Made by a program: the position numbers and the translations under genes. A DNA stretch of 64,000 nucleotides from Oscillospiraceae bacterium. Its GTDB lineage: Bacteria > Bacillota > Clostridia > Oscillospirales > Oscillospiraceae. The notes under the pieces are model-generated. The model saw nothing but the letters and a program-made list of their open reading frames with translations. It ran no database searches and was not told the origin of the DNA. Shown piece by piece: positions 1-64,000 of the stretch (position 1 is its first letter; each line of letters starts with the position of its first letter). The DNA is taken from NCBI GenBank assembly GCA_022846075.1, contig AP025582.1, positions 1,922,001 to 1,986,000 on the forward strand. The letters run 5' to 3'.

Positions 1-64
1 AATAATCGATATTTTTGCGGATGTTCATGGCTTCTCCTTTCCGGCAGAACCTGCCTTATTTAGA

Positions 65-118
65 AACAGGCCAAAGAGAAGCACAGGAGGCGCCTCCTGC
101 GTTTCTCTTTGGCCTGTT
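65..118 (-). terminator. Long palindromic terminator after the metallophosphoesterase
   Basis: Two 16-base arms (65-80 and 103-118) are exact complements, and the sequence between them is itself nearly palindromic around GGCGCC, so almost the whole 54 bases can fold into one hairpin. On the minus strand the stem is followed by TTTCT and an AT-rich stretch. It overlaps the stop codon of the phosphoesterase. Seen directly; terminator role inferred. Confidence 0.7.
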
Positions 119-864
119 CACACCACTTGTACCATCTGCTCCCAGAGCAGGACGAAGCGGTCGTCGATGATTTTGTTGTCGTGGTAATGTCCGAACAGCC
201 AGTAGTGGAACTTGGCTCGTTCTTTGACTTCCTCCAGGAAGCCGGTCAGGTGGTCGTGAACATATCCACCGTTTCCCAGTATGTCCACGATGCTGTTTGG
301 GGCGCAGTGTGTGATCACATAGTCCATCTCATAGTGAATGCTTTCCAAGCTGTGCCGAGCTTCCTCATACTCGGATTTATCGGGAAGCTCTTGTTTCCAC
401 CAGGAGTGGTGGTTGACCCGGAATCGGGCGCCCATTCTGCGAAGGGCCCAGTATTGTTCTTCGTAATCGGGTGCTTTGGGGTTCAGAATACCGTCCTCGA
501 TATCATGGCTTCTGGCACCGCCCATGGTAAAGAGGGAGTATCCTTGCAGGTCAAAGACCTGCCCGCGCATCAGGTGGATCACATGAGGCCGGATTCGCTG
601 AATCTTTCCGCCGTTCCATTCCTCTGTCGGGTATTTTCTCAGCAGGTCGAAGTTTTCATGGTTGCCGCTGATGAACAGCGTGGTAAAGGGCAGATCCTCC
701 AGCCAGTCCAGATTCCGCTCCTCCTTCTTGCCCCCATCCCATACGCCGCCAAAATCTCCGCAGATGATCATGTAGTCTTCCTTGGTCATTCCGGCCTGCT
801 CGGGGAAGTGTTCGGGTGCGAACCGCTGAAAGTTGCCATGGGTATCGCCTGTGGCATAGATCAT
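118..864 (-). CDS. Metallophosphoesterase
   Basis: A 248-residue protein of the calcineurin-like phosphoesterase superfamily, cytosolic, no signal peptide. The metal-binding motifs are visible in order: GDTHG near the N-terminus (residues 6-10), CGDFGGVWD around 35-43, SGNHEN around 66-71, and histidines in GHYH near residue 226. It probably hydrolyses a phosphodiester or phosphomonoester with two metal ions; the substrate cannot be told. It lies 24 bases after the last recombinase gene on the same strand, so it is likely cotranscribed with the recombinases. The start ATG follows an AAGGTG Shine-Dalgarno. Similar phosphoesterases often ride with integrative elements in gut Clostridia; that this one is cargo is inference. 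Confidence 0.85.
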   Translation of the reverse strand: MIYATGDTHGNFQRFAPEHFPEQAGMTKEDYMIICGDFGGVWDGGKKEERNLDWLEDLPFTTLFISGNHENFDLLRKYPTEEWNGGKIQRIRPHVIHLMRGQVFDLQGYSLFTMGGARSHDIEDGILNPKAPDYEEQYWALRRMGARFRVNHHSWWKQELPDKSEYEEARHSLESIHYEMDYVITHCAPNSIVDILGNGGYVHDHLTGFLEEVKERAKFHYWLFGHYHDNKIIDDRFVLLWEQMVQVV

Positions 865-888
865 GATGAATTCACCTTCTTTCGCTTA

Positions 889-2514
889 TTATATCATATC
901 CTGCTCCACCTGAACGCCGCCGCGGAGGAAGACCGTGATTTTCTCCGCTGAGTTGACCTTGACCGTATCCACCAGCTGCCGGATGAGAGCTTCATCCCAT
1001 TCGCTGATGTGGGTGGACGCCTGAGCCATCGCGGCAGCCGCATCTTCAATGCGCCGTACAGCCTGAGCGTTGCTCTGACGCTGTTCTTCGATCAGGGCCC
1101 GCTTTTCTTTCAGTACGGCAGCCTCATTCATGACAGCTCTCAGCTGGGCGGTGCAGGCGGAGGCGTCCTCCGCTCGGGCGGATTCTGCCACCAGCTCACG
1201 GGTCTGGTCGTTCAGCTCGCCCAGCCGCCTTTCAATATCGGCAAGACTCATGCTCTCGCCGGGAACCGGAGCCAGCTCCATTTCCATGGCGGAGGTGATT
1301 TGTCGGATCAGCGTACTCTTTTGACTCATGACGGAGTTGATTGCGGCGAGGATTGCCTTCTGGAGCGGTTCCTCGTCCAGCGTTGGTGAGTTGTGGCAGT
1401 ACTTGGTACCGTAGTCCAACCGGCTGACACAGCGCCACACGATGCGCTTCCTGCCTTGCTTGGACCAGGTGCAGCGGCGGTACAGGGTGCCGCATTCGCC
1501 GCAGACAAGGCGCTCCGACAAGGCGTATTTGCTGGCATAGGATGTCATCCCTGTGGGGGCATTCTTTTTGGAAGGGCTTTTCCCGGCACTGCGCCGGGCC
1601 ATCTCTGCCTGTACCGCATCGAAGGTTTTGCGTTCCACAATGCCCTCATGATGATTCTGGACCAGATACATGGGGAGCTGCCCCGTGTTGCGGATGACCT
1701 TGCGGCTGATGCAGTCGCTGATGTAGGTCTTCTGGAGGAGGACATCTCCGCAATACTTCTCATTGGTCAGGATGCTTCGGATCGCCGTGATCGTCCATTG
1801 GGAGCCGCCGGTCACATTGGGGATCTGCTCCGCTTCCAGCCTGTCTTTGATCATCCGAAGGCTGGCTCCGCTCAAATACTGGTCATAGATCGAACGAACC
1901 ACTTCTGCTTGCTCCTGGATGATTTTCGGTTTGCCATCCTCGCCTTTTTCATAGGCGTACAGCCGGTTATACTGTATGATTGTCTTTCCCTCGCGCATGG
2001 CCTGCCGCTTGCCCCAGCGGACATTGGCGCTGATGCTCTCGCTTTCTGCCTGAGCGAAGGCTCCAAGCATGGTGATGAGGATCTCGCTGTCGGCTTCCAG
2101 CGTGTTGATGTTCTCCTTTTCGAAGATGACCGCAATGCCCAATTCCCGCAGGGCCCGGATGTAATTCAGGCAGTCCACCGTATTTCTGGCGAAGCGGGAG
2201 ATGGATTTGGTCAGGACGATGTCGATCTTCTTCTGCTTGCACAGCCGGATCATCTTCAGGAATTCGGGCCGCTTCCGAGCCGATGTCCCTGTGATGCCCT
2301 CATCAGCGAAGATCCCGGCCATGGTCCACTCCCGGTTGGTCATGATCTTGTCGGTGTAGTAGTTCTGCTGGGCCTCATAGCTGGTGAGCTGTTCCTCGTC
2401 ATCGGTGGATACCCGGCAGTAGGCGGCCACGCGAAGCTGGCGCTGGACCGCCTGCCGGCTTGCGACCTCCGGCTTTGCGGGTATGGTAATGACTTTGGGC
2501 GGGCTTTCTCTCAT
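889..2514 (-). CDS. Large serine recombinase (third of three)
   Basis: A 541-residue large serine recombinase. The N-terminal resolvase domain has the catalytic-serine motif YCRVST (about residues 32-37) and the conserved SISRFARN block; a recombinase domain follows (EKYCGDVLLQKTY), then a zinc ribbon with a CGECG pair and a later Cys, then a coiled-coil rich in Glu/Ala/Arg (about 410-500). The enzyme cuts and rejoins DNA at att sites through a Ser-DNA intermediate and is the likely integrase/excisase of the element. It begins 6 bases after the stop of the catalytic-domain-less gene upstream, so the three recombinase genes form one operon. Full length for the family. Confidence 0.95.
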   Translation of the reverse strand: MRESPPKVITIPAKPEVASRQAVQRQLRVAAYCRVSTDDEEQLTSYEAQQNYYTDKIMTNREWTMAGIFADEGITGTSARKRPEFLKMIRLCKQKKIDIVLTKSISRFARNTVDCLNYIRALRELGIAVIFEKENINTLEADSEILITMLGAFAQAESESISANVRWGKRQAMREGKTIIQYNRLYAYEKGEDGKPKIIQEQAEVVRSIYDQYLSGASLRMIKDRLEAEQIPNVTGGSQWTITAIRSILTNEKYCGDVLLQKTYISDCISRKVIRNTGQLPMYLVQNHHEGIVERKTFDAVQAEMARRSAGKSPSKKNAPTGMTSYASKYALSERLVCGECGTLYRRCTWSKQGRKRIVWRCVSRLDYGTKYCHNSPTLDEEPLQKAILAAINSVMSQKSTLIRQITSAMEMELAPVPGESMSLADIERRLGELNDQTRELVAESARAEDASACTAQLRAVMNEAAVLKEKRALIEEQRQSNAQAVRRIEDAAAAMAQASTHISEWDEALIRQLVDTVKVNSAEKITVFLRGGVQVEQDMI

Positions 2515-2520
2515 GCTGTT

Positions 2521-3264
2521 TCACTCCTTCCCAATTACTTGACCGTTTTTTAACTGGATATTCAGGCATCCATCGTTATGACAATGGATGGCGGATACGG
2601 AACTTTGAAGCAGTTCTGCATTCAACGCAGTCATGGGCTGACGCCCGGAAAACACTCTGCGCAGACGAACCGTTTCGTATTCGCGGGAGTCGACGGCGCT
2701 GTACTGAGCTGCAGCGATGGATAGGATCAGCGCCTTTGCGGCATCCTCGTCGATTGGCTGGCATTCCATCACCCTGTCCAGCTCACGCTGCAGATTCAGC
2801 TCAGTGGATCGATCAGGCGGCGCTGTTGCCGGAAGCCGGAGCTGTTCCGGCGATACGATCAGGCTGTTGAGCAGATCCAGCACCTGCCGCTCCATGCGCG
2901 CTGTCGATGGCCGCCCGCTGAAGCGGCGGAGGAGCTTCTGCGTGTCCGTTTTGGGAGCTGCCGTCTGTTTTGCGCTTCGTTTTTCCAGTGCTTTCTCCAG
3001 GGCTTCTCGATCAATGACCGGCGGATAGCCGCGCTCTCCCGTATAGCGGCTGTCTTCCAGAATTCGGGCAACCATGTTTTTGTTCCATAGCTTTCCCTCG
3101 TCATAGGGAATTGCCTGTTCCCGAAGCTCCTCTACCAAGGTGTTGTAGGTGGCACCAGCAAGGTATTGTTGGAAGATGTACTCTACCAGCTTTGATTCCT
3201 GCGGATGGAGGGCAATTTCTCCCATAACCACCCTGTAGCCAAACGGCTGCTTCCGATTGCCCAT
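2521..3264 (-). CDS. Recombinase-domain protein lacking the catalytic serine domain
   Basis: A 247-residue protein that starts directly in the recombinase (PF07508-like) domain: QPFGYRVV, then ESKLVEYIFQQYLAG, then ILEDSRYTG. There is no resolvase domain and so no catalytic serine. The C-terminal half has no zinc ribbon that I can see. Its ATG overlaps the stop of the upstream recombinase by one base (TGATG), so it is translationally coupled. Because frame and coupling are intact and both neighbours are complete, this looks like a retained accessory subunit rather than a fresh deletion. Triple recombinase modules with a short middle member are known in Firmicutes integrative elements; a DNA-binding or directionality role is inference. 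Confidence 0.85.
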   Translation of the reverse strand: MGNRKQPFGYRVVMGEIALHPQESKLVEYIFQQYLAGATYNTLVEELREQAIPYDEGKLWNKNMVARILEDSRYTGERGYPPVIDREALEKALEKRSAKQTAAPKTDTQKLLRRFSGRPSTARMERQVLDLLNSLIVSPEQLRLPATAPPDRSTELNLQRELDRVMECQPIDEDAAKALILSIAAAQYSAVDSREYETVRLRRVFSGRQPMTALNAELLQSSVSAIHCHNDGCLNIQLKNGQVIGKE

Positions 3265-4868
3265 CAGCGCACCGTCCTTTCTATGGTTTCGGTCAGCTCC
3301 AGCCCGTTTTTCAGGCGGAAGCGGATTCGCTCATTGCTTTCCACGATGATTGTTTCAACGAGCTCACCGAACAGCTCTGCGTCAAAGCTGTCAAGGAAGT
3401 CCGGGCCATCATTCAAGATTTCCATCAGCTCTCTTGTTTGGGCGATGGTGTTGTCGCCATCGACGGCCAGAAGACGCTCCTTTTTCAGCTTTACAGCGCG
3501 GAGCTGCTCGGTCAACTCATTGCTCTGGGATATAAAAATGTCAGGATCAATGAGGCCCTGTTGTTTCAGCGTGGCCAACATTTGATTCTGACTGGTAAGA
3601 TCGGATATTTGCTTGTTGAGTTCAATGACATCCAGGCTCCAGAGCATCCGGCGGTTGCGGATGGCCTGGAGGGATAAAAGCATTTGCGAGAGAATATCCT
3701 CATTGTTTTGCTTTAGTTTGAAATAAAATCTCACGAATGTCTCTCGAATTTCGGAATCCAGCACCTGTGTTACAGGGCAACTTTGTGTATTCTGGCTATG
3801 CTTTCTACAGCTCCAGAACATTTTTTCGTGGCTGACTTTTTTCCGAAATGAAGTTCCGCATTGCCCACAAAATATTTTTTGATCAAATGGCGAATCATGG
3901 CTCTTGGAGATTTCTCGTTTGGCGCGACGATGGAGAAGCACTTGTACTGAATCGAATTCCTCCTTGGAAATAATAGCTGGATGCGTGGATTCCGCATAAT
4001 ACATTTCTTTTTCTCCATGGTTGCGTACCATTATTGGTGGAAATGCATCCGTCATATATGTTTTTTGCCACAGGGAATCTCCGATATATCGCTCGTTGGT
4101 TAGAATGTATCGAATAGAAGTTTTGTGCCATTTGATAGCTGAATTTCCTTTGCGTTTAGGGATACCTGCGAGATTAAGTGAATCTGCAATTGTAGCCATA
4201 TTCTGTCCCGCAAGATACTCTCGGAAAATTTTGCGGACGATTTGTGCTTCTTGTTCATCAACTTCTATTTGCCGATTATGAACGATGTAACCGTAAGGTA
4301 CGGATGATGGAAGGAATGTTCCGCTTTGCATTCGCTTCTGATAGCTCCATCGCATATTGCCGGAAATGGATTCGCTCTCGGCCTGGGCGAAGGATGCGAA
4401 GAGCGCAGTCATCATTTCGCCGGACATCGTCGCAGTGTCAATGTTCTCTTTCTCGAAGTAGACGCCGACACCGAGCGATTTCAGCTCTCTGATGGTTTCC
4501 AGGCATTCCTTGGTATTGCGGGCAAAGCGGGAGATGGATTTCACCAGAACCCTGTCGATCAGCCCTCTGCGGCAATCTGCCAAGAGCCGCTGGAAGTCCT
4601 CACGCTTTTCAGCCGATGTCCCAGTAATACCCTCATCTGCGTATATGTCAACCATTCTCCAGTTTTCCTTGCTGGAGATCAGGTCACTGTAGTGACGGTT
4701 CTGGGCGGCGAAAGAGTTGAGCTGGTCATCAGAGGCGGAGCTGACACGGGCGTATGCCGCAACCCGCAATTTGGCGTTTTGGGGCTTTTCGGTTGCCTCG
4801 ATGGTGATGACCCGGTATTGCTTTTCTCGAAGTGCCATGCTGCCGTCGGTCATCAGCTTTTCCGCCAT
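3264..4868 (-). CDS. Large serine recombinase (first of three)
   Basis: A 534-residue large serine recombinase. The catalytic motif YARVSS is near residue 40, followed by DEGITGTSAEKRE, SISRFARN and the AQAESESIS block, then the recombinase domain (NERYIGDSLWQKTY) and a zinc ribbon (CGQCG, later Cys-Arg-Lys-His), ending in a coiled-coil. It is the promoter-proximal gene of the operon. The ATG at 4868 is preceded by AGGAGGTGAACTG, a strong Shine-Dalgarno. It is clearly homologous to the third gene but not a recent copy. Likely works with the other two in element integration and excision. Confidence 0.95.
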   Translation of the reverse strand: MAEKLMTDGSMALREKQYRVITIEATEKPQNAKLRVAAYARVSSASDDQLNSFAAQNRHYSDLISSKENWRMVDIYADEGITGTSAEKREDFQRLLADCRRGLIDRVLVKSISRFARNTKECLETIRELKSLGVGVYFEKENIDTATMSGEMMTALFASFAQAESESISGNMRWSYQKRMQSGTFLPSSVPYGYIVHNRQIEVDEQEAQIVRKIFREYLAGQNMATIADSLNLAGIPKRKGNSAIKWHKTSIRYILTNERYIGDSLWQKTYMTDAFPPIMVRNHGEKEMYYAESTHPAIISKEEFDSVQVLLHRRAKREISKSHDSPFDQKIFCGQCGTSFRKKVSHEKMFWSCRKHSQNTQSCPVTQVLDSEIRETFVRFYFKLKQNNEDILSQMLLSLQAIRNRRMLWSLDVIELNKQISDLTSQNQMLATLKQQGLIDPDIFISQSNELTEQLRAVKLKKERLLAVDGDNTIAQTRELMEILNDGPDFLDSFDAELFGELVETIIVESNERIRFRLKNGLELTETIERTVR

Positions 4869-4943
4869 GTCAGTTCACCTCCTTTTTTGCAACACAAACA
4901 ATACCACAACACCTTTGAAATAGCTATTGAAAAGAATGCGATT

Positions 4944-5084
4944 TCAGAAAGAAAGGATAATGTCCGCACCGGTCTGTGCGGCAATTCTGGCCAAAATTTT
5001 GCGGGCCTCTCTTTCTGTAGTTTTCTTCTGCTCTATCAGCGTGCGGAGCAGTTGGGCAATGCCACACAAATCGATATTTGTCAT
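4944..5084 (-). CDS. Small element-associated protein, 46 residues
   Basis: A short open frame starting MTNIDLCGIAQLL and ending GADIILSF, predicted mostly helical, with a charged middle (EQKKTTEREARK). The ATG at 5084 follows AGGAA with about 6 bases of spacing, and the frame lies 75 bases upstream of the recombinase operon on the same strand. I do not recognise a named family. Small proteins in this position of integrative elements can be recombination directionality factors or regulators; nothing in the sequence decides this. Confidence 0.6.
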   Translation of the reverse strand: MTNIDLCGIAQLLRTLIEQKKTTEREARKILARIAAQTGADIILSF

Positions 5085-5110
5085 CTCGGTTCCTCGCTTT
5101 CGTGGATTTG

Positions 5111-5262
5111 TTTTGATAACAGAAATATGGGACCCAATCAGGGAGTTTGAGGAGAAAAGGAAGAGGAGTGTAGAGGGGGAAAGATGAAGAACTCAGAGGA
5201 ACGGAGGTTGAGGAGAAGAAGAGGATGTACTGTGATCAGATCCCATATTTCTGCTATCAAAA
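5111..5262. repeat. 24-bp inverted repeat pair
   Basis: The left arm 5111-5134 reads TTTTGATAACAGAAATATGG followed by GACC; the reverse complement of the right arm 5239-5262 matches it at 22 of 24 positions. The arms are 104 bases apart, too far for a simple terminator. Possible binding sites for the nearby recombinases or HTH protein. Confidence 0.75.
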
Positions 5263-5328
5263 GAAAAACAGAGGGCCGCTCCCAAAGGTCAGGTGAGCGA
5301 GTGTAGGCTCCGAGTCTGGAGCGGCCCT
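5262..5328 (-). terminator. Hairpin with T-tract, minus strand
   Basis: AGGGCCGCTCC (5272-5282) pairs exactly with GGAGCGGCCCT (5318-5328). On the minus strand it is followed by CTGTTTTTCTTTT. The loop of 35 bases is long for an intrinsic terminator. It would end transcripts coming from the XRE gene at 5769-6056. Confidence 0.5.
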
Positions 5329-5734
5329 TTGTTTCTTGATGCTGCTTAGTCGCCTGTATTCGACACTACTTCCCCAGGCAGGGCGGCAACTTGAACTGTG
5401 CTGGCGCACATCATGGGACTCTCACCCCTCCGAGGATCTCTCCGAGCCGCGTAAGCAGAAGTATCATTGTAGGCTGACGGGGTCATGGCGGGGACAGCTT
5501 GCCAAGGCTGCCTTGTCCTGAGTGGGTGTCGCTCTGCACCTTATTTGGCCGTCCTTTGATGCGGATCTGCTCCGCACAGGTGGTCTTCGCGCACTCGGTC
5601 TGACGCTCTCCCGATCAGCTAAGGTATTCAAGTTGCCGGATATGACCGCCTGGGGCGGTGTTTTTCAAGGTTCGCTGAGATGTTTTGATCTCACGAAGAT
5701 TGTAACTCTGCGCGTATTCTTCCAACAGAAACAG

Positions 5735-5768
5735 AATGGAAAGTTTACCAACCCAAAATGGAAAGTTT
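5735..5768. repeat. Two 12-bp direct repeats 22 bp apart
   Basis: AATGGAAAGTTT occurs at 5735-5746 and 5757-5768. The 22-bp period is close to two helical turns, which would place two protein subunits on one face of the DNA. It lies directly downstream of the XRE gene stop and may be its operator or a binding site for element functions. Confidence 0.55.
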
Positions 5769-6056
5769 TTAGAGGGATGCCTCCAATTCGGACAGCAGAG
5801 AGATGGCCATCCGCAGTCCGCGCTTCTGTTCCTCTGCAAAATCTCCTTTTCCCACCAGGAGATAATCCAGAGAAACATCAAAGAATGCTGCAAACTCTAC
5901 GGCCAGCTCGACTGGGCCAGTCTGCTTTCCGGTTTCGATTTTTGCGATGTATGGAGTGCTGACATTCATCTTCTCTGCCAGTTGCTCCTGTGTGAGCCCA
6001 CGCTTTTTTCGCAAGCTCCTGATCCTTGAACCATAGTCCTCTCTATTAAAGTACAT
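5769..6056 (-). CDS. XRE-family HTH regulator
   Basis: A 95-residue protein with a Cro/C1-type helix-turn-helix over residues 10-65 (IRSLRKKRGLTQEQLAEKMN, then PYIAKIETGKQ) and a short C-terminal helix. It lacks any sensor or dimerisation domain beyond that, as usual for element immunity repressors. The ATG follows ACGGAGTAAATCACC (Shine-Dalgarno GGAG). It is on the same strand as the recombinases, 700 bases upstream of them, and likely controls excision or its own promoter. Confidence 0.9.
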   Translation of the reverse strand: MYFNREDYGSRIRSLRKKRGLTQEQLAEKMNVSTPYIAKIETGKQTGPVELAVEFAAFFDVSLDYLLVGKGDFAEEQKRGLRMAISLLSELEASL

Positions 6057-6678
6057 GGTGATTTACTCCGTCTTCTGAAATTTGGATGCGAACCAAATTT
6101 CGGAGCGGTGGGTCGCGGCAATGGAGCGACCGGACATACCGGACGCTGAGCAGAGGCCGCCATTTTTCGACAAACAAAAAATGCACCCACCGTGCGGTGA
6201 GTGCATACGAAGAGAAATATTTGCCGAGCTTTAGCGGTATATAGTGAGTAAGGACAAATGGTGTCGAATAAAAAAGAACCGCAACCCCTTGGAGGATTGC
6301 GGTATGTAATGTTGTTCTTTTTTCCCTGACCCCCGGCGGGTGTTCATTGCTCCCTATACGATTTCCTGCCATATTCTCCCCTTGCGGGGATAACAGACAA
6401 AAAGTGCGTTTCCCCTCACCGTTTCGATGGGGGTATTATAATAGGGAATTTTTAGGGGTTTCTTAGAAATCGCTTAGGTTTTGGGCAGTTTTGCTGAAAT
6501 TTGAAGATTATCCGCTTTTTGTATTATTATATATTCATACTGGCTAAAAAGCACAAGCCAAAACTATGCATTATATATGTGCAATTAGTCTGACAAGACT
6601 TTCTATATCTTATTTTTCTATTCTACCAAGGGTACACTAAACTTGTCAACATATTTCTTGTGGTCGGAGGGTTGGCAA
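6057..6678. promoter_or_regulatory. 622-base upstream region with a candidate attenuator
   Basis: On the minus strand there is a TATAAT at 6435-6440, then a frame opening at 6372 behind GGGGAG, then an intrinsic terminator (next entry) about 90 bases later, then the XRE gene. This promoter, short frame, terminator, gene order is that of a leader/attenuator. The rest (6440-6678) is AT-rich and carries the upstream region of the plus-strand HTH gene; I see no further gene. Confidence 0.4.
6270..6303 (-). terminator. Intrinsic terminator, minus strand
   Basis: ACCGCAA (6278-6284) pairs with TTGCGGT (6297-6303) with further G/C pairs inside, and the minus strand continues TCTTTTTT. It sits upstream of the XRE gene and inside the candidate leader. 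Confidence 0.7.
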
Positions 6679-6909
6679 GTGGAATATGGAACGATTCGGA
6701 TTAAGCTGGACGAGCTGTTGAAGGCATCTGGTCTTAGCAAGAACATGCTGAGCCATCGAGCTGAGATGCAGCGGACGCAGATCAACAATTATTGTAAAAA
6801 CCAAATTACTCGTTTAGATATAGATGTCCTCGCAAGGCTTTGTACGGTGTTGAATTGTGAGATCGGCGATCTATTAGAATTTATACCACCAGAAAAGATA
6901 GAAAAATGA
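6679..6909 (+). CDS. Small XRE-type HTH protein
   Basis: A 76-residue HTH protein of the short Cro type common in Clostridia: IRIKLDELLKASGLSKNMLS, then TQINNYCKNQI, then LARLCTVLNCEIGDLLEF at the C-terminal side. I chose the GTG at 6679 because CGGAGGG lies 7 bases upstream and homologues begin near here; an upstream start at 6643 would add 12 residues that do not look like the family. Single DNA-binding domain, no effector domain. Divergent to the XRE/recombinase block; probable element regulator. Confidence 0.8.
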   Translation: MEYGTIRIKLDELLKASGLSKNMLSHRAEMQRTQINNYCKNQITRLDIDVLARLCTVLNCEIGDLLEFIPPEKIEK

Positions 6910-7071
6910 GGCTCGCAGGAGGCATAGCAATACTTTTCCAGTATATTGGACGGTCGGCATTTCAAATGGGAACGGCAAATTAATTATAAATGCAGTTGCA
7001 AATTCTGAAGCTCATTTTCTATTGGTTATCACCGAGAGTCTTTGCAAAATCACCGAAATACAACAAAAAAG

Positions 7072-7109
7072 AACCGGTCGAGATCTCGTGCATGAAATCT
7101 CGACCGGTT
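7072..7109 (-). terminator. Intrinsic terminator after the peroxiredoxin
   Basis: A perfect 13-bp stem, AACCGGTCGAGAT (7072-7084) with ATCTCGACCGGTT (7097-7109). On the minus strand it is followed by CTTTTTTG, and it starts 28 bases after the peroxiredoxin stop. On the plus strand it is followed by TTCTGTT and could also stop transcripts of the HTH gene. Confidence 0.85.
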
Positions 7110-7136
7110 TTCTGTTATTGGGGAATTAACTTAGTA

Positions 7137-7808
7137 TTACTTCGCCTCTTTGCGGAAGCACATGAACCAGTCCAGGCAATACTGATTCTCACTCTGGTTG
7201 TCCATCCGCTCCTTGGCTACGCCGCAGCTGCCAGCGGTGGGTACGATGACATCATCGCCGGGCCGCCAGTCGGCCGGGGTGGCGCAGGCGTCGGCGTCCG
7301 CTTTCTGGAGCGCCAGGATGATACGCTTGATCTCGTCAAAGTTGCGGCCCGTGGACAGCGGATAGTACAGGATGGTTCGCACCACGCCGTTGGGGTCGAT
7401 GACAAACACCGCCCGTACCGCCTGGGTGTTGGACTGTCCCGGCTGGATCATGCCGTACTTGTTGGCCACCTCCATGCGGATATCCTCGATGAGGGGGAAG
7501 GTCACATTGATGTGTTTCCTACCGTTCCACTCCAGCTCCTGGATCTTCCGCAGCCAGGCGATGTGGGAGTAGATGGAGTCCACTGAAAGGCCCACCAGCT
7601 CAGTATTGAGAGCCTTGAACTCGTCGATCATGGAGCCGAAGGTCATAAACTCCGTGGTGCAGACCGGGGTGAAATCCGCAGGATGGGAGAAGAGGATCAC
7701 CCATTTGTCGGCGTAATCCTCCGGGAATTTGATAGGGCCCTGGGTGGTGACAGCCTCGAAGGACGGGGCCTTGTCGCCAATAAGAGGCATTCTGTTTTCC
7801 TGATCCAT
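7137..7808 (-). CDS. Peroxiredoxin (Prx6/AhpC-type)
   Basis: A 223-residue thiol peroxidase that reduces H2O2, organic peroxides or peroxynitrite in the cytoplasm. The peroxidatic cysteine is Cys50 in PADFTPVCTTEF. The long C-terminal extension with Cys195, Cys211 and Cys217 is of the kind found in archaeal and clostridial Prx6-like enzymes. Full length. A Shine-Dalgarno AAAGGAG precedes the ATG. It is a single gene between its own terminator and the siderophore importer operon; no GTTAGC box precedes it. In an anaerobe it would protect iron-rich enzymes, and its placement beside iron uptake may be functional, but that is inference. Confidence 0.95.
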   Translation of the reverse strand: MDQENRMPLIGDKAPSFEAVTTQGPIKFPEDYADKWVILFSHPADFTPVCTTEFMTFGSMIDEFKALNTELVGLSVDSIYSHIAWLRKIQELEWNGRKHINVTFPLIEDIRMEVANKYGMIQPGQSNTQAVRAVFVIDPNGVVRTILYYPLSTGRNFDEIKRIILALQKADADACATPADWRPGDDVIVPTAGSCGVAKERMDNQSENQYCLDWFMCFRKEAK

Positions 7809-7899
7809 GGTAAGCGCTCCTTTCGTTAGTAGTCAAGTTCGATGAATATGATATATGGGTTCTTTGGAGAAAGGCCGTAATACTCCATCTGAAACAGAG

Positions 7900-8925
7900 T
7901 TAACCCAGCAGCTCGCTCTCCAAATCCTGCAGCATGATGTCCAGTGCGGAGATACCACCCTCGGCGGTGTACCACACGGCGGGGTGAGCCAGATAGACGA
8001 TGTTGCCGTTCTTGTAGGCGTCGGTTCCCATCACCAACTCGTTTTCCATGATCTCCTGGGCCAGCTTTGCCCCGTCGGTGCCGATGGCGGCGTCGCGGTC
8101 CAGAACGAAGATATAGTCGGGTGCCTTCTCCACGATGAACTCAAAGGATGCTTCGTTGCCATGGGTGGAGGTGTCGATGTTGGCGTCCACGCCAATATTT
8201 TCGAAACCAATTTCGCGTCCAATCATGGAGCAGCGGCCGTCATTGCCCAGCACATTGTAGCTGCCGCTGGTGACCAGTCCTACGATGGCGGTCTTACCGG
8301 CGGCAAATTCGGACAGGGCGGTAATGCGGGCATCGAAGTCAGCCATCAACTCGTCTACCTTGTCCTCCAGACCAAACATGGAGGCGATGGTAGTGGCATT
8401 CTGCCGCACGCTCTCCACGACCCCAAGCTCGGTATCCGTGGCCAGATAGACTACAGGAGCGATTTCGCTGAGGGCGTCATAACTGGAAGCCAGACGGCCG
8501 CCGATAAAGATGACATCCGGCTCACAGGCCATGACTGCTTCCAAATCGGCCTCCTTGATGGTGCCCAGGTTGGCAATATCGTCATTGATGTAGTCCTGGA
8601 GATACTCCAGACTGGTGGAGGCAGTACCCACTACCCGGTCGCCCACGCCCAGGGCATCCAGAATGTCCAACGAGGCCATATCCAGAATGGCGATACGCTG
8701 GGGATCGTAAGGCACCTCCAGCTCCGCCGCCTCCTTGTTGGCATTGAGGCTGGTAATAGTCACGGACTCAGGGGCTCCACCATTTTGGGTTTCTCCGCCG
8801 GACTGACTGCTGCTGGGCGAGGAGGTATTCTCGGAAGAATCGCCGCCGTTCTGAGCGGAGCAGGCCATGAGGCTCAGGGCCATCACGCCGGCCAGGGCAA
8901 GAGAAAGCATCTTTTTCATGTTCAT
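7900..8925 (-). CDS. Siderophore ABC transporter, substrate-binding lipoprotein
   Basis: A 341-residue type III periplasmic-binding-fold lipoprotein. The signal peptide ends in the lipobox LSLMAC (Cys22), followed by a Ser/Gly-rich linker, then the binding domain with RIAILDMASLDILDALGVGD, the pattern of the FhuD/CeuE/YclQ group. It would capture a ferric chelator outside the membrane and deliver it to the permease pair encoded upstream. It is the last gene of a four-gene operon (permease, permease, ATPase, binding protein), the same order as B. subtilis yclNOPQ (petrobactin). The actual ligand is not known. Confidence 0.93.
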   Translation of the reverse strand: MNMKKMLSLALAGVMALSLMACSAQNGGDSSENTSSPSSSQSGGETQNGGAPESVTITSLNANKEAAELEVPYDPQRIAILDMASLDILDALGVGDRVVGTASTSLEYLQDYINDDIANLGTIKEADLEAVMACEPDVIFIGGRLASSYDALSEIAPVVYLATDTELGVVESVRQNATTIASMFGLEDKVDELMADFDARITALSEFAAGKTAIVGLVTSGSYNVLGNDGRCSMIGREIGFENIGVDANIDTSTHGNEASFEFIVEKAPDYIFVLDRDAAIGTDGAKLAQEIMENELVMGTDAYKNGNIVYLAHPAVWYTAEGGISALDIMLQDLESELLG

Positions 8926-8965
8926 TTTTGGTTACTCCTTTTCTAAAAAGTACTGAAAATAAGGG

Positions 8966-9724
8966 TCAATAGTAGATGGACAGGGGTTTGCCCGCAATGG
9001 TCAGGATCTCGAAGTCCACCTGATAGATCTGCGACAGGTTCTCTTTCGTCATCACCTCCTCCACAGTGCCAAACTTGGCGATTTTTCCGTCCTTGAAGGC
9101 ACAGATATAGTCGGAATAGAATGCCGCATAGTTGATCTCATGCAGCACCAAAATCACCGTCTTCCCCAGCTCGTCGCAGAGGCGGCGGACGATTTTCATC
9201 ATGTTGGTGGCGTGATAGATATCCAGGTTGTTGGTGGGCTCATCCAGCAGCACATACTCGGTGTCCTGGGCGATGACCATGGCGATCAGCGCCCGCTGCC
9301 GCTGGCCGCCGGAGAGCTCGTCGATGAAGCGATCCTGGAACTCCTCCAGTTCCATGTAGTGAATAGCCCGGTCGATGATCTTCTGATCCTCTGGGGTGAC
9401 CCGGTTGCCTGAATAGGGGAAGCGCCCGAAGGTCACCAGCTCCCGCACAGTCAGCTTCATCTGGATGTTATTGGACTGGGTCAGGATGGCAAGGCGCTTG
9501 GAGAGCTCCTTGCTTTTCCATTTGCCAATGTCCTTGCCCTCAAAGTCTATCAGTCCGCTGTCGTGGGCGATGAGTCGGGAGATCATGCCCATGACGGTGG
9601 ACTTGCCCGCGCCGTTGGGGCCGATCAGGGAAATCACCTTGCCCTTGGGAATGGCGAAGCTCACGCCGTCCACCACGGTTTTCCCGTCATACTGTTTTGT
9701 CAATTCCTGTACATGCATGGTCAC
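8966..9724 (-). CDS. Siderophore ABC transporter, ATP-binding protein
   Basis: A 252-residue FecE/YclP-type ATPase. Walker A GPNGAGKS is near residue 34, the signature LSGGQRQRALIA follows, then Walker B YVLLDEPTNNLD and the switch histidine in LVLHEIN. Its ATG overlaps the stop of the second permease by 4 bases (ATGA), so the two are translationally coupled. It powers import of the ferric chelate through the FecCD-type permeases. The 40-base gap to the binding-protein gene is normal for this operon type. Confidence 0.95.
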   Translation of the reverse strand: MTMHVQELTKQYDGKTVVDGVSFAIPKGKVISLIGPNGAGKSTVMGMISRLIAHDSGLIDFEGKDIGKWKSKELSKRLAILTQSNNIQMKLTVRELVTFGRFPYSGNRVTPEDQKIIDRAIHYMELEEFQDRFIDELSGGQRQRALIAMVIAQDTEYVLLDEPTNNLDIYHATNMMKIVRRLCDELGKTVILVLHEINYAAFYSDYICAFKDGKIAKFGTVEEVMTKENLSQIYQVDFEILTIAGKPLSIYY

Positions 9725-10698
9725 ACCTTCTTTCTTGTCAGGAGGAGGTAGAGGAAGTAAAGTCCGCCGCCCACGGTGATGAACACGCTCACCGGCACGG
9801 AGTAGGAATACACATGCTCGACGATGAGCTGCCCGCCCACCAGCACGATCATGCCGAACAGGGCCGAGCCCAGCACCAGCTGGGTGTGGCGGAAGGTCTT
9901 GAGCAGCTGCCGGGACAGGTTGGCGATGATGAGCCCCAAAAAGGAGATGGGCCCCACCATGGCGGTGGCCACGGCGATGCAGAGGGTCACGCCGAGCAGC
10001 AGGCGGCGGATGCAGCGGTCGTAGTCCACGCCGAGGTTGATGGCCTGCTCCTTGCCCAATGTCAGCACATCCAGCAGGGCCAGTTCCCTGCGCAGAGCGA
10101 AGATGACGCCTGCCAGAAGAATCAGGGAAAAGACGATAATCTCGGAATTGATATTACTGAAGCTTGCCACCAGGGTATTCAGCAGACTGTCGTACTCATT
10201 GGGGTCCATGACCCGGGTCAGCGTGGTCTGGATGCTGCCAAAGAAGGAGGTCAGTACTGTACCCACCAGCAACACATACAGCACATTATGCTTTGTCTTT
10301 TTGAAAATCCAGCTGTAGATTACTGTGGCGGCGATACCCATGAGCACAACATCCACTGCAAAGGACAGATTGGCGTTGGAGGCCACCACGCTGGCAGATC
10401 CAAGAAAGAACACCACCGCCGTGTGGATGAGGGTATAGAGGGAATTCATCCCCAGCAGGCAGGGGGTCACGATGGTGTTGTTGATGATGGACTGAAATAC
10501 CAGAGAGGCACCGCCAATGGAAAAGGCGGTAATGAGCATGACAATGAGCTTGGGAGTTCGGATCTTCATGGCGTAGGCCAGCAGCTTGGGATTAGAGAAA
10601 TTCACTTCAACCAGCATATATCCCGCTGCGCAGAGCAGAACGAGGACCACTAAAATCAGAAGTTTGCGCTGGTTGGCGCGTGCTGCAGAGATGTTCAC
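9721..10698 (-). CDS. Siderophore ABC transporter, FecCD-type permease 2
   Basis: A 325-residue integral membrane protein of the FecCD/BtuC family with about nine hydrophobic segments, including the GVDY(D/D)R...LLLG and GPISFLGLIIANLSRQL blocks typical of the family. I chose the GTG at 10698 because it overlaps the upstream stop by 4 bases and gives the normal length; the frame is open 65 codons further upstream but that stretch is the preceding gene read in another frame. Pairs with permease 1 to form the transmembrane channel. Confidence 0.92.
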   Translation of the reverse strand: MNISAARANQRKLLILVVLVLLCAAGYMLVEVNFSNPKLLAYAMKIRTPKLIVMLITAFSIGGASLVFQSIINNTIVTPCLLGMNSLYTLIHTAVVFFLGSASVVASNANLSFAVDVVLMGIAATVIYSWIFKKTKHNVLYVLLVGTVLTSFFGSIQTTLTRVMDPNEYDSLLNTLVASFSNINSEIIVFSLILLAGVIFALRRELALLDVLTLGKEQAINLGVDYDRCIRRLLLGVTLCIAVATAMVGPISFLGLIIANLSRQLLKTFRHTQLVLGSALFGMIVLVGGQLIVEHVYSYSVPVSVFITVGGGLYFLYLLLTRKKV

Positions 10699-11735
10699 TG
10701 GTCCGCACCTCCCTTCAGGTTGGGCATGGTGGAGCAGCAGCCTGTCCCGGCACCGCCCAGACGGATGGCCTTGCGGCCATGCTTGAGCCGGTAAAACAGC
10801 AGGGCGATGAAAATGAGGCTTCCCAGGATGCCCACGATCAGCTCGATGGGCAGCTCGTAGGGGGCAATCACCACCCGGCCGATCATGTCGCACACCAGCA
10901 CGAAGATTGCGCCGAACAGGGCGGTGTCCACCAGCGTGCCCCGAATCTTGTCGCCCTTGTACATGGCCACCACATTGGGCACGATCAGCCCGATGTAGGA
11001 GATGGAACCAACCACCACCACAATGCTGGCGGTGATCATGGCAGCGATGGTGAGCCCGGAAAAGAGGACCAGGTTATACGGGACACCCAGGTTCTTGGAA
11101 AAATCCTTGCCCAGTCCCACAATGTTGAAATGGTTGGCGAAGAGGAAGGCCAGTACCACCAGCGGGACTGTCAGCCAGACGATCTCATACCGGCCTTTCA
11201 GCACCAGCGAGAAGTGGCCCACCAGCCAGGAGGACAGAGCTTGGGTCATCTCATATTTGTAAGCCAGATAGTTGGTAATGCCGCCGATGACATTGCCGAA
11301 CATGATGCCCACCAGAGGGACCATCACCACATCCTTGAACTGGATGCGCTGAATGAACCAGACGAAGATCCAGGTGCCCAGAATCGCCGTAGCAAAGGCA
11401 AAAATGGCCCGGCTCCACAGTGTGGAGGCCGGCATAAACAGCAGAGCCAGCAGGATGCCGAACTGGGCCGAGGAAATTGTCGCGCCGGTGGTGGGCGACA
11501 CAAATTTGTTGCTGCACAGCTGCTGCATGATGAGCCCCGCCACGCTCATGCCAATGCCGGTACACAAAATGGCCAGCAGACGGGGCAGCCGAGAGATGAT
11601 GAAAATCTCCAGCTGCTCAAAATTGCCTGCGAGTAGCTCACCGGGCGTCAGGTCAATCACGCCCACAAACAGTGAACAGCCGGACAATATAAGTAGCAGA
11701 ACAGAAAGAACAATGGTAGATCGATACGGTCTGAT
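10695..11735 (-). CDS. Siderophore ABC transporter, FecCD-type permease 1
   Basis: First gene of the importer operon; a FecCD-family permease with the expected hallmarks FVGVIDLTPGELL, the GTGIGMSVAGLIMQQL block (family: G.....aGa..Q) and VGSISYIGLIVPNVVAM. The start is unusual. The first transmembrane segment begins at about codon 35 of the open frame, and the only strong Shine-Dalgarno (GGGGAGG, 11741-11747) points to an ATC codon at 11733-11735. The frame is open up to GTG 11825, but starting there would place the GTTAGC box inside the coding sequence and there is no ribosome site. I give the ATC start with low certainty; the gene itself is certain. Confidence 0.85.
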   Translation of the reverse strand: MRPYRSTIVLSVLLLILSGCSLFVGVIDLTPGELLAGNFEQLEIFIISRLPRLLAILCTGIGMSVAGLIMQQLCSNKFVSPTTGATISSAQFGILLALLFMPASTLWSRAIFAFATAILGTWIFVWFIQRIQFKDVVMVPLVGIMFGNVIGGITNYLAYKYEMTQALSSWLVGHFSLVLKGRYEIVWLTVPLVVLAFLFANHFNIVGLGKDFSKNLGVPYNLVLFSGLTIAAMITASIVVVVGSISYIGLIVPNVVAMYKGDKIRGTLVDTALFGAIFVLVCDMIGRVVIAPYELPIELIVGILGSLIFIALLFYRLKHGRKAIRLGGAGTGCCSTMPNLKGGADQ

Positions 11736-11756
11736 ACAATCCTCCCCTTTCTTCTT

Positions 11757-11778
11757 GCGGTTAGCTATAGCTAACCGC
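11757..11778. promoter_or_regulatory. DtxR-type box 1 (siderophore importer)
   Basis: Perfect 22-bp palindrome with core GTTAGC-TATA-GCTAAC at 11760-11775, extended by GCG/CGC on each side. It lies directly upstream of the Shine-Dalgarno of permease 1. A TATAAT at 11846-11851 (minus strand) with TTGCAC 18 bases further up would place the box in the early transcribed region. Confidence 0.85.
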
Positions 11779-11917
11779 TGTGTATAAAAGAATGCGCAGC
11801 GGCGATTGGACTTACCGTGCATCACACACTGCGCATCGTAAGTGTATTATAGCATATGGAGTTAGTCATGTGCAACCGCGCAAAAAGCACAAGCTACCAA
11901 GCGGAAAGAAATCTTTT

Positions 11918-14032
11918 TTATCCATTCTGCAAATTGTTGCCCCGAGTGGACTGCGTCTGAGTAGTCAGCCGGCTCATGCTCCGCAGGCTGACGCCCAGGG
12001 TGGAGAGATTGTGCAGCGTGGCAGAGGTGGCGGGCGGTAGAACACCGGCCACACCAAGGGCAATCAGGGTGCCGTTGAAGCCGATAACGAAGCGGTAGTT
12101 GGAGTGGATGCGCGCCATCAGCGCCATGGCGATCCGGCGCAGCTCTACCAGTTCCCAGAGACTGTCGGCAGCGATGGTGATGTCCGCGATCTCCCGGGCG
12201 ATGGCGGCGCCGTCGCTGATGGCGATGCCCGCGTCCGCCTCGGACAGGGCCGGCGAGTCGTTGATGCCGTCGCCTACCATCAGGACGGTATGCCCCTCCC
12301 GGCGGAGCCGTGCAACATACTCCGCCTTGTCCGCCGGAAGGACTCCGGCGCGGAAGTCATCCACTCCCACCTGGGCGGCGATGGCTGCGGCGGTGCGGTA
12401 ACTATCGCCGGTGAGCATGACGGTATTGGTGACTCCCAGAGCACGGAGGGTGGACAGGACTTCCTTCGCCTCCTCCCGCAGCGGGTCGGAGATGCAGATC
12501 ACAGCGGCCAGCTGCCCCCCTACTGCCAGATACAAGTGGGAATACTCCGGCGGCAGCGCGTCAAAGCGTTCCTGTTCGCCCTCTGGAATGACGCAGCCCT
12601 CATCCTCAAAGATAAAGTGCGCGCTGCCGATGAGGACTCGCTCCTCATCGACGGTGCTTGCGATGCCGTGAGCCACCAGATACTCCACCTTGGAGTGGTA
12701 CTCCTCGTGGCGCAGGCCTCGGCGTTTGGCCTCCTCCACCACGGCGTTGGCCATGGAATGGGGGAAGTGCTCCTCCAGACAGGCGGCCAGCCGCAGCATT
12801 TCGGCTTCCTCTTTGCCGCCGAAGGACACCACCTGAGCCACCCGGGGGCAGGCGTGGGTCAGGGTGCCGGTCTTGTCAAAGACGATGGTGTCGGCGGCAG
12901 CCACCGCCTCCAGGAATTTGCCGCCCTTGACGGTGATATGGGCCCGTCCCGCCTCCCGCATGGCAGAGAGGACGGCCAGAGGCATAGCCAGTTTTAGGGC
13001 GCAGGAGAAGTCCACCATCAGCACCGACAGAGCCCGTGTCACATTCCGGGTAAGGGCAAAACTCAGCAGGCTCCCGGCAAAGGTATAGGGTACCAGCTTG
13101 TCCGCCAGATTGGCAGCCTTGCTCTCAGCCTCCGACTTCATCTGCTCCGACTGCTCGATCATGTGAACGATTTGGTCATAGCGGCTCTGACCGGAGGCCT
13201 GCTTTACCTCCAGCACACACTCGCCCTCCTCCACCACGGTGCCGGCATAGACTGCGCCTCCGGGGCGCTTGGGTACCGGGATGGATTCGCCGGTAAGGGA
13301 CGCCTGATTGACAGTGACCTCCCCCTCCAGCACCAGGCCGTCCACGGGCACGATGCCGCCGGCGCGGACGACTACGGCATCCCCCGGCTGGATCTGGGAC
13401 ACAGGGACCAGCACTTCGCCTTGGGCTGTGCGCAGCCAGACCCGGTCCACATTCAGCGACATGCACCGGGCCAGATCCGCCACAGATTTCTTCCTTGTCC
13501 ACTCCTCCAGCAGCTCGCCCGCCTCCAGCAGAAACATGACCATTCCGGCGGTTCCGAAGTCCCTTCTGCAGGCGGAAATGGAAATGGACAGGGCGTCCAG
13601 CAGCTCTACCTTGACGCGGCGGCGCAGCAGGCAGCGCAGTCCTCTCCGCACAAAGGGGATCATGTGCCAGAGAATGCGGGCAATCCGCAATGGGGACGGG
13701 AGAAACAGGGTGCAGGCGGCCTTGCACACCACCTTTGCCCCCAGCTTCTCCTCAAATTCCCGGTTCAGCGCCCGGCTGCTGTGGGCGGGCAGCGCGGTGG
13801 TCCGCTCCGCCTCCTGCCAGGAAAAATGCCGAATTTCGTTCAGCACGGCTTGGCGAGTCCCATCGTAGTACAGGATGACGCAGCAGGTTCGCTCATGGAC
13901 GGCGACCTGCCGGCACCATGATTTTCCCTGAATCCATGCCTCCAGCAGATCCGCCTGAGCGAGTGTCATTTGTTTTTGCCGCAGCCGGAACCGGATGCGC
14001 CCCCGGCTTTCGTGCAATATGGTTGCGTTCAT
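11918..14032 (-). CDS. P1B-type metal ATPase, FezB-like
   Basis: A 704-residue heavy-metal P-type ATPase. Visible in order: an N-terminal arginine-rich segment (Arg10, 12, 14, 16, 18 in SRGRIRFRLRQ) in place of a CxxC metal-binding domain; the actuator TGES at about 247-250; a membrane motif FSCALKLAMP at about 342-351 in place of the usual CPC/CPH/SPC; the phosphorylation site DKTGTLT at about 386-392; and GDGINDSPAL. The Ser-Cys-Ala membrane motif and arginine-rich N-terminus are features I associate with the P1B-6 group, which includes FezB, the ATPase of iron-storing ferrosomes. I chose the ATG at 14032 (AAGGAGG 5 bases upstream) over GTG 14047. Directly downstream of a FezA-like gene. 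Substrate Fe2+ is inferred. Confidence 0.9.
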   Translation of the reverse strand: MNATILHESRGRIRFRLRQKQMTLAQADLLEAWIQGKSWCRQVAVHERTCCVILYYDGTRQAVLNEIRHFSWQEAERTTALPAHSSRALNREFEEKLGAKVVCKAACTLFLPSPLRIARILWHMIPFVRRGLRCLLRRRVKVELLDALSISISACRRDFGTAGMVMFLLEAGELLEEWTRKKSVADLARCMSLNVDRVWLRTAQGEVLVPVSQIQPGDAVVVRAGGIVPVDGLVLEGEVTVNQASLTGESIPVPKRPGGAVYAGTVVEEGECVLEVKQASGQSRYDQIVHMIEQSEQMKSEAESKAANLADKLVPYTFAGSLLSFALTRNVTRALSVLMVDFSCALKLAMPLAVLSAMREAGRAHITVKGGKFLEAVAAADTIVFDKTGTLTHACPRVAQVVSFGGKEEAEMLRLAACLEEHFPHSMANAVVEEAKRRGLRHEEYHSKVEYLVAHGIASTVDEERVLIGSAHFIFEDEGCVIPEGEQERFDALPPEYSHLYLAVGGQLAAVICISDPLREEAKEVLSTLRALGVTNTVMLTGDSYRTAAAIAAQVGVDDFRAGVLPADKAEYVARLRREGHTVLMVGDGINDSPALSEADAGIAISDGAAIAREIADITIAADSLWELVELRRIAMALMARIHSNYRFVIGFNGTLIALGVAGVLPPATSATLHNLSTLGVSLRSMSRLTTQTQSTRGNNLQNG

Positions 14033-14084
14033 AGGTTCCTCCTTCACGAAAAGAGGGAGCCGCTGGCGGCTCCCTCTGGGTCAA

Positions 14085-14357
14085 TCAGGCTTCTTCGCTC
14101 TCCAGATTGGCAGCGGCGGCTTCCTCCGCTTCCTTCGCAGCCCGGTCCTCATTCAGCTCCTTGGCGGAGGCCAGAATGTCCGCGGCGTTTTCCTGCACCG
14201 TGGTCACAGTCCCCATGACCGAATCCTTCATCCGCAGGCCGGCGGCCGTGACATGGACATAGGCTTTCTTGGCGTCCTTGCTGGACAGCAGCTTGATGCC
14301 AAAAGAACCAAACAACGCACCACCCGCAAAGCAGGCAAGTTTCGTATAAACGCTCAT
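14085..14357 (-). CDS. DUF6110-like small membrane-associated protein (FezA-like)
   Basis: A 90-residue protein with one N-terminal hydrophobic stretch (about residues 6-24, rich in Gly and Phe), then the conserved-looking SSKDAKKAYVHVTAAGLRMKD region, and an Ala/Glu-rich acidic tail. This pattern is that of the small proteins coded directly before P1B-6-like ATPases in Clostridia (DUF6110) and, from memory, of FezA of the C. difficile ferrosome cluster. It precedes the ATPase by 52 bases on the same strand. Shine-Dalgarno AAGGAAGG. A role in the membrane of an iron-storing compartment is inference from the pairing. Confidence 0.75.
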   Translation of the reverse strand: MSVYTKLACFAGGALFGSFGIKLLSSKDAKKAYVHVTAAGLRMKDSVMGTVTTVQENAADILASAKELNEDRAAKEAEEAAAANLESEEA

Positions 14358-14375
14358 TGTGATCCTTCCTTTCCC

Positions 14376-14456
14376 TTATTTCCGTTTGTAGCCGGTGACC
14401 ATGACCATAATCATGCAGATCACAGCGCCCCACGCCCAAAAACGATGCTGTTTCAT
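14376..14456 (-). CDS. 26-residue single-span membrane peptide
   Basis: A short frame, MKQHRFWAWGAV... ending GYKRK, with one hydrophobic segment flanked by basic residues at both ends. The ATG at 14456 has AGAAGGAG eight bases upstream, and the gene sits 18 bases before the FezA-like gene on the same strand. It has the look of the tiny membrane peptides found before metal ATPases. Function unknown. Confidence 0.6.
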   Translation of the reverse strand: MKQHRFWAWGAVICMIMVMVTGYKRK

Positions 14457-14526
14457 CGCTGTCACTCCTTCTGAATGCTTTGGAATGTCTGATTATTGTA
14501 GCAGAAAAGGTGGGTGTTTGTCGCTG

Positions 14527-15447
14527 TCAAAACGGACGCGGAGTTGCGGTTTCCGACATTTTTCTGTACTGGCCGGGAGTCATGCCATACTCCCGCTTGA
14601 ATGCTGCGTTGAACTGGCTCATACCCTCATACCCTACAGCCTGTGCAATTTGCTGAATGGGCATCCGAGTGGTGCAGATCAGCTCCTGTGCCCGTCGGAG
14701 GCGCTGTTGAACCAAAAAGCTGTGAATCGGCATGCCATAGGCGCGGCGGAACCCTTCTTTCAAGAAGGTCGGGGAAAGCGAAAACTGTTTGCAGAGGAAC
14801 GCAATGGTAAGCTTATCAGACAGATGCGTCTGGATGTATGCCTTGACTTCCAACAGACTGTGGGATACTGGGCAGCCTGAGCCGGAGAGAGAGCCATTCG
14901 ATTCAGATACCTCGGTGCAGAGCAGATACAGCAGTTCCACCGACTTGAAAACACAGTAGCGTTCCTGCTCCTGCTCAGACAGATAGCGAACCGTTTCAAA
15001 AAATGACTGCGTCCAAGGTGTGCCGCACAGGGTCATGCAGCCGTTCCTCGCCGTCATCTTCTCCTTGACGATCCTGGTGTCCAACCTCATCCCCAGGGTG
15101 GAGCAGACCGTCACAAGGCTTTCTTTTGCGGCTTTGGCGTCTACGGCGATCAAAATGCCGCCCAGATTTCCGCTATACTGACACGAGCGGAGAGCGGAGC
15201 TGTCGGAGAGGAGGAAAATGGCCGGAGCCTCCACCGTGTAGGAAGTCCCCTGTAATGGCCGGACGGCAAGGCGGCCGGTCAAACAGAACAGCACCTCAAA
15301 CTGGAGCGGTGCGCCGCACACCGGGATGGGCCGCAAGGGCTCCTGCACCGGCTCCGGCAGGGAAAAGTGGCAGATCTGCACTCCCTGCATACAGCTGCTC
15401 CAGCGGCTCGCGCCGGAGTCTTGGCGCAACAAATACTCTTTCAGCAT
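14527..15447 (-). CDS. AraC-family regulator upstream of the ferrosome-like operon
   Basis: A 306-residue transcription factor with a divergent N-terminal cupin-like region (about 1-190) and a C-terminal double helix-turn-helix: TIAFLCKQFSLSPTFLKEGF, then IQQIAQAVGYEGMSQFNAAF and the closing YGMTPGQYRK. It lies 70 bases upstream of the 26-residue peptide on the same strand, so it may be the first gene of the ferrosome-like operon or a separately transcribed activator. The PchR-like layout (AraC proteins that sense siderophores) is common next to iron uptake genes; the effector here is unknown. Confidence 0.9.
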   Translation of the reverse strand: MLKEYLLRQDSGASRWSSCMQGVQICHFSLPEPVQEPLRPIPVCGAPLQFEVLFCLTGRLAVRPLQGTSYTVEAPAIFLLSDSSALRSCQYSGNLGGILIAVDAKAAKESLVTVCSTLGMRLDTRIVKEKMTARNGCMTLCGTPWTQSFFETVRYLSEQEQERYCVFKSVELLYLLCTEVSESNGSLSGSGCPVSHSLLEVKAYIQTHLSDKLTIAFLCKQFSLSPTFLKEGFRRAYGMPIHSFLVQQRLRRAQELICTTRMPIQQIAQAVGYEGMSQFNAAFKREYGMTPGQYRKMSETATPRPF

Positions 15448-15513
15448 GATTTCTCACGACCTGTTTCTCTGGGTTCGGAATTGGTTTTGCCTATGCTGAC
15501 TGGGGAACCAGAG

Positions 15514-15545
15514 AGAAGGCAGGAGACAAGCGCCTCCTGCCTTCT
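15514..15545 (-). terminator. Hairpin after the flavodoxin gene
   Basis: AGAAGGCAGGAG (15514-15525) pairs perfectly with CTCCTGCCTTCT (15534-15545), 12 bases below the flavodoxin stop. The following minus-strand sequence is only moderately T-rich (CTCTGGTTCC), so efficiency is uncertain. Confidence 0.55.
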
Positions 15546-15557
15546 GCGGTGCTTTTG

Positions 15558-15980
15558 TCAGGCCAGTGACGCGCCCAGCTCGCGGCAGGCCGCCAGAGCG
15601 TCATCGTCCGGAGCCTCGTTGCAGATCACGCTTTCGCAGGCCAGATTGGCGCCGTCGTCGTTGCAGCGGGACTCCCAGCTGCGCATCCATTCGCCGTCGC
15701 CCCAGCCGTAGGAGCCAAACAGAGCGATGTTCTTCCCGCTCAGCCTGCCCTCACAGGCGGTGAACATGGGCTCGAACTCGCTCTCCTCCAGCTGCTCCGA
15801 CCCCATGGAGGGGCAGCCAAAGGCGATGGCGGAATACTCGCCGACCTGCTCCGGCGAGAACTCTGCGGCGGTAATCACAGACACCTCAGCGCCTTTGCCC
15901 TTGGCGCCTTCGGCCACCGCCATTGCCATGGCCTCGGTGTTTCCCGTGCCGCTCCAATACACAACTGCAACTTTACTCAT
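15558..15980 (-). CDS. Flavodoxin (short chain)
   Basis: A 140-residue flavodoxin with the FMN phosphate loop SGTGNTEAMA at residues 9-18 and the downstream GSYGWGDGEWM block that flanks the isoalloxazine ring. It replaces ferredoxin as low-potential electron carrier when iron is short. I chose the ATG at 15980; a TTG three codons upstream is possible. It follows the DUF3793 gene by 44 bases on the same strand and so lies behind DtxR-type box 2, which agrees with induction on iron limitation. Confidence 0.92.
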   Translation of the reverse strand: MSKVAVVYWSGTGNTEAMAMAVAEGAKGKGAEVSVITAAEFSPEQVGEYSAIAFGCPSMGSEQLEESEFEPMFTACEGRLSGKNIALFGSYGWGDGEWMRSWESRCNDDGANLACESVICNEAPDDDALAACRELGASLA

Positions 15981-16024
15981 AAGACTCAACGACCTTTCTT
16001 TCTGGATTTGTTATGGTAGAAACA

Positions 16025-16576
16025 TCAACCAGCCACGGTGAGCTGCTCGATGGATTTCCCTTGCTGCCACTGCCGAGAGTAGATTTTGCTGCACATCTCG
16101 TATTTTTCAAAGATGCTTCTGGCGGCCTGCTCGTCGCCGTAGACCTTCCAGCAGCCCACGCACTTGTGATTGCACGCCCGATTGCAGATAAAGCCCAGCA
16201 CATCCTCCGGCGGATAGCTCAAAAACAGTCCGATCTCATGGGGAAATTCCCCCTCGCTCCGGAGCCGGTGGATCAGGTGGACCACACAGCCATTGAGATT
16301 TTCCGGCACATAGCCGTATTTGAGAAGCAATGCTCTGGCGCGGTGATCGGTCAGATCGCTCTCCAGCGCATTGGGCCGGTAGGCGTAGATCAAAGCGCGG
16401 CCTTTGCGAACCCGGAGCGGCAGAACGCGGATGCCCTTGGGCACCAGTTTCTTGTTCAGCCGGCATAAGTCTCTCGTCAGATCCTTCCGGCTGGGGCAGG
16501 CGCAGGAAAAGAGGTTTCCCGTCTTGATCCCGGCCAGGGTGGGAGAACAGTGGCGAATCAGCAGATCCTCTGACAT
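16025..16576 (-). CDS. DUF3793-family protein
   Basis: A 183-residue cytosolic protein of the DUF3793 family, recognised by its conserved LLIRHCSPTLAGIKTGNLFS start, the HEIGLFLSYPPEDV centre and the Cys-rich CNHKCVGCWKVYGD motif. Members often sit with flavodoxin and iron uptake genes in Clostridia, and several cysteines could bind a metal or cofactor, but no activity is known to me. I chose the ATG at 16576 (GAGGG 8 bases upstream) over GTG 16591. First gene of the flavodoxin operon, directly behind box 2. Confidence 0.88.
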   Translation of the reverse strand: MSEDLLIRHCSPTLAGIKTGNLFSCACPSRKDLTRDLCRLNKKLVPKGIRVLPLRVRKGRALIYAYRPNALESDLTDHRARALLLKYGYVPENLNGCVVHLIHRLRSEGEFPHEIGLFLSYPPEDVLGFICNRACNHKCVGCWKVYGDEQAARSIFEKYEMCSKIYSRQWQQGKSIEQLTVAG

Positions 16577-16648
16577 AGGCGTTTCCCTCACAAAATCATG
16601 TCCATGCGAAGACTGTACGGCGAAATAAAAAAACTGACAGTAAATGTA

Positions 16649-16664
16649 GTTAGCGATTGCTAAC
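16649..16664. promoter_or_regulatory. DtxR-type box 2
   Basis: Exact GTTAGC-GATT-GCTAAC. On the minus strand TACATT directly follows the box and can serve as -10 for the DUF3793-flavodoxin operon, so a bound repressor would cover the promoter spacer. Confidence 0.85.
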
Positions 16665-16696
16665 CAATGCGTTAAATATATAGCTGCCGCCTCTTG

Positions 16697-16712
16697 GTTA
16701 GCGGTAGCTAAC
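16697..16712. promoter_or_regulatory. DtxR-type box 3
   Basis: Exact GTTAGC-GGTA-GCTAAC, 33 bases above box 2 between the divergent DUF3793 and dtxR genes. It may serve either direction; autoregulation of the repressor is the simplest reading. Confidence 0.85.
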
Positions 16713-16838
16713 TAATGCAATTATATACAGGGCAAATTCGCTTGTCAAGAGGACGGATGGATTTTGTTGACAGAAAAAATGGCGCTTGTCGGACGCCTGT
16801 GTTATAATAAGCAAAACGCCCGTTTTTTGGAGGTTCCT

Positions 16839-17234
16839 ATGGCGATTCACGAGTCTGGCCAGATGTATCTGGAAACCATCTATATTCTTTCACAGAACAG
16901 CACCTTCGTTCGGGCTATCGATGTGGGAGCGCAGTTGGGCTTTACCAAGCCCAGCGTCAGCAGAGCCATGTCCATTCTGAAAAAGGACGGATATGTGAAT
17001 GTGGATGCTGACGGAGCAATTACCCTGACGGAGACCGGGCTTGCCATTGCTAAGACGATGTACACCCGCCACACGGTGTTGAGCCAGATGCTGATGGAAT
17101 TAGGCGTGGACGAAGAGACTGCGACCGAAGATGCCTGCCGGATCGAGCATGTGATCAGCGAAAAATCCTTTGCGGCGGTGCAGGCGCACTTGGAGCAGGT
17201 AACGAAAATGCGGGAAGATGCGCACGGGCAATGA
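16839..17234 (+). CDS. DtxR-family metal-dependent repressor
   Basis: A 131-residue repressor with an N-terminal winged helix-turn-helix (about 8-65; TKPSVSRAMSILKKDGYV is the recognition region) and a metal-binding dimerisation domain. The alignment with DtxR is easy to see: MYLETIY gives Met9 (DtxR Met10) and DACRIEHVIS gives Cys100, Glu103 and His104 (DtxR Cys102, Glu105, His106), a complete primary Fe(II)-type site; MntR has Asp and Glu at the first and second positions. The ancillary site keeps His78 but not the other ligands. No SH3-like domain. ATG chosen for TTGGAGG 5 bases upstream; an extended -10 (TGTTATAAT, 16800-16808) precedes it. Likely repressor of the GTTAGC-box regulon. Confidence 0.92.
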   Translation: MAIHESGQMYLETIYILSQNSTFVRAIDVGAQLGFTKPSVSRAMSILKKDGYVNVDADGAITLTETGLAIAKTMYTRHTVLSQMLMELGVDEETATEDACRIEHVISEKSFAAVQAHLEQVTKMREDAHGQ

Positions 17235-17431
17235 GCCTATGCAAATTTGGCGGACTTTGCTATCGAGCGGCAACGCGAAAAGTGAATACCTGCCATTTGG
17301 CACGGAATATCAAATGCGGTGGAGCATGGATATGGCCTCCACCGCATTTTATGTGATCTGCGCTTTTGAATCAGGAGCGACCTGCTGTGTAAGTTCACCG
17401 CCAAGCGTACCTGCTCCATAGCTCCAAACGC

Positions 17432-17575
17432 TTACGGCAGCTCATCCTTATGTGTCTGCTGGCTTTTCAAAACCTTTCGGGCGGCTTTTTTGATTTTATG
17501 GCACACGCCAAGAATAGCGATGCAAAATAGCAGAGCCGCTAATCCATATCCAAACGACTGCGTTGCCGTGTTCAT
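17432..17575 (-). CDS. 47-residue membrane peptide
   Basis: One hydrophobic segment (SFGYGLAALLFCIAILGVC) followed by a strongly basic stretch (HKIKKAARKVLKSQQ), so the C-terminus is cytosolic. Start chosen at the second ATG because GAGG is 7 bases upstream. Last gene after the HMA protein, separated by 37 bases. It resembles in size and layout the small proteins that accompany Fe2+ transporters, but lacks their cysteines. Function unknown. Confidence 0.6.
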   Translation of the reverse strand: MNTATQSFGYGLAALLFCIAILGVCHKIKKAARKVLKSQQTHKDELP

Positions 17576-17612
17576 GTTCATGCCTCTTTTCTGGCCGCTG
17601 CTGCCAATGAAC

Positions 17613-17858
17613 TCAACCGAACAATCCTCTTTTTTTGTACGGCTCCTTTTGGATTGTGCCGACCTCATACCCCGTGCTGCGAATGGCGTTCATAACAGCC
17701 TCTGTGTCCAGCTCTGTTTCAGAGAGGATCACGGTCTGGTTTTTGCTCCGGGAAGAACTCACCTTTTTGACCGGGCAGGCTTTGCGCACAGCGTCATTGA
17801 CATGGGCCTCGCACATCCCGCACATCATTCCATTGACTTCCACTGTGTACTTCCACAT
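17613..17858 (-). CDS. HMA-domain metal-binding protein
   Basis: An 81-residue heavy-metal-associated domain protein. The metal site is NGMMCGMCEAHV (Cys13, Cys16), the fold continues through VILSETELDTEAVMNAIRSTGYEV. CopZ-like chaperones bind Cu(I), but the domain also occurs as a general soft-metal carrier, and here the operon is behind an iron-type box. It starts 6 bases after the methyltransferase stop and is certainly cotranscribed with it. Confidence 0.9.
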   Translation of the reverse strand: MWKYTVEVNGMMCGMCEAHVNDAVRKACPVKKVSSSRSKNQTVILSETELDTEAVMNAIRSTGYEVGTIQKEPYKKRGLFG

Positions 17859-17864
17859 GTTCTC

Positions 17865-18551
17865 TCACTCCTTCTTGACTTTTGGATCATCGAGCTGCGC
17901 GGACCGGAAGGTGGTCTGCCGTGCCGCGCTCCGTTCATCGGGGATCTTCCTGGCCATCAGACAGCACAGCGGCGCCAACGAACTTCCGAGAAGTGGATGG
18001 CGAACGATGGAATAGCCGCGCTCGGACAGGTATGCCATCAGCTCCCCGGCAGTCCAGACATGATACACCCGAAAGCCTGAAAGCCCCATGAACCAGAGCC
18101 GGAGTCTGGCGCTTCGGCTTTTGCCCCAGACAAAGGTGGGGGCGAACAGCCATCCCCCCGGCTTCAGAACCCGCCAGGCTTCCGCCAGAGCTTTTTCCGG
18201 GTGAGGCATGACATGGAGGGCGTTGGAGATCACGACTGCATCGAAGCTCTCCGGGCCGTAGGGCAGCTTGGTAGCGTCCTGGACGGAGAAATGGAGCCGG
18301 GACGAATGCACCTGCTTTTTGGCCTGACGGATCATTTCAGCTGAAAAGTCGGTTGCCTCCCAGCTCCGGACACATGGAGACAGCGGCACGGACAGCTGGC
18401 CTGTTCCGCAGGCCAACTCCAGCACATCCATGTCCCGTTTCAGAAAAGGACGCATTGCTTTGCAGATCTGCTGATAGGTCGCCTGAGAGCGGCGCATGAA
18501 GCCGGCATAATGCCGTGAAAACCGCTCCCAAAACTGCTTGTTGTCATCCAT
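17865..18551 (-). CDS. Class I SAM-dependent methyltransferase (UbiE-like)
   Basis: A 228-residue Rossmann-fold methyltransferase. Motif I is VLELACGTGQLS (about 43-54), the acidic loop ATDFSAEMIRQAKKQ follows, then DAVVISNALHVMPHPEKAL and RVLKPGGWLFAPTF. The substrate is probably a small molecule. First gene of an operon with the HMA protein and the 47-residue peptide, directly behind DtxR-type box 4, so I infer induction on iron limitation. It is one of five methyltransferases in the island. Confidence 0.92.
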   Translation of the reverse strand: MDDNKQFWERFSRHYAGFMRRSQATYQQICKAMRPFLKRDMDVLELACGTGQLSVPLSPCVRSWEATDFSAEMIRQAKKQVHSSRLHFSVQDATKLPYGPESFDAVVISNALHVMPHPEKALAEAWRVLKPGGWLFAPTFVWGKSRSARLRLWFMGLSGFRVYHVWTAGELMAYLSERGYSIVRHPLLGSSLAPLCCLMARKIPDERSAARQTTFRSAQLDDPKVKKE

Positions 18552-18574
18552 ACAGTATGGTCACCTCAATAACG

Positions 18575-18590
18575 GTTAGCGCTTGCTAAC
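18575..18590. promoter_or_regulatory. DtxR-type box 4
   Basis: Exact GTTAGC-GCTT-GCTAAC, 24 bases upstream of the methyltransferase ATG on the minus strand. Confidence 0.85.
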
Positions 18591-18682
18591 TACATCATAC
18601 TCTTTGTCGCATGAAATTGCAAGATGCCACTATATTGGATTTGTATGCCCCCCGGGATCAATCAAGGGAAGAAGCTGGAACG

Positions 18683-18716
18683 AAGAATGACCGGGACACG
18701 CATCCCGGTCATTCTT
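18683..18716 (-). terminator. Terminator after the first ABC pair
   Basis: Perfect 14-bp stem AAGAATGACCGGGA (18683-18696) with TCCCGGTCATTCTT (18703-18716), six-base loop, 20 bases after the ABC gene stop. Confidence 0.75.
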
Positions 18717-18735
18717 TTCTTTTGCGCCTCTGCCT

Positions 18736-20475
18736 TTACCGGCACCAACTGGTGGGATTGGAGCGGGCGGTGATGAAGCGGCGATAAATGCCCTCCTCCT
18801 CCATAAGTGTGTCGTGGGCGCCAGCCTGAACGATGCGCCCCTGGTCGATAACCAGGATCTCATCGGCGTGACGAATGGTATTGAGCCGGTGGGCAATGAC
18901 CAGCAGGGTCTTGCCCCGGCACAGTTGGGTGATGGCCTCCTGGATGTAGCTCTCATTGTCGGCGTCCACGCTGGCAGTGGCCTCATCCAGAATGACGATG
19001 GGAGCATCCTTCAGAATGCAGCGAGCAATGGAGATCCGCTGCCGCTCTCCGCCGGATAGGCTGGCTCCACCTTCGCCGATGACCGTGTCAAAGCCGTCGG
19101 GCAGCTCCATGATGAAGTCATAGCATCGGGCTTTTCTGGCCGCCTCATAAACCTCCTCCCGTGTGGCGTCTGTCCGCCCCATGGCGATGTTGTTATAGAC
19201 GGTATCCTGGAATAAGTAGACCCGCTGGAACACCATAGAGATCTGATCCATCAGATCCGAGAGAGGAATATCGCGGATGTCACTGCCCCGCACCAGGATC
19301 TGTCCCTGTTTGACATCCCAAAACCGGGAGAGCAGGTTGGCTACCGTACTTTTACCGCCGCCGGAGGGGCCCACCAGGGCCAGCATCCGGTTTTTCTCCA
19401 GCGTGAAGGAGACATCATGCAGAACCTCTTTCTCCCCGTAGGCGAAGGTGACATTTCGGAACTCCACTTCCGGGGCACCGCCGGTTTTGGGTAAGGTCTC
19501 CCGGCCCCGGTCGGGCAATTCCGGCTGGGCCAGTACCGCCTCGATCCGGTCCATGCAGGCGTTCATCACCGTCAGGCGGGTGGCTTGACTATAGAGCGCT
19601 TTAATGGGGCCGAAGAGGTCAAAGACGAAGAGCAGGACACCCAGCAGGAAGGTGATGGAGAGCTGCCCCCGGCCATAGAGCCAGAGAGACAGGGGGATCA
19701 TCAGCACCGAGCCCAGACCGCACACCAGATAAAGGGCCCGCATCCAGGGGGCCTGACTCTCCTCGAACTCGATGCTGACCTTGCGGCTCCGGGCGAAATT
19801 CTCGGTGAGCTGCGCGGAACGCTCTCCCAGCAGGTTGAAGGTCTTGGCGATGCCGATGCCCTCCACATAGTCCAGCACCGCCCGTGTGAGCGCCTCGCTC
19901 TGCTCCTGTCGGATGTCGGAGTGGGCCAGGGTGCTCCCCAGGGATGCGCGGCCCAGCTGCCAGATAATCAGCACCACCACCAGGGCGGCCAGTCCCAGCC
20001 AGGGATTCAGGAAGGCCAGCCACAGCACCAGAATAGCCTGGGCAAAGGTATAGCACATCATGTCGGCAATATCGTGCATACAGTTCTCCTCGATGAACAC
20101 CATGTCGGTGGACAGAACGGAGCTGATTTTGCCGATGTTGCCCTCTGTGAAATAGCCCATGGGCAGGCGGCGCAGATGCCGCCCCAGTTCCATGCGCAGA
20201 TCGGCGAACACCATATATCCCGCCGCGGCCTGGAGCCGGTCGGCGATATTCTGGCACAGGCACTCCAGCAGCACGCAGCCCACCGTGCCCACCGCCAGCC
20301 ACAGGCACCACCGTGCCGTTATGGTTCCCTGGAGAAAGGCACTCAGGGACAGGAAAGACAAGCCTATCGGAGCCTTGGACAGCATGGCCTTCAAAAAAGC
20401 AAAGATGAAAGCCAGTTTGATCCGCCCCTGGTAGGGGCCGGATACGGACAGGATTCGTTTCATCAGCGTGATCAT
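18736..20475 (-). CDS. ABC half-transporter, YbtQ-like (pair 1, subunit B)
   Basis: A 579-residue TMD-NBD fusion. About six membrane helices (1-310) are followed by a nucleotide-binding domain with Walker A GPSGGGKST, signature LSGGERQRISIARC, Walker B ILDEATASVDADNE and H-loop AHRLNTI. It is of exporter fold but of the group that includes YbtQ and IrtB, which import ferric siderophores. Its ATG overlaps the stop of subunit A by 4 bases, so the two form a heterodimer. Import direction is inferred from iron-box control and neighbours, not visible in the sequence. Confidence 0.9.
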   Translation of the reverse strand: MITLMKRILSVSGPYQGRIKLAFIFAFLKAMLSKAPIGLSFLSLSAFLQGTITARWCLWLAVGTVGCVLLECLCQNIADRLQAAAGYMVFADLRMELGRHLRRLPMGYFTEGNIGKISSVLSTDMVFIEENCMHDIADMMCYTFAQAILVLWLAFLNPWLGLAALVVVLIIWQLGRASLGSTLAHSDIRQEQSEALTRAVLDYVEGIGIAKTFNLLGERSAQLTENFARSRKVSIEFEESQAPWMRALYLVCGLGSVLMIPLSLWLYGRGQLSITFLLGVLLFVFDLFGPIKALYSQATRLTVMNACMDRIEAVLAQPELPDRGRETLPKTGGAPEVEFRNVTFAYGEKEVLHDVSFTLEKNRMLALVGPSGGGKSTVANLLSRFWDVKQGQILVRGSDIRDIPLSDLMDQISMVFQRVYLFQDTVYNNIAMGRTDATREEVYEAARKARCYDFIMELPDGFDTVIGEGGASLSGGERQRISIARCILKDAPIVILDEATASVDADNESYIQEAITQLCRGKTLLVIAHRLNTIRHADEILVIDQGRIVQAGAHDTLMEEEGIYRRFITARSNPTSWCR

Positions 20476-22223
20476 GCTTCGTCGCCTCCTTTCTCCGCGG
20501 AGACACGCCAGGCAGCGGCTCCCTCAGCAGCCCGCCACAATTTTTCATAGGCGGAACAGGTCTTTCGCAATGTATCGTGGCGGCCGATCCCTGCCACCTT
20601 TCCTTGATCCAGCACCACAATCTGATCGGCGCCTGCAATGGACTGAAGCCGGTGGGCGATGACGATGACCGTCTTGCCCCGGATCACCTCGGCAATGGCG
20701 GCGTTCATTTTCTCCTCATTCTCCGGATCCAAAAAAGCGGTGGCCTCATCCAGCACCACGATGGGAGCGTTCTTCAAAATCGCCCGGGCCAGGGCGATCC
20801 GCTGCCGCTCCCCGCCGGAAAGCCCTTTGCCGCCATCGCCGGCCATGGTATAGATTCCTTTTTCCAGCCGTTTCAGAAACTCTCCGCATTGAGCCCGTTC
20901 CGCCGCCGCCAGCACCTCCTCGTCGGTGGCGCCGGGTCTTCCCAGCCGGATGTTCTCCAACAGGCTGGTGTTGAACAGGAACTGCTCCTGCGCGACGAAG
21001 GAGATCTGCTCATTCAGAGAGGCGAGGGACATCTCTCGCAGGTCTTGCCCCCCCAGCGTGATGCGTCCGTCCGTCACATCGTAAAAGTGGACCAGCAGCT
21101 TGGCAAGGGTCGACTTCCCGCTGCCGGATTCTCCCACCAAAGCAGTGAGGCTCCCCTGTGGGACAGAGAAGGAGATGCCGTGGAGGACTTCGTCCTTTTC
21201 ATAAGAAAACCGCACATTCTCAAAGCGGATCTGCAAATCGTTTCCGTTGAAATCCGTTTTTCCTTCTTTCAGGGGCGGAATATTGAACAGAGATTCCATT
21301 TGGTCGATCTTGTAGCTCAGCTGGGGCAGCACCGACATAAAGTTCATGGCTCGGATCAGAGGCGGTCCCACGGAAAAAGACATGCACAATACCAGCGCGT
21401 AATCCGGCAAGGTGGAGGCGCCGGTGAGTACCAGATAGCCGCCGGCTGGCAGCAGCACCAGCGCCACGCAGGGCAAAATGCTGGTGTAGAGGGCCATCCA
21501 CAGCCAGCAGGCCCGGAACCAATCCAGAGTAAAATCACGGTAGTTTTTTACATCGGTCTCAAAGCGGTGATAGGACTCTCCGTCCCGGTTGAAGACTTTC
21601 ACGACTTCCATGCCGTTGATGTACTCCACGATGGTGTTGTTCATTTTCTGCCCGGCGGCGTAGTAGTCTCCCATCTTGCTCATGCCGGAGCGGTACATCA
21701 TGCCCATGGCCAGCACGCCCAGCGGAAGGGAGCAGAGGGAAAGCAGACCCAGCTTCCAGTCCGTGAGGAACATGGCCGCAAATACCACCACCGGCACCGC
21801 CAGATTGGACAGCCCTTCCGGCAGGGCGTGGGCCAGCAGAAGTTCCATGCTCTCAATGTCGTCAATGAACATCTTCTTCCAGACTCCAACGCCCTTCTCC
21901 TGGATCGCGCCCAGGGGCTGCTTTTCCAGCTTGCTCTGGAGATGGAGCCGGAGGTTTTCCAAAGTATGATAGGCGGAACGGTGGGACAGAGCCAGCCCCT
22001 CCACATAGAGAAGGCCGTAGAGGACCATGCACAGAGCCATGGCCCCGGCGTTGAACAGGGTTTCCTCCAATGTGAGACTGCCCCCAGTCAGCAGGGGTCT
22101 CAGCAGGCGGTAGAGGAAGAAATAGGGCAGCACGCTCATGGCCACGCCGGCCACCAGTACCAGAATGGAGGCATAAGTCGTCTTCCGGTGGCGTCCAGTG
22201 TAGCGCAGGACTTTTTGAAACAC
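20472..22223 (-). CDS. ABC half-transporter, YbtP-like (pair 1, subunit A)
   Basis: A 583-residue TMD-NBD fusion: membrane domain about 1-330, NBD with Walker A GESGSGKST, signature LSGGERQRIALARA, Walker B VLDEATAFLDPENE and H-loop AHRLQSI. Starts at a GTG with AAGGAG 8 bases upstream, directly behind DtxR-type box 5. The Walker B neighbourhood (ATAFLDPENE) is that of the A-type subunit in all three pairs of the island, against ATASVD/ATANVD in the partner. Pairs with the next gene. Confidence 0.9.
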   Translation of the reverse strand: MFQKVLRYTGRHRKTTYASILVLVAGVAMSVLPYFFLYRLLRPLLTGGSLTLEETLFNAGAMALCMVLYGLLYVEGLALSHRSAYHTLENLRLHLQSKLEKQPLGAIQEKGVGVWKKMFIDDIESMELLLAHALPEGLSNLAVPVVVFAAMFLTDWKLGLLSLCSLPLGVLAMGMMYRSGMSKMGDYYAAGQKMNNTIVEYINGMEVVKVFNRDGESYHRFETDVKNYRDFTLDWFRACWLWMALYTSILPCVALVLLPAGGYLVLTGASTLPDYALVLCMSFSVGPPLIRAMNFMSVLPQLSYKIDQMESLFNIPPLKEGKTDFNGNDLQIRFENVRFSYEKDEVLHGISFSVPQGSLTALVGESGSGKSTLAKLLVHFYDVTDGRITLGGQDLREMSLASLNEQISFVAQEQFLFNTSLLENIRLGRPGATDEEVLAAAERAQCGEFLKRLEKGIYTMAGDGGKGLSGGERQRIALARAILKNAPIVVLDEATAFLDPENEEKMNAAIAEVIRGKTVIVIAHRLQSIAGADQIVVLDQGKVAGIGRHDTLRKTCSAYEKLWRAAEGAAAWRVSAEKGGDEA

Positions 22224-22240
22224 AGTATCACTCCTTTTTA

Positions 22241-22256
22241 GTTAGTTATTGCTAAC
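22241..22256. promoter_or_regulatory. DtxR-type box 5
   Basis: GTTAGT-TATT-GCTAAC (one mismatch), immediately upstream of the Shine-Dalgarno of ABC pair 1. A further half site GTTAGC follows at 22259-22264. Confidence 0.75.
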
Positions 22257-22266
22257 TTGTTAGCGA

Positions 22267-22293
22267 GAAAAAAGCCTCCGCAGAGGCGTTTTT
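22267..22293 (-). terminator. Terminator of TetR 1
   Basis: GCCTC (22274-22278) and GAGGC (22283-22287) with flanking A6/T6, touching the TetR stop codon. On the minus strand the stem is followed by six T. Confidence 0.75.
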
Positions 22294-22914
22294 TCATCCC
22301 TTGGGGAATCCAAGGGCAGCGTACCAGTCAAAGAGACGGCAGACCAAAGTGCAGTGGCGCTGGATCTCCGGCCAGGCGAAGGCGTGGATAAAGGGCTCGT
22401 AAATGGTGGTCCAGAAGGCGGACAGGACTACATGGAGCTCCTCCTGCGTCATATCCACAGTACACAAGCCCCGGCGTCTGGCCTCGGCGTAGTAGGTCCA
22501 GGTGCCTTCCGTCATTTTCTCCACCCAGTCGTGCTGGAAGTTGGCGTAAGCGGTGCCCTCCGCTCCGGTGAGCAGCAGCACAAAGCCATCCCGCCGCTCA
22601 TTGAGAAAGCGGAACCACCACAGCATGTATTCCTCATCCATATACCACGCCCGGATCAGGTCTTCGTCGGAGAGGGCGGATGCCGGCACCGCCGTCCGCT
22701 CCTCATAAACAGCATCCAAATCCGCCACCGTATCCGCCACCACAGCGCGAAACAGCTCCTCTTTTCCGGCGTAACGCTTATAAAGGGCGCCGGTTGTCAC
22801 CCCAGCCCGCTGGCAGATGGATTTCAGGGAAGCCTGCTCAAAGCCCAGCGTCCGAAACTCCTCTCTGGCACTGTCCATGATCCGAGGGTCGATGGAAGTA
22901 TCCGGTCTTGCCAT
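22294..22914 (-). CDS. TetR-family regulator 1
   Basis: A 206-residue TetR-type repressor. The N-terminal HTH is clear (ASLKSICQRAGVTTGALYKRYAGKEELFRAVV, about 31-62); the C-terminal ligand domain is Trp/Tyr-rich (WYMDEEYMLWWFRFLNE). ATG at 22914 is chosen because GGGAGGGG precedes it; the frame is open 33 codons further but across the operator. Convergent position before ABC pair 1 and divergent from TetR 2; likely a second, ligand-responsive control of the transporters. Confidence 0.88.
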   Translation of the reverse strand: MARPDTSIDPRIMDSAREEFRTLGFEQASLKSICQRAGVTTGALYKRYAGKEELFRAVVADTVADLDAVYEERTAVPASALSDEDLIRAWYMDEEYMLWWFRFLNERRDGFVLLLTGAEGTAYANFQHDWVEKMTEGTWTYYAEARRRGLCTVDMTQEELHVVLSAFWTTIYEPFIHAFAWPEIQRHCTLVCRLFDWYAALGFPKG

Positions 22915-22933
22915 AACACCCCTCCCGACAAAT

Positions 22934-22963
22934 GATAATTTGATTACCGATAATCTGATTATC
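22934..22963. promoter_or_regulatory. Operator of TetR 1
   Basis: Perfect 15-bp palindrome GATAAT-CTG-ATTATC (22949-22963) preceded by a second, imperfect copy GATAATTTGATTACC (22934-22948). Overlaps the minus-strand promoter (TTGATA at 22967-22962). Autoregulation inferred. Confidence 0.7.
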
Positions 22964-23006
22964 AATATAGCATCCCTTTCTGCCCCTGTCAAGGAGAAAT
23001 CCTCTC

Positions 23007-23064
23007 TTGACAAACTCGCTTTTTGGTTGTATATTCAAAACACCGTTACGAAACACCGTTTTGA
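23007..23064 (+). promoter_or_regulatory. Promoter and operator of TetR 2
   Basis: TTGACA (23007-23012), 17 bases, TATATT (23030-23035). The palindrome TCAAAAC-N16-GTTTTGA (23035-23064), containing the repeated word ACACCGTT, starts at the -10 and is the likely autoregulatory site. Confidence 0.75.
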
Positions 23065-23080
23065 ATTGCGAGGCGATATC

Positions 23081-23710
23081 ATGGCAAAGCAGATCGAAGG
23101 GGTCTATGAAAATGTACTCCGCTGCGCCCGTCAGGAATTTTTGGAAAAAGGCTTTGCTCTGGCCTCCCTGCGGGACATCGCCAAAGCGGCGGGAACCAGC
23201 ACCGGCTCCATCTATACCCGCTTTACTGACAAGGCGGGATTGTTCCGGGCCCTGGTGGAGCCTGCCGCGGGAGAGCTGAAGCGCCGTTTTTTGGAGATTC
23301 AGGAGTCTTTTCACCAGTTTGACGGCCCAACCCAGCAGGAGGAGATGGGGCGTTACACCGCCCATGCCCAGGAGGGACTGTTTGACTACATCTATGAGCA
23401 CCTGCCGGAGTTTGAACTGCTACTCCGCCGGGCCGCCGGGACGGAATATGCCCACTATATTGACGAGTTGGTGGAGATCGAAGTCAGTTACACCTACAAA
23501 TACATGGAGGTCATCGGCTGTGAGAGCGTCCGCTCCGGTCAGGTCACCGAGGACTTGATCCATATCGTTACCACCGCCTACTTCAACGGAATGTTTGAGC
23601 CAGTGCGGCACCGCATGGATAAGGCCCGGGCGCTCCACTATGTCCGCCAGCTCAACCGCTATCACATGGCAGGATTTGAAACGATTTTTCATCCTGAAAA
23701 CTTCCGGTAG
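23081..23710 (+). CDS. TetR-family regulator 2
   Basis: A 209-residue TetR-type regulator; HTH at about 25-60 (LASLRDIAKAAGTSTGSIYTRFTDKAGLFRALV), helical ligand domain after. Distantly similar to TetR 1 in layout, but with a different operator. ATG at 23081 has GAGG 7 bases upstream; the open frame extends 88 codons upstream through the promoter and is not coding there. Precedes ABC pair 2 by 75 bases with a terminator and DtxR-type box 6 between, so pair 2 has its own promoter. Confidence 0.88.
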   Translation: MAKQIEGVYENVLRCARQEFLEKGFALASLRDIAKAAGTSTGSIYTRFTDKAGLFRALVEPAAGELKRRFLEIQESFHQFDGPTQQEEMGRYTAHAQEGLFDYIYEHLPEFELLLRRAAGTEYAHYIDELVEIEVSYTYKYMEVIGCESVRSGQVTEDLIHIVTTAYFNGMFEPVRHRMDKARALHYVRQLNRYHMAGFETIFHPENFR

Positions 23711-23713
23711 TGC

Positions 23714-23740
23714 AAAAGGCCGCTTTTCCGGCGGCCTTTT
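23714..23740 (+). terminator. Terminator of TetR 2
   Basis: AAAAGGCCGC (23714-23723) with GCGGCCTTTT (23731-23740), loop of 7, four terminal T. Confidence 0.85.
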
Positions 23741-23753
23741 CATAGAACCAAAG

Positions 23754-23769
23754 GTTAGCAACAACTAAC
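23754..23769. promoter_or_regulatory. DtxR-type box 6
   Basis: GTTAGC-AACA-ACTAAC (one mismatch), directly upstream of AAAGGAGG of ABC pair 2. Confidence 0.75.
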
Positions 23770-23785
23770 TAAAGGAGGCTTATTT

Positions 23786-25531
23786 ATGCAGCAAACACAA
23801 AGCCCACTGCTGCGGTTGTGGCAGCTGGGCAAGGATCATCACGGTGGCCTGATTGCCGCCATCTTCTGCGCGGTGGCGGGTGTCCTGCTGGGTCTGCTGC
23901 CGTATCTCTCGGCAGGGCGTATCCTGGTAGCGCTTCTCACCGGGCAGCGGGACTGGAACTTCTATCTTCTGTGGTGCATGGTGGCCCTTGGTGGCTATCT
24001 GGCCAAAACTCTGCTTTACAATCTGGCGCTCTCCCTCTCCCACAAGGCCACCTTCCAGATCCTGCGTGACATCCGGAAGATGGTTCTGTCCAAAATGCCC
24101 CGCTTACCCTTGGGAGACATTCTGGACACCTCCAGCGGACGGCTCAAACAGATCGTGGTAGATCAGGTGGAGAGTATGGAGACGACACTGGCCCACCTGC
24201 TGCCGGAGATGACCTCCAATCTGCTGGCGCCGGTATGCGTTCTCGTGTATCTGTTTACGCTGGACTGGCGCATGGCATTGCTGAGTCTGGTGTCCATTCC
24301 TGTGGGCATGGCTTTTATGATGGCCATCATGGGCAGCTATGGCAAGGACTATCAGGGTGCGGTGGAGACGACCCAGGCCATGAACGAGACCATTGTGGAA
24401 TACATCGGCGGCATTGAGGTCATCAAGGCCTTCAATCAGGGAAAGAACTCCTATGAGAAGTTCTCCTCCCGGGTGCGGGCCAATGCTACCTACTACTACA
24501 ACTGGATGAAGAAATGCCAGTTCGGAATGGCGCTGGCCTATGCCATCGCGCCCACCACCCTTATCACGGTGCTGCCTGTGGGCTGGATCTTCTACACGGA
24601 CGGCAGTTTGTCCGCGGAGGTATTTCTCACCACCATCATCCTGTCCATGAGCATAGTGGGGCCTCTCATTGCCGCCATGGGCTTTGTGGATAATCTTGCC
24701 AAGGTGGGTACCATCGTAGGTTCGGTGGACGAGATCCTCCTGAAGCCGGAGCAGGATCACGGAACACAGCCGGCACAGCTGGGAAGACCGGATATCGCCT
24801 TGGATCATGTCTCCTTTGGGTATGCCCAGGACAAGGAGAACCTCCACAACATCTCCCTCACCATTCCGGCCGGCAGCCTCACCGCTTTGGTTGGTCCCTC
24901 CGGTTCGGGCAAGTCCACCATTGCCAAGCTCATCGCCGGTTTCTGGGATGTGACCGAGGGCCGCATCACCCTGGGCGGCGTGGAGGAAAGCCGTATCCCG
25001 CTGGAACAACTCTATGACCAGGTGGCCTTTGTTTCTCAGGACAATTACCTCTTTGACGATACCATCCGGGAAAATATCCGTATGGGCCGGGTAAATGCCA
25101 CGGATCAAGAAGTGGAACAAGTCGCCAAAGCCGCCGGATGCGACGGTTTCATCCGCCAGTTGGAGCATGGCTATGACACCCGGGTGGGCGGCGGAGGCGC
25201 CCATCTCTCCGGAGGAGAGCGGCAGCGTATCGCCATCGCCCGGGCCATGCTGAAAAACGCCCCCGTGGTGATTCTGGACGAGGCCACCGCCTACATTGAT
25301 CCGGAGAATGAAGCAGTGGTCCAGCGGGCAGTGGCAAAACTGGTGGAGGGTAAGACGGTCATCGTCATTGCCCACCGCCTGTCCACCATCACCGGCGCTG
25401 ATCAGATCGTGGTGGTGAAGGATGGAAGCATCGAGGCGCAGGGCAGGCATGAAGACCTGTTGCGCCATTGTCCGTTGTACGCCGATCTGTGGCAGGCTCA
25501 CATGGGCGCAAAGGAGGGAGAAACGGTATGA
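23786..25531 (+). CDS. ABC half-transporter, YbtP-like (pair 2, subunit A)
   Basis: A 581-residue TMD-NBD fusion. NBD: GPSGSGKST, LSGGERQRIAIARA, VILDEATAYIDPENE, AHRLSTI. The ATAYIDPENE Walker B marks it as the A-type subunit. It is coupled to the next gene by a 4-base ATGA overlap. Probable importer of a ferric chelate as heterodimer with subunit B; direction inferred from family and box. Confidence 0.9.
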   Translation: MQQTQSPLLRLWQLGKDHHGGLIAAIFCAVAGVLLGLLPYLSAGRILVALLTGQRDWNFYLLWCMVALGGYLAKTLLYNLALSLSHKATFQILRDIRKMVLSKMPRLPLGDILDTSSGRLKQIVVDQVESMETTLAHLLPEMTSNLLAPVCVLVYLFTLDWRMALLSLVSIPVGMAFMMAIMGSYGKDYQGAVETTQAMNETIVEYIGGIEVIKAFNQGKNSYEKFSSRVRANATYYYNWMKKCQFGMALAYAIAPTTLITVLPVGWIFYTDGSLSAEVFLTTIILSMSIVGPLIAAMGFVDNLAKVGTIVGSVDEILLKPEQDHGTQPAQLGRPDIALDHVSFGYAQDKENLHNISLTIPAGSLTALVGPSGSGKSTIAKLIAGFWDVTEGRITLGGVEESRIPLEQLYDQVAFVSQDNYLFDDTIRENIRMGRVNATDQEVEQVAKAAGCDGFIRQLEHGYDTRVGGGGAHLSGGERQRIAIARAMLKNAPVVILDEATAYIDPENEAVVQRAVAKLVEGKTVIVIAHRLSTITGADQIVVVKDGSIEAQGRHEDLLRHCPLYADLWQAHMGAKEGETV

Positions 25532-27258
25532 TCGAGACATTCAGAGGTATCTGGCGGTTTGCCGGTAAGGAACAGCGCAACATCCGGCGCTCGGTGATCG
25601 CCTGCTTTTTCAATGCGGTATTCCATATGTTTGAGATTGCCGCCATCTACTACACCATCCTGGCTCTGCTGGATGGAAAAACCGGCCCTGCCACGGCGTG
25701 GCAGGCGCTGGGTCTGTTGGCAGTCAGTATTCTGGGCAGCGCCGTGACCAAGTATTTCTCCCAACTCCAGCAGACCCACGCCGGGTACTTCATGGCGGCC
25801 AATAAGCGCGTGGCCATCGGGCAGCGGATGAAATCCGTCCCCATGGGCTACTTCAACGACAACAGCCTGGGAGAGCTCACCGGGGTCTGCACCACTGTAC
25901 TGGACAATGTGGAGACTGTGGCCCCCATGGTGTTGGTGACCATGCTGGGCGGGATGCTCAACGCTCTGGTCTTTACGGTGATGATCCTGATTTTTGACTG
26001 GCGGATCGGTCTCATTGTGGTGGCGGCCACAGCAGTTTATTTGTTCATCACCTCGGCCATGGAGCAAAAATCCGCCGCCCTCGCCCCGCACCGTCAGAAG
26101 TCCGGGGCCAAGTTGGTGGAGGCGGTGCTGGAGTATGTGCAGGGCATGAGCGTGGTGAAGTCCTTCAACCTCACCGGACGGGGTGACCGCACCTTGCAGG
26201 AAGCACTGGAATACAACTGCCGCAGCAACCTGAACATCGAAAAGATGTTCACCCCTTATATTATGGCGCAGGGGATCGCGCTCCAGCTGGGAAGCGTGGC
26301 CATGATGCTTGCGGCGGTATGGTTCTATCTCTCCGGAACGATGATTCTGGCCAACGCTCTGATGGTGGTCATCATGTCCTTCCTGGTCTTTGCTCAGATC
26401 TCCTCGGCGGGCAGCGGCATGTCCCTGCTGCGTATCGTCAGCAGCTGCATGGCCCATGCCGATGAGACGGACGCCATGCCCCAGCTGGCAGAGACCGGTC
26501 GGGCCGGCACGCCCAGGGAGCACAGCATTACCTTCGACCATGTTTCGTTCTCTTATGACCAGCGGCCTATCCTGCGGGATGTATCCTTCGCCATCCCGGA
26601 CAGAACCACCACCGCCATCGTGGGCCCCAGCGGTTCCGGGAAAACCACACTGTGTAATCTCATCGCCCGGTTCTGGGATGTGGAGAGCGGCACCGTCCTT
26701 GTGGGCGGTCAGAATGTGAAGGACTATACTCTGGAGGACCTGATGGATCAGATCTCCATGGTATTTCAGAGAGTCTATCTCTTTGCCGACACGGTGGAAA
26801 ACAATATCAAGTTTGGACGCCCCAATGCCACCCACGAGGAAGTGGTGGCCGCGGCGAAGAAGGCCTGCTGCCACGACTTCATTCTCACCCTGCCCCAAGG
26901 CTATGACACCGTCATCGGCGAGGGTGGTTCCAGTCTTTCCGGCGGCGAGAAGCAGCGCATCTCCATTGCCCGGGCTATCCTGAAGGATGCTCCCATCGTG
27001 ATTCTGGATGAAGCCACCGCCAATGTAGACCCGGAGAATGAGGACCGGTTGCAAAAGGCCATTGAAGCCCTGACTCGGAACAAGACCATTCTGATGATCG
27101 CTCACCGGCTGAAGACGGTCCGCAACGCCGACCAGATCCTGGTGCTGGACGGCGGACAGATCGTTCAGCGGGGCACCCACAGCCAGCTCATGGCCCAGGA
27201 GGGCCTGTATCAAGCGTTCGTATCCGGCCGTAAAGAGTCCGGCCAGTGGAAGCTCTAA
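25528..27258 (+). CDS. ABC half-transporter, YbtQ-like (pair 2, subunit B)
   Basis: A 576-residue TMD-NBD fusion with GPSGSGKTT, LSGGEKQRISIARA, VILDEATANVDPENE and AHRLKTV. Starts at the ATG overlapping the stop of subunit A; an apparent upstream start at 25468 lies inside the previous gene. B-type subunit by its ATANVD motif. The pattern of six helices per subunit is visible as hydrophobic blocks in the first 310 residues. Confidence 0.9.
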   Translation: MIETFRGIWRFAGKEQRNIRRSVIACFFNAVFHMFEIAAIYYTILALLDGKTGPATAWQALGLLAVSILGSAVTKYFSQLQQTHAGYFMAANKRVAIGQRMKSVPMGYFNDNSLGELTGVCTTVLDNVETVAPMVLVTMLGGMLNALVFTVMILIFDWRIGLIVVAATAVYLFITSAMEQKSAALAPHRQKSGAKLVEAVLEYVQGMSVVKSFNLTGRGDRTLQEALEYNCRSNLNIEKMFTPYIMAQGIALQLGSVAMMLAAVWFYLSGTMILANALMVVIMSFLVFAQISSAGSGMSLLRIVSSCMAHADETDAMPQLAETGRAGTPREHSITFDHVSFSYDQRPILRDVSFAIPDRTTTAIVGPSGSGKTTLCNLIARFWDVESGTVLVGGQNVKDYTLEDLMDQISMVFQRVYLFADTVENNIKFGRPNATHEEVVAAAKKACCHDFILTLPQGYDTVIGEGGSSLSGGEKQRISIARAILKDAPIVILDEATANVDPENEDRLQKAIEALTRNKTILMIAHRLKTVRNADQILVLDGGQIVQRGTHSQLMAQEGLYQAFVSGRKESGQWKL

Positions 27259-27290
27259 GAGGAGGAACGCCCAAACCATCATGAAAAGAG

Positions 27291-27324
27291 GAGTGCCGCC
27301 ACCGGGTATATTCCGGCGGCACTC
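27291..27324 (+). terminator. Hairpin after ABC pair 2
   Basis: GAGTGCCGCC (27291-27300) pairs with GGCGGCACTC (27315-27324); followed by TTGTTGTG, a weak T-tract. Confidence 0.6.
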
Positions 27325-27383
27325 TTGTTGTGTCCGGGAGATTGCGCTTGAAGGGGCAATTGATACTGAAAATGGAAAATCAC

Positions 27384-27412
27384 TTGACTGGTTAGCGTTT
27401 GCTAACTATAAT
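27384..27412 (+). promoter_or_regulatory. Promoter with embedded DtxR-type box 7
   Basis: TTGACT (27384-27389), a 17-base spacer, TATAAT (27407-27412). The spacer contains the exact box GTTAGC-GTTT-GCTAAC (27391-27406), so repressor binding would directly block RNA polymerase. This is the clearest operator-promoter overlap in the window and drives the methyltransferase operon. Confidence 0.9.
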
Positions 27413-27447
27413 CAAGCGTAGAGTACCGTGTCTTTTGAGGAGGGCCT

Positions 27448-28293
27448 ATGGAGAAGTACAAAATCGAGAAGGACTCCGTGCAGGAGACGCTCATCATCCC
27501 GCTGTATGGCCGGTGGATCTGCTCGCGGCGGTTCCCCGGACTGTATCAGGATGCCGCGGCGGCCATACTGATGGAGAAGGTGGACTACGACTTCTCCCCT
27601 TTGGAGCGGCGGGCAAACGGTCTGATGCAGACCTTCGGCGCGCTGGAGGTCGCCATGCGCCAGAATGACCTCGCCTGGGAGGTGCGGGACTATCTGAATG
27701 CCCATTCCAGAGCGGCCGTCATCAATCTGGGCTGCGGTCTGGACAACACCGGGCGGGCCTGTGACAACGGCCGGTGCAGCATCTGGAATATCGACCTGCC
27801 GGATGTGATTGAACTGCGGGATCGCCTGCTTCCACCCGGAGAGCGGGAGAAAAACCTGACCTTTGATCTGAAAGACCCGCGCTGGATGGATGCCGTCCGC
27901 AATGATCCTGATGATGGGGTGGTGCTGTTTGCCGCCGGGGTCTTCTATTACTTCACGACAGAAGAGGTGAAAGCTCTGGTCACAGGCATCGCAAAACGCT
28001 TCCCAGGAGGGCGGCTGGTCTTTGACGCGGCCGGGCAAACGGCTGTCCGGCTGATGCTGAAAACCTGGGTGAAGCAGGCGGGCATCCGGGATGTGGGGGC
28101 CTATTTCTCCGTCAAGGACGCCAAGGGGGAGCTGGAGCCCTGGTCGCCGCTGTTTTCTGTTTCCAGCCGGGGCTATATGCTGGGCTATCAATCGCTTCAT
28201 GATCCGGCGGTTCGCCCCGTCCACCGGCTGCTGGCGAAGCTGGCCGACGGACCGATGCGCCTCCAGATCGTCCGGATTGACTTTGCAGAATGA
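27448..28293 (+). CDS. LCM-type SAM-dependent methyltransferase 1
   Basis: A 281-residue methyltransferase of the leucine carboxyl methyltransferase (PF04072, Ppm1/Tcmp) type. Motif I is AVINLGCGLDNTGRAC (about 90-105), followed by WNIDLPDVIELRDRLLP and an FDAAGQTA block. Members methylate carboxyl or hydroxyl groups of small molecules as well as proteins. It is the first gene behind the box-7 promoter, Shine-Dalgarno GGAGGG 8 bases upstream. A paralogue closes the same operon (30733-31557); the two share the GCGL motif, DLP and overall length. Substrate unknown. Confidence 0.88.
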   Translation: MEKYKIEKDSVQETLIIPLYGRWICSRRFPGLYQDAAAAILMEKVDYDFSPLERRANGLMQTFGALEVAMRQNDLAWEVRDYLNAHSRAAVINLGCGLDNTGRACDNGRCSIWNIDLPDVIELRDRLLPPGEREKNLTFDLKDPRWMDAVRNDPDDGVVLFAAGVFYYFTTEEVKALVTGIAKRFPGGRLVFDAAGQTAVRLMLKTWVKQAGIRDVGAYFSVKDAKGELEPWSPLFSVSSRGYMLGYQSLHDPAVRPVHRLLAKLADGPMRLQIVRIDFAE

Positions 28294-28354
28294 TGATACC
28301 TAACCGATTTTTTCCACCCAGAATACGAGCAGATGATCGTGATAGGGGATGTGT

Positions 28355-28870
28355 ATGAACTGGACGCGCACCGTTTTGGACGGGTTCGCTATGGCGGCCT
28401 ACTTTAACCTGTTTGCCGGACTGGTGGCGCTGTATAAGCCTCGGCTGATGTTCCCCGGTTATCCGCCCGCCATCATCAAGGCGGCAAAAGATCCGCCCAC
28501 CAGTGCGGAAAACCGCTTTTACTGGATTTGGATCTGTTTTGGGGAGCTGCTGCCCCTTCTGCTTTATGGCGCGGTCAGTACCATGGAGGGTGGGACAACA
28601 GGGTTCTGGCCTCTGGCTCTGACCGGGTATATCCAGTGGATGATGGTCAATTTCTGCGACCTGTTCTTTCTGGATTTTTGGCTGGTTCAGAGGAAGGCGA
28701 AAAGACGGTTTATCATTCCGGGGACCGAAGGGCACCCCGGCTACAGGTTCAACGCCTGGATGAAGGACTACGCTCTGCCGGAGCACCTGCTCCAGTGGCC
28801 GTTTTTGATGTGTCCCATCCTGGCGGCAGCCCAGGCAGGGCTGGGGCTGCTCATCGATATATTTTGGTGA
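28355..28870 (+). CDS. Multi-span membrane protein of unknown function
   Basis: A 171-residue protein with about four hydrophobic segments (near residues 8-26, 55-75, 83-102 and 148-169) and a basic loop (WLVQRKAKRRFIIPG). No motif I recognise. I chose the third start codon (28355) because AGGGG is about 8 bases upstream. It lies 61 bases after the methyltransferase and before three more, so it may bring the enzymes' substrate to or across the membrane; that is inference. Confidence 0.7.
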   Translation: MNWTRTVLDGFAMAAYFNLFAGLVALYKPRLMFPGYPPAIIKAAKDPPTSAENRFYWIWICFGELLPLLLYGAVSTMEGGTTGFWPLALTGYIQWMMVNFCDLFFLDFWLVQRKAKRRFIIPGTEGHPGYRFNAWMKDYALPEHLLQWPFLMCPILAAAQAGLGLLIDIFW

Positions 28871-29035
28871 ACGGTAAGAAAACAAGATGTGCCGCATGAC
28901 TGCTCCTTTTCAAATCATCAGTCCGGCAGTCAAGATGATGGGGTACAAAAATTGTTTCCCATACCCCCAGAGGGGCCGCTGGAGGAAGGGAAAAAAGATG
29001 AATGAAGAGTGTGGCTTTCAGCAGCATTCGATGAC

Positions 29036-29140
29036 ATGATTCCGAAGATATCAGTGAAAAAGCGCTCCAATGTGGGGCCCGCACTGTTTGGTACCAGCTC
29101 TGCCCTCATGATGACGCTGGATGTGGCGCTGGGTGCTTGA
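29036..29140 (+). CDS. 34-residue possible small protein
   Basis: A short frame in the 288-base gap between the membrane protein and the next methyltransferase. It begins MIPKISVKKRSNVGP, then a hydrophobic stretch (ALFGTSSALMMTLDVALGA). It overlaps by ATGA a 13-residue frame at 28998-29039 that has GGAGGAAGGG in front. It could be a coupled small protein, or the remains of a longer gene. No homologue recognised; low confidence. Confidence 0.3.
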   Translation: MIPKISVKKRSNVGPALFGTSSALMMTLDVALGA

Positions 29141-29158
29141 GTGAGTGAAGGTGAAAAA

Positions 29159-29851
29159 ATGGGACAAGAAGAGCGGATTCAAAAGGCCTACCGGGGATTG
29201 GGAGGCAAACGGACATTTTATGATGGCATGATCACCTGTTCCACCCTGTCAGGCCGGGCGGTGTGCAGTCTGGTATGGGAAATGGGCCGTGCGGAAACCC
29301 AGGACTACCTTTGCGCCGCCCTTTCCGGAATACCGGAGGGGTTTTCCGGAAGACTGCTGGAAGTCCCCGTGGGTACCGGCATACTGACCATGCCCCTCTA
29401 TCGGGAAATGCCGGAGGCGGAGATCACCTGCCTGGATTACTCGCCGGAGATGCTGGAGCGGGCAAAATCCCGGGGCGAGGGACTTGCCCATGTGCGCTTT
29501 CAGCAGGGGGATGTGGGGGCGCTGCCCTTTGGGAACAGCAGCTTCGACATCGTGCTCTCGCTCAACGGCTTTCATGCGTTTCCGGACAAGGAGGCCGCCT
29601 GGCGGGAGATCTTTCGTGTACTGCGGCCCGGCGGAGTTTTTTGCGGCTGCTTCTATGTGCGGGGACAAAACCGCCGCACGGACTGGCTAATCCGCAGGCT
29701 GTATGTGCCAAAGGGCTGGTTCACCCCGCCCTTTGAGACGGCGGAGAGCCTGCGGCATCGTCTGGAGGAAACATTCGGGCCTGCAAAGGTCCGCACCGTT
29801 CAGAGCATGGCGTCCTTTGTCTGCCGGAAGGCGAAGGAGAAACACCCGTAA
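29159..29851 (+). CDS. Class I SAM-dependent methyltransferase 2
   Basis: A 230-residue UbiE-like methyltransferase. Motif I is LLEVPVGTGILTMPL (the usual first Gly is replaced by Val), then CLDYSPEMLERAKSRG, DIVLSLNGFHAFPDKE and RVLRPGGVFCGCFY. Start at 29159 with AAGGTG upstream; a GTG at 29141 is possible. Between the membrane protein and the membrane-anchored methyltransferase in the box-7 operon. Confidence 0.88.
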   Translation: MGQEERIQKAYRGLGGKRTFYDGMITCSTLSGRAVCSLVWEMGRAETQDYLCAALSGIPEGFSGRLLEVPVGTGILTMPLYREMPEAEITCLDYSPEMLERAKSRGEGLAHVRFQQGDVGALPFGNSSFDIVLSLNGFHAFPDKEAAWREIFRVLRPGGVFCGCFYVRGQNRRTDWLIRRLYVPKGWFTPPFETAESLRHRLEETFGPAKVRTVQSMASFVCRKAKEKHP

Positions 29852-29892
29852 ACGAATTGTACACAAATATTGAACAACAGGAGGAAAATCAA

Positions 29893-30708
29893 ATGCAGCA
29901 AAAGCGTAATCAACAAGCAGAAATTCGTCTCGGCAGTCACGGCGAAGACTACGGGAGCTGGATGTCCAATCCCGTGTTCTATATTATCGGCGGCATTACG
30001 GCTCTGGCCGTGGTTTTGGCCATACTCTCCTTTTCGGTGTTCCACATCACAGCTCTCGGCGTTCTGCTCTCAGTTGTTACGGCGGCGCTGGCAGCCCTGC
30101 TGGTCTGGATCACATGGATCAGGCGCCAGTATGCCTTTGGCGGCGGCGGGATCATGGAACAGGTTCACCGGGTCGTTCTTTCTCATCTGGACTATGACGG
30201 CCAGGGCAGTCTCTTGGAAGTCGGCTGCGGCTCCGGAGCCCTGTCGATTCGTGCGGCCCTGACCTGGCCGGAGTCAAAGGTCACTGGCATGGACTACTGG
30301 GGAGCTGTTTACAATTACAGCAAGGCCCTCTGTGAGAAAAACGCCGCAAGTGAAGGCGTGGCCTCCCGGTGTGTGTTCCGGTATGGTGACGCCAATCATC
30401 TGGATTTCCCCGATGAGAGTTTTGACGCGGTCATCAGCAACTATGTCTACCACAATGTCATGGGAGCCGATATGCACAAACTGTTGCTGGAGAGCCTGCG
30501 GGTGCTGAAAAAAGGCGGCGTCTTTGCTCTGAATGATGACATGAAGCCCAAGCTGTACGGCGATATGGATGTCTTTGCCCAAAAACTGCGGGAGATGGGC
30601 TATCAGGACGTCCGGCTCATTGATACCGCAGAAGAAGCCTTCGGCTCCCACCGCCGGGCTGCCATGATGATGCTGGGCTCTTCCCGGCTGCTTGTGGGCA
30701 GAAAGTAA
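29893..30708 (+). CDS. Membrane-anchored SAM-dependent methyltransferase 3
   Basis: A 271-residue protein with two N-terminal hydrophobic segments (about 28-46 and 52-74) followed by a cytosolic methyltransferase domain: LLEVGCGSGALSIRA, GMDYWGAVYNYSKALCEKNA, DAVISNYVYHNV, RVLKKGGVFALND. AGGAGG 7 bases before the ATG decides the start; the ORF opens 12 codons earlier. Anchoring suggests a membrane-associated or lipophilic substrate, or a complex with the 171-residue membrane protein. Substrate unknown. Confidence 0.88.
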   Translation: MQQKRNQQAEIRLGSHGEDYGSWMSNPVFYIIGGITALAVVLAILSFSVFHITALGVLLSVVTAALAALLVWITWIRRQYAFGGGGIMEQVHRVVLSHLDYDGQGSLLEVGCGSGALSIRAALTWPESKVTGMDYWGAVYNYSKALCEKNAASEGVASRCVFRYGDANHLDFPDESFDAVISNYVYHNVMGADMHKLLLESLRVLKKGGVFALNDDMKPKLYGDMDVFAQKLREMGYQDVRLIDTAEEAFGSHRRAAMMMLGSSRLLVGRK

Positions 30709-30732
30709 TTCGTCCAAATAGGAGGGTTGATC

Positions 30733-31557
30733 ATGTCCAAGTTGGGTGTTGTAGAGGACACGCTGTTTGTCCCCATGCTGGGCAGGATCTATGCCAGCGA
30801 GTACTGCCCGCAGATCCTGTACGATCCAAAGGCGCTGGAACTGAAAAAGAAACTGCCTTCCAGCCTGCCGGAGCAGGACGGACAGAGCCAGTATACTCTG
30901 CTGGCCTCCGCCGCCCGGTCCGCCAATATGGATCGGTACATCCGGGCGTTTCTGGAGCGCAGGCCGGACGGTGTGATCGTTCAGCTGGGCTGCGGTCTGG
31001 AGACGGCCTATTACCGCTGCGACAATGGAAGGTCGCACTGGTATGCCGTGGATCTGCCCCATGTGGTGGAGTACCGGCGAGAGCTGCTGCCTGAGCCGGA
31101 GCGGGAGACCTATCTTGCCGGAGACGCCTTTGCTGAGGACTGGATCAGACAGATCCGCACGGATGCGCCGGATGCTCCCATTCTGGTCACCGCCGGCGGC
31201 CTGTTCCACTATTTTGAGGAAAGCAAGGTTGTGGGCCTCCTGCGGATGCTCACGGGGTTTGGAGAGATTGAAATCGTCTTTGATACCGTGAGCAAAAGCG
31301 GCATGGCCATGATGCGAAAGAAATACATGAAGCAGGTGGGCCACGGGGATGCTCAGATGTTTTTCTATGTGGATTCCGCGTCGGTGCTGGCCGGGAAAAC
31401 CGGCAGCGGGGTCAGGGTGCTGGCTGAGGAGCCTTATTACCGCCATATCCCCCGAACCGGATTGAAGCTGTCCACCAAGATCAGCATGGCAGTTTCGGAC
31501 CGATTCTGTATGGTGAAGATGGTACATCTCTGTCACAGCGCTAAATTCCATGACTAA
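30733..31557 (+). CDS. LCM-type SAM-dependent methyltransferase 4
   Basis: A 274-residue paralogue of the first gene of the operon: VIVQLGCGLETAYYRCDNGR for motif I, AVDLPHVVEYRRELLPEPERE, then APILVTAGGLFHYFEESKV. ATG 30733 is preceded by GGAGGG at 6 bases. It ends the operon; a small hairpin (GGCGC/GCGCC with TTTT, about 31627-31641) follows. Two LCM-type and two UbiE-type enzymes in one operon suggest successive methylations of one compound. Confidence 0.88.
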   Translation: MSKLGVVEDTLFVPMLGRIYASEYCPQILYDPKALELKKKLPSSLPEQDGQSQYTLLASAARSANMDRYIRAFLERRPDGVIVQLGCGLETAYYRCDNGRSHWYAVDLPHVVEYRRELLPEPERETYLAGDAFAEDWIRQIRTDAPDAPILVTAGGLFHYFEESKVVGLLRMLTGFGEIEIVFDTVSKSGMAMMRKKYMKQVGHGDAQMFFYVDSASVLAGKTGSGVRVLAEEPYYRHIPRTGLKLSTKISMAVSDRFCMVKMVHLCHSAKFHD

Positions 31558-31654
31558 ACGGGATAAAGTCGCCCAATCGGAGCAGAAAGAACGGCGATGT
31601 GTCGCTATACTCAGTAAGGAGGGGCGCGCTGAGCGCCTTTTCTCAGAAATAACG

Positions 31655-31670
31655 GTTAGCATAATCTAAC
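31655..31670. promoter_or_regulatory. DtxR-type box 8
   Basis: GTTAGC-ATAA-TCTAAC (one mismatch), followed at once by TATGTT, a possible -10 as at box 7. Upstream of ECF operon 1. Confidence 0.75.
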
Positions 31671-31694
31671 TATGTTGAAGGAGAGCGGTACATC

Positions 31695-32294
31695 ATGAAC
31701 ACGCAGAAAAAAGGGATGACGGGAAAGGACATCATTACGGTGGGAATTTTCTCCGCCATCTACTTTGTCATCAACTTTGCTTTTATGCTTCTCAGCGGTC
31801 TGCATCCCCTGCTTTGGATCTTGATGCCTGGCCTGATCGCCGTATTTGCGGGTATCCCATTCCTGATGATGTGTACTAAGGTGCCAAAGACCGGCGCAGT
31901 GGTCCTGATGGGCTTTATTACGGCCTTGATCTACTTTGTTACTGGCCAATTTACGGTGGTGATTCTCATTGCTTTTGCGGTGAGCTGCATCCTGGCGGAG
32001 CTTTGCCGGATCTGTAGCCATTACCGGTCTTTCCGTGGTAATGCTCTGGCCTACGTGTTTTTCTCGCTGGGGATGATCGGCTCCCCGCTGCCTGTCTGGA
32101 TCATGCGGGACAGTTTTCTGGCGCAGATCAGCCAGCAGGGAATGCCGGAAGCCTATGTCTCCACCTTGGCGGCATTGACTTCCCCGGGTATGATCGTGGT
32201 TCTGGTGGGGGCGCCTATCGTGGGAGCTATTCTGGGTATCCTGCTGGCCAAAGGAATGTTCCGCAAGCACTTTGAGAAGGCGGGGATTCTGTAA
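31695..32294 (+). CDS. ECF transporter S component, MptD-like (system 1)
   Basis: A 199-residue substrate-binding membrane subunit with about five hydrophobic segments. The start KDIITVGIFSAIYFVINF and the end GMFRKHFEKAGIL are typical of the MptD (Trep_Strep) family of energy-coupling factor S components. It determines the substrate; for this family none is firmly known. The T component starts 2 bases after its stop. The iron box in front points to a metal, a metal chelate or a cofactor needed under iron shortage. Confidence 0.88.
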   Translation: MNTQKKGMTGKDIITVGIFSAIYFVINFAFMLLSGLHPLLWILMPGLIAVFAGIPFLMMCTKVPKTGAVVLMGFITALIYFVTGQFTVVILIAFAVSCILAELCRICSHYRSFRGNALAYVFFSLGMIGSPLPVWIMRDSFLAQISQQGMPEAYVSTLAALTSPGMIVVLVGAPIVGAILGILLAKGMFRKHFEKAGIL

Positions 32295-32295
32295 C

Positions 32296-32991
32296 ATGGA
32301 GGAGGCACGGCGCTGTTTGGTGTTCGACCCCAGGGTGGGTCTTGCTCTGCTGGTTTTCGCCAATCTGGCAGCCTTTAGTGAGCAACCTTTTTGGATGGAA
32401 ATGATATGGATCGGTTTTCTCCTGCTCCTGATGCTGCTCCATCGCTGCTTTGCCATGGTGGGGAAAAGCATCTTGATCTTCGGAGGAATCCTGTGCCTGC
32501 AATACTGGATTCTGCCGGCTGCGCCGGGATGGGTTGCTACCAGCTTCTCTATTTTTGCCAACTATGCCCGCCGAATGATGCCTTGCCTGATGCTCGGCTT
32601 TCTGATGCTTCGCCGGACGCCTATGCCTTATCTGGTGGCTGGAATGCGGAAGATCCATTTCCCTCAGCGGCTGATCGTAGCCGTCTCGGTGACGCTGCGG
32701 TACTTCCCAGCCATTCGGGAAGAGACAGGCTATATCCGCGATGCAATGCGATTGCGGGGCATCCGGGGATTGGCAAAGCTGGAGGGAATCATGGTTCCCC
32801 TGATGGTCTCCGCTACCGGCACTGCGGAGGAGCTGTCCGCAGCGGCAGTAACCCGGGGAATCGAGGACCCGGCGCCTAAGACCAGTCTGGTGGAGCTGTG
32901 GGCCTCGCCGGTGGACAGCGCCGCATTTGTCGTGGGCGTGGGGTTGACTGCTGCCCTTCTGGCGGCCAAATTGGGGGTGTTTCCATGGTAG
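32296..32991 (+). CDS. ECF transporter T component, CbiQ/EcfT-like (system 1)
   Basis: A 231-residue membrane subunit that couples the S component to the ATPases. The cytosolic helices carry the typical coupling motifs, SVTLRYFPAIREETGYIRDAMRLRGI (Ala-Arg-Gly type) and SAAAVTRGIEDP. ATG 32296 directly follows the S-component stop; it overlaps the ATPase gene by 7 bases. Part of a compact S-T-A operon. Confidence 0.9.
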   Translation: MEEARRCLVFDPRVGLALLVFANLAAFSEQPFWMEMIWIGFLLLLMLLHRCFAMVGKSILIFGGILCLQYWILPAAPGWVATSFSIFANYARRMMPCLMLGFLMLRRTPMPYLVAGMRKIHFPQRLIVAVSVTLRYFPAIREETGYIRDAMRLRGIRGLAKLEGIMVPLMVSATGTAEELSAAAVTRGIEDPAPKTSLVELWASPVDSAAFVVGVGLTAALLAAKLGVFPW

Positions 32992-34367
32992 AGCTGCAAG
33001 ATGTGTCCTTTTCCTATACAAAAGAAGTGGGCACCCTCACCCATATAGATCTGACCATCCGACCGGGCGAGTGTGTCTTGCTCTGCGGCGCTTCCGGCTG
33101 CGGAAAGACCACCATCACGAAGTTGGTCAACGGCCTGATCCCGGCATTTACGGAGGACTGCACGCTGACCGGACAGGTCCTGCTCCACGGCGCGCCGGTG
33201 CGGGAACAACCTCTTTACCAGCTGGCCCGGCAGGTGGGGTCTGTTTTCCAGAACCCCAAAAGTCAGTTTTTCAACATGGATTCCGACAGTGAGCTGGCCT
33301 TTGGCCTGGAAAATCAGGGTATGACCCGGGGTGAGATCCTCCATCGGCTGGATGATACCACCGACCGCCTGCATCTGAAGCGGTTGAGGGGGCGGAACAT
33401 CTTCGCCATGTCGGGCGGAGAAAAGCAGCTGCTGGCCTTTGCCTCGGTCTATGCCATGGGGCCGGAACTCTACATTCTGGATGAACCTACGGCCAATTTG
33501 GATCGGGATACCATTGACAGACTCCATGATCAAATCGTATACCTGAAAAGTCGGGGACACACCATTCTCATTGCGGAGCATCGGTTGTACTTTCTGGCGG
33601 ATCTCATAGATCGGGCCGTCTATCTGCGGGACGGGGTCGTGGAGCAGATCTGGAGCGGAGCAGAATTCCGGCGGCTGGCTGAGACAGAACGGATCGCTCT
33701 GGGCCTTCGCACACTCACGCCTACTCAGGTGACTCTGCCGCCCTCCCGCGCTGCGGGAGAACAGGATGGACTGTCTGTGGAGGGACTGTGCTGCCGGTAC
33801 AAGCGGGAGCCGCCGATATTTCAAAACCTTTCCTTCTCCGCCCGCCCGGGAGAGGTGCTGGCCGTCACGGGTGACAATGGCGTGGGAAAAAGCACCCTTT
33901 CCCGCTGCTTGTGTGGCCTGATGCGGGAGAGTGCCGGAACGATCCGCCTCAACGGCCGCATCCTTGGTGCGAAGCAGCGGCAGCGGATTGCCTACTGCGT
34001 CATGCAGGATGTGAACCATCAGCTCTTTTCCGACAGCGTATGGGGAGAGTGCCGGCTGGCTATGGAAGGGCTCTCTGACCAGCGCATTCAGGAGGTGCTG
34101 GATCGGCTCAATTTGCTTGCGTTCCGGGAAAAGCACCCTATGGCCCTCTCCGGCGGTCAGAAGCAGCGTTTGGCGGTGGCTACCGCCATGCTGTCCCAAA
34201 AGCCGCTGCTGGTATTCGACGAGCCCACCAGTGGTCTGGACTATGCAAGAATGCAGGAAGTGGCCCGCTGCGCACGGGAACTGGCGGACGAGGGGCGGGT
34301 GGTTCTGGTGGTGACCCATGACCGCGAATTTCTCCAGTGCGCCTGTGATCGAGTCCTGGAACTTTGA
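32985..34367 (+). CDS. ECF transporter fused double ATPase (system 1)
   Basis: A 460-residue protein with two ABC domains in tandem, replacing separate EcfA1 and EcfA2. First domain: GASGCGKTT, MSGGEKQLLAFA, YILDEPTANLD, AEHRLYFL. Second: GDNGVGKST, LSGGQKQRLAVA, VFDEPTSGLD, VTHDREFL. Between them is a linker of about 30 residues. Provides the energy for the dedicated (group I-like) ECF transporter. Complete. Confidence 0.92.
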   Translation: MVELQDVSFSYTKEVGTLTHIDLTIRPGECVLLCGASGCGKTTITKLVNGLIPAFTEDCTLTGQVLLHGAPVREQPLYQLARQVGSVFQNPKSQFFNMDSDSELAFGLENQGMTRGEILHRLDDTTDRLHLKRLRGRNIFAMSGGEKQLLAFASVYAMGPELYILDEPTANLDRDTIDRLHDQIVYLKSRGHTILIAEHRLYFLADLIDRAVYLRDGVVEQIWSGAEFRRLAETERIALGLRTLTPTQVTLPPSRAAGEQDGLSVEGLCCRYKREPPIFQNLSFSARPGEVLAVTGDNGVGKSTLSRCLCGLMRESAGTIRLNGRILGAKQRQRIAYCVMQDVNHQLFSDSVWGECRLAMEGLSDQRIQEVLDRLNLLAFREKHPMALSGGQKQRLAVATAMLSQKPLLVFDEPTSGLDYARMQEVARCARELADEGRVVLVVTHDREFLQCACDRVLEL

Positions 34368-34385
34368 GAAAGGAGCTGAGCCGCA

Positions 34386-35366
34386 GTGGCATTTTTACAG
34401 GACAGCCAACCGGATCTGTGCCTCTTGGCCAAGAGTGGTGGGTGCAGCGTTTATCAGCTGCGAAATGAGAGCGGCGAGGGAACCATGACCGTCTATGAGG
34501 TGTTCCCCGGCGCTACCATCCTGTATAACGATTTCCACATGGCCTATTGCGACTCCTCTTTTGAAACCCGACAGGATCTCCTCTGCATCGACTATTGCCG
34601 GGAGGGCCGGATGGAATACGCTGTGGGCAACGATGCGTTCTCCTATGTGGAGGCAGGTGACCTGAAAGTGGATCGCCGCCTGAAGCACAAAGGATACTTT
34701 TCTCTCCCGTTGTCCCACTATCATGGCATCTCCATGTGCTTTGACCTGTCCATGATCCCCATGGAGCTGGCTCGTCTGGCGGGAGACTATCCTTTGGATC
34801 TGGCTGCCATCCAGCAGAAATTCTGCCCGGATGCCCGGCCACGGGTCATTCACGGAGCACCCTCGGTGGATCACATTTTTCAGGAGTTGTGTACCGTACC
34901 GGAGCGGATCAAAATGCCCTACTTTCGGGTAAAGATTCTGGAGTTGTTGCTGTATCTCGACGCCCTGGAATTGGGAAGCGGAACGGAAAAACCATATTTT
35001 TACCGTTCCCAGGTGGAAACGGTAAAGGCCATCTGCTCCTATCTGGTGGAGCATCTGGATCAGCATATCACGTTGGAGGCCCTGTCCAGACAGTACCAGA
35101 TCCCTTTGACCACCATGAAGGCCTGCTTCAAAAGTGTATATGGCAGTCCGGTGAACACCTATATGCGGGCACTGCGGATGGATCGGGCGGCTCTGCTGCT
35201 TCGGAAAGAACCGGAGGCCAGCGTTACAGAGATCGCCGGAGCGGTGGGCTATGACAGCTCCAGCAAATTTGCCGCGGCTTTTCGGGCGGTGAAGGGACAA
35301 ACTCCGCTGGAATACCGGCGAGGCGGCGGGAATCCCGTTCTCTCTTTTCCTGACGAAACGGAGTGA
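34386..35366 (+). CDS. AraC-family regulator 2
   Basis: A 326-residue AraC-type regulator; N-terminal sensing region about 1-220, C-terminal double HTH (ITLEALSRQYQIPLTTMKACFKSVYG, VTEIAGAVGYDSSSKFAAAF, GQTPLEYRR). The layout matches PchR-type activators that respond to siderophores or metal complexes. GTG start with AAGGAG about 10 bases upstream, 18 bases after the ECF ATPase stop, so likely cotranscribed with ECF system 1; it is followed by a terminator and then ABC pair 3, its probable target. Confidence 0.88.
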   Translation: MAFLQDSQPDLCLLAKSGGCSVYQLRNESGEGTMTVYEVFPGATILYNDFHMAYCDSSFETRQDLLCIDYCREGRMEYAVGNDAFSYVEAGDLKVDRRLKHKGYFSLPLSHYHGISMCFDLSMIPMELARLAGDYPLDLAAIQQKFCPDARPRVIHGAPSVDHIFQELCTVPERIKMPYFRVKILELLLYLDALELGSGTEKPYFYRSQVETVKAICSYLVEHLDQHITLEALSRQYQIPLTTMKACFKSVYGSPVNTYMRALRMDRAALLLRKEPEASVTEIAGAVGYDSSSKFAAAFRAVKGQTPLEYRRGGGNPVLSFPDETE

Positions 35367-35411
35367 CGCTGGCTGTGCGGAGCGGCAAGCACGGGTAAGA
35401 ACCGATACAAT

Positions 35412-35450
35412 AGGGCATGGTGAGAGATGTCTCACCATGCCCTATTTTTT
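35412..35450 (+). terminator. Strong terminator just before ABC pair 3
   Basis: Perfect 14-bp stem AGGGCATGGTGAGA (35412-35425) with TCTCACCATGCCCT (35430-35443), four-base loop, then ATTTTTT. It ends 15 bases before the GTG of the ABC gene, and a -10-like TACAAT lies at 35406-35411, so it either ends the AraC transcript or attenuates the transporter. Confidence 0.9.
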
Positions 35451-35465
35451 GAAAGGAGTGGTTTT

Positions 35466-37223
35466 GTGAAACAACGCAGCTGGCTGGCCATCCTGCTCTC
35501 CTTTGCCGGTCCCTGCCGGGGAAAGCTGGTCTTGTCTGTTATATGCGCAATTATCAGCGTGGTGGGGGGCTTTGTGCCGTATCTGGGGGTCTATGAGATC
35601 CTTCGCCTGTTTATCCATCAGTCGGCCTCCGGAACGGAGCTTCTCCGATGGGCTGGAGTGTGTCTGGCGGGATATACGGTCAAGGTGGCTTTTTACGCCT
35701 TTTCTACTATGCTGGCTCATGTGTCTGCCTACACCATTTTGGAGGGCCTGCGCCGTCAAGTGGCCCATAAGCTGATGCACGCCCCCTTGGGGAGTGTGCT
35801 GTCGAAGCCCGTCGGTTCCCTCAAAAGCACCATCGTGGATCGGATCGAGGACATTGAGCCGCCGCTGGCCCACATGATACCGGAATTGAGTTCCAATGTG
35901 CTGCTGCCTATCGTGGTGGTGATCGCCCTCTTTGCCATGGATTGGCGGATGGGCCTTGCCTCCCTTGCTACGATCCCGGCCGCGCTGATCCCCATGGCGG
36001 CGAGCCTGCGGACCTACAACGAAAAGTATGCCGCCTATATGGCAGCCAATGCTCAGGTCAACAGTATCATCGTGGAGTATGTAGAGGGCATCGAGGTGGT
36101 AAAGGCTTTCAACCAGAGCGGTGCCTCCTATGAGAAATTCGTCCGGGCAGTGACCAGTTTTCGTGACTTCACGCTGGATTGGTTCCGCTGCACCTGGAAG
36201 TCCATGAACCTGTGCCTGTCTATCCTGCCTACCACGCTGCTGGCCACCCTGCCGGTTGGGATCGCCCTGTATCAGACCGGCGTCCTGGACCCGGCCCGGC
36301 TGGCTCTGTGCTTGATGCTGGTGCTGGGTATCGTGTCCCCGCTGGTGCAGGCTGCAGCCTTTCTCAATTCCATGAAGAGCATGGAATTTGCCGTCCGGGA
36401 CACTCGGCATCTGCTGGATCTGGAGGAGCTGCCCGAGGCGTCCGAGCCCGCCCGCCTCTCCGGCAGCGGTATCACTTTGCGGGATGTGTCCTTCTCGTAT
36501 AGCGGGAAAGAAGAGGACACTGTGCTGCGTCACATTGATCTGGAACTTCCCGCCAACACCTTCACCGCTCTGGTGGGTCCCTCCGGTGGCGGCAAATCTA
36601 CGGCAGCCCGGCTTATCGCTCGGTTCTGGGATGTGACGGATGGCTGCATTGCCATAGGCGGTGTGGATATTCGGAATCTCACACTGAAGCAGCTGGCGGA
36701 TCAGGTCAGTTTCGTGACACAGGACAATTTCCTCTTTGACTGCTCTCTGAAAGAAAACATTCGATTGGGGAAGCCGGACGCCACGGAGGAGGAAGTTTGG
36801 GCGGCTGCCAGGGCTGCTCAGTGTGAGGAGTTTTTAGGGCGGCTGGAGCATGGATGGGATACCCCAGCGGGTGAAGCGGGCAAGCAGCTCTCCGGTGGGG
36901 AGCGGCAGCGGATCGCCATCGCCCGCGCGATTCTGAAGGATGCCCCCATTGTAATTTTGGACGAGGCCACCGCCTTTACCGATCCGGAGAACGAAGACAA
37001 AATCCAGCGTTCACTGATGGCGCTCTCCCGGGGGAAAACGCTGCTGGTTATTGCCCACCGGCTGAGCACGATTCAGAACGCCGACCAGATCGTGGTGCTG
37101 GAGAAGGGCCGTATTGTGGACAAAGGCACACAGCCGGAGCTGCTCAGCCGATGCCCGCTATATCAAAAGCTATGGCAGGCCCATGTGGGTGCCCAGAACT
37201 GGGCGGTTGGAAAGGAGGCTTGA
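35466..37223 (+). CDS. ABC half-transporter, YbtP-like (pair 3, subunit A)
   Basis: A 585-residue TMD-NBD fusion: NBD with GPSGGGKST, LSGGERQRIAIARA, VILDEATAFTDPENE and AHRLSTI. The GTG at 35466 has AAGGAG 8 bases upstream; the earlier ATG at 35427 lies inside the terminator stem. A-type subunit by ATAFTDPENE. No GTTAGC box precedes it; control may come from the AraC gene or by read-through. Confidence 0.9.
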   Translation: MKQRSWLAILLSFAGPCRGKLVLSVICAIISVVGGFVPYLGVYEILRLFIHQSASGTELLRWAGVCLAGYTVKVAFYAFSTMLAHVSAYTILEGLRRQVAHKLMHAPLGSVLSKPVGSLKSTIVDRIEDIEPPLAHMIPELSSNVLLPIVVVIALFAMDWRMGLASLATIPAALIPMAASLRTYNEKYAAYMAANAQVNSIIVEYVEGIEVVKAFNQSGASYEKFVRAVTSFRDFTLDWFRCTWKSMNLCLSILPTTLLATLPVGIALYQTGVLDPARLALCLMLVLGIVSPLVQAAAFLNSMKSMEFAVRDTRHLLDLEELPEASEPARLSGSGITLRDVSFSYSGKEEDTVLRHIDLELPANTFTALVGPSGGGKSTAARLIARFWDVTDGCIAIGGVDIRNLTLKQLADQVSFVTQDNFLFDCSLKENIRLGKPDATEEEVWAAARAAQCEEFLGRLEHGWDTPAGEAGKQLSGGERQRIAIARAILKDAPIVILDEATAFTDPENEDKIQRSLMALSRGKTLLVIAHRLSTIQNADQIVVLEKGRIVDKGTQPELLSRCPLYQKLWQAHVGAQNWAVGKEA

Positions 37224-37225
37224 CG

Positions 37226-38971
37226 ATGTTTCAGAGTATGAATCGGATTCTGCGTTGGACAAAGGGGTACCACAGACGGCTGTATCTCGGAAGCCTCTGT
37301 TCGTTTCTTGCCACCTGGGCCGCCGCCGGGCCGGTGATGCTGACGGCCTGGGCCCTTGGGCTGGTCATCGAGAGTGCCCAGGAGGGGACGGCGCTGGACG
37401 CCAGGCTCCCCTGGCTGTGCCTGGGCGGGATCATCCTGCTGATCGTTCTGCGCTTCGTGTGTGCTTACTGGAAAAACCGGCTCCAGGAGAGTATCGGAAC
37501 AGAGCGGGCGGCGCAGCAGAGACTGGAACTTGGTGACCTGCTCAAACGGGTTTCCCTGGGGTATTTCTCTAAGAATAACCTGGGCGACATTCTGGCTGCT
37601 CTGACCACGGAGCTCAGTACCCTGGAGCTGCAAAGCATGAAGATGGTGGATGCGGTCATCAACGGCTATCTGCAGGTACTGGTCATCGTTTTGTGCATGG
37701 CGTTCTTCTGCCCCGAGGCGGCGCTGGTGGCAGTGGTGGGTGTGCTGCTGTCCGCCTTTGCCCTCCGCGGCATCGGGCGGCAGAGTGCCCGCACCGCTCC
37801 GGTGGGACACCGGGCCCAAGAGGCATTGTCCGGGGCAGCCATTGAGTACATCCACGGCCTTTCGGTGGTCAAATCCTTCGGACAGGAGGGGGCGTCCTCC
37901 CAGCGGTTTTTTGAGGCGTGCCGGGCCAATAAGGACATCCGTATCAAAAACGAGTTTGGATTTGTGCCCTGGAACTGCCTGCACCTGTTTTCTCTGAAGG
38001 CCGCAGCTGTTGGCCTGGTGCTCACCGCCGGCTGGCAGACTATGAACGGAACCTTGGAGCTGCCGGTGCTCCTGATGGCTGCCATGTTTTCCTTCACGAT
38101 CTTCGGCAGTGTGGAGTCCATCAACGACGCCGCCCACATCCTTTCTGTCACGGACTCGGTGCTGGACCGTCTGGAAGAACTGGAGGGAACGGAACTGCCG
38201 GATCAGGATGGGAAAGACATCTCTTTGGAGCATTACGACATCTGCTTCGACCATGTCTCCTTCGGTTACGGAACACGGGAGGTGATCCACAATGTTTCCT
38301 TCCAGCTGCCGCAAAACAGCGCCACCGCCATTGTAGGGCCGTCCGGCAGCGGGAAGAGCACCCTCTGCGCACTGCTGGCCCGGTTTTATGATGTAGATCA
38401 GGGACGCATCACCGTGGGCGGCTATGACATCCGGAAGATGACCTGCGACAGCCTTTTACGCAACATTGCTATGGTATTTCAGAATGTGTATCTGTTCCAC
38501 GACACCATCCGCAATAACATCCGTTTTGGCCGTCCGGATGCTGCCGAGGAGGATGTGATCGCCGCAGCCAAAGCGGCCCGCTGCCATGACTTCATCATGG
38601 CGCTGCCCCAAGGGTACGACACCATGGTGGGAGAAGGCGGCTCCAACCTCTCCGGTGGAGAAAAGCAGCGCATTTCCATTGCCCGGTGTCTTCTGAAGGA
38701 CGCCCCCATTGTCATTCTGGACGAGGCCACCGCCAGCGTGGACCCGGAGAATGAGCATGAGATCCAGGAGGCGCTCTCTGCTCTGGTGCGGGGAAAGACT
38801 ATCATCACCATCGCCCACCGTCTGGCTACGATCCAGAATGCTGACCGGATTTTAGTGGTGGAGGATGGCCGCATTGCTCAGCATGGCACCCATCAGGAGC
38901 TGATGAGCCAGGAGGGAACTTACCGGAACTTTATCGAGATCCGACAGCGGGCTGAGGGCTGGCGGATATAA
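37226..38971 (+). CDS. ABC half-transporter, YbtQ-like (pair 3, subunit B)
   Basis: A 581-residue TMD-NBD fusion with GPSGSGKST, LSGGEKQRISIARC, VILDEATASVDPENE and AHRLATI. It starts 2 bases after the stop of subunit A behind AAAGGAGG. B-type subunit by ATASVD. Forms the third complete heterodimer of the island. Confidence 0.9.
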   Translation: MFQSMNRILRWTKGYHRRLYLGSLCSFLATWAAAGPVMLTAWALGLVIESAQEGTALDARLPWLCLGGIILLIVLRFVCAYWKNRLQESIGTERAAQQRLELGDLLKRVSLGYFSKNNLGDILAALTTELSTLELQSMKMVDAVINGYLQVLVIVLCMAFFCPEAALVAVVGVLLSAFALRGIGRQSARTAPVGHRAQEALSGAAIEYIHGLSVVKSFGQEGASSQRFFEACRANKDIRIKNEFGFVPWNCLHLFSLKAAAVGLVLTAGWQTMNGTLELPVLLMAAMFSFTIFGSVESINDAAHILSVTDSVLDRLEELEGTELPDQDGKDISLEHYDICFDHVSFGYGTREVIHNVSFQLPQNSATAIVGPSGSGKSTLCALLARFYDVDQGRITVGGYDIRKMTCDSLLRNIAMVFQNVYLFHDTIRNNIRFGRPDAAEEDVIAAAKAARCHDFIMALPQGYDTMVGEGGSNLSGGEKQRISIARCLLKDAPIVILDEATASVDPENEHEIQEALSALVRGKTIITIAHRLATIQNADRILVVEDGRIAQHGTHQELMSQEGTYRNFIEIRQRAEGWRI

Positions 38972-38975
38972 AATA

Positions 38976-39011
38976 AGTATGTGGGGAGGCAGATCTGCCT
39001 CCCCACATACT
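38976..39011. terminator. 36-bp perfect palindrome, bidirectional terminator
   Basis: Arms 38976-38993 and 38994-39011 are exact complements (AGTATGTGGGGAGGCAGA and its complement) with no spacer; followed by GTTTTG on the plus strand. It separates the convergent ABC pair 3 and AraC 3 genes. Confidence 0.8.
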
Positions 39012-39045
39012 GTTTTGGGATGATTCTTTGGATTTTGGCTTTGTA

Positions 39046-40011
39046 TCACTTTCGCTTTGCCATTTTCCTGTACTCCAGCGGGAGCAGGCCGGTGCTTCTT
39101 CGAAACAGTTCCGCAAACCGGCTGGATGTAGAATATCCTATCGTTTGAGCAATCTGACCAATTTGCAGATCGGTATGAGCCAGCAGATATTCTGCCTGAC
39201 TCATGCGGCGCTGCTGTATATACTCTGTGATCGTGCAGCCATAGACCTTCTTGAAGCTGCTTTTGAGCTTTGTCGTACCCATGCAGGCAATTTGTGCCAG
39301 GCGTTCTATGGGCACTTCACCAGCGTAATGATCACTCAAATAGGCCGCTACGGTTTGAATCCGTTCCAAATCCTGAGAAACCAGTTTGTGATCTGAAACT
39401 GAACGCTTTTTTTGATATTCAACCACCAGAGAGAGTGCCTCGGCTACCTTGCTCTCATAATAGAGTTTAGCTGCAATTCCGGTTCCACGGTAGCTCTGTA
39501 GTTCTGATAGAAGCCGGTACATTTCCGGGAAATCTGTTGTTTGGTCGATTTCCCGAAAAGCCTCGATGGGATTCCGATATTCTTCCGGATACTGTTTTTT
39601 CAAATAATCCTCATAATATGCAGGGGTGATCTCGATGCCTATGGATCGAACCGGTATATTTTTGTGGACGATTACTTGATATGGCTTGTATCCGCCCACA
39701 TAGGTCTTGATACATCCGGCTGACAACCGGCGATACGGAGACAACTCTTCACCGGAGATGGAATCGTAACGGGTAATACTGAGACATTCCGGGAGATCAA
39801 ATTCCAGCATAAAATCCTTATTGAAAGAGAAGTTGTGTATCTTGATGTCGAACAGATCCCTTTGCCCGTAGGTCCAATAGGAACCTTCGCCAACTTCCGG
39901 AGATAGCTTCCAGCAAAGCCCCAGAGGACCATACTGATCATTATCTGGTTCCGGTACAAAACCGTGCTTTTTCAGTAATGGCGCATAGTATTGTTCAATG
40001 ATACCGGTCAT
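39046..40011 (-). CDS. AraC-family regulator 3
   Basis: A 321-residue AraC-type regulator. The N-terminal region carries GSYWTYGQRDLFDIKIHNFSF and the C-terminal double HTH has IERLAQIACMGTTKLKSSFKKVYG and IGQIAQTIGYSTSSRFAELF. It is divergent from ECF operon 2 and shares its N-terminal sensing layout with AraC 4 (FFWTYGQQDLYTIKIHDFFF), so the two are paralogues that may sense related ligands. Start is uncertain by ten residues (ATG 40011 or 40041; GGGAGG lies between them). Confidence 0.9.
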   Translation of the reverse strand: MTGIIEQYYAPLLKKHGFVPEPDNDQYGPLGLCWKLSPEVGEGSYWTYGQRDLFDIKIHNFSFNKDFMLEFDLPECLSITRYDSISGEELSPYRRLSAGCIKTYVGGYKPYQVIVHKNIPVRSIGIEITPAYYEDYLKKQYPEEYRNPIEAFREIDQTTDFPEMYRLLSELQSYRGTGIAAKLYYESKVAEALSLVVEYQKKRSVSDHKLVSQDLERIQTVAAYLSDHYAGEVPIERLAQIACMGTTKLKSSFKKVYGCTITEYIQQRRMSQAEYLLAHTDLQIGQIAQTIGYSTSSRFAELFRRSTGLLPLEYRKMAKRK

Positions 40012-40127
40012 TACAATAGATACGCCTCCCTTGTTTTGCAATGATTAGACGAATTTTTGAAATGATAGGACGAACCTCGCTCCAAACGATTGAAAGTAGG
40101 TTGTGCATGGTGTAATTATATATAACG

Positions 40128-40143
40128 GTTAGCCACATCTAAC
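40128..40143. promoter_or_regulatory. DtxR-type box 9
   Basis: GTTAGC-CACA-TCTAAC (one mismatch) in front of ECF operon 2. TTGAAA (40090-40095) and TAATTA (40113-40118), 17 bases apart, could be the promoter, with the box just downstream. Confidence 0.75.
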
Positions 40144-40200
40144 CAAAGGATAGCATACCTATCTCATAAAGTCAACGCATTGCAAAATAGGAGGATCAAC

Positions 40201-40812
40201 ATGAGCAATCAAATCAATCCCGCAAAAAAGAGTCTCACTATCAAGGATCTTGTGACAACCGGCATTTTCAGCGCAATTTTCTTTGTGTTTACCATGATCG
40301 GCGGTATTTTCTTTGCACCAAACCCGGTTTTGACATTCTATATGCCGATGGGTGCAGCATTGCTGTGCGGCCCTGTATATCTTCTGATGATCGCCAAGGT
40401 GCAGAAGCGGTGGAGCGTCACCATTCTTGGTATCATTATGGGGATCATCTGGTTCGTTACCGGAATGCACTGGGCTTTTTCTTTAGGCTATATCGGAATG
40501 GGAATTATCGCCGATCTGGTAGCTGGCGCGGGAGATTACCGCAATAAGGCGGTCAATCTGCTGTCCTATATGCTGATGTCGCTGGGCGGCGTTTACACCT
40601 ATGTGGTGTTTTTTATTGATCCGCAAGGCTGGGCCAGCACGATGCTGGAAAACGGCACGGAACAGTCCTATATTGACACAATGAGCGCGTCTGCGCCCTC
40701 CTGGCTGTTGGCTGTCATCATTATCGGAACGCTGGCGATTGCTGCGTTCAGTGGTTGGATCGGTGGAAAGCTGCTGAAAAAGCAGTTTGAAAAGGCTGGG
40801 ATCACCGCATGA
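40201..40812 (+). CDS. ECF transporter S component, MptD-like (system 2)
   Basis: A 203-residue membrane protein related to the S component of system 1: LTIKDLVTTGIFSAIFFVFTMIGGIFF at the start and GGKLLKKQFEKAGI at the end. About five hydrophobic segments. The stop overlaps the T component start (ATGA). AGGAGG precedes the ATG 40201 by 8 bases. Substrate unknown; differences in the loops from system 1 suggest a different ligand. Confidence 0.9.
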   Translation: MSNQINPAKKSLTIKDLVTTGIFSAIFFVFTMIGGIFFAPNPVLTFYMPMGAALLCGPVYLLMIAKVQKRWSVTILGIIMGIIWFVTGMHWAFSLGYIGMGIIADLVAGAGDYRNKAVNLLSYMLMSLGGVYTYVVFFIDPQGWASTMLENGTEQSYIDTMSASAPSWLLAVIIIGTLAIAAFSGWIGGKLLKKQFEKAGITA

Positions 40813-41534
40813 TTGGCGGAGCGTTATCCACGCGCGGACTGTGGCTGGACCCCAGAACGAAGATATTACTGCTTCTGTTGTGTATCTTTTCTGCCATGAT
40901 GGCTCCATCCTTACTCTACGAACTGGGCCTTGTGGTGCTGATCGGGCTGCTCGGCATTTGCTTCGGAAAGTGGAAGTATGCCTGGAAGGGAGTACTGTTC
41001 TATGCGCTGATCGTTCTGCTCACCATCTGGATCATGGATACCATGACCGGAACTTGGCGCACCATGTTTATCGCTTTTTTAGGGTTATTCCATAAGGTCT
41101 ATCCCTGCGGGATGCTGTCTGGCATTGTCATTTCCACTACAAAGGTCAGCGAATTCCTCTCGGCGATGAATCGCATCCATGCACCCCAAAAGCTGGTAAT
41201 CCCCTTGGCCGTCATGCTGCGTTATATCCCTACCATTCAGGAGGATTGGCGGTTTATCAAGGACGCAATGCGGATGCGGGACGTCTCGCCTTCGCTTAAG
41301 GGGTTCCTGACGCATCCCGGAATAACGGTGGAGTGTATCTATGTTCCGTTGATGATGGCAGCATCCAAAGCGGCGGATGAACTGTCCATCGCTTCTATCA
41401 CCCGCGGCATTGAAAACCCAAAGCCTCGAACTTGTCTGGTGCAGATCCATATCGGGTTGATGGATATTGCGGCAGTCTTTTGCTTTGCAGGCGCACTGGC
41501 TGTCGGGCTTTATGGAAAGGGGATGCTGGGATGA
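40809..41534 (+). CDS. ECF transporter T component, CbiQ/EcfT-like (system 2)
   Basis: A 241-residue membrane subunit starting with the typical LDPRTKILLLLL; coupling helices VMLRYIPTIQEDWRFIKDAMRMRD and IASITRGIENP. Coupled on both sides by 4-base overlaps to the S component and the ATPase genes. Confidence 0.92.
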   Translation: MIGGALSTRGLWLDPRTKILLLLLCIFSAMMAPSLLYELGLVVLIGLLGICFGKWKYAWKGVLFYALIVLLTIWIMDTMTGTWRTMFIAFLGLFHKVYPCGMLSGIVISTTKVSEFLSAMNRIHAPQKLVIPLAVMLRYIPTIQEDWRFIKDAMRMRDVSPSLKGFLTHPGITVECIYVPLMMAASKAADELSIASITRGIENPKPRTCLVQIHIGLMDIAAVFCFAGALAVGLYGKGMLG

Positions 41535-43051
41535 TCGAGTTAAAGCATGTATCATTTACTTATCAAGGACAAACAGGAGACGGGCTGCATGACATCAACC
41601 TGACCATAGAGGACGGAGAATGTGTTCTGTTCTGTGGCCGGAGCGGCTGCGGAAAGACCACCATCACGAGGCTTGTAAACGGCTTGATCCCACAATTTTA
41701 CGCAGGAGAGCTGGCGGGCAGCGTACTGGTGGATGGTCAGGAAGTCCGTGATTTTCCTATGCACCAGATTGCCGCAAAGGTTGGATCGGTGTTTCAAAAC
41801 CCAAGGACACAGTTTTTTAATGTGGATACAGACAGCGAGATCGCTTTTGGTATTGAAAATCAAGCACTTCCAGTTTGCCAGCTGAGAGAACGCGTGGATC
41901 GGACATCGGCAGAACTTCACATTGAAAATCTCCGTAATCGCAACATCTTCGAGTTATCCGGTGGAGAAAAGCAAAAGATAGCGTTTGCCTCAGTCTATGC
42001 AATGAATCCTCAAATATATCTTTTGGATGAACCGTCCTCTAATTTGGATATGCGTTCCATTCAAGAATTGGGAGAACATCTCAGGCTGATCAAATCACAG
42101 GGAAAAACCATATTGATTGCAGAACATAGGTTATACTATTTGATGGATCTGGTGGACCGGATTGTGTATTTGGAACACGGGAAAATCATGCAGGTCTTTA
42201 CGCCGGAAGCATTTCGACAGCTGTCGGAGGATACCCGGGAACAAATGGGCCTTCGAGCGATCGATTTGCATCGTGTTCTCCCACCGCGGAATCATTCCCT
42301 TGCGCCTGTTTCAGATCCTATCTTGGAACTTAACAATGTAGCCCTTCACTATAAGAAGAGGATCATTTTGCACGACATCAGCCTTACAGCAGCAAAGGGA
42401 GAGGTAATTGGCGTCGTTGGCCACAATGGGGCCGGAAAAACGACCTTTTCCCGTGCTTTGTGCGGGCTTCACAAGGCCTGTGATGGTCAATTCTTTTGGA
42501 ACGGTCTGTCCATGGATCACAAAGATCGCCTGCGGCATTCCTATATGGTCATGCAGGATGTGAACTACGAGCTTTTTGCGGATAGTGTGGAGTCAGAATG
42601 TACATTCGGTATCCGCAATCCGAAACAGACGCTCGTTGACGCAACACTGGAAGAGTTGGCCCTGGCCCCATTCAGAGACCGCCACCCCAATACCCTGTCC
42701 GGAGGTCAAAAGCAGCGGGTGGCGGTAGCGGTCAGCATGATTTGTGGGAAAGACCTGCTGGTGTTTGACGAGCCGACCAGCGGGCTGGATTTTGATAGCA
42801 TGACACAGGTTGCGGGTCTGATCCGGCGGCTGTCTGATATGGGAAAAGTCATCTTTATTGTCACACATGATTTTGAATTTGTCAGTCGTACCTGTTCCCG
42901 CATCCTCCACTTTGATGAAGGAGAAATGCCCGACGATGTGCCTGTTACCATGGACGCTCTCCCTACATTGAGAGAATTGTTCTCCATTTCAGAAAGCAGG
43001 CCGGGACGGACAGAACACAGGAAAAGCCGATTCTGTGCTGCCGATTGCTGA
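41531..43051 (+). CDS. ECF transporter fused double ATPase (system 2)
   Basis: A 506-residue double ABC ATPase. First domain: GRSGCGKTT, LSGGEKQKIAFA, YLLDEPSSNLD, AEHRLYYL; second: GHNGAGKTT, LSGGQKQRVAVA, VFDEPTSGLD, VTHDFEFV. Compared with system 1 it has about 45 extra residues, mostly at the C-terminus after VTHDFEFV. Completes a dedicated S-T-A transporter behind box 9. Confidence 0.92.
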   Translation: MIELKHVSFTYQGQTGDGLHDINLTIEDGECVLFCGRSGCGKTTITRLVNGLIPQFYAGELAGSVLVDGQEVRDFPMHQIAAKVGSVFQNPRTQFFNVDTDSEIAFGIENQALPVCQLRERVDRTSAELHIENLRNRNIFELSGGEKQKIAFASVYAMNPQIYLLDEPSSNLDMRSIQELGEHLRLIKSQGKTILIAEHRLYYLMDLVDRIVYLEHGKIMQVFTPEAFRQLSEDTREQMGLRAIDLHRVLPPRNHSLAPVSDPILELNNVALHYKKRIILHDISLTAAKGEVIGVVGHNGAGKTTFSRALCGLHKACDGQFFWNGLSMDHKDRLRHSYMVMQDVNYELFADSVESECTFGIRNPKQTLVDATLEELALAPFRDRHPNTLSGGQKQRVAVAVSMICGKDLLVFDEPTSGLDFDSMTQVAGLIRRLSDMGKVIFIVTHDFEFVSRTCSRILHFDEGEMPDDVPVTMDALPTLRELFSISESRPGRTEHRKSRFCAADC

Positions 43052-43062
43052 CGATTGCAAAA

Positions 43063-43091
43063 GCCGCATGGCGGAATGTTCCCCATGCGGC
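43063..43091. terminator. Terminator between ECF operon 2 and AraC 4
   Basis: GCCGCATGG (43063-43071) with CCATGCGGC (43083-43091), preceded by AAAA and followed by CTCTTGG; serves the two convergent genes. Confidence 0.7.
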
Positions 43092-43104
43092 CTCTTGGTT
43101 TCTA

Positions 43105-44109
43105 TTAAGGATCTTTCCTTTCCATGTCGGTTTTTTCCGTGAAGTAGTTGCAGTATGCTCTGCGGTATTCCGCAGGGGAGCGTCCGGTGTTTCGCCGGAA
43201 GATCTCCGCGAAACGGCTGGGATTCTGATACCCAACAATGGCCGCCACCTGGCTCACCGGCAGGTCGGTTTCCCGCAGCAGCCGCCCAGCCTGCTCCGTG
43301 CGCTGCCCCTGAATGTACTGGGTAATCGTGCAGCCATACCGGACATGGAAGGCATCCTTCAGCTTGGAAATACTCATGCAGCCAATACGGCTGAGACGTT
43401 CCAGCGGCAGTTCATCCGCACAGTGGGCCGTGATGAAGGCTGCCACATCGGCCAGCCGTACCATATCCTCCGCACTGACAGAACGGCGGTTCTTGCGCTT
43501 CAGGTGCCGCTCTGCCACCAGCGCCACCGCCTCCGCCACCTTCCCATCATAAAACAAACGGGCGGGAAGCCCCTCCCCCCGGTAGTCGCGCACCTGTTTC
43601 AAGAGCTGCACCATTTCCGGGAAGTGTTCTGTCTGATCCAGCGTTTGAAAAGACTCCAGCAGGCTTTGATACTCCTGGGGAAACTGGCGGCGCAGATAAT
43701 CCCGGTAGTAAGCCGGGGTGATCTCCACGCCAATGGAAACGATGGGGATCTGCCTGTGGATGAGCGCCCGGTATGGTTCCCGACCTCCGATAAAACTTTT
43801 GACACAGCCTGGAACAAGACGGCGGCAGGGGGAGAACTCCTCACCGGAAATGGATTCATACCAGGTGACACTGAGACTCTCCGGCCAATGGAACTCCAGC
43901 AGCTGATCCTCATGGAAAAAGAAATCATGGATCTTGATGGTATAGAGATCCTGCTGCCCGTAGGTCCAGAAAAAACCGCCGCCCTGCTGGGAGGTGTGCC
44001 GCCAGCACAGCCCCATGGAGCCGTAACGCCGGTTCTCCGGATCTGGAAGAAACCCGTGTTCCTCCATCGCCCGGCCATATTGCTGCTCCAAGTCTTTATT
44101 TGCCGCCAT
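43105..44109 (-). CDS. AraC-family regulator 4
   Basis: A 334-residue AraC-type regulator, paralogue of AraC 3 along its whole length (YGSMGLCWRHTS, FFWTYGQQDLYTIKIHDFFF, SISGEEFSPCRRLVPGC, IEITPAYY-type block, double HTH with LERLSRIGCMSISKLKDAF). It is divergent from the truncated ABC gene behind box 10, just as AraC 3 is divergent from ECF operon 2, so it probably served the transporter that has been lost. Confidence 0.9.
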   Translation of the reverse strand: MAANKDLEQQYGRAMEEHGFLPDPENRRYGSMGLCWRHTSQQGGGFFWTYGQQDLYTIKIHDFFFHEDQLLEFHWPESLSVTWYESISGEEFSPCRRLVPGCVKSFIGGREPYRALIHRQIPIVSIGVEITPAYYRDYLRRQFPQEYQSLLESFQTLDQTEHFPEMVQLLKQVRDYRGEGLPARLFYDGKVAEAVALVAERHLKRKNRRSVSAEDMVRLADVAAFITAHCADELPLERLSRIGCMSISKLKDAFHVRYGCTITQYIQGQRTEQAGRLLRETDLPVSQVAAIVGYQNPSRFAEIFRRNTGRSPAEYRRAYCNYFTEKTDMERKDP

Positions 44110-44209
44110 AATCTGTCACCACCTCGATCAGCCACATCTCCACCCCAATCAGCCGGAACCGCGCCCAAAGCCTTGCGATACCGCTGTTTTGCCGGTAGGA
44201 TGGATGTTG

Positions 44210-44225
44210 GTTAGTATCTGCTAAC
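44210..44225. promoter_or_regulatory. DtxR-type box 10
   Basis: GTTAGT-ATCT-GCTAAC (one mismatch), followed at once by TAAAAT (44226-44231), which is placed as the -10 is at box 7. Upstream of the truncated ABC gene. Confidence 0.75.
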
Positions 44226-44278
44226 TAAAATATCACTTCCCGGCGCTCTCGTCAAGCCGGGGGAAGGAGGAACAGACG

Positions 44279-45294
44279 ATGAAAGAAAAACGGCCATCAC
44301 CGGTGATGCGGCTGCTGCAGTGGGCCGGGCCGGAACGGAAATGGCTGATCCTGTCCGTTTTGTGTGCCTTTGGCAGCGGTATTCTGGTCATCACATCGTA
44401 TATTGGCATTTACCGGCTGATGGATGCGGTGCTCTCCGGCGCCTGTACCAAAGCAGTTATCGCCGACTGCGCTTTGCTGGTCACGGCGGGCACCGTGGGA
44501 AGGCTGGTGCTGCTGGGTACTTCGGGTGTGCTGTCTCACAAGGGAGCCTATGGGGCGCTGTTTCGAGTGCGGTGCATGGTAACGGAGCATCTTGCCAAAG
44601 TGTCTCTTGGAGCCTTGGACGAGCGGAGCACAGGCGCGGTCAAGACCGTTCTCAATGAGGACATCGAGAAGTTGGAACTGTTTCTGGCCCACAACCTGCC
44701 GGAATTTGTGGCCTATCTCACAGGACCGGTTGTGATTTTCCTGTATCTGCTCTCCGTCAATGCCCCTCTGGCCCTGGTCTCCCTGCTCCCGCTGCCCCTG
44801 GCCGGCATTGTGATGGCGGTCATCTTCCGAAGAATGAAGGGGGTCTTGTCCGATGTCAACCGCTCCCTGGTAGGCTTTAATTCCGTGATGATTGAGTACA
44901 TCTCCGGTATGCGGCTGATCAAAGCGTATAACATGGGCAGCCGCTCCTTCCAGAAATTTTCCCATGCCATTGAGGAGGAGAACCGGATCTGGAACCTGGT
45001 CACACACAAGACGGCTCCGCCCTATGCCGCCTTTCTGCTGCTGGTGGAGTGCGGAATGGTGCTGATGGTTCCAGTAGGCGGCCTGCTTTTCCTCCGGGGA
45101 AGCGTTACCGGCAGCGTATTTCTGCTCTTTGCCTATGTGGGCGGGATGTATCTCACCGAGATCCTGCCCCTGCAAAAACTGGCCACCACCTTTGCTCAGG
45201 CGCTTTCCGGCGTGAAAAAGGTGGAGGAGATCCTGGATCTGCCCACCTTTTCCAGTGGCGCGGCCTTTCCGGAGACCATCGGTTTCACGGGGCA
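44279..45294 (+). pseudogene. Truncated ABC half-transporter (membrane domain only)
   Basis: The first 330 or so residues are the membrane domain of a YbtP-type half-transporter (MKEKRPSPVMRLLQW to KKVEEILDLPTFSSG). The similarity stops at about 45270-45290, exactly where a nucleotide-binding domain should begin, and the frame then runs antisense through the ArdA-like gene to a stop at 45502. The NBD and the partner subunit are missing. Box 10, Shine-Dalgarno (GGAGG) and start are intact. I read this as a deletion or insertion junction between the iron island and conjugative-element cargo. Confidence 0.85.
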
Positions 45295-46416
45295 TCAGGA
45301 GAGACCTCCCATCTCCATCGCCTGCGTTTCCTCAGCGAAAGGGCTGCTGCATCGGCGGATCAGGCCAAACTCGGTTCGCCGGACTCCTTCCTCCGCCATA
45401 GTGTCCTCACCCAGCTTCTCAAAATCCATATACCCATCGATGGTATCGATCAGCTCGTCATCAGCACCAATGCGCCGAAGGACGGTTTGCCCGTATTCGT
45501 AAGTGTCCTCCGGAATGCGCTCATAGTCGTCCAGATTCATGGCACAGCGGAGAGCCTTCTGCATAGTCCCCGGCTGCTCCACAGAAAGAACCGACAGATA
45601 TTTCAGCAGTTCACCGTCTTCACACTGCATCCCCTCAATGGCCCAAGCCAATTCGTTTGCATCTTCCACGCAGACCCCTGTAGTGGGAATGTGCTCGTCC
45701 ATATAGGGAACGGAAAACGACACCTTGGTTACTGATGCCTCTGCAAAACAATCGATTCCCAGTGCTCTTTTTACTCGCTCCAATTCTTCCTTCGTTGCCG
45801 GAAGGCAGATACTCACTTGCGCTTGGGAAGAGGAGAGGCCAAGCTGGATCTTCGATTTTTTCTCTCTGACAAGCTCATCATCCTGCTTGCGGAGCACATA
45901 GCCCGCATAGGTATAGGCGCCGCCATGCTCGGCATAGTATTCTGCGCCGATTTTTGCGAAGTCCAGATAGGGCCAGGCTGCTTCGGGAAATCTGGGGTCA
46001 CCCTGAATCTGACCGGCAACAGCGACATAGCGGCCAAGCGTCACATCTGAATTGACATTGGGAATGAGGATGTAGTCCGACACCTGTTCCGCCACACGAA
46101 TCATATCGTTCAGATCATTGATGCTGTTGCCATCCAAGGCGCCGGCATAGATATTTCGTTCGCGGGAGTCCATTTTGGCAATGATGCTTGCGAGCCGATT
46201 CAGTTGTGCAAGCTGCGTTCTGGAGTCAGGATCAAACCCGCCGAGGTACGACGGCAGATTGGCGATCACGCTTTTCATCTCAACGATCTTTGTTTTTCCT
46301 TCTCTGCTGGCCCCATCGAGCTGGCAGGAGGCTTCAGTGATGGCGCTCTGAGATGCGGGAAACCGGAGCGGGACAATGACAGAACTCCCGCTGCGGCTCA
46401 TAAAGAGTTGGATCAT
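45295..46416 (-). CDS. ArdA-like antirestriction protein 2
   Basis: A 373-residue acidic protein with two repeated units that resemble ArdA: the element DYERIPEDTYEYGQTVLRRIG, then IDTIDGYMDFEKLGEDTMAEEG, mirrors the C-terminal part of its upstream neighbour. ArdA proteins mimic B-form DNA and inhibit type I restriction enzymes during conjugative entry. ATG 46416 overlaps the stop of the upstream gene (ATGA). Its own stop lies at the junction with the truncated ABC gene, so the C-terminus could also have been changed. Family assignment is moderately certain. Confidence 0.65.
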   Translation of the reverse strand: MIQLFMSRSGSSVIVPLRFPASQSAITEASCQLDGASREGKTKIVEMKSVIANLPSYLGGFDPDSRTQLAQLNRLASIIAKMDSRERNIYAGALDGNSINDLNDMIRVAEQVSDYILIPNVNSDVTLGRYVAVAGQIQGDPRFPEAAWPYLDFAKIGAEYYAEHGGAYTYAGYVLRKQDDELVREKKSKIQLGLSSSQAQVSICLPATKEELERVKRALGIDCFAEASVTKVSFSVPYMDEHIPTTGVCVEDANELAWAIEGMQCEDGELLKYLSVLSVEQPGTMQKALRCAMNLDDYERIPEDTYEYGQTVLRRIGADDELIDTIDGYMDFEKLGEDTMAEEGVRRTEFGLIRRCSSPFAEETQAMEMGGLS

Positions 46417-47615
46417 GCCATTCCTCCCATCTGAACCTCCTGTTCCCGCTGGCACTGATCCACCGGGCCTTCCGCCATCAGTTCCTCCAGATCTACTGTG
46501 CCGACATAGGCAATATAGCCGCGGTCGGTAAACACGCCCGACTGATAGTCCATGTGCTGCAGGCCATACCGCTCATAGTCATAAAACTCATCCAGATTGT
46601 GGTCATACTCAAAATGGCCGGATTTCTGAATCATGTATTTCCCATATTCTTCGGGGGTGTGGGCGCCGGGGGCGAATTCAAACAGATCCATGTTTTCCGC
46701 CAGACGGCGGATCTGGCTGGCGTTTTCCGGCTTGGCCATGCTTACTGCTGCCCCCAGCTTCTTGCGGTCATGAATCGAAAACTTCTCCACAGCCAGCGCC
46801 AGCTCATTGAGCTCATGGATGTTATCACACCGAAAGTCCAGTGCTGCATCCACTTCCTCCGGAAATGAACTCTCGGCTATCCAGAGACGCATATCCTTTG
46901 GGTCAGCAATGCCGGAACGCTGCATGGCGCGCTCAATTTGCCCTTTTGATGCAGGGAGATAGATCCAGGTCACATTCCTGCTGTTCTCCGGCTCCCACCG
47001 GGAGGATATCCCGACAGCAGTCATATCGGCCTCATAGTGGTAGCAGGGCAGGTGTCTTCCATCATAGAGCTGTGAGAGCTGCATGCCGTTGTCATAGACC
47101 ACGCCATAGCGGGTAATGGTTCCCTCATTATTCTCAATCAGCAGAATGGCGGTTTCCTCTCCGTCCAACTGCTCCAATTCTTCCATGCTTGCGCAGCCGC
47201 CGTGGATGTTCATGTAGTGGTCACGGCCAATCTCCTTTAAATTTGTGAAGTCCGTAATCACTGTTGCCTGCTGACAACAAAAGGTCAGGTTGATGAGATC
47301 CTTCATGCTGGCGAGATTCAGCTTTTCAGCCATTGCCTGAAATTGCGAAAACTCGCCCACAGTAAAGCTGTCCAGCCGCTTTGCCAGATAGTCCAACTCA
47401 TCAAGGTTGACCTTGGTGCATACCAGCCGATTCAGCACAGGCCAGGCACTGTCGAGCGAGTCCAAGCGGCAGTCGGCTTCAGAGGCACCGCCGATCTCCA
47501 GTGCCTCCAACAGCGAAACGCAGTGGTCGTACTGATTTCTGGGAATGGGAAGAGGGATCGTCGCAACACCGTATTCCGGGTGGTCGGCGTTGCTCAGAAC
47601 TGCTTCCATCATCAC
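46413..47615 (-). CDS. ArdA-like antirestriction protein 1
   Basis: A 400-residue acidic protein (rich in Asp and Glu) with LDELDYLAKRLDSFTVGEFSQF and YGVVYDNGMQLSQLYDGRHLPCY, features of the long ArdA-like proteins found in gut Firmicutes conjugative elements; the C-terminal part (FYDYERYGLQHMDYQSGVFTDRGYIAYVG) is the typical end. Starts at GTG or the following ATGs. Coupled to the second ArdA-like gene. Would help an incoming element to escape host restriction. Confidence 0.7.
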   Translation of the reverse strand: MMMEAVLSNADHPEYGVATIPLPIPRNQYDHCVSLLEALEIGGASEADCRLDSLDSAWPVLNRLVCTKVNLDELDYLAKRLDSFTVGEFSQFQAMAEKLNLASMKDLINLTFCCQQATVITDFTNLKEIGRDHYMNIHGGCASMEELEQLDGEETAILLIENNEGTITRYGVVYDNGMQLSQLYDGRHLPCYHYEADMTAVGISSRWEPENSRNVTWIYLPASKGQIERAMQRSGIADPKDMRLWIAESSFPEEVDAALDFRCDNIHELNELALAVEKFSIHDRKKLGAAVSMAKPENASQIRRLAENMDLFEFAPGAHTPEEYGKYMIQKSGHFEYDHNLDEFYDYERYGLQHMDYQSGVFTDRGYIAYVGTVDLEELMAEGPVDQCQREQEVQMGGMA

Positions 47616-47626
47616 ATTGCATCACC

Positions 47627-48307
47627 TTACTTTCCTTCAAAATTCAAAATCGCATCTCCGTACTTAGCCAGAAGCAGAGCGCAGACAATCAGGTGGAACG
47701 CCTCATCTGTGACCAATTCGGGGGATGCGAGATCGGCAAGAGTGATATTGCGGCTGCCGGTGGAGATGGCTTTGGCCGCCTGATAAACACTGTACAGCTC
47801 CGGTTGGATGCCAGCGAGCTGGACAGATTTGAAGTCAAACCCACTGGCATCAAACTTCCAGATCATCCTGCGCCAGATGTCCCCGTACGCCGTGAGAAGA
47901 AACAGTGCGGCCAGGTTACGGTTCGGCATTCGAAAACAGCGCTCACGCCAGTGCTGCCAGCGCTCACGATGACTATCGCTCAGGAAAAATTCAATGGAGC
48001 AGCCATTGAAACTCCTCTCTAAGCGGGCCTGAAGCTGCACTCCCGCTTCAGGGAAGAAGCAATCCCTGACAAACTCGTTGAGGTCAATTGCACCGGCCAC
48101 GATCCGTTCATCCAGACAGACGCACTGCTCCAAAGGGCAGGGATGATTGCGTCTGAAGTTCATGCAGTATGGGCACTCCATGTCATCTCTGCTATATTGG
48201 AAACTTGGATAGTATCGGCCATGGCCCCTGGGCTTGAAATAGGGCGGGGTCATCATCTGCTGTTCCAGCTGGCACAGCGGTGTATCCCGCATGAAGTAGC
48301 GTGTCAT
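47627..48307 (-). CDS. Conjugative-element hypothetical protein, Cys-rich N-terminus
   Basis: A 226-residue protein. Near the N-terminus is a Cys cluster, CPYCMNFRRNHPCPLEQC, possibly a zinc site; the rest is helical and ends EAFHLIVCALLLAKYGDAIL. I chose ATG 48307, which overlaps the stop of the upstream gene by ATGA; the ORF is open 12 codons further. No function known to me; proteins of this kind stand with ardA in integrative conjugative elements. Confidence 0.65.
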   Translation of the reverse strand: MTRYFMRDTPLCQLEQQMMTPPYFKPRGHGRYYPSFQYSRDDMECPYCMNFRRNHPCPLEQCVCLDERIVAGAIDLNEFVRDCFFPEAGVQLQARLERSFNGCSIEFFLSDSHRERWQHWRERCFRMPNRNLAALFLLTAYGDIWRRMIWKFDASGFDFKSVQLAGIQPELYSVYQAAKAISTGSRNITLADLASPELVTDEAFHLIVCALLLAKYGDAILNFEGK

Positions 48308-48747
48308 AAGGTCATGCCCATCCCTTTCTGCTTGATTTCGCAATCGTCTTCCCTGATTCCCTCATTCTCCTCCGTATCGCTTTTCTGGCTGGGCATAAGG
48401 CATTCGCCGGGATAAAGCTCCATTTCGTACAGCACGCTGTTATCACCGCTTCTGCGGTCAAGAACCTTGATGGTCGTGCCCTCAAATAAATAGTTGGATG
48501 CCTTTTCGAAATCAGAGCGAAATCCCTTCCCGTAATTACAGGTCGAATACTGGTGAGTCGGCTGGCCCTTGACCACGGAATAGTAAGCATTGGTCTGAAC
48601 CTCAGTCACCACCCGTACAAGCCCGACCAGGGCAGGGTGCTTGCTATGGCTGGTTGCCACCAACTCTGTCCCGGGGCGGATACAGCGTTTCAACTCAGCC
48701 AGGTTTTTGATGCGCAGCGGCGCTTTTTGTTCGTTCTTTTGATCCAA
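48304..48747 (-). CDS. Conjugative-element hypothetical protein, 147 residues
   Basis: Starts with a charged region (IKNLAELKRCIRPGTELVATSHSKH), has a beta-rich centre, and ends with an acidic, Lys-rich tail. It overlaps the following gene by 4 bases. No recognised domain. A terminator-like hairpin separates it from the gene upstream, so it may have its own promoter or be attenuated. Confidence 0.6.
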   Translation of the reverse strand: MDQKNEQKAPLRIKNLAELKRCIRPGTELVATSHSKHPALVGLVRVVTEVQTNAYYSVVKGQPTHQYSTCNYGKGFRSDFEKASNYLFEGTTIKVLDRRSGDNSVLYEMELYPGECLMPSQKSDTEENEGIREDDCEIKQKGMGMTL

Positions 48748-48778
48748 TCTTCAATCCTCCTGTCTGGTTTGAGGCAAT

Positions 48779-48816
48779 AAAAAAGCGCCGGAGTCTTATT
48801 TCTAAAACTCTGGCGC
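48779..48816 (-). terminator. Intrinsic terminator, minus strand
   Basis: GCGCCGGAGT (48785-48794) with ACTCTGGCGC (48807-48816), one mismatch, followed on the minus strand by TTTTTT. It stands between the 224-residue gene and the 147-residue gene. Confidence 0.8.
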
Positions 48817-48823
48817 CTGAATA

Positions 48824-49498
48824 TTACATGATCGGTTCTCGGTTGTAGGGTTCCATGGGGTGCTGCTCCTGCTCCCTTATGCGCTCCAGAGCATCGGGAG
48901 CTGCAATGGCAATCTGCTCCTGAACGCCCCGTATGCACTTTTCCTGCTCGGCAGTCAAATCAAAACCAGCGTCCAAGGTATCAGAGCAGCACCGGTAGAT
49001 TTCGATAAGCTGCTCCTGATTGAAGATTTGCTGTTTGGAAATGAGGCCGGCGCGGATGGCGAAGTCCTGCTTGGCACCTGCATAGTTTTCCTGAAAGTAA
49101 TTGCCCTGATTGAGACCTGTGCGGTCGAAGCTCCAGTCCCATGTGACGAATTGAACGCCAAGCCGGGTGGGATGGGCAGCCAGCACGGCTCCGTTGAAGT
49201 CAGCCAGCAGGCGGTAGTCACCGGTCAGGCTCTGGGCTTGCAGGGGCGGAGCCTGTTCCAGCAGCGTCATGTACTCCCGCACGGTGCAGGCCAGATCGGT
49301 GGCTCGCTCACAGGCTCGTTCCCGTTCCGGCGTCGCTACATCCTCCTGCCAGTAGCGAACGCCTCCGTCCGCTGTGATCCGGCAGAGGGGGAGACCATCC
49401 CACTCCACAGGAAGCAATTCATCCTGTTCCGTCTGCGGAGTGAATCCCTCACGGTGGAGAGCGGTGCGAAGCTCCTGAAAAAACTGTTCTCGGTTCAT
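48824..49498 (-). CDS. Conjugative-element hypothetical protein, 224 residues
   Basis: An acidic, mostly helical protein (MNREQFFQELRTALHREGF; VRYWQEDVATPERERACERATDLACTVREYM). Proteins with this beginning are frequent near ardA in conjugative elements of gut Clostridia, but I know no function. First gene of the minus-strand cargo set; AGGAGGTAG lies before the ATG. Confidence 0.65.
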   Translation of the reverse strand: MNREQFFQELRTALHREGFTPQTEQDELLPVEWDGLPLCRITADGGVRYWQEDVATPERERACERATDLACTVREYMTLLEQAPPLQAQSLTGDYRLLADFNGAVLAAHPTRLGVQFVTWDWSFDRTGLNQGNYFQENYAGAKQDFAIRAGLISKQQIFNQEQLIEIYRCCSDTLDAGFDLTAEQEKCIRGVQEQIAIAAPDALERIREQEQHPMEPYNREPIM

Positions 49499-49516
49499 TT
49501 ACTACCTCCTGATATT

Positions 49517-49665
49517 TAGTGCCCTTTTTAAATTTGTCTGAAAGCAAAAAGGGCGCCAATCTGATGGCCCGTCGTGACCAACAAATTGACGCCTCAAGTT
49601 TTGTGTATTCTATTGATAGAAAAATAGCGCCCTTTTTGAAAATTGATGCTTTAAAAAGGGCGCTA
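49517..49665. mobile_element. MITE-like element, 149 bp
   Basis: The ends TAGTGCCCTTTTTAAA (49517-49532) and, inverted, TAGCGCCCTTTTTAAA (49650-49665) match at 15 of 16 positions. Each end also folds into its own hairpin (49521-49554 and 49625-49665, the second with a perfect 13-bp stem). No gene inside. It marks the boundary between element cargo and core chromosome; no clear target duplication is visible. Confidence 0.5.
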
Positions 49666-49783
49666 CATGGTTTCTGGTTTTGCCAACCTCCGAGAAGAGG
49701 GGGTTCGAATCCCACCAGTTAGGGGAAAACAGTGGTTGGCATCTATGGAATCATCCGTGAATTTTCGAGGGGAAAAAGCCTGG

Positions 49784-49830
49784 AAACGGTTGATGCCACT
49801 GGCTTTTCGCCAGTGGCATCTATACCGTTT
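49784..49830 (-). terminator. Hairpin downstream of tRNA-Leu
   Basis: Perfect 12-bp stem GATGCCACTGGC (49792-49803) with GCCAGTGGCATC (49809-49820), plus outer AAACGGT (49784-49790) with ACCGTTT (49824-49830). On the minus strand it follows the tRNA end by 9 bases, with CTTTTT some 10 bases beyond. Likely tRNA terminator. Confidence 0.65.
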
Positions 49831-49838
49831 CGCTATTA

Positions 49839-49925
49839 TGGTGCCGGTGGTGGGACTCGAACCCACACCCTGTCGCCAGGAACGGATTTTGAGTCCGTCA
49901 CGTCTACCAATTCCATCACACCGGC
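49839..49925 (-). tRNA. tRNA-Leu (CAA)
   Basis: Read on the minus strand it begins GCCGGTGTGATGGAATTGG and ends with encoded CCA. The anticodon loop is CTCAAAA with anticodon CAA, reading UUG. A long variable arm, as in all tRNA-Leu, and the T-loop GGTTCGAGTCC are visible; acceptor stem GCCGGTG pairs with CACCGGC. 87 bases including CCA. Confidence 0.95.
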
Positions 49926-50016
49926 ATATTTTCCTGACGAATTTGTATTATACAGGTTTTTGCTCCCCTTGGCAAGATGTCTTTTGGATTTTTTCTCCCC
50001 GCCCCAACACTTTCCC

Positions 50017-50045
50017 TTGACAAGCCACTGGAAATATTGTATGAT
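50017..50045 (+). promoter_or_regulatory. Promoter of the ylxM-ffh operon
   Basis: TTGACA (50017-50022), 17 bases, TATGAT (50040-50045): near-consensus sigma-A promoter, 56 bases before the ylxM start. Confidence 0.85.
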
Positions 50046-50100
50046 ATTTTGTGTTGTAAAGCTATCTGACTTTACATTTTATCTTGAGAGGAGGCACAGC

Positions 50101-50469
50101 GTGAAAAATCAAGCCTATCGTATGGCTCTGCTGTACGACTTCTACGGCGACATCCTCACGGACCGCCAAAAGGAATTTTACGACCTCTATTATAATGAGG
50201 ATCTGTCCCTCTCTGAGATCGCGGAAAACTACGGCATCTCCCGCCAGGGGGTCCGGGACGTGATCGTCCGGGCCGAGGGCACCCTCAACGAACTGGAGGA
50301 CAAGACCGGCATTATCCGCCGGTTCCACGTCATGCAGGACCAGCTCAAGGAGGTCCAGGCGGCGGTGGACGCCATCGCCAAGCGAAACGCGGAGTACCAT
50401 CAGGACGATGAGGTGGAGGCCCTGACAGGCCGGATCACCGCCATCCTGGACAAGCTGAAGCAGGAGTGA
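50101..50469 (+). CDS. ylxM: YlxM, SRP-associated HTH protein
   Basis: A 122-residue YlxM/p13-like protein with an N-terminal sigma-70 region-4-like helix-turn-helix (LTDRQKEFYDLYYNEDLSLSEIAENYGISRQGVRDVI). It is coded directly before ffh in Firmicutes and is thought to stimulate Ffh/FtsY GTPase activity. GTG 50101 follows GAGGAGG; upstream in-frame codons overlap the tRNA. First gene of the operon. Confidence 0.95.
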   Translation: MKNQAYRMALLYDFYGDILTDRQKEFYDLYYNEDLSLSEIAENYGISRQGVRDVIVRAEGTLNELEDKTGIIRRFHVMQDQLKEVQAAVDAIAKRNAEYHQDDEVEALTGRITAILDKLKQE

Positions 50470-50473
50470 ACCC

Positions 50474-51844
50474 ATGGCTTTTGAGGGACTGACCGAAAAA
50501 CTATCCAACGCCTTCAAAAAGCTCCGGGGCAAGGGCCGCCTGACCGAGGCCGACGTCAAGGAGGCGATGCGGGAAATCCGCATGGCCCTTTTGGAGGCCG
50601 ACGTCAGCTACAAGGTGGTCAAGGACTTCGTGTCCAAGGTCTCGGAGCGGGCCGTGGGCAGCGACGTGCTGGAGAGCCTCACCCCCGCCCAGATGATCGT
50701 CAAGATTGTCAACGAGGAACTCACCGCCCTCATGGGCGGCGAAGACGCCAAGCTGACCATCTCCTCCAAGCCCCCCACGGTGGTGATGCTGGTAGGCCTC
50801 CAGGGCGCCGGCAAGACCACCAACGGTGCCAAGCTGGCGGGGCTAATGAAAAAGCAGGGCAAGCGGCCCTTGCTGGCCGCTTGCGACATCTACCGCCCCG
50901 CCGCCATCGAGCAGCTGGAGGTGGTGGGTTCCCAGCTTGACATCCCCGTGTTCCAGATGGGCCAGATCAGCCCTGTGGACATCGCCAGGGCCGCCGTGGA
51001 GCACGCCCAGAAGCACGGCAGCGACATGGTGTTCCTGGACACCGCCGGACGGCTCCACGTGGACGAGGAACTGATGATGGAGCTCCAGGACATCAAGAAC
51101 GCCGTGGAGCCCGACGAGATCCTCCTGGTGGTGGACGCCATGATCGGCCAGGACGCCGTGAACGCCGCCAAGGCCTTCGACGACGCGCTGGACCTCACCG
51201 GCGTGATGCTCACCAAGCTGGACGGCGACGCCCGGGGCGGCGCGGCCCTCTCCATTCGGGCGGTCACCGGCAAGCCCATCAAATTCGTGGGCATGGGGGA
51301 AAAGCTGGATCAGGTGGAGGTCTTTCACCCCGACCGCATGGCCTCCCGCATCCTGGGCATGGGCGACGTACTCTCCCTCATCGAGAAGGCCCAGGAGAGC
51401 TTCGACCTTAAAAAGGCCCAGGAATTGGAGCAGAGGCTCCGCAAAAACAAGTTCACCCTGACCGACTTTTACGATCAGTTGACCCAGGTGAAAAATATGG
51501 GTTCCCTCAGCGACATCGCCGGGATGCTCCCGGGGGTGGACGCCAAGGCCCTGGAGGGGGCCAGCGTGGATGAGTCGGCCCTGGGCCGCACCGAGGCCAT
51601 CATCCTCTCCATGACCCCCGCGGAGCGGGAGGAGCCCTCCATCCTCAACAACAGCCGGAAAAAGCGCATCGCCGCCGGCGCCGGTGTCCAGGTCGTGGAT
51701 GTGAACCGCCTTTTGAAGCAGTTCGACGCCATGCGCCAGATGACCAAACAGATGACCAGCCCCCGAATGAAAAAGCTGGCCAAGAAGGGCCGCTTCGGCG
51801 GTATGGGCGGCGGCATGGGCATGGGGAGAGGCTTCCCCTTCTGA
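50474..51844 (+). CDS. ffh: Signal recognition particle protein Ffh
   Basis: A 456-residue SRP54 GTPase that binds signal peptides of nascent membrane and secreted proteins together with the 4.5S/6S RNA. N domain (1-90), G domain with GLQGAGKTT, DIYRPAA, DTAGRLH and TKLDGDARGG, and a methionine-rich M domain (MTPAERE, MRQMTKQM) ending in a Gly/Met tail. Full length; 4 bases after ylxM. Confidence 0.98.
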   Translation: MAFEGLTEKLSNAFKKLRGKGRLTEADVKEAMREIRMALLEADVSYKVVKDFVSKVSERAVGSDVLESLTPAQMIVKIVNEELTALMGGEDAKLTISSKPPTVVMLVGLQGAGKTTNGAKLAGLMKKQGKRPLLAACDIYRPAAIEQLEVVGSQLDIPVFQMGQISPVDIARAAVEHAQKHGSDMVFLDTAGRLHVDEELMMELQDIKNAVEPDEILLVVDAMIGQDAVNAAKAFDDALDLTGVMLTKLDGDARGGAALSIRAVTGKPIKFVGMGEKLDQVEVFHPDRMASRILGMGDVLSLIEKAQESFDLKKAQELEQRLRKNKFTLTDFYDQLTQVKNMGSLSDIAGMLPGVDAKALEGASVDESALGRTEAIILSMTPAEREEPSILNNSRKKRIAAGAGVQVVDVNRLLKQFDAMRQMTKQMTSPRMKKLAKKGRFGGMGGGMGMGRGFPF

Positions 51845-51913
51845 TTTTGTTGGCAAGCGTCTTTCGACGTTTCCAGATATACCAATGACATTTCTTGTGG
51901 AGGTGAAAATAAC

Positions 51914-52153
51914 ATGGTTAAAATCCGTCTGCGCCGTATGGGCGCTAAGAAGGCCCCCTTCTACCGCATCGTGGTGGCTGATTCCCGCTATCCCCGGGAT
52001 GGCCGTTTCATCGAGGAGATCGGCACTTACGATCCCACCGCCGAGCCCGTGGCCCTGAAGGTGGACGCCGAGCGCGCCCAGGCCTGGATCAAGACCGGCG
52101 CCCAGCCCACCGAGACGGTGAAGGCCCTGCTGAAAAAAGCCGGCGCCATCTAA
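51914..52153 (+). CDS. rpsP: Ribosomal protein bS16
   Basis: A 79-residue small-subunit ribosomal protein: [24 protein letters not shown] and [13 protein letters not shown] are signature blocks. Needed for 30S assembly. TGGAGGTG precedes the ATG. 69 bases after ffh and 14 before khpA. Confidence 0.98.
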
Positions 52154-52167
52154 GGGAGGACAGCCGA

Positions 52168-52398
52168 ATGAAAGAGCTCCTCACTTACATCGCCCAAAAT
52201 CTCGTCGACCACCCCGAACAGGTGGAGGTCACCGAGCACGCGGGGGATGGAGAGACCACGCTGGAACTTCGGGTGGCGTCCGAGGACATGGGCAAGGTGA
52301 TCGGCCGTCAGGGCCGCATCGCCAAGTGGATCCGTGTCCTCATGCGCTCCGTGGGACAGCGGAAGGGCAACCGGGTCTCTGTGGAAATCACCGACTGA
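52168..52398 (+). CDS. khpA: KhpA, KH-domain RNA-binding protein
   Basis: A 76-residue KH-domain protein with the nucleic-acid-binding GKVIGRQGRIAKWIRVLMRS loop. KhpA with KhpB (Jag) affects small-RNA function and cell division in Firmicutes. The standard position between rpsP and rimM is kept. Confidence 0.95.
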   Translation: MKELLTYIAQNLVDHPEQVEVTEHAGDGETTLELRVASEDMGKVIGRQGRIAKWIRVLMRSVGQRKGNRVSVEITD

Positions 52399-52451
52399 AA
52401 AGCGGCGGGTCTTGGCCCGCCGTTTTTTCTTCGTTATAAGGAGAAGCACTG

Positions 52452-52949
52452 ATGAAAGACCGATTTTTGGAAGTTGGCGAGATCGTCAACACCCATGGAA
52501 TAAAGGGCGAGGTAAAGATCATGCCCTGGGCGGACTCACCCGAGTTCCTCTGCCAGTTCGACACCCTCTATCTGGACGGCAAGCCCGTCAGGCTCCGCTC
52601 CGTCCGGACCAACAAGACCTTAGTGCTGGCCTCCCTGGAGGGGGTGGACACCGTAGAGGCTGCCATGCGGCTCAAGGGTAAGGTCCTCTCCATTGACCGC
52701 ACCGGGGTGGTTCTGCCTGAGGGACGGCACTTCCTGGCCGACCTAATGGGCCTCACCGTGCTGGACGCCGCCACCGGCGAGGAGCTGGGCGTCATCCAGG
52801 ACATCCTCACCCCTCCCGCCCATGAGGTCTACGTGGTGGGCGGCAAGGGAAAAGAGTATATGATCCCCGCCGTAGACGCCTTCCTGGCCGAGACCAACGT
52901 GGAGGAGGGCTATGTCAGGGTCAACCTCATCGAAGGGATGGAAAGCTGA
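52452..52949 (+). CDS. rimM: Ribosome maturation factor RimM
   Basis: A 165-residue 16S rRNA-processing factor: the N-terminal beta-barrel (LEVGEIVNTHGIKGEVKIMP) binds S19, the C-terminal PRC-barrel follows (LMGLTVLDAATGEELGVIQDIL ... YMIPAVDAFL). ATG 52452 lies behind AGGAG. Its last base overlaps the trmD start (TGATG). Confidence 0.96.
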   Translation: MKDRFLEVGEIVNTHGIKGEVKIMPWADSPEFLCQFDTLYLDGKPVRLRSVRTNKTLVLASLEGVDTVEAAMRLKGKVLSIDRTGVVLPEGRHFLADLMGLTVLDAATGEELGVIQDILTPPAHEVYVVGGKGKEYMIPAVDAFLAETNVEEGYVRVNLIEGMES

Positions 52950-53704
52950 TGTACCGCATCGATATTCTCACCCTGTTCCATGAGACGGTGGGCGACGTCC
53001 TCTCCGAATCCATCCTGGGCCGGGCCCAGGAGCGGGACTTCCTGCGGATTGAGACCCATCAGATCCGGGACTACACCCTCAATAAGCAAAAGCAGGTGGA
53101 CGACTACCCCTACGGCGGCGGCCGGGGGGCGGTGATGCAGGCCGACCCCCTCTACCAGTGCTGGAAGCACGTGGTGGATGCCTACGGCCCCGGCCGCACC
53201 ATCTACTTCTCCCCCGCCGGCGCCACCTTCCGGCAGGCCGACGCCAAGCGGCTGGCCGCTGACTACGACCACCTTATTCTGGTCTGCGGCCACTACGAGG
53301 GCATCGACGAGCGGTTCATCGAGGAGTGCGTGGACGAGGAGATCTCCCTGGGGGACTTTGTCCTCACCGGCGGCGAGATCCCCGCCATGGCGGTGGCCGA
53401 CGCGGTGAGCCGTCTGGTCCCCGGCGTCCTGCCCGACCCGGAGTGCTTCGAGAACGAGAGCCACTGGAACGGCCTGCTGGAATACCCCCAGTACTCCCGC
53501 CCCGAGGAGTGGCACGGGAAAAAGGTCCCCCCCATCCTCCTGTCGGGCAATCACGCCCTGATCGCCCGGTGGCGGCGCAAGCAGGCCATCCTGCGCACCA
53601 AGCGGAGAAGGCCGGATATGTACGAAAAGCTGGACCTTTTCTCCACCAAGGCAGACAGCAAGCTGATGGCGGAGCTGAAAGAGGAGTACCCCCAGGACTT
53701 TTAG
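52949..53704 (+). CDS. trmD: tRNA (guanine-37-N1)-methyltransferase TrmD
   Basis: A 251-residue SPOUT methyltransferase that makes m1G37 in tRNAs reading CNN codons, preventing +1 frameshifting. Visible: YPYGGGRGAVMQADPLY, the trefoil-knot LVCGHYEGIDERFIEECVDEEISLGDFVLTGGE, and SHWNGLLEYPQYSRP. End of the operon; stop overlaps by 4 bases the stop of the convergent XRE gene. Confidence 0.98.
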   Translation: MYRIDILTLFHETVGDVLSESILGRAQERDFLRIETHQIRDYTLNKQKQVDDYPYGGGRGAVMQADPLYQCWKHVVDAYGPGRTIYFSPAGATFRQADAKRLAADYDHLILVCGHYEGIDERFIEECVDEEISLGDFVLTGGEIPAMAVADAVSRLVPGVLPDPECFENESHWNGLLEYPQYSRPEEWHGKKVPPILLSGNHALIARWRRKQAILRTKRRRPDMYEKLDLFSTKADSKLMAELKEEYPQDF

Positions 53705-54780
53705 GCCTTTTCCTTCTCACACTTGGCCCAGTAGTCCCTCAGCAGCTCCTGAAAGCCCGGCTCACCCTGGAGGAAATCATACTGCCCGTCGTCCAACTCC
53801 TTCAGGAGACCGGGCAACACCTGAAGGCCGAAGTTCGGCGGCAGCCCCTCTCCCTTTTTCTTGGATATATGGTGGTACAAAGGGCTTTTTTCCTGCTCCC
53901 AGGGTGTCAGAAGGGCCGCCAGCATCGGCCGGAGCACCGCCAGAGTCCCGGGGCCGTCCTTCCGGGCCACCGCCGCCTGAAAGGGCGCCACAAAGCTGCC
54001 GTAATCCCACATCCCAAAGAGCGCTACCGCCTCCCGGGTCACCTCCGCCAACTGGTCCGCCCGGGACGCATCCCCCTCTTTACAGGCCAGGCTGACCAGG
54101 CTGTACAGGATGGTCTGGACCTCGTTGGCCGCCAGAAGGAACTTGCGCTCCAACAGTTCCCCCGCCTCCTCCAGCTTCCCCTCCTGAATGAGCAGGTTGG
54201 CCTGGAGCTGCTTTTTGTCCAGGGCGGGGCGGTCCGGAAGCCGGGCCAAATATCCCCTGGCCTTCTCATACTCCTCCCGGACGATGTATTTGGAGGCCAA
54301 CAGAAAAACGGCGTGGTCCCTGGGCTGTTCCTCCTCCCCTTCCGCCACCCGCTCCAAAAGGGTGATGATCTGCTCTTCGTATGGCTTTCGTTCCTCGGCG
54401 CTCAGCCCCGACATGCGCAGGGAGCCGTCCAGCGTCAGGGCCAGCGTGTGGAAAAGCACCGGGCATCCGGGGTATTCCCTGGTCTTTTCCATCGCCATTT
54501 CAAAGCCCGCTGGAAAGCCGGATCCCTTGACAGCGGCCAGCACCTCTTTCACAAAGAGGCCCACCTCCTGGGGCGTCAGCTCTTTTTGAAAGCAAAACAG
54601 CGTGTTGGGGTCCACCCCCAGCAGCCGGGCCAGCGGGGCGATCAGAGACAGGTCCGGCCAGGTGGTCCCCTTCTCCCACTTATTGACGGCGGGGGCCGTC
54701 ACACCCAGGGCGGCGGCCACCTTCTCCTGGGTCAAGCCCAGCTCCTTCCGCCGCTGACGGATGATCTCGTTCATCGGCAT
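53701..54780 (-). CDS. XRE regulator with TPR-like C-terminal region
   Basis: A 359-residue protein: HTH_XRE at the N-terminus (IIRQRRKELGLTQEKVAAALGVTAPAVNKWEKG) and a long helical part with TPR-like repeats (KYIVREEYEKARGYLARLP, LLIQEGKLEEAGELLERK). This layout is frequent in Oscillospirales, often as environmental or peptide-sensing regulators. I chose ATG 54780 (GGAG 8 bases upstream). Convergent with trmD and divergent from degV. Confidence 0.88.
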   Translation of the reverse strand: MPMNEIIRQRRKELGLTQEKVAAALGVTAPAVNKWEKGTTWPDLSLIAPLARLLGVDPNTLFCFQKELTPQEVGLFVKEVLAAVKGSGFPAGFEMAMEKTREYPGCPVLFHTLALTLDGSLRMSGLSAEERKPYEEQIITLLERVAEGEEEQPRDHAVFLLASKYIVREEYEKARGYLARLPDRPALDKKQLQANLLIQEGKLEEAGELLERKFLLAANEVQTILYSLVSLACKEGDASRADQLAEVTREAVALFGMWDYGSFVAPFQAAVARKDGPGTLAVLRPMLAALLTPWEQEKSPLYHHISKKKGEGLPPNFGLQVLPGLLKELDDGQYDFLQGEPGFQELLRDYWAKCEKEKA

Positions 54781-55013
54781 GTTTGTCATCTCCAGACTTC
54801 AAATTGGATGAAACACGTTTCTCAACACATATTGTATCAAGGGGATCTTTCCCCCGCAATGGAACAGCCGTTAACTTTTCGTTTATGATATAAACCATTG
54901 GTTATATTTGTTCCCCTGAGATCCCTTTTCCGCTTTCTCTTTACTTTTTCCACCGCCCATGCTACAATGGATGAGCAAAGTAATCTTTAAAATGACATTT
55001 GGAGATATGCCCT

Positions 55014-55853
55014 ATGAGTTTTAAAATCATTGTAGACAGCTGTTGCGACCTGACGGCCGCACAATTCCATCAGGGCCCTTTCCTGCGCGCGCCCCTGACC
55101 ATTTCACTGGGCGGCGAGGATATCGTGGACGACGAGACCTTCGATCAGACCCACCTGCTGTGGCTCATGCGGGAGAACAGTGAGCCGCCCAAGACGGCCT
55201 GCCCCTCCCCCGCCCAATATCTGGACGCCTTTGCGGAGGCCGGGGCCGACGATCTCTACGTGGTCACCCTCTCCGCCCTGCTGTCCGGCTCCCACAACTC
55301 AGCCGCCCAGGCCAGGGCCCTGTGGCTGGAAGAGCACCCCGCCGCCCACGTCCATATCTTCAACTCCTGCTCCGCCGCCGCGGGCGAGGTGTGCGTGGCA
55401 CTGAAGATTTTGGAGCTGGCGGGGGCGGGCCGGGACTTCAACACGGTGGTGAGCGAGACCTCCCGCTTTCTCACCTCCATGACCACCTACTTCGTGCTGG
55501 AGGACCTGGACCACCTGCGGAAGAACGGGCGGCTTACCGGCGCCCTCTCCCTGGTCACCGAGGCCCTGCGCATCAAGCTTTTGATGGGGGCCACCCACGA
55601 GGGGGAGATCAAAAAGGTGAGCCAGGCCCTATCCATCAAGCAGGCCTTGTCCAAGATGGTCTCTCTCATGGCCGCCGACATCAGCCACGTGGGCAAGACC
55701 CTCTCCATCGTCCACTGCAACAACCCGGACCGGGCCTTCTACGTCAAGGAGCTGGTGCTGAAATCCTGCCAGTTCAAGGACATCCTCATCTCCGACGCCC
55801 GGGGCGTCACCACGGTATACGCCAACGACGGCGGCGTGGTGGTGGCCTTCTGA
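55014..55853 (+). CDS. DegV-family fatty-acid-binding protein
   Basis: A 279-residue DegV (FakB-like) protein that binds one fatty acid for phosphorylation by FakA. Visible: FKIIVDSCCDLTAAQ, the SALLSGSHNSAAQAR lipid-site loop, and LEDLDHLRKNGRLTGA. Start at ATG 55014 with GGAG 9 bases upstream. Monocistronic; ends before the shared terminator. No fakA here. Confidence 0.93.
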   Translation: MSFKIIVDSCCDLTAAQFHQGPFLRAPLTISLGGEDIVDDETFDQTHLLWLMRENSEPPKTACPSPAQYLDAFAEAGADDLYVVTLSALLSGSHNSAAQARALWLEEHPAAHVHIFNSCSAAAGEVCVALKILELAGAGRDFNTVVSETSRFLTSMTTYFVLEDLDHLRKNGRLTGALSLVTEALRIKLLMGATHEGEIKKVSQALSIKQALSKMVSLMAADISHVGKTLSIVHCNNPDRAFYVKELVLKSCQFKDILISDARGVTTVYANDGGVVVAF

Positions 55854-55870
55854 AAAACCGATTGATACAA

Positions 55871-55906
55871 AAAAGTCCCGGCATCCAAATGGATGCCGGG
55901 ACTTTT
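55871..55906. terminator. Bidirectional terminator degV/rnf
   Basis: Perfect 16-bp stem AAAAGTCCCGGCATCC (55871-55886) with GGATGCCGGGACTTTT (55891-55906), four-base loop, T-tracts on both sides. Ends both degV and the rnf operon. Confidence 0.95.
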
Positions 55907-55918
55907 CCTTTGGAGATG

Positions 55919-56884
55919 TTACTCCGCCTTGGGAGCCTCCTCCGCCGAAGCGGCGGCAGGCTCGGCCTTGGGGGCCTCCGCCGCCACGGGGGCGGGCTCG
56001 GCCTTGGGAGCCTCGGCGGCGGGCGCCGCCTTGGGAGCGGCAGCCGCGGGGGCCGCCTTGGGGGCGGCGGGCTTGATCTCGGGCACCACGCCGTCCACAG
56101 TGATCAGGTGGCGGGGGCACTTCTGGGCGCAGATCCCGCAGCCGATGCACTTGTCGTAGTCGATCTTGGCCAGGAAGTTCTCGATGACGATGGCCTCCTT
56201 GGGGCAGGCCTTGGCGCACAGAGAACAGCCGATACAGCCGTTGGAGCACACCTTGGTGACCACGGGGCCCTTGGCCTTGGAGGAACAGGGGATGGCCACA
56301 TGCTTCTTGGTCTTGTAGGGCTCCAGGGCAATGAGGTGGCGGGGACAGGCGTCCACGCACTTGGAGCAGGCCTTGCACTTCTCCTCGTCCACCACGGCCA
56401 CGCCGTTGCTGACATGGATGGCGTCGAAGGGACAGACCTTCTCACAGGTGCCCATGCCCAGGCAGCCGAAGTCACAGCCCAGGGGGCCGCCGCCGGGCAG
56501 CCGGGAGGCGGCCAGGCAGTCGTTGACGCCCTGGTAGTTGTACTTGGTATGGTCCGCGCCGCAGCCGGTGCAGCGCACGGCGGCGATCTGCTTCACCGTC
56601 TCACCGGCGGCCACGCCCATGATCTCGCCGATCTGGGCCGCCACAGCCTCGCCGCCGGCGGCGCAGGCGTTGACGGGCGCGGTACCGGCCACCACGGCAG
56701 CGGCGTAACCGGCACAGCCGGGGAAGCCGCAGCCGCCGCAGTTGGCGCCGGGCAGGCACTCGGAGATGGCCTCCTCACGGGGGTCTTTCTCCACGGCGAA
56801 AACCTTGGCCGCGAAGGCCAGGATGGCGCCAAACACAGCGCCCATGATGGCCAGGATGGCCACACAGAAAATTACTTTATCCAT
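55919..56884 (-). CDS. rnfB: Rnf complex subunit B
   Basis: A 321-residue iron-sulfur subunit that passes electrons from ferredoxin into the Rnf complex. One N-terminal membrane helix; the CPGANCGGCGFPGC cluster motif; then ferredoxin-type sites (CEKVCPFDAI, CKACSKCVDACP, CIGCSLCAKACP, CIGCGICAQKCP). The last 55 or so residues are a low-complexity Ala/Pro/Lys/Glu tail. Last gene of rnfCDGEAB. Confidence 0.97.
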   Translation of the reverse strand: MDKVIFCVAILAIMGAVFGAILAFAAKVFAVEKDPREEAISECLPGANCGGCGFPGCAGYAAAVVAGTAPVNACAAGGEAVAAQIGEIMGVAAGETVKQIAAVRCTGCGADHTKYNYQGVNDCLAASRLPGGGPLGCDFGCLGMGTCEKVCPFDAIHVSNGVAVVDEEKCKACSKCVDACPRHLIALEPYKTKKHVAIPCSSKAKGPVVTKVCSNGCIGCSLCAKACPKEAIVIENFLAKIDYDKCIGCGICAQKCPRHLITVDGVVPEIKPAAPKAAPAAAAPKAAPAAEAPKAEPAPVAAEAPKAEPAAASAEEAPKAE

Positions 56885-56900
56885 TATTCTCTTCTCCCCC

Positions 56901-57491
56901 TTACCCGAAAAGCTTCAGGCCGGAGAAGCCCATGAAGCACAGGGCCAGCAGACCGGCGGTGACCAGTGCCACAGGGAAGCCCTCGAAGGACTTGGGCACC
57001 TCGGCGAACTCCAGCTTCTCCCGCACGGCGGCGAAGAGGTAGATGGCCAGCAGGAAGCCCACGCCGCCGGTGACGCCGTAGACCACGCTCAGAACGAAGC
57101 CATAGCTGTTCTGGGTGTTCTGGAGCACCACGCCCAGCACCGCGCAGTTGGTGGTGATGAGGGGCAGGTACACGCCCAGGGCGCTGTACAGGGAGGGCAT
57201 GGCCTTCTGGAGGAACATCTCGATGAACTGCACCAGGGAGGCAATGACCAGGATGTAGACGATGGTCTGCATGAACACCAGGCCGTTGGGCTCCAGGATG
57301 AAGTGGTTGATGGGCCAGCACACGGCGGAGGCCAGGCCCATGACGAAGATAACGGCCATGCCCATGCCGGAGGCGGTGTCGGTGGATTTGGACACGCCCA
57401 TGAAGGGGCAGATGCCAAGGAACTGGGCGAAGATGAAGTTATTGATCAGGATAGCGCCCATGGCAACCGTGATTAAAGTCTGCCAATCCAT
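56901..57491 (-). CDS. rnfA: Rnf complex subunit A
   Basis: A 196-residue membrane protein with six spans, homologous to NqrE: FIFAQFLGICPFMGVSKS and ITTNCAVLGVVL, where a cysteine in each half helps to bind the membrane [2Fe-2S] cluster. Overlaps the rnfE stop by one base. Part of the ion-pumping core. Confidence 0.97.
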   Translation of the reverse strand: MDWQTLITVAMGAILINNFIFAQFLGICPFMGVSKSTDTASGMGMAVIFVMGLASAVCWPINHFILEPNGLVFMQTIVYILVIASLVQFIEMFLQKAMPSLYSALGVYLPLITTNCAVLGVVLQNTQNSYGFVLSVVYGVTGGVGFLLAIYLFAAVREKLEFAEVPKSFEGFPVALVTAGLLALCFMGFSGLKLFG

Positions 57492-58132
57492 TATTTCGCC
57501 ACCTCCTCTTTCTTCTCCGCCTTCTTAGGCTTATTCAGGAAATACTGCATGACGGCGATGATCACCGCCAGGGTCAGGAAGCCGCCCACGGGCAGCGCCA
57601 TGCCCAGAGCCGCAAAGTGGCTGGGCAGGATCCGCACCCCGTCGGGGCCCAGGACGCCGGTACCGAAGGTGCCGCCGCCCAGGAACTCGCGGATGACGCA
57701 CATGACGATGAGCACCACCGTGTAGCCAAGGCCCTGGAAAACGCCGTCCACCGCGGAGGCGGCCACGCCGTTCTTATAGCAGAAGCCCTCGGCCCGGCCC
57801 AGGATGATGCAGTTGACCACGATCAGCGGGATGAACAGGCCCAGGCTCTCAGCCAAGTCCGGCAGATAGGCCTGAAGGGCCAGGTCCACCACCGTGACGA
57901 AGGTGGCGATGACCACAATGAAGCAGGCGATGCGGATCTTGTTGGGAATGACCTTGCGCAGCGCGGAGATGAAGATGTTGGACAGGGTCAGGATCACCAG
58001 CACGGACAGGCCCATGCCGATGCCGTTGAACAGCGTAGTGGTGATGGCCAGCACCGAGCACATGCCCAGGAGCTGGACCGTGACGGGATTCTGATGGATC
58101 AGGCCGTCCATGAATTGCTTCTTTACGTTCAT
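57491..58132 (-). CDS. rnfE: Rnf complex subunit E
   Basis: A 213-residue membrane protein related to RnfA (NqrD-like): QLLGMCSVLAITTTLFNGIGMG and LIVVNCIILGRAEGF with the two paired cysteines. Six spans, a Lys-rich C-terminus. Follows rnfG by 14 bases. Confidence 0.97.
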   Translation of the reverse strand: MNVKKQFMDGLIHQNPVTVQLLGMCSVLAITTTLFNGIGMGLSVLVILTLSNIFISALRKVIPNKIRIACFIVVIATFVTVVDLALQAYLPDLAESLGLFIPLIVVNCIILGRAEGFCYKNGVAASAVDGVFQGLGYTVVLIVMCVIREFLGGGTFGTGVLGPDGVRILPSHFAALGMALPVGGFLTLAVIIAVMQYFLNKPKKAEKKEEVAK

Positions 58133-58146
58133 GTTCCGTCCCCTCC

Positions 58147-58701
58147 TTAACCCACGCTCGCGGCGGCGGCCACGGCGGAGTTGACGCCGGCACAGACCGC
58201 GCGGGAGGTGATGGTAGCGCCGGTGATGGCGTTGATGGTGCCGCCGTCCTTGGTCACGGCGGCGGTGCCGGTCAAGCCGGCAAACTGGTCCTTGAACTGG
58301 GGCTTGCCGGCGTTGGCGCCCAGACCGGAGGTCTCGGCGGTCTTGGTGATCTCCACGCCGGTGACGGTGCCGTCATTGGCCACGCCCACCATGATGGTGA
58401 GGGTACCGCTGAAGGAGCCGGGAGGCGCCACTTCCACCACGTAGCCGGCGTCGCCGGCCTTGTTGATGCTCTTGATGGTGGCATCGTCCCCGGTGTACTC
58501 CACCGGGTCATAGCTGTCGGCGGGAAGCACGGCGGCCATGGCGGCGTCGGTCTTGGCTTTCTGGTTGGCAGCGATGGCGGGGCCGGTCAGCATATTGGCC
58601 AGGCCCAGCACCAGGGCGCACGCGGCGCAGATGGCGAACAGGGTGATGGTCAGCTTCGCCATGCCGGAATCGTTCTTTTTCACAGCGGTGGTCTCGCTCA
58701 T
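58147..58701 (-). CDS. rnfG: Rnf complex subunit G
   Basis: A 184-residue protein with one N-terminal membrane helix and an extracytoplasmic FMN-binding domain. The flavinylation site is ITGATITS near residue 166, where FMN is attached to Thr (family S/T-G-A-T-x-T). No ApbE gene is in the window. ATG overlaps the rnfD stop by 4 bases. Confidence 0.96.
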   Translation of the reverse strand: MSETTAVKKNDSGMAKLTITLFAICAACALVLGLANMLTGPAIAANQKAKTDAAMAAVLPADSYDPVEYTGDDATIKSINKAGDAGYVVEVAPPGSFSGTLTIMVGVANDGTVTGVEITKTAETSGLGANAGKPQFKDQFAGLTGTAAVTKDGGTINAITGATITSRAVCAGVNSAVAAAASVG

Positions 58702-59771
58702 GCCTCAGCGCCCCCTTTCTTAGCGGCCTTGGCAGCTTCCTTGGCGGCCTTCAGGTCCTCCTTGGAAACGCCGAAGCGGCTGGGATGAGTGTACTTCTCG
58801 ATGATGGGCGTACAGACGTTCATCAGCAGGATGGCATAGCTCACGCCCTCGGGGTAGCCGCCGAAGTAGCGGATGAATACGGTAAGCAAGCCGCAGCCCA
58901 CGCCGAAAATGATCTCGCCCTTGGGGGTGCACGGGCTGGTGACATAGTCGGTGGCCATGAAGAAGGCGCCCAGCATGAGGCCGCCGCCGAAGAGCTGGGA
59001 GAGCATCCACATGAAGTTGTTGTCGCCCTTGGCGAAGATCAGGGTCAGGACAGCCACGGTGCCGATGTAGGCGCCGGGGATGCGGATGTTGATGACGCCC
59101 CGGAAGATCAGGTAGGCGCCGCCGATGATAAGGGCCAGGGCGGACACCTCGCCGATACAGCCGCCCACGTTGCCGATGAACAAATCCTGGAGGGTGGAGC
59201 CGGCCTCACCCAGCCAGGGAAGGGTGGCGGCGGCCACGGTGGAGCCGTGCATGGTGCCCATGGGGGTGGCGGCGGTGACGGCGTCGCCCACAGCGGCGGT
59301 GATGCCGAACCAGTTGTTGATGCCCGGCTTCACCCAGGTGGTCATGAACACCGGGTAAGAGAGCATCAGGAAGGCGCGGCCCGCCAGGGCGGGGTTGAGG
59401 AAGTTCTTGCCCAGGCCGCCGAAGAGCTGCTTGACCACCATCATGGCGAAGAAGTCGCCGATGAGGATGGTCCAATAGGGCAGCGCCACGGGGCAGACGA
59501 AGGCCAGCAGCACGCCGGTGACGGCGGCGGACAGGTCCCCCGCGGTGCCGGGCTTCTTCAGGAGCTTGCGGTAGAGCATCTCGAAGGCCTCACACCCGGC
59601 CACGGAGACCAGGGTGAGGACCAGGGCCCGGGGCCCGAAGAAGTAGACGCCCATGCACAAAGCGGGGATCAGGGCGATGAGCACGTCCAGCATCAGAGAG
59701 CGGGTGGACACCGGGGAGTTGACGTGGGGGGAGGAGGAGACTGTCAGCTTCAATTCCTTATTCTCGTTCAT
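58698..59771 (-). CDS. rnfD: Rnf complex subunit D
   Basis: A 357-residue membrane protein (NqrB-like) with about ten spans, carrying SPHVNSP at the start, the TAATPMGTMHG region that in homologues holds the covalent FMN threonine, and FMATDYVTSP and GCGLLTVFIRYFGGYPEG. ATG 59771 overlaps the rnfC stop by ATGA; longer frames upstream are rnfC read in another frame. Confidence 0.96.
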   Translation of the reverse strand: MNENKELKLTVSSSPHVNSPVSTRSLMLDVLIALIPALCMGVYFFGPRALVLTLVSVAGCEAFEMLYRKLLKKPGTAGDLSAAVTGVLLAFVCPVALPYWTILIGDFFAMMVVKQLFGGLGKNFLNPALAGRAFLMLSYPVFMTTWVKPGINNWFGITAAVGDAVTAATPMGTMHGSTVAAATLPWLGEAGSTLQDLFIGNVGGCIGEVSALALIIGGAYLIFRGVINIRIPGAYIGTVAVLTLIFAKGDNNFMWMLSQLFGGGLMLGAFFMATDYVTSPCTPKGEIIFGVGCGLLTVFIRYFGGYPEGVSYAILLMNVCTPIIEKYTHPSRFGVSKEDLKAAKEAAKAAKKGGAEA

Positions 59772-61123
59772 GCTTTCGCCGCCTCCTTTGCCTCTCTGGC
59801 TGCCTTTTCCTTGGCGGCCAGCTCGCGGATCTCGAATTTCGCGGTGCGGAAGGACTGCACCAGGGGCAGACGGGCCGGGCAGATGTAGTTGCAGGAGCCG
59901 CACTCGATGCAGTCCATCACCCGCAGGGCCTCCACCTCAGACCAGCGGCGCTTGTTGGTGTTCATTCGCATGAACAGAGGCGTCAGGTGCATGGGGCAGG
60001 CCTCCACGCACTTGCCGCAGCGGATGCAGGTCTGGGCCGGGTCCTGGTCGGCGGCCTCCTCGGTGGTCATGCACAGGATGCAGTTGGTGGACTTCATCAT
60101 GGGCACGTCCAGATTGAAGATGGGGTTGCCCATCATGGGGCCGCCGTAGAGCACCCGGTCGGGGTCGGTCTTGAAGCCGCCGGCCAGCTTGATCAGGTGG
60201 CTGACGGGGGTGCCCACGGGAGCCATGACGTTCATGGGCTCGGCCAGGGCGCCGCCGGTGAGGGTGACGCCACGCTGGGTCAGGGGCTTGCCCTCCATCA
60301 CCGCGTCGTAGACGGCGGCGGCGGTGGCCACGTTGCACACGCAGCACTTCACGTCGGCGGGCAGCTTGCCGGGAGGCACCTGACGGCCGGTGCACATCTG
60401 GATGAGCTGCTTCTCAGCGCCCTGGGGGTAGCGGGTCTTCAGCCCCTCGATATGTACGTCTCCGGCGGACCCCACCAGGGTCTTCAGGTGCTCGATGGCG
60501 TCGGGCTTGTTGAGCTCGATGCCGATGGTGGCCTCCTTGAGGCCGACGGCCTTGGCCATGAGCCGGGCGCCGCCGATGACGGCGTCTCCCCGCTCCAGCA
60601 TCAGCCGGTGGTCGGAAGTGATGTAGGGCTCACACTCCGCGCCGTTGAGGATCAGGGTGTCAACTTTGCCGACCGCGCCGGAGAGCTTGACGTGGGTGGG
60701 GAAGCCCGCGCCGCCCATACCGGTGATGCCGGCGTTCTTGACGATCTCGATGATCTCCGCCCCGGTCAACGCTTCCACGTTGGCCCGGCGCTGGATGGAG
60801 GGATCGGGGGTGTCCTGGAAATCGTTCTCGATCACCACGGACATCATCATCCCGCCGCCGCCGTGGATCCGGGGCTCCACGGCAACGACCTTACCGGAGA
60901 CACTGGCGTGGATGGGCGCGCCCAAACCGGCGGTCTCGCCGATGAGCTGGCCCACCTTCACCTCGTCCCCGACGGCAACCACGGGCTTACAGGGGGCTCC
61001 CACATGCATGGACATGGGGATCACCACCTGGGCCGGTGCTTCCGCCAGGGGCGCTGTGGCCTTGTGCTCGGTCAGGTCCTTGTGCTCAGCGGGATGGACC
61101 CCGCCGAAAAACTGATGCAACAT
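59768..61123 (-). CDS. rnfC: Rnf complex subunit C
   Basis: A 451-residue NADH-side subunit with a GGVHPAEHK start, the NADH/FMN region GMGGAGFPTHVKL and NGAECEPYITSDHRLM, and two [4Fe-4S] motifs, CIRCGKCVEACP and CIECGSCNYICP. It takes electrons from the FMN/cluster chain to NAD+. First gene of the operon that conserves energy from reduced ferredoxin by H+ or Na+ export. Confidence 0.97.
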   Translation of the reverse strand: MLHQFFGGVHPAEHKDLTEHKATAPLAEAPAQVVIPMSMHVGAPCKPVVAVGDEVKVGQLIGETAGLGAPIHASVSGKVVAVEPRIHGGGGMMMSVVIENDFQDTPDPSIQRRANVEALTGAEIIEIVKNAGITGMGGAGFPTHVKLSGAVGKVDTLILNGAECEPYITSDHRLMLERGDAVIGGARLMAKAVGLKEATIGIELNKPDAIEHLKTLVGSAGDVHIEGLKTRYPQGAEKQLIQMCTGRQVPPGKLPADVKCCVCNVATAAAVYDAVMEGKPLTQRGVTLTGGALAEPMNVMAPVGTPVSHLIKLAGGFKTDPDRVLYGGPMMGNPIFNLDVPMMKSTNCILCMTTEEAADQDPAQTCIRCGKCVEACPMHLTPLFMRMNTNKRRWSEVEALRVMDCIECGSCNYICPARLPLVQSFRTAKFEIRELAAKEKAAREAKEAAKA

Positions 61124-61182
61124 AGCCTCACCTCAATTTTCGCTTTCTCGTTCCCCAAAAGTCTTGCGCTTCAAACTCTTAT

Positions 61183-61211
61183 ATCATAGTTCATAATTTC
61201 ACAAAAGTCCA
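61183..61211 (-). promoter_or_regulatory. Probable rnf promoter
   Basis: On the minus strand TGGACT (61211-61206), 17 bases, TATGAT (61188-61183), 60 bases before the rnfC ATG. Confidence 0.6.
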
Positions 61212-61379
61212 GTCTCTCTCGGGAAAAAACAGTGAAATCAGTGCAATTCAGACCCTCAGTTTACTTTCTTTTACCCAACAGCGGTAGGTTTTCCCTTCCC
61301 TCCCTGAACCTTCCGTCTATTGGCCCTGCCGCTTTACTTATTTAAATCAGTAAAATTCACCAAATGTATATTTCTCCGA
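61212..61379. other. Intergenic region rnfC/ilv without visible feature
   Basis: AT-rich spacer between the two divergent promoters. I see no gene, terminator or repeat in it. Confidence 0.5.
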
Positions 61380-61408
61380 TTGACAAATCGGCCCGGCGGC
61401 ATTATGAT
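61380..61408 (+). promoter_or_regulatory. Promoter of the ilv operon
   Basis: TTGACA (61380-61385), 17 bases, TATGAT (61403-61408). A 12-bp inverted repeat (AACTAAAACTGAC / GTCAGTTTAGTT, 61420-61445) with a one-base bulge lies at the expected start of the transcript. Confidence 0.85.
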
Positions 61409-61485
61409 AATGCCTAACAACTAAAACTGACGGTCAGTTTAGTTGCGGTCCCCCCCACGTGGGGGCATCCCAGCAGCCATTATTG

Positions 61486-61736
61486 CAAAAACGCATTGAC
61501 CGGGCCAGTAGGCCCGCCCCGCAAGCGCAGAGAGGAAGCGGCAGGTGCAAGCTTCCGTGAGGGGCGTAAGCTGAACATCACCCGAGAGCGGCTTCGTTGA
61601 ACGGCGCGGCCCAGTAGGCGAAGACGGATACCCCCGTTACGGGTCCAGAGTGTGCGGGGGCAACCCTGCAAATTTAGGTGGTACCACGGAGTTGACAGGC
61701 TTCGTCCTATGATGGGACGAAGCCTGTTTGTTTTTC
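61486..61736 (+). promoter_or_regulatory. T-box riboswitch before ilvB
   Basis: The conserved antiterminator word TTAGGTGGTACCACGG (61674-61689) is followed by a terminator with a 13-bp stem, ACAGGCTTCGTCC (61695-61707) with GGACGAAGCCTGT (61715-61727), and TTGTTTTT. Upstream, AGAGAGG and GGTGCAAGC mark stem I, and CTGAACATCACC (61571-61582) carries a probable specifier ATC (61577-61579), reading tRNA-Ile. Uncharged tRNA would stabilise the antiterminator and turn the ilv genes on. Specifier choice is by pattern and less certain than the T-box itself. Confidence 0.9.
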
Positions 61737-61771
61737 GATCCAGACCAACAGACCACAAGGAGGCCATTAAC

Positions 61772-63481
61772 ATGCGGATGACATGCGCGCAGATCATCAT
61801 GGAGTGCCTGCTGGAACAGGGTGTCGACACGGTGTTCGGCTATCCCGGCGGCACCATTCTCAACGTCTATGACGAGTTTGAGCTCCACGGCTATAAGGAC
61901 AAGATCCGCCATATTCTCACCGCTCACGAGCAGGGGGCGTCCCACGCCGCCGACGGCTACGCCCGCTCCACCGGCAAGGTGGGGGTGTGTTTCTCCACGT
62001 CGGGGCCGGGGGCCACCAACCTGACCACCGGCATCGCCACCGCCTACATGGACTCCTCCCCTGTGGTGTTCCTCACCTGCAACGTCAGCGAGAACCTCAT
62101 CGGCAAGGACTCCTTCCAAGAGGTGGACATCACCGGCATCACCATGCCCATCACCAAGTGTAACTACCTGGTCCACAGCCCCGAGGAACTGGCCGACATC
62201 ATCCGGGAGGCCTTCGCCATCGCCCGTTCCGGCCGGCCGGGCCCCGTGCTCATCGACATCCCCAAGAACATTACCGCCGCCTCGGCGGACTACGAGTACC
62301 TCCCCGTGGAACAGCACGCCTCCCACGGCCGGCTGGCCGCCATGCTCCGCCGCTCCAGCCACGATCTCAAGACCCCGGAGCCCGACGCCGGGGATATCGA
62401 CCACCTGCTGGACCTGATCGCCAAGGCCAAACGGCCCCTCATCCTGGTGGGCGGCGGCGTGATCCGCTCCAAGGGGGCGGTGCCCGAGTTCCGCAAGTTC
62501 GTGGAAACCCTGAACGCCCCCGTGGCCTCCACCATCATGGGCGGCGGCGCCCTCCCCGGCAGCCATCCCCTCTTTACCGGGATGATCGGGATGCACGGCT
62601 CCCACGCCTCCAATCTGGCCTCCGCCGAGTGCGACCTTCTCATCGCCATCGGCTGCCGGTTCTCCGACCGGGTGGCCACCGACACCGACGATTTCGCCAA
62701 GCAGGCTCAAATCGTCCAAATCGACATTGACCGCTCCGAGATTGACAAGAACGTGAAGACCGACCACCACATCATCGGGGACGCCCGGCAGGTCTTACAT
62801 ATGCTCAACGCCAAGCTCCCCGACCACGACTATCCCCAATGGAAGGAGTGGGTCTTCTCCCACCAGGAGGTGCCCCTCAAGAAGGACGACATCCTCCACC
62901 CCCACGAGGTGCTGGAGACCATCCAGGCCGCCACCAACGGGGAGGCCATCATCGCCACCGACGTGGGCCAGCACCAGATGTGGTCGGCCCAGTATTACCA
63001 CTTCTCCCGCCCCGGCCAGTTCGTCACCTCCGGCGGCTTCGGCACCATGGGCTTCGGCATGGGGGCCGCCATGGGGGCCAAGCTGGGCAACCCCGACAAG
63101 CCGGTGGTGCTGTGTACCGGCGACGGCTCCTTCCGCATGAACTGCAACGAGCTGGCCACCCTGTCCCACTACCGCATCCCGGTCATCATCGCCCTCTTTG
63201 ATAACCACACTCTGGGCATGGTCCGCCAGTGGCAGAACCTCATTTACCAAAAGCGCTTCTCCCAGACCGATTTGGAGTACGCCCCCGACTTTGTGAAGCT
63301 GGCCCAGGCTTATGGCGTCCCCGGGGAGCGGGCGGCCGACCAGCCCCAGCTGGAGGCGGCCATGGAGCGGGCCCTGGCCTCGGGCGGGCCCTACTTCATC
63401 CAATGCGACATCGACAAGGACGCCATGGTCCACCCCATGGTCTCCGCGGGCACCCCCGTCACCGACTTTTTGCTGGATTGA
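61772..63481 (+). CDS. ilvB: Acetolactate synthase, large subunit
   Basis: A 569-residue ThDP-dependent enzyme that condenses two pyruvates, or pyruvate and 2-oxobutyrate, in branched-chain amino acid synthesis. Catalytic Glu in AHEQGASHAADGYAR, FAD-domain glycines in LVGGGVIRS, ThDP/Mg motif GDGSFRMNCNELAT. ATG 61772 behind AAGGAGG; in-frame codons upstream belong to the T-box. Coupled to the small subunit 13 bases on. Confidence 0.97.
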   Translation: MRMTCAQIIMECLLEQGVDTVFGYPGGTILNVYDEFELHGYKDKIRHILTAHEQGASHAADGYARSTGKVGVCFSTSGPGATNLTTGIATAYMDSSPVVFLTCNVSENLIGKDSFQEVDITGITMPITKCNYLVHSPEELADIIREAFAIARSGRPGPVLIDIPKNITAASADYEYLPVEQHASHGRLAAMLRRSSHDLKTPEPDAGDIDHLLDLIAKAKRPLILVGGGVIRSKGAVPEFRKFVETLNAPVASTIMGGGALPGSHPLFTGMIGMHGSHASNLASAECDLLIAIGCRFSDRVATDTDDFAKQAQIVQIDIDRSEIDKNVKTDHHIIGDARQVLHMLNAKLPDHDYPQWKEWVFSHQEVPLKKDDILHPHEVLETIQAATNGEAIIATDVGQHQMWSAQYYHFSRPGQFVTSGGFGTMGFGMGAAMGAKLGNPDKPVVLCTGDGSFRMNCNELATLSHYRIPVIIALFDNHTLGMVRQWQNLIYQKRFSQTDLEYAPDFVKLAQAYGVPGERAADQPQLEAAMERALASGGPYFIQCDIDKDAMVHPMVSAGTPVTDFLLD

Positions 63482-63494
63482 GGAGGGGAAGGAA

Positions 63495-64000
63495 ATGAAA
63501 AACGAACATACCCGCCACACCCTGTCCGTGCTGGTGGAGAACGCCCCCGGCGTTCTCTCCCAGGTCTCCCGCCTCTTCTCCCGGAAGGGCTACAACATTG
63601 AGTCCCTGGCCGTGGGCACCACCGATGACCCCAAGATCTCCCGCATTACCATCGAGGTCATCAGCGACGAGGCCATGACGGAGCAGATCATGAACCAGCT
63701 GCGCAAGCAGTTCCCCGTCTACTCGGTCCAGGAATTACTGCCCGAGCGGTCCATCCGTCGGGAGCTGGTGATGTTTAAGGTGAAAGCCGAGACCGCCGAC
63801 ACCCGCAACGAGGTCATCCAGATCGCCAACATCTTCCGGGCCTCCATCATCGACGTCTCCATCAAGTCCCTCACCCTGGCCCTCATCGGCGACGAGACCA
63901 AGGCCGAGGCCATGCAGAAGCTGCTGGAGACCTTCGGCATCCTGGAGCTGGTGCGCACCGGCATGGTGGCCCTGGAGCGGGGCGCCTACACCATCAGCGA
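63495..64000 (+). CDS. ilvN: Acetolactate synthase, small subunit (partial)
   Basis: The regulatory subunit, open to the window end (168 codons seen; no stop). Starts MKNEHTRHTLSVLVENAPGV with the ACT domain LFSRKGYNIESLAVG, where valine feedback is sensed, followed by LVMFKVKAETADTRNEVIQIANIFRA. AAGGAA 5 bases before the ATG. Normal length is about 160-170 residues, so only a few codons should be missing. Confidence 0.95.
   Translation, partial: MKNEHTRHTLSVLVENAPGVLSQVSRLFSRKGYNIESLAVGTTDDPKISRITIEVISDEAMTEQIMNQLRKQFPVYSVQELLPERSIRRELVMFKVKAETADTRNEVIQIANIFRASIIDVSIKSLTLALIGDETKAEAMQKLLETFGILELVRTGMVALERGAYTIS

What the first reader, a model, noticed from the sequence alone, without database searches (positions are those of the whole stretch)
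11757..44225. Ten copies of one palindrome define an iron-type regulon across the island
GTTAGC-N4-GCTAAC lies at 11760, 16649, 16697, 18575 and 27391 (exact) and at 22241, 23754, 31655, 40128 and 44210 (one mismatch in twelve). Every copy is just upstream of an operon, and I did not see it in the element end or in the core chromosome. A DtxR-family gene sits behind two copies. The half-site resembles DtxR/IdeR boxes but the spacing is wider by several bases. That the repressor binds it is inference.
Basis: partly seen in the sequence, partly recalled or inferred. Interest (0 to 1): 0.9.

Follow-up and report, generated by a model that had tools for sequence, protein, structure and literature searches.

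The report
Iron-repressor operator set, mobile and core
A 16-base palindrome repeated in front of the transport operons of a mobile iron-uptake island in a gut-type anaerobe is very probably the binding site of an iron-sensing repressor of the diphtheria-toxin-repressor family, and the same site stands before iron genes elsewhere in the chromosome and in many related bacteria.

Summary
All ten sites are present; they are the only GTTAG-N6-CTAAC (and the only TTAG-N6-CTAA) in 64 kb. It is not island-only: the genome has 15 GTTAG-N6-CTAAC against 0 for the reversed control, the other five before feoA-feoA-feoB, before a second DUF3793-flavodoxin pair, and at one doubtful place. In 80 DtxR-gene loci, mostly from Clostridia, the six-base spacer is sharply selected (158 hits; at most 4 for any other spacer from 0 to 20). 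The box lies upstream of dtxR in 64 of 80, tied to the divergent feo/flavodoxin operon rather than to dtxR. -35/-10 elements sit at fixed offsets, as at repressor operators. The 'wider spacing' puzzle dissolves: the 19-bp IdeR/DtxR box is two overlapping TTAG-N6-CTAA sites, one per dimer, so this is a one-dimer box (inner C/G swapped). Closest known is EqbA, a DtxR-like repressor on a streptococcal iron ICE, whose palindrome contains GTTAG-N6-CTAAC. Best reading: a Fe(II)-dependent repressor regulon. The island brings its own 131-aa DtxR; the host's core paralogue has nearly the same recognition helix and probably reads the same boxes. Binding, metal and acting paralogue remain untested.

The parts
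11760..11775 (.). box 1 (GTTAGC-TATA-GCTAAC), before the FecCD/FecCD/FecE/binding-protein operon on the minus strand
   Evidence: families; no promoter found and permease start unresolved
16649..16664 (.). box 2, between DUF3793-flavodoxin (minus) and dtxR (plus)
16697..16712 (.). box 3, starting 7 bp after the -10 of a perfect TTGACA-17-TATAAT promoter on the minus strand that leads into DUF3793-flavodoxin
18575..18590 (.). box 4, 3 bp after TATGAT of a TTGCAA-17-TATGAT promoter (minus strand), before the methyltransferase
22241..22256 (.). box 5, directly upstream of the Shine-Dalgarno sequence of ABC pair 18736-22223 (minus strand), after a terminator-like hairpin
   Evidence: hairpin and Shine-Dalgarno read by eye
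23754..23769 (.). box 6, directly upstream of the Shine-Dalgarno sequence of ABC pair 23786-27258 (plus strand), after a terminator-like hairpin
   Evidence: hairpin and Shine-Dalgarno read by eye
27391..27406 (.). box 7, lies within the 17-bp spacer of TTGACT-17-TATAAT, before the LCM-type methyltransferase operon
31655..31670 (.). box 8, before the ECF transporter operon 31695-34367
40128..40143 (.). box 9, before the second ECF transporter operon 40180-43051
44210..44225 (.). box 10, between AraC (43105-44109 minus) and the truncated ABC transporter 44279-45502
16839..17234 (+). island dtxR (131 aa, two-domain, no SH3): candidate repressor
   Evidence: Pfam PF01325 and PF02742; PDB MntR/DtxR/IdeR matches; model pLDDT 91.9 matching MntR, DtxR and IdeR
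16025..16591 (-). DUF3793 protein, first gene of the likely operon with flavodoxin
15558..15989 (-). flavodoxin
7900..11825 (-). siderophore-type ABC importer: binding protein 7900-8925, ATPase 8966-9724, permeases 9721-10893 and 10695-11825 (longest ORF)
17865..18551 (-). methyltransferase behind box 4
18736..22223 (-). ABC half-transporter pair behind box 5
23786..27258 (+). ABC half-transporter pair behind box 6; for its first member YbtPQ and IrtA are among the closest stand-alone half-transporters in PDB
27448..31557 (+). LCM-type and other methyltransferases behind box 7
31695..34367 (+). ECF-type transporter (Trep_Strep, CbiQ, double ATPase) behind box 8
40180..43051 (+). second ECF-type transporter behind box 9
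44279..45502 (+). ABC transporter with membrane domain only (truncated) behind box 10

Best explanation
GTTAG-N6-CTAAC (consensus RGTTAGC-N4-GCTAACY) is the operator of a two-domain, iron-sensing DtxR-family repressor. With enough Fe(II) one repressor dimer sits on each box, which overlaps the transcription start, the -35/-10 spacer or the leader next to the Shine-Dalgarno sequence, and blocks transcription of iron uptake (siderophore-type ABC importer, YbtPQ/IrtAB-like pairs, ECF transporters, feoAAB) and of flavodoxin, the iron-free stand-in for ferredoxin. When iron falls the dimer leaves and the set is switched on. The island brings its own repressor (16839-17234). The host's core paralogue (G000:C1:2621467-2621829) has nearly the same recognition helix and probably reads the same boxes, so the island is wired into the resident iron regulon on arrival. 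Shown here: the sites, their spacing constraint, promoter geometry, gene content, co-occurrence with the DtxR subfamily, metal-ligand residues. Inferred: binding, Fe(II) as the metal, repression as the sign, substrates of the transporters, and which paralogue acts.
For: Chance excluded in the window and genome (15 against 0). Core sites precede feoA-feoA-feoB and a second DUF3793-flavodoxin pair. In 80 loci fetched with the DtxR proteins, GTTAG-Nk-CTAAC gives 158 for k=6 (154 distinct contexts) and at most 4 for each other k of 0-20; reversed control at k=6 is 1. TTAG-N6-CTAA within 400 bp upstream of dtxR in 64 of 80; present in 60 of 61 loci with a divergent feo/flavodoxin/DUF3793 gene within 1.2 kb and in 4 of 19 without. 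Starting from the box instead: of 29 loci, one from each of 29 relatives, 16 hold feoA/feoB, 2 more flavodoxin/DUF3793, 4 a ZIP transporter, 2 weak ABC hits, 5 nothing recognised. Around 220 boxes exact TTGACA peaks at -37/-36 and exact TATAAT at -14/-13, with a second pair at -7 and +16. Class sample of 243 genomes: 130 with a strong homologue have 542 sites against 237 control; 68 without any have 52 against 123. Ligands M9, E12, H78, C100, E103, H104 with DtxR-type Met and Cys. EqbA binds a promoter palindrome that contains GTTAG-N6-CTAAC in a Fe2+/Zn2+/Mn2+-responsive way. IdeR binds such a half site with one dimer.
Against: No binding or expression data. The bare TTAG-N6-CTAA is near background in this genome (19 against 15). 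Co-occurrence is not corrected for phylogeny; 11 of 130 genomes with a strong DtxR homologue have no box, five of them in one family, and 31 genomes with intermediate homologues show no enrichment (80 against 84). Some genomes have boxes but no PF02742 hit: G008, G052, G143, G270, though G270's five sites may be chance. Boxes 1, 5, 6, 8 have no clear sigma-70 promoter in my scan, boxes 2 and 10 only poor ones. The DtxR ancillary metal site is not kept. IdeR Q43A still bound its box, which weakens the idea that residue 43 sets the inner base.
Confidence: 0.85

Rival explanations
1. The core paralogue alone reads the boxes; the island DtxR is a passenger or senses a different metal.
For: Three genomes of the same genus with boxes at feoA (G003, G007, G014; 78, 93 and 89% complete) have a single match to the core DtxR protein, the core orthologue. 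The core type carries Asp where the island type has Met at the first ligand, so metal selectivity may differ.
Against: Island DtxR has nearly the same recognition-helix segment GF(T/S)KPSVSRAM, and its near-identical copies stand beside a boxed DUF3793-flavodoxin operon.
Confidence: 0.2
2. The island DtxR autoregulates through the two boxes beside it (implied by the first reader).
For: Boxes lie about 140-190 bp upstream of its start; box upstream of dtxR in 64 of 80 loci.
Against: Box presence follows the divergent feo/flavodoxin/DUF3793 gene (60 of 61) and is rarer without it (4 of 19); nearest box is a median 47 bp from the divergent gene match and 125.5 bp from the dtxR match. The only perfect promoter at the boxes points to DUF3793.
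Confidence: 0.15
3. The palindrome is a site for another island regulator (TetR- or AraC-type) and sits near iron genes by co-location.
For: TetR and AraC genes lie in the island, and TetR operators are often palindromes of similar size (recalled).
Against: The same box precedes feo genes in many genomes and tracks DtxR homologues; EqbA, a DtxR-like protein, binds a palindrome with the same core.
Confidence: 0.04
4. The regulator senses Mn or Zn rather than Fe, as MntR-like proteins do.
For: Two-domain architecture and best matches are MntR-like; ZIP genes are among the box-linked genes; EqbA also responded to Zn and Mn.
Against: Cys at the MntR Glu99 position and Met at Asp8 (MntR numbering recalled); targets are feo, flavodoxin and siderophore-type importers.
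Confidence: 0.12

Closest known systems
EqbA of Streptococcus equi ICESe2 (PMC3672683, passages read)
   Same: Two-domain DtxR-like repressor without SH3 domain, on a mobile iron-acquisition element; the 36-bp promoter palindrome needed for its binding contains GTTAG-N6-CTAAC (checked); conserved Cys ligand.
   Different: One palindrome in one promoter, with longer arms; Asn in place of Met at the first ligand; controls siderophore synthesis, which I did not find among the island genes that I scanned. Here ten boxes over many operons plus core chromosomal targets.
IdeR/DtxR of Actinobacteria (PMC8464063, passages read)
   Same: Fe(II) repressor family; TTAG-N6-CTAA is the unit read by one dimer; the authors propose the 14-bp TTAGGNNNNCCTAA half-site consensus.
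   Different: Canonical operator is 19 bp for two dimers; repeats are CCTAA, here GCTAA; residue 43 is Gln there and Arg here; SH3 domain and full ancillary metal site absent here.
MntR of Bacillus
   Same: Two-domain architecture; closest sequence and fold matches.
   Different: Met and Cys instead of Asp8 and Glu99 (MntR numbering recalled; the Cys/Glu difference is also in PMC3672683); different operator (recalled).
C. difficile RT023 element 023_CTn1 with a DtxR/MntR-type gene and siderophore cluster (PMC6814731, passages read)
   Same: Mobile iron element with a DtxR-type gene in a gut anaerobe.
   Different: Carries a predicted siderophore cluster with a salicylate synthase; no operator was described in the passages seen.

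Membership tests
DtxR/MntR superfamily | winged-helix DNA-binding domain plus metal-binding and dimerisation domain | tested here: met
   PF01325 41.1 bits (cut-off 26), PF02742 53.0 bits (cut-off 27); model and fold matches
DtxR/IdeR (iron type) | primary metal site with Met10, Cys102, Glu105, His106 (numbering recalled) | tested here: met
   sequence alignment; Met kept in 23 of 24 aligned rows (rows chosen by me), Cys/Glu/His in 24 of 24
DtxR/IdeR (iron type) | ancillary metal site His79, Glu83, His98 (numbering recalled) | tested here: not met
   only the His79 equivalent kept; Ser and Thr at the others
DtxR/IdeR (iron type) | C-terminal SH3-like domain | tested here: not met
   protein ends at residue 131; PDB matches cover only the first two domains of DtxR
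DtxR/IdeR (iron type) | 19-bp operator with four CCTAA repeats | tested here: not met
   profile of 292 boxes shows a single TTAGC-N4-GCTAA unit with unconserved bases where a second interleaved unit would lie
DtxR/IdeR (iron type) | one-dimer unit TTAG-N6-CTAA | tested here: met
EqbA-like | operator core GTTAG-N6-CTAAC | tested here: met
   published palindrome contains it
EqbA-like | Fe2+/Zn2+/Mn2+-responsive DNA binding | not testable with these tools
   needs purified protein
MntR (manganese type) | Asp8 and Glu99 metal ligands (numbering recalled) | tested here: not met
   Met and Cys at these places in the island protein; the core paralogue has Asp and Cys
Fur | PF01475 domain | tested here: not met
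   the island regulator matches no FUR model at E 0.001; the genome's only hit over the cut-off lies beside a rubrerythrin-like ORF (PerR and rubrerythrin are my reading, not a search)

The most novel reading that the evidence does not exclude
A large part of the Clostridia runs its iron response (feoAAB, flavodoxin, siderophore-type importers) not through Fur but through a two-domain DtxR that reads a one-dimer box, GTTAGC-N4-GCTAAC, often in arrays about three helical turns apart (30 or 34 bp). Arg43 facing GCTAA replaces Gln43 facing CCTAA. Mobile iron islands exploit this by carrying boxes that both their own and the resident repressor can read, so that they are under iron control at once in a new host.
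Probability: 0.45. Interest if true: 0.65.

Novelty: new variant of a known kind. Interest (0 to 1): 0.52.

Why it matters
I found little in the papers that I could search on how gut Oscillospirales and Lachnospiraceae sense iron; the one paper on iron regulation in a clostridium in the listings concerns Fur in C. difficile (PMC6311696, start of abstract only). A defined box, a candidate repressor and a target list make the iron response of these commensals predictable from sequence. The match between island and host operators suggests how horizontally moved nutrient islands become regulated straight away. It also joins two isolated observations, the 'unusual' EqbA site and the IdeR half site, as one operator type.

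Tried and rejected
Island-only regulon: rejected. 'Wider spaced' DtxR box: rejected by comparison with the 19-bp consensus. Autoregulation of dtxR: disfavoured. Element ends: direct repeats searched in 1-7500 and 44000-51000, each region on its own, gave nothing I could call an attachment site; repeats between the two regions were not searched. Plasmid and phage collections: DtxR relatives only below 60% identity (215 and 10 records), so the near-identical island copies were seen only in genome contigs. Literature: searches listed no paper that I recognised as describing this box as a Clostridia-wide DtxR operator; only open-licence PMC papers are held and I opened four (passages), so this is not proof of absence. 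In one search, with one mismatch allowed and both directions read, there are also peaks downstream of the box (TATAAT +23/+26, TTGACA +43 to +46) and TATAAT at -4; I take them as partly mirror images or built from box letters, and exact hexamers leave -37/-36 with -14/-13, and -7 with +16, as the main pairs. The 'all ten intergenic, 8.4%' figure used gene ends that I trimmed or chose by hand; I do not rely on it. Of 20 fetched regions my pattern could read DtxR in 13; one gave no reading.
Full report
WHAT IS THERE. The pattern GTTAGC-N4-GCTAAC occurs ten times in the window with at most two mismatches, exactly at the ten stated places. In 100 dinucleotide shuffles the mean was 0.85 and the largest 4. 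All ten share the stricter core GTTAG-N6-CTAAC, and TTAG-N6-CTAA occurs nowhere else in the window. Genome-wide (3.23 Mb) GTTAG-N6-CTAAC occurs 15 times against 0 for the pattern read backwards. The bare TTAG-N6-CTAA is close to background (19 against 15), so the outer G/C pair is part of the signal.

CORE SITES. Outside the window the sites lie (a) three upstream of and one inside a feoA-feoA-feoB operon (L006; two are exact GTTAG-N6-CTAAC, two carry one or two mismatches to the twelve-base pattern), next to a ZIP transporter gene, (b) two before a second DUF3793-flavodoxin pair (L005), (c) one between LysR and FMN-reductase genes (L007), inner bases asymmetric and no promoter found, doubtful, and (d) a one-mismatch site near NuoE/hydrogenase-type genes (L005), doubtful. 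The two feoA genes were recognised by eye from the translation; feoB, ZIP, DUF3793 and flavodoxin by Pfam. The island also has a DUF3793-flavodoxin pair behind two boxes. The regulon therefore spans core and island.

ISLAND GENES. Behind the ten boxes are: a siderophore-type binding-protein importer (7900-11825), DUF3793-flavodoxin, a methyltransferase, two ABC half-transporter pairs, a methyltransferase operon, two ECF-type transporters and a truncated ABC transporter. A third half-transporter pair (35427-38971) has no box directly before it and follows the first ECF operon and an AraC gene. For the two half-transporters that I searched (23786-25531 and 37151-38971), YbtPQ and IrtA are among the closest stand-alone half-transporters in PDB, after full-length P-glycoprotein-type proteins. 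Three serine recombinase family genes stand at the left and ArdA-like genes at the right. A DtxR 97-100% identical over the matched length to the island protein occurs in 12 of the 80 loci fetched, under the names Flavonifractor, Pseudoflavonifractor, Gemmiger, Anaeromassilibacillus, Anaerofilum, Intestinimonas, Fournierella, [Clostridium] asparagiforme and Oscillibacter: recent spread between genera.

SPACER AND PARTNER. In these 596 kb GTTAG-Nk-CTAAC gave 158 hits for k=6 and 0-4 for every other k from 0 to 20; the reversed control gave 1 at k=6. Merging identical contexts leaves 154; near-identical island copies remain in it. The shorter TTAG-Nk-CTAA gave 209 at k=6, 25 at k=10 and at most 6 elsewhere. 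TTAG-N6-CTAA lies within 400 bp upstream of dtxR in 64 of 80, often 2-4 times; over all loci read, spacings between neighbours peak at 30 and 34 bp. Presence depends on the neighbour: 60 of 61 loci with a divergent feoA/feoB/flavodoxin/DUF3793 gene within 1.2 kb have it, 4 of 19 without. The box belongs to the metal operon rather than to dtxR.

UNBIASED DIRECTION. Starting from the box rather than from DtxR, the exact 12-base pattern was found in 33 of 60 genomes, the window's own among them; control matches occurred in 4 genomes. The tool gave one locus for each of 29 of the other 32 genomes (L019-L047). Of these 29, 16 hold feoA or feoB, 2 more flavodoxin/DUF3793, 4 a ZIP gene, 2 weak ABC matches and 5 nothing I could recognise with my 27 reference proteins.

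CO-OCCURRENCE. In 243 genomes of the class, 130 with a strong homologue (E at most 1e-25) hold 542 sites against 237 control sites, 31 intermediate ones 80 against 84, 14 weak ones 7 against 26, and 68 without a match 52 against 123 (Mann-Whitney p = 9e-12 between strong and none, not corrected for phylogeny). Exceptions: 11 strong genomes without any site, five from one family; G143, G052, G008 and G270 have sites but no PF02742 hit.

PROMOTER GEOMETRY. Over 220 non-redundant boxes read in both directions, TTGACA peaks at -37/-36 and TATAAT at -14/-13 from the box start (one mismatch allowed). With exact hexamers the counts are 35 and 23 for TTGACA, 27 and 13 for TATAAT, and a second pair stands at -7 (10) and +16 (13), the layout in which the box fills the spacer. 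In the window, box 3 follows a perfect TTGACA-17-TATAAT, box 4 follows TTGCAA-17-TATGAT, and box 7 lies in the 17-bp spacer of TTGACT-17-TATAAT. These are repressor positions. Boxes 5, 6 and 8 sit between a terminator-like hairpin and the Shine-Dalgarno sequence (both read by eye) without a clear promoter; box 1 has none either, boxes 2 and 10 poor ones.

THE REGULATOR. 16839-17234 encodes 131 residues with both DtxR-family domains. The AlphaFold model (mean pLDDT 91.9) matches MntR, DtxR and IdeR, the first row being MntR D8M. Ligand positions are Met, Glu, His, Cys, Glu, His: the DtxR-type Met and Cys, but no ancillary site beyond the first His and no SH3 domain. A second core paralogue (L009, 48% identical) has Asp for Met and no box in its own fetched 3 kb. 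In 10 same-genus regions that my pattern could read, its orthologues carry Asp in 10 and a box upstream in 1; two G013 regions could not be read. The recognition segments GFTKPSVSRAM and GFSKPSVSRAM differ in one residue. Three same-genus genomes with boxed feo operons show only the core orthologue (G003, G007, G014), so the core protein probably reads the box too; these assemblies are 78-93% complete.

WHY THE SPACING IS NOT ODD. In IdeR the 19-bp TTAGGTTAGSCTAACCTAA carries four CCTAA repeats; one dimer takes repeats 1 and 3, the other 2 and 4, on opposite faces (PMC8464063, passages). Each dimer's unit is TTAG-N6-CTAA, two of them offset by five bases. The authors report one-dimer binding to a half site and propose TTAGGNNNNCCTAA. 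The present box is that unit with C and G exchanged at the inner position (77% over 292 boxes). In IdeR Gln43 touches that base; here the residue is Arg (numbering by alignment). That the swap is a matched change is my inference; the paper also found Gln43 dispensable for IdeR binding, which counts against a strong role.

CLOSEST PRECEDENT. EqbA, a DtxR-like repressor without SH3 domain on the streptococcal ICESe2, binds the eqbB promoter in a Fe2+-, Zn2+- and Mn2+-responsive way, and binding needs its 36-bp imperfect palindrome (PMC3672683, passages). That palindrome contains GTTAGATGTATCTAAC, which is GTTAG-N6-CTAAC. The authors called the site unlike other palindromic iron boxes. It is the same core as here.

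VERDICT. Observation confirmed; interpretation right in kind, wrong on island restriction and spacing, and probably on dtxR autoregulation. It is a DtxR-family iron regulon with a one-dimer operator, shared by a mobile island and the core genome. Binding, metal and paralogue need the bench.

Noticed in passing
window 889-4868: Three serine recombinase family genes in a row at the left side of the island; the middle one matches only the Recombinase domain.
   Followed up: no
window 44279-45502: ABC transporter ORF with the membrane domain but no ATPase domain, at the right end of the boxed region: a truncated transporter.
   Followed up: no
window 22241, 23754, 31655: Three boxes lie between a terminator-like hairpin and the Shine-Dalgarno sequence with no clear sigma-70 promoter between; a roadblock in the leader or an unusual promoter is possible.
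   Followed up: partly
G010 (same genus), C18:167377-266343: Eight DtxR-family matches in one genome, five of them within about 100 kb, one of these partial: perhaps several iron islands stacked together.
   Followed up: no
window 49839-49925: tRNA-Leu(CAA) gene next to ylxM-ffh, possibly near the attachment site of the element.
   Followed up: partly
class family f69 (G124, G190, G224, G241, G291): Strong DtxR homologues but no GTTAG-N6-CTAAC site at all; the operator may have changed in these genomes.
   Followed up: partly
G143: Eleven boxes (control 1) but no PF02742 match in a 99% complete genome.
   Followed up: partly
window 22294-23013 (-) and 22817-23710 (+): Two divergent TetR genes, each upstream of one of two ABC pairs in a mirror arrangement.
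   Followed up: no
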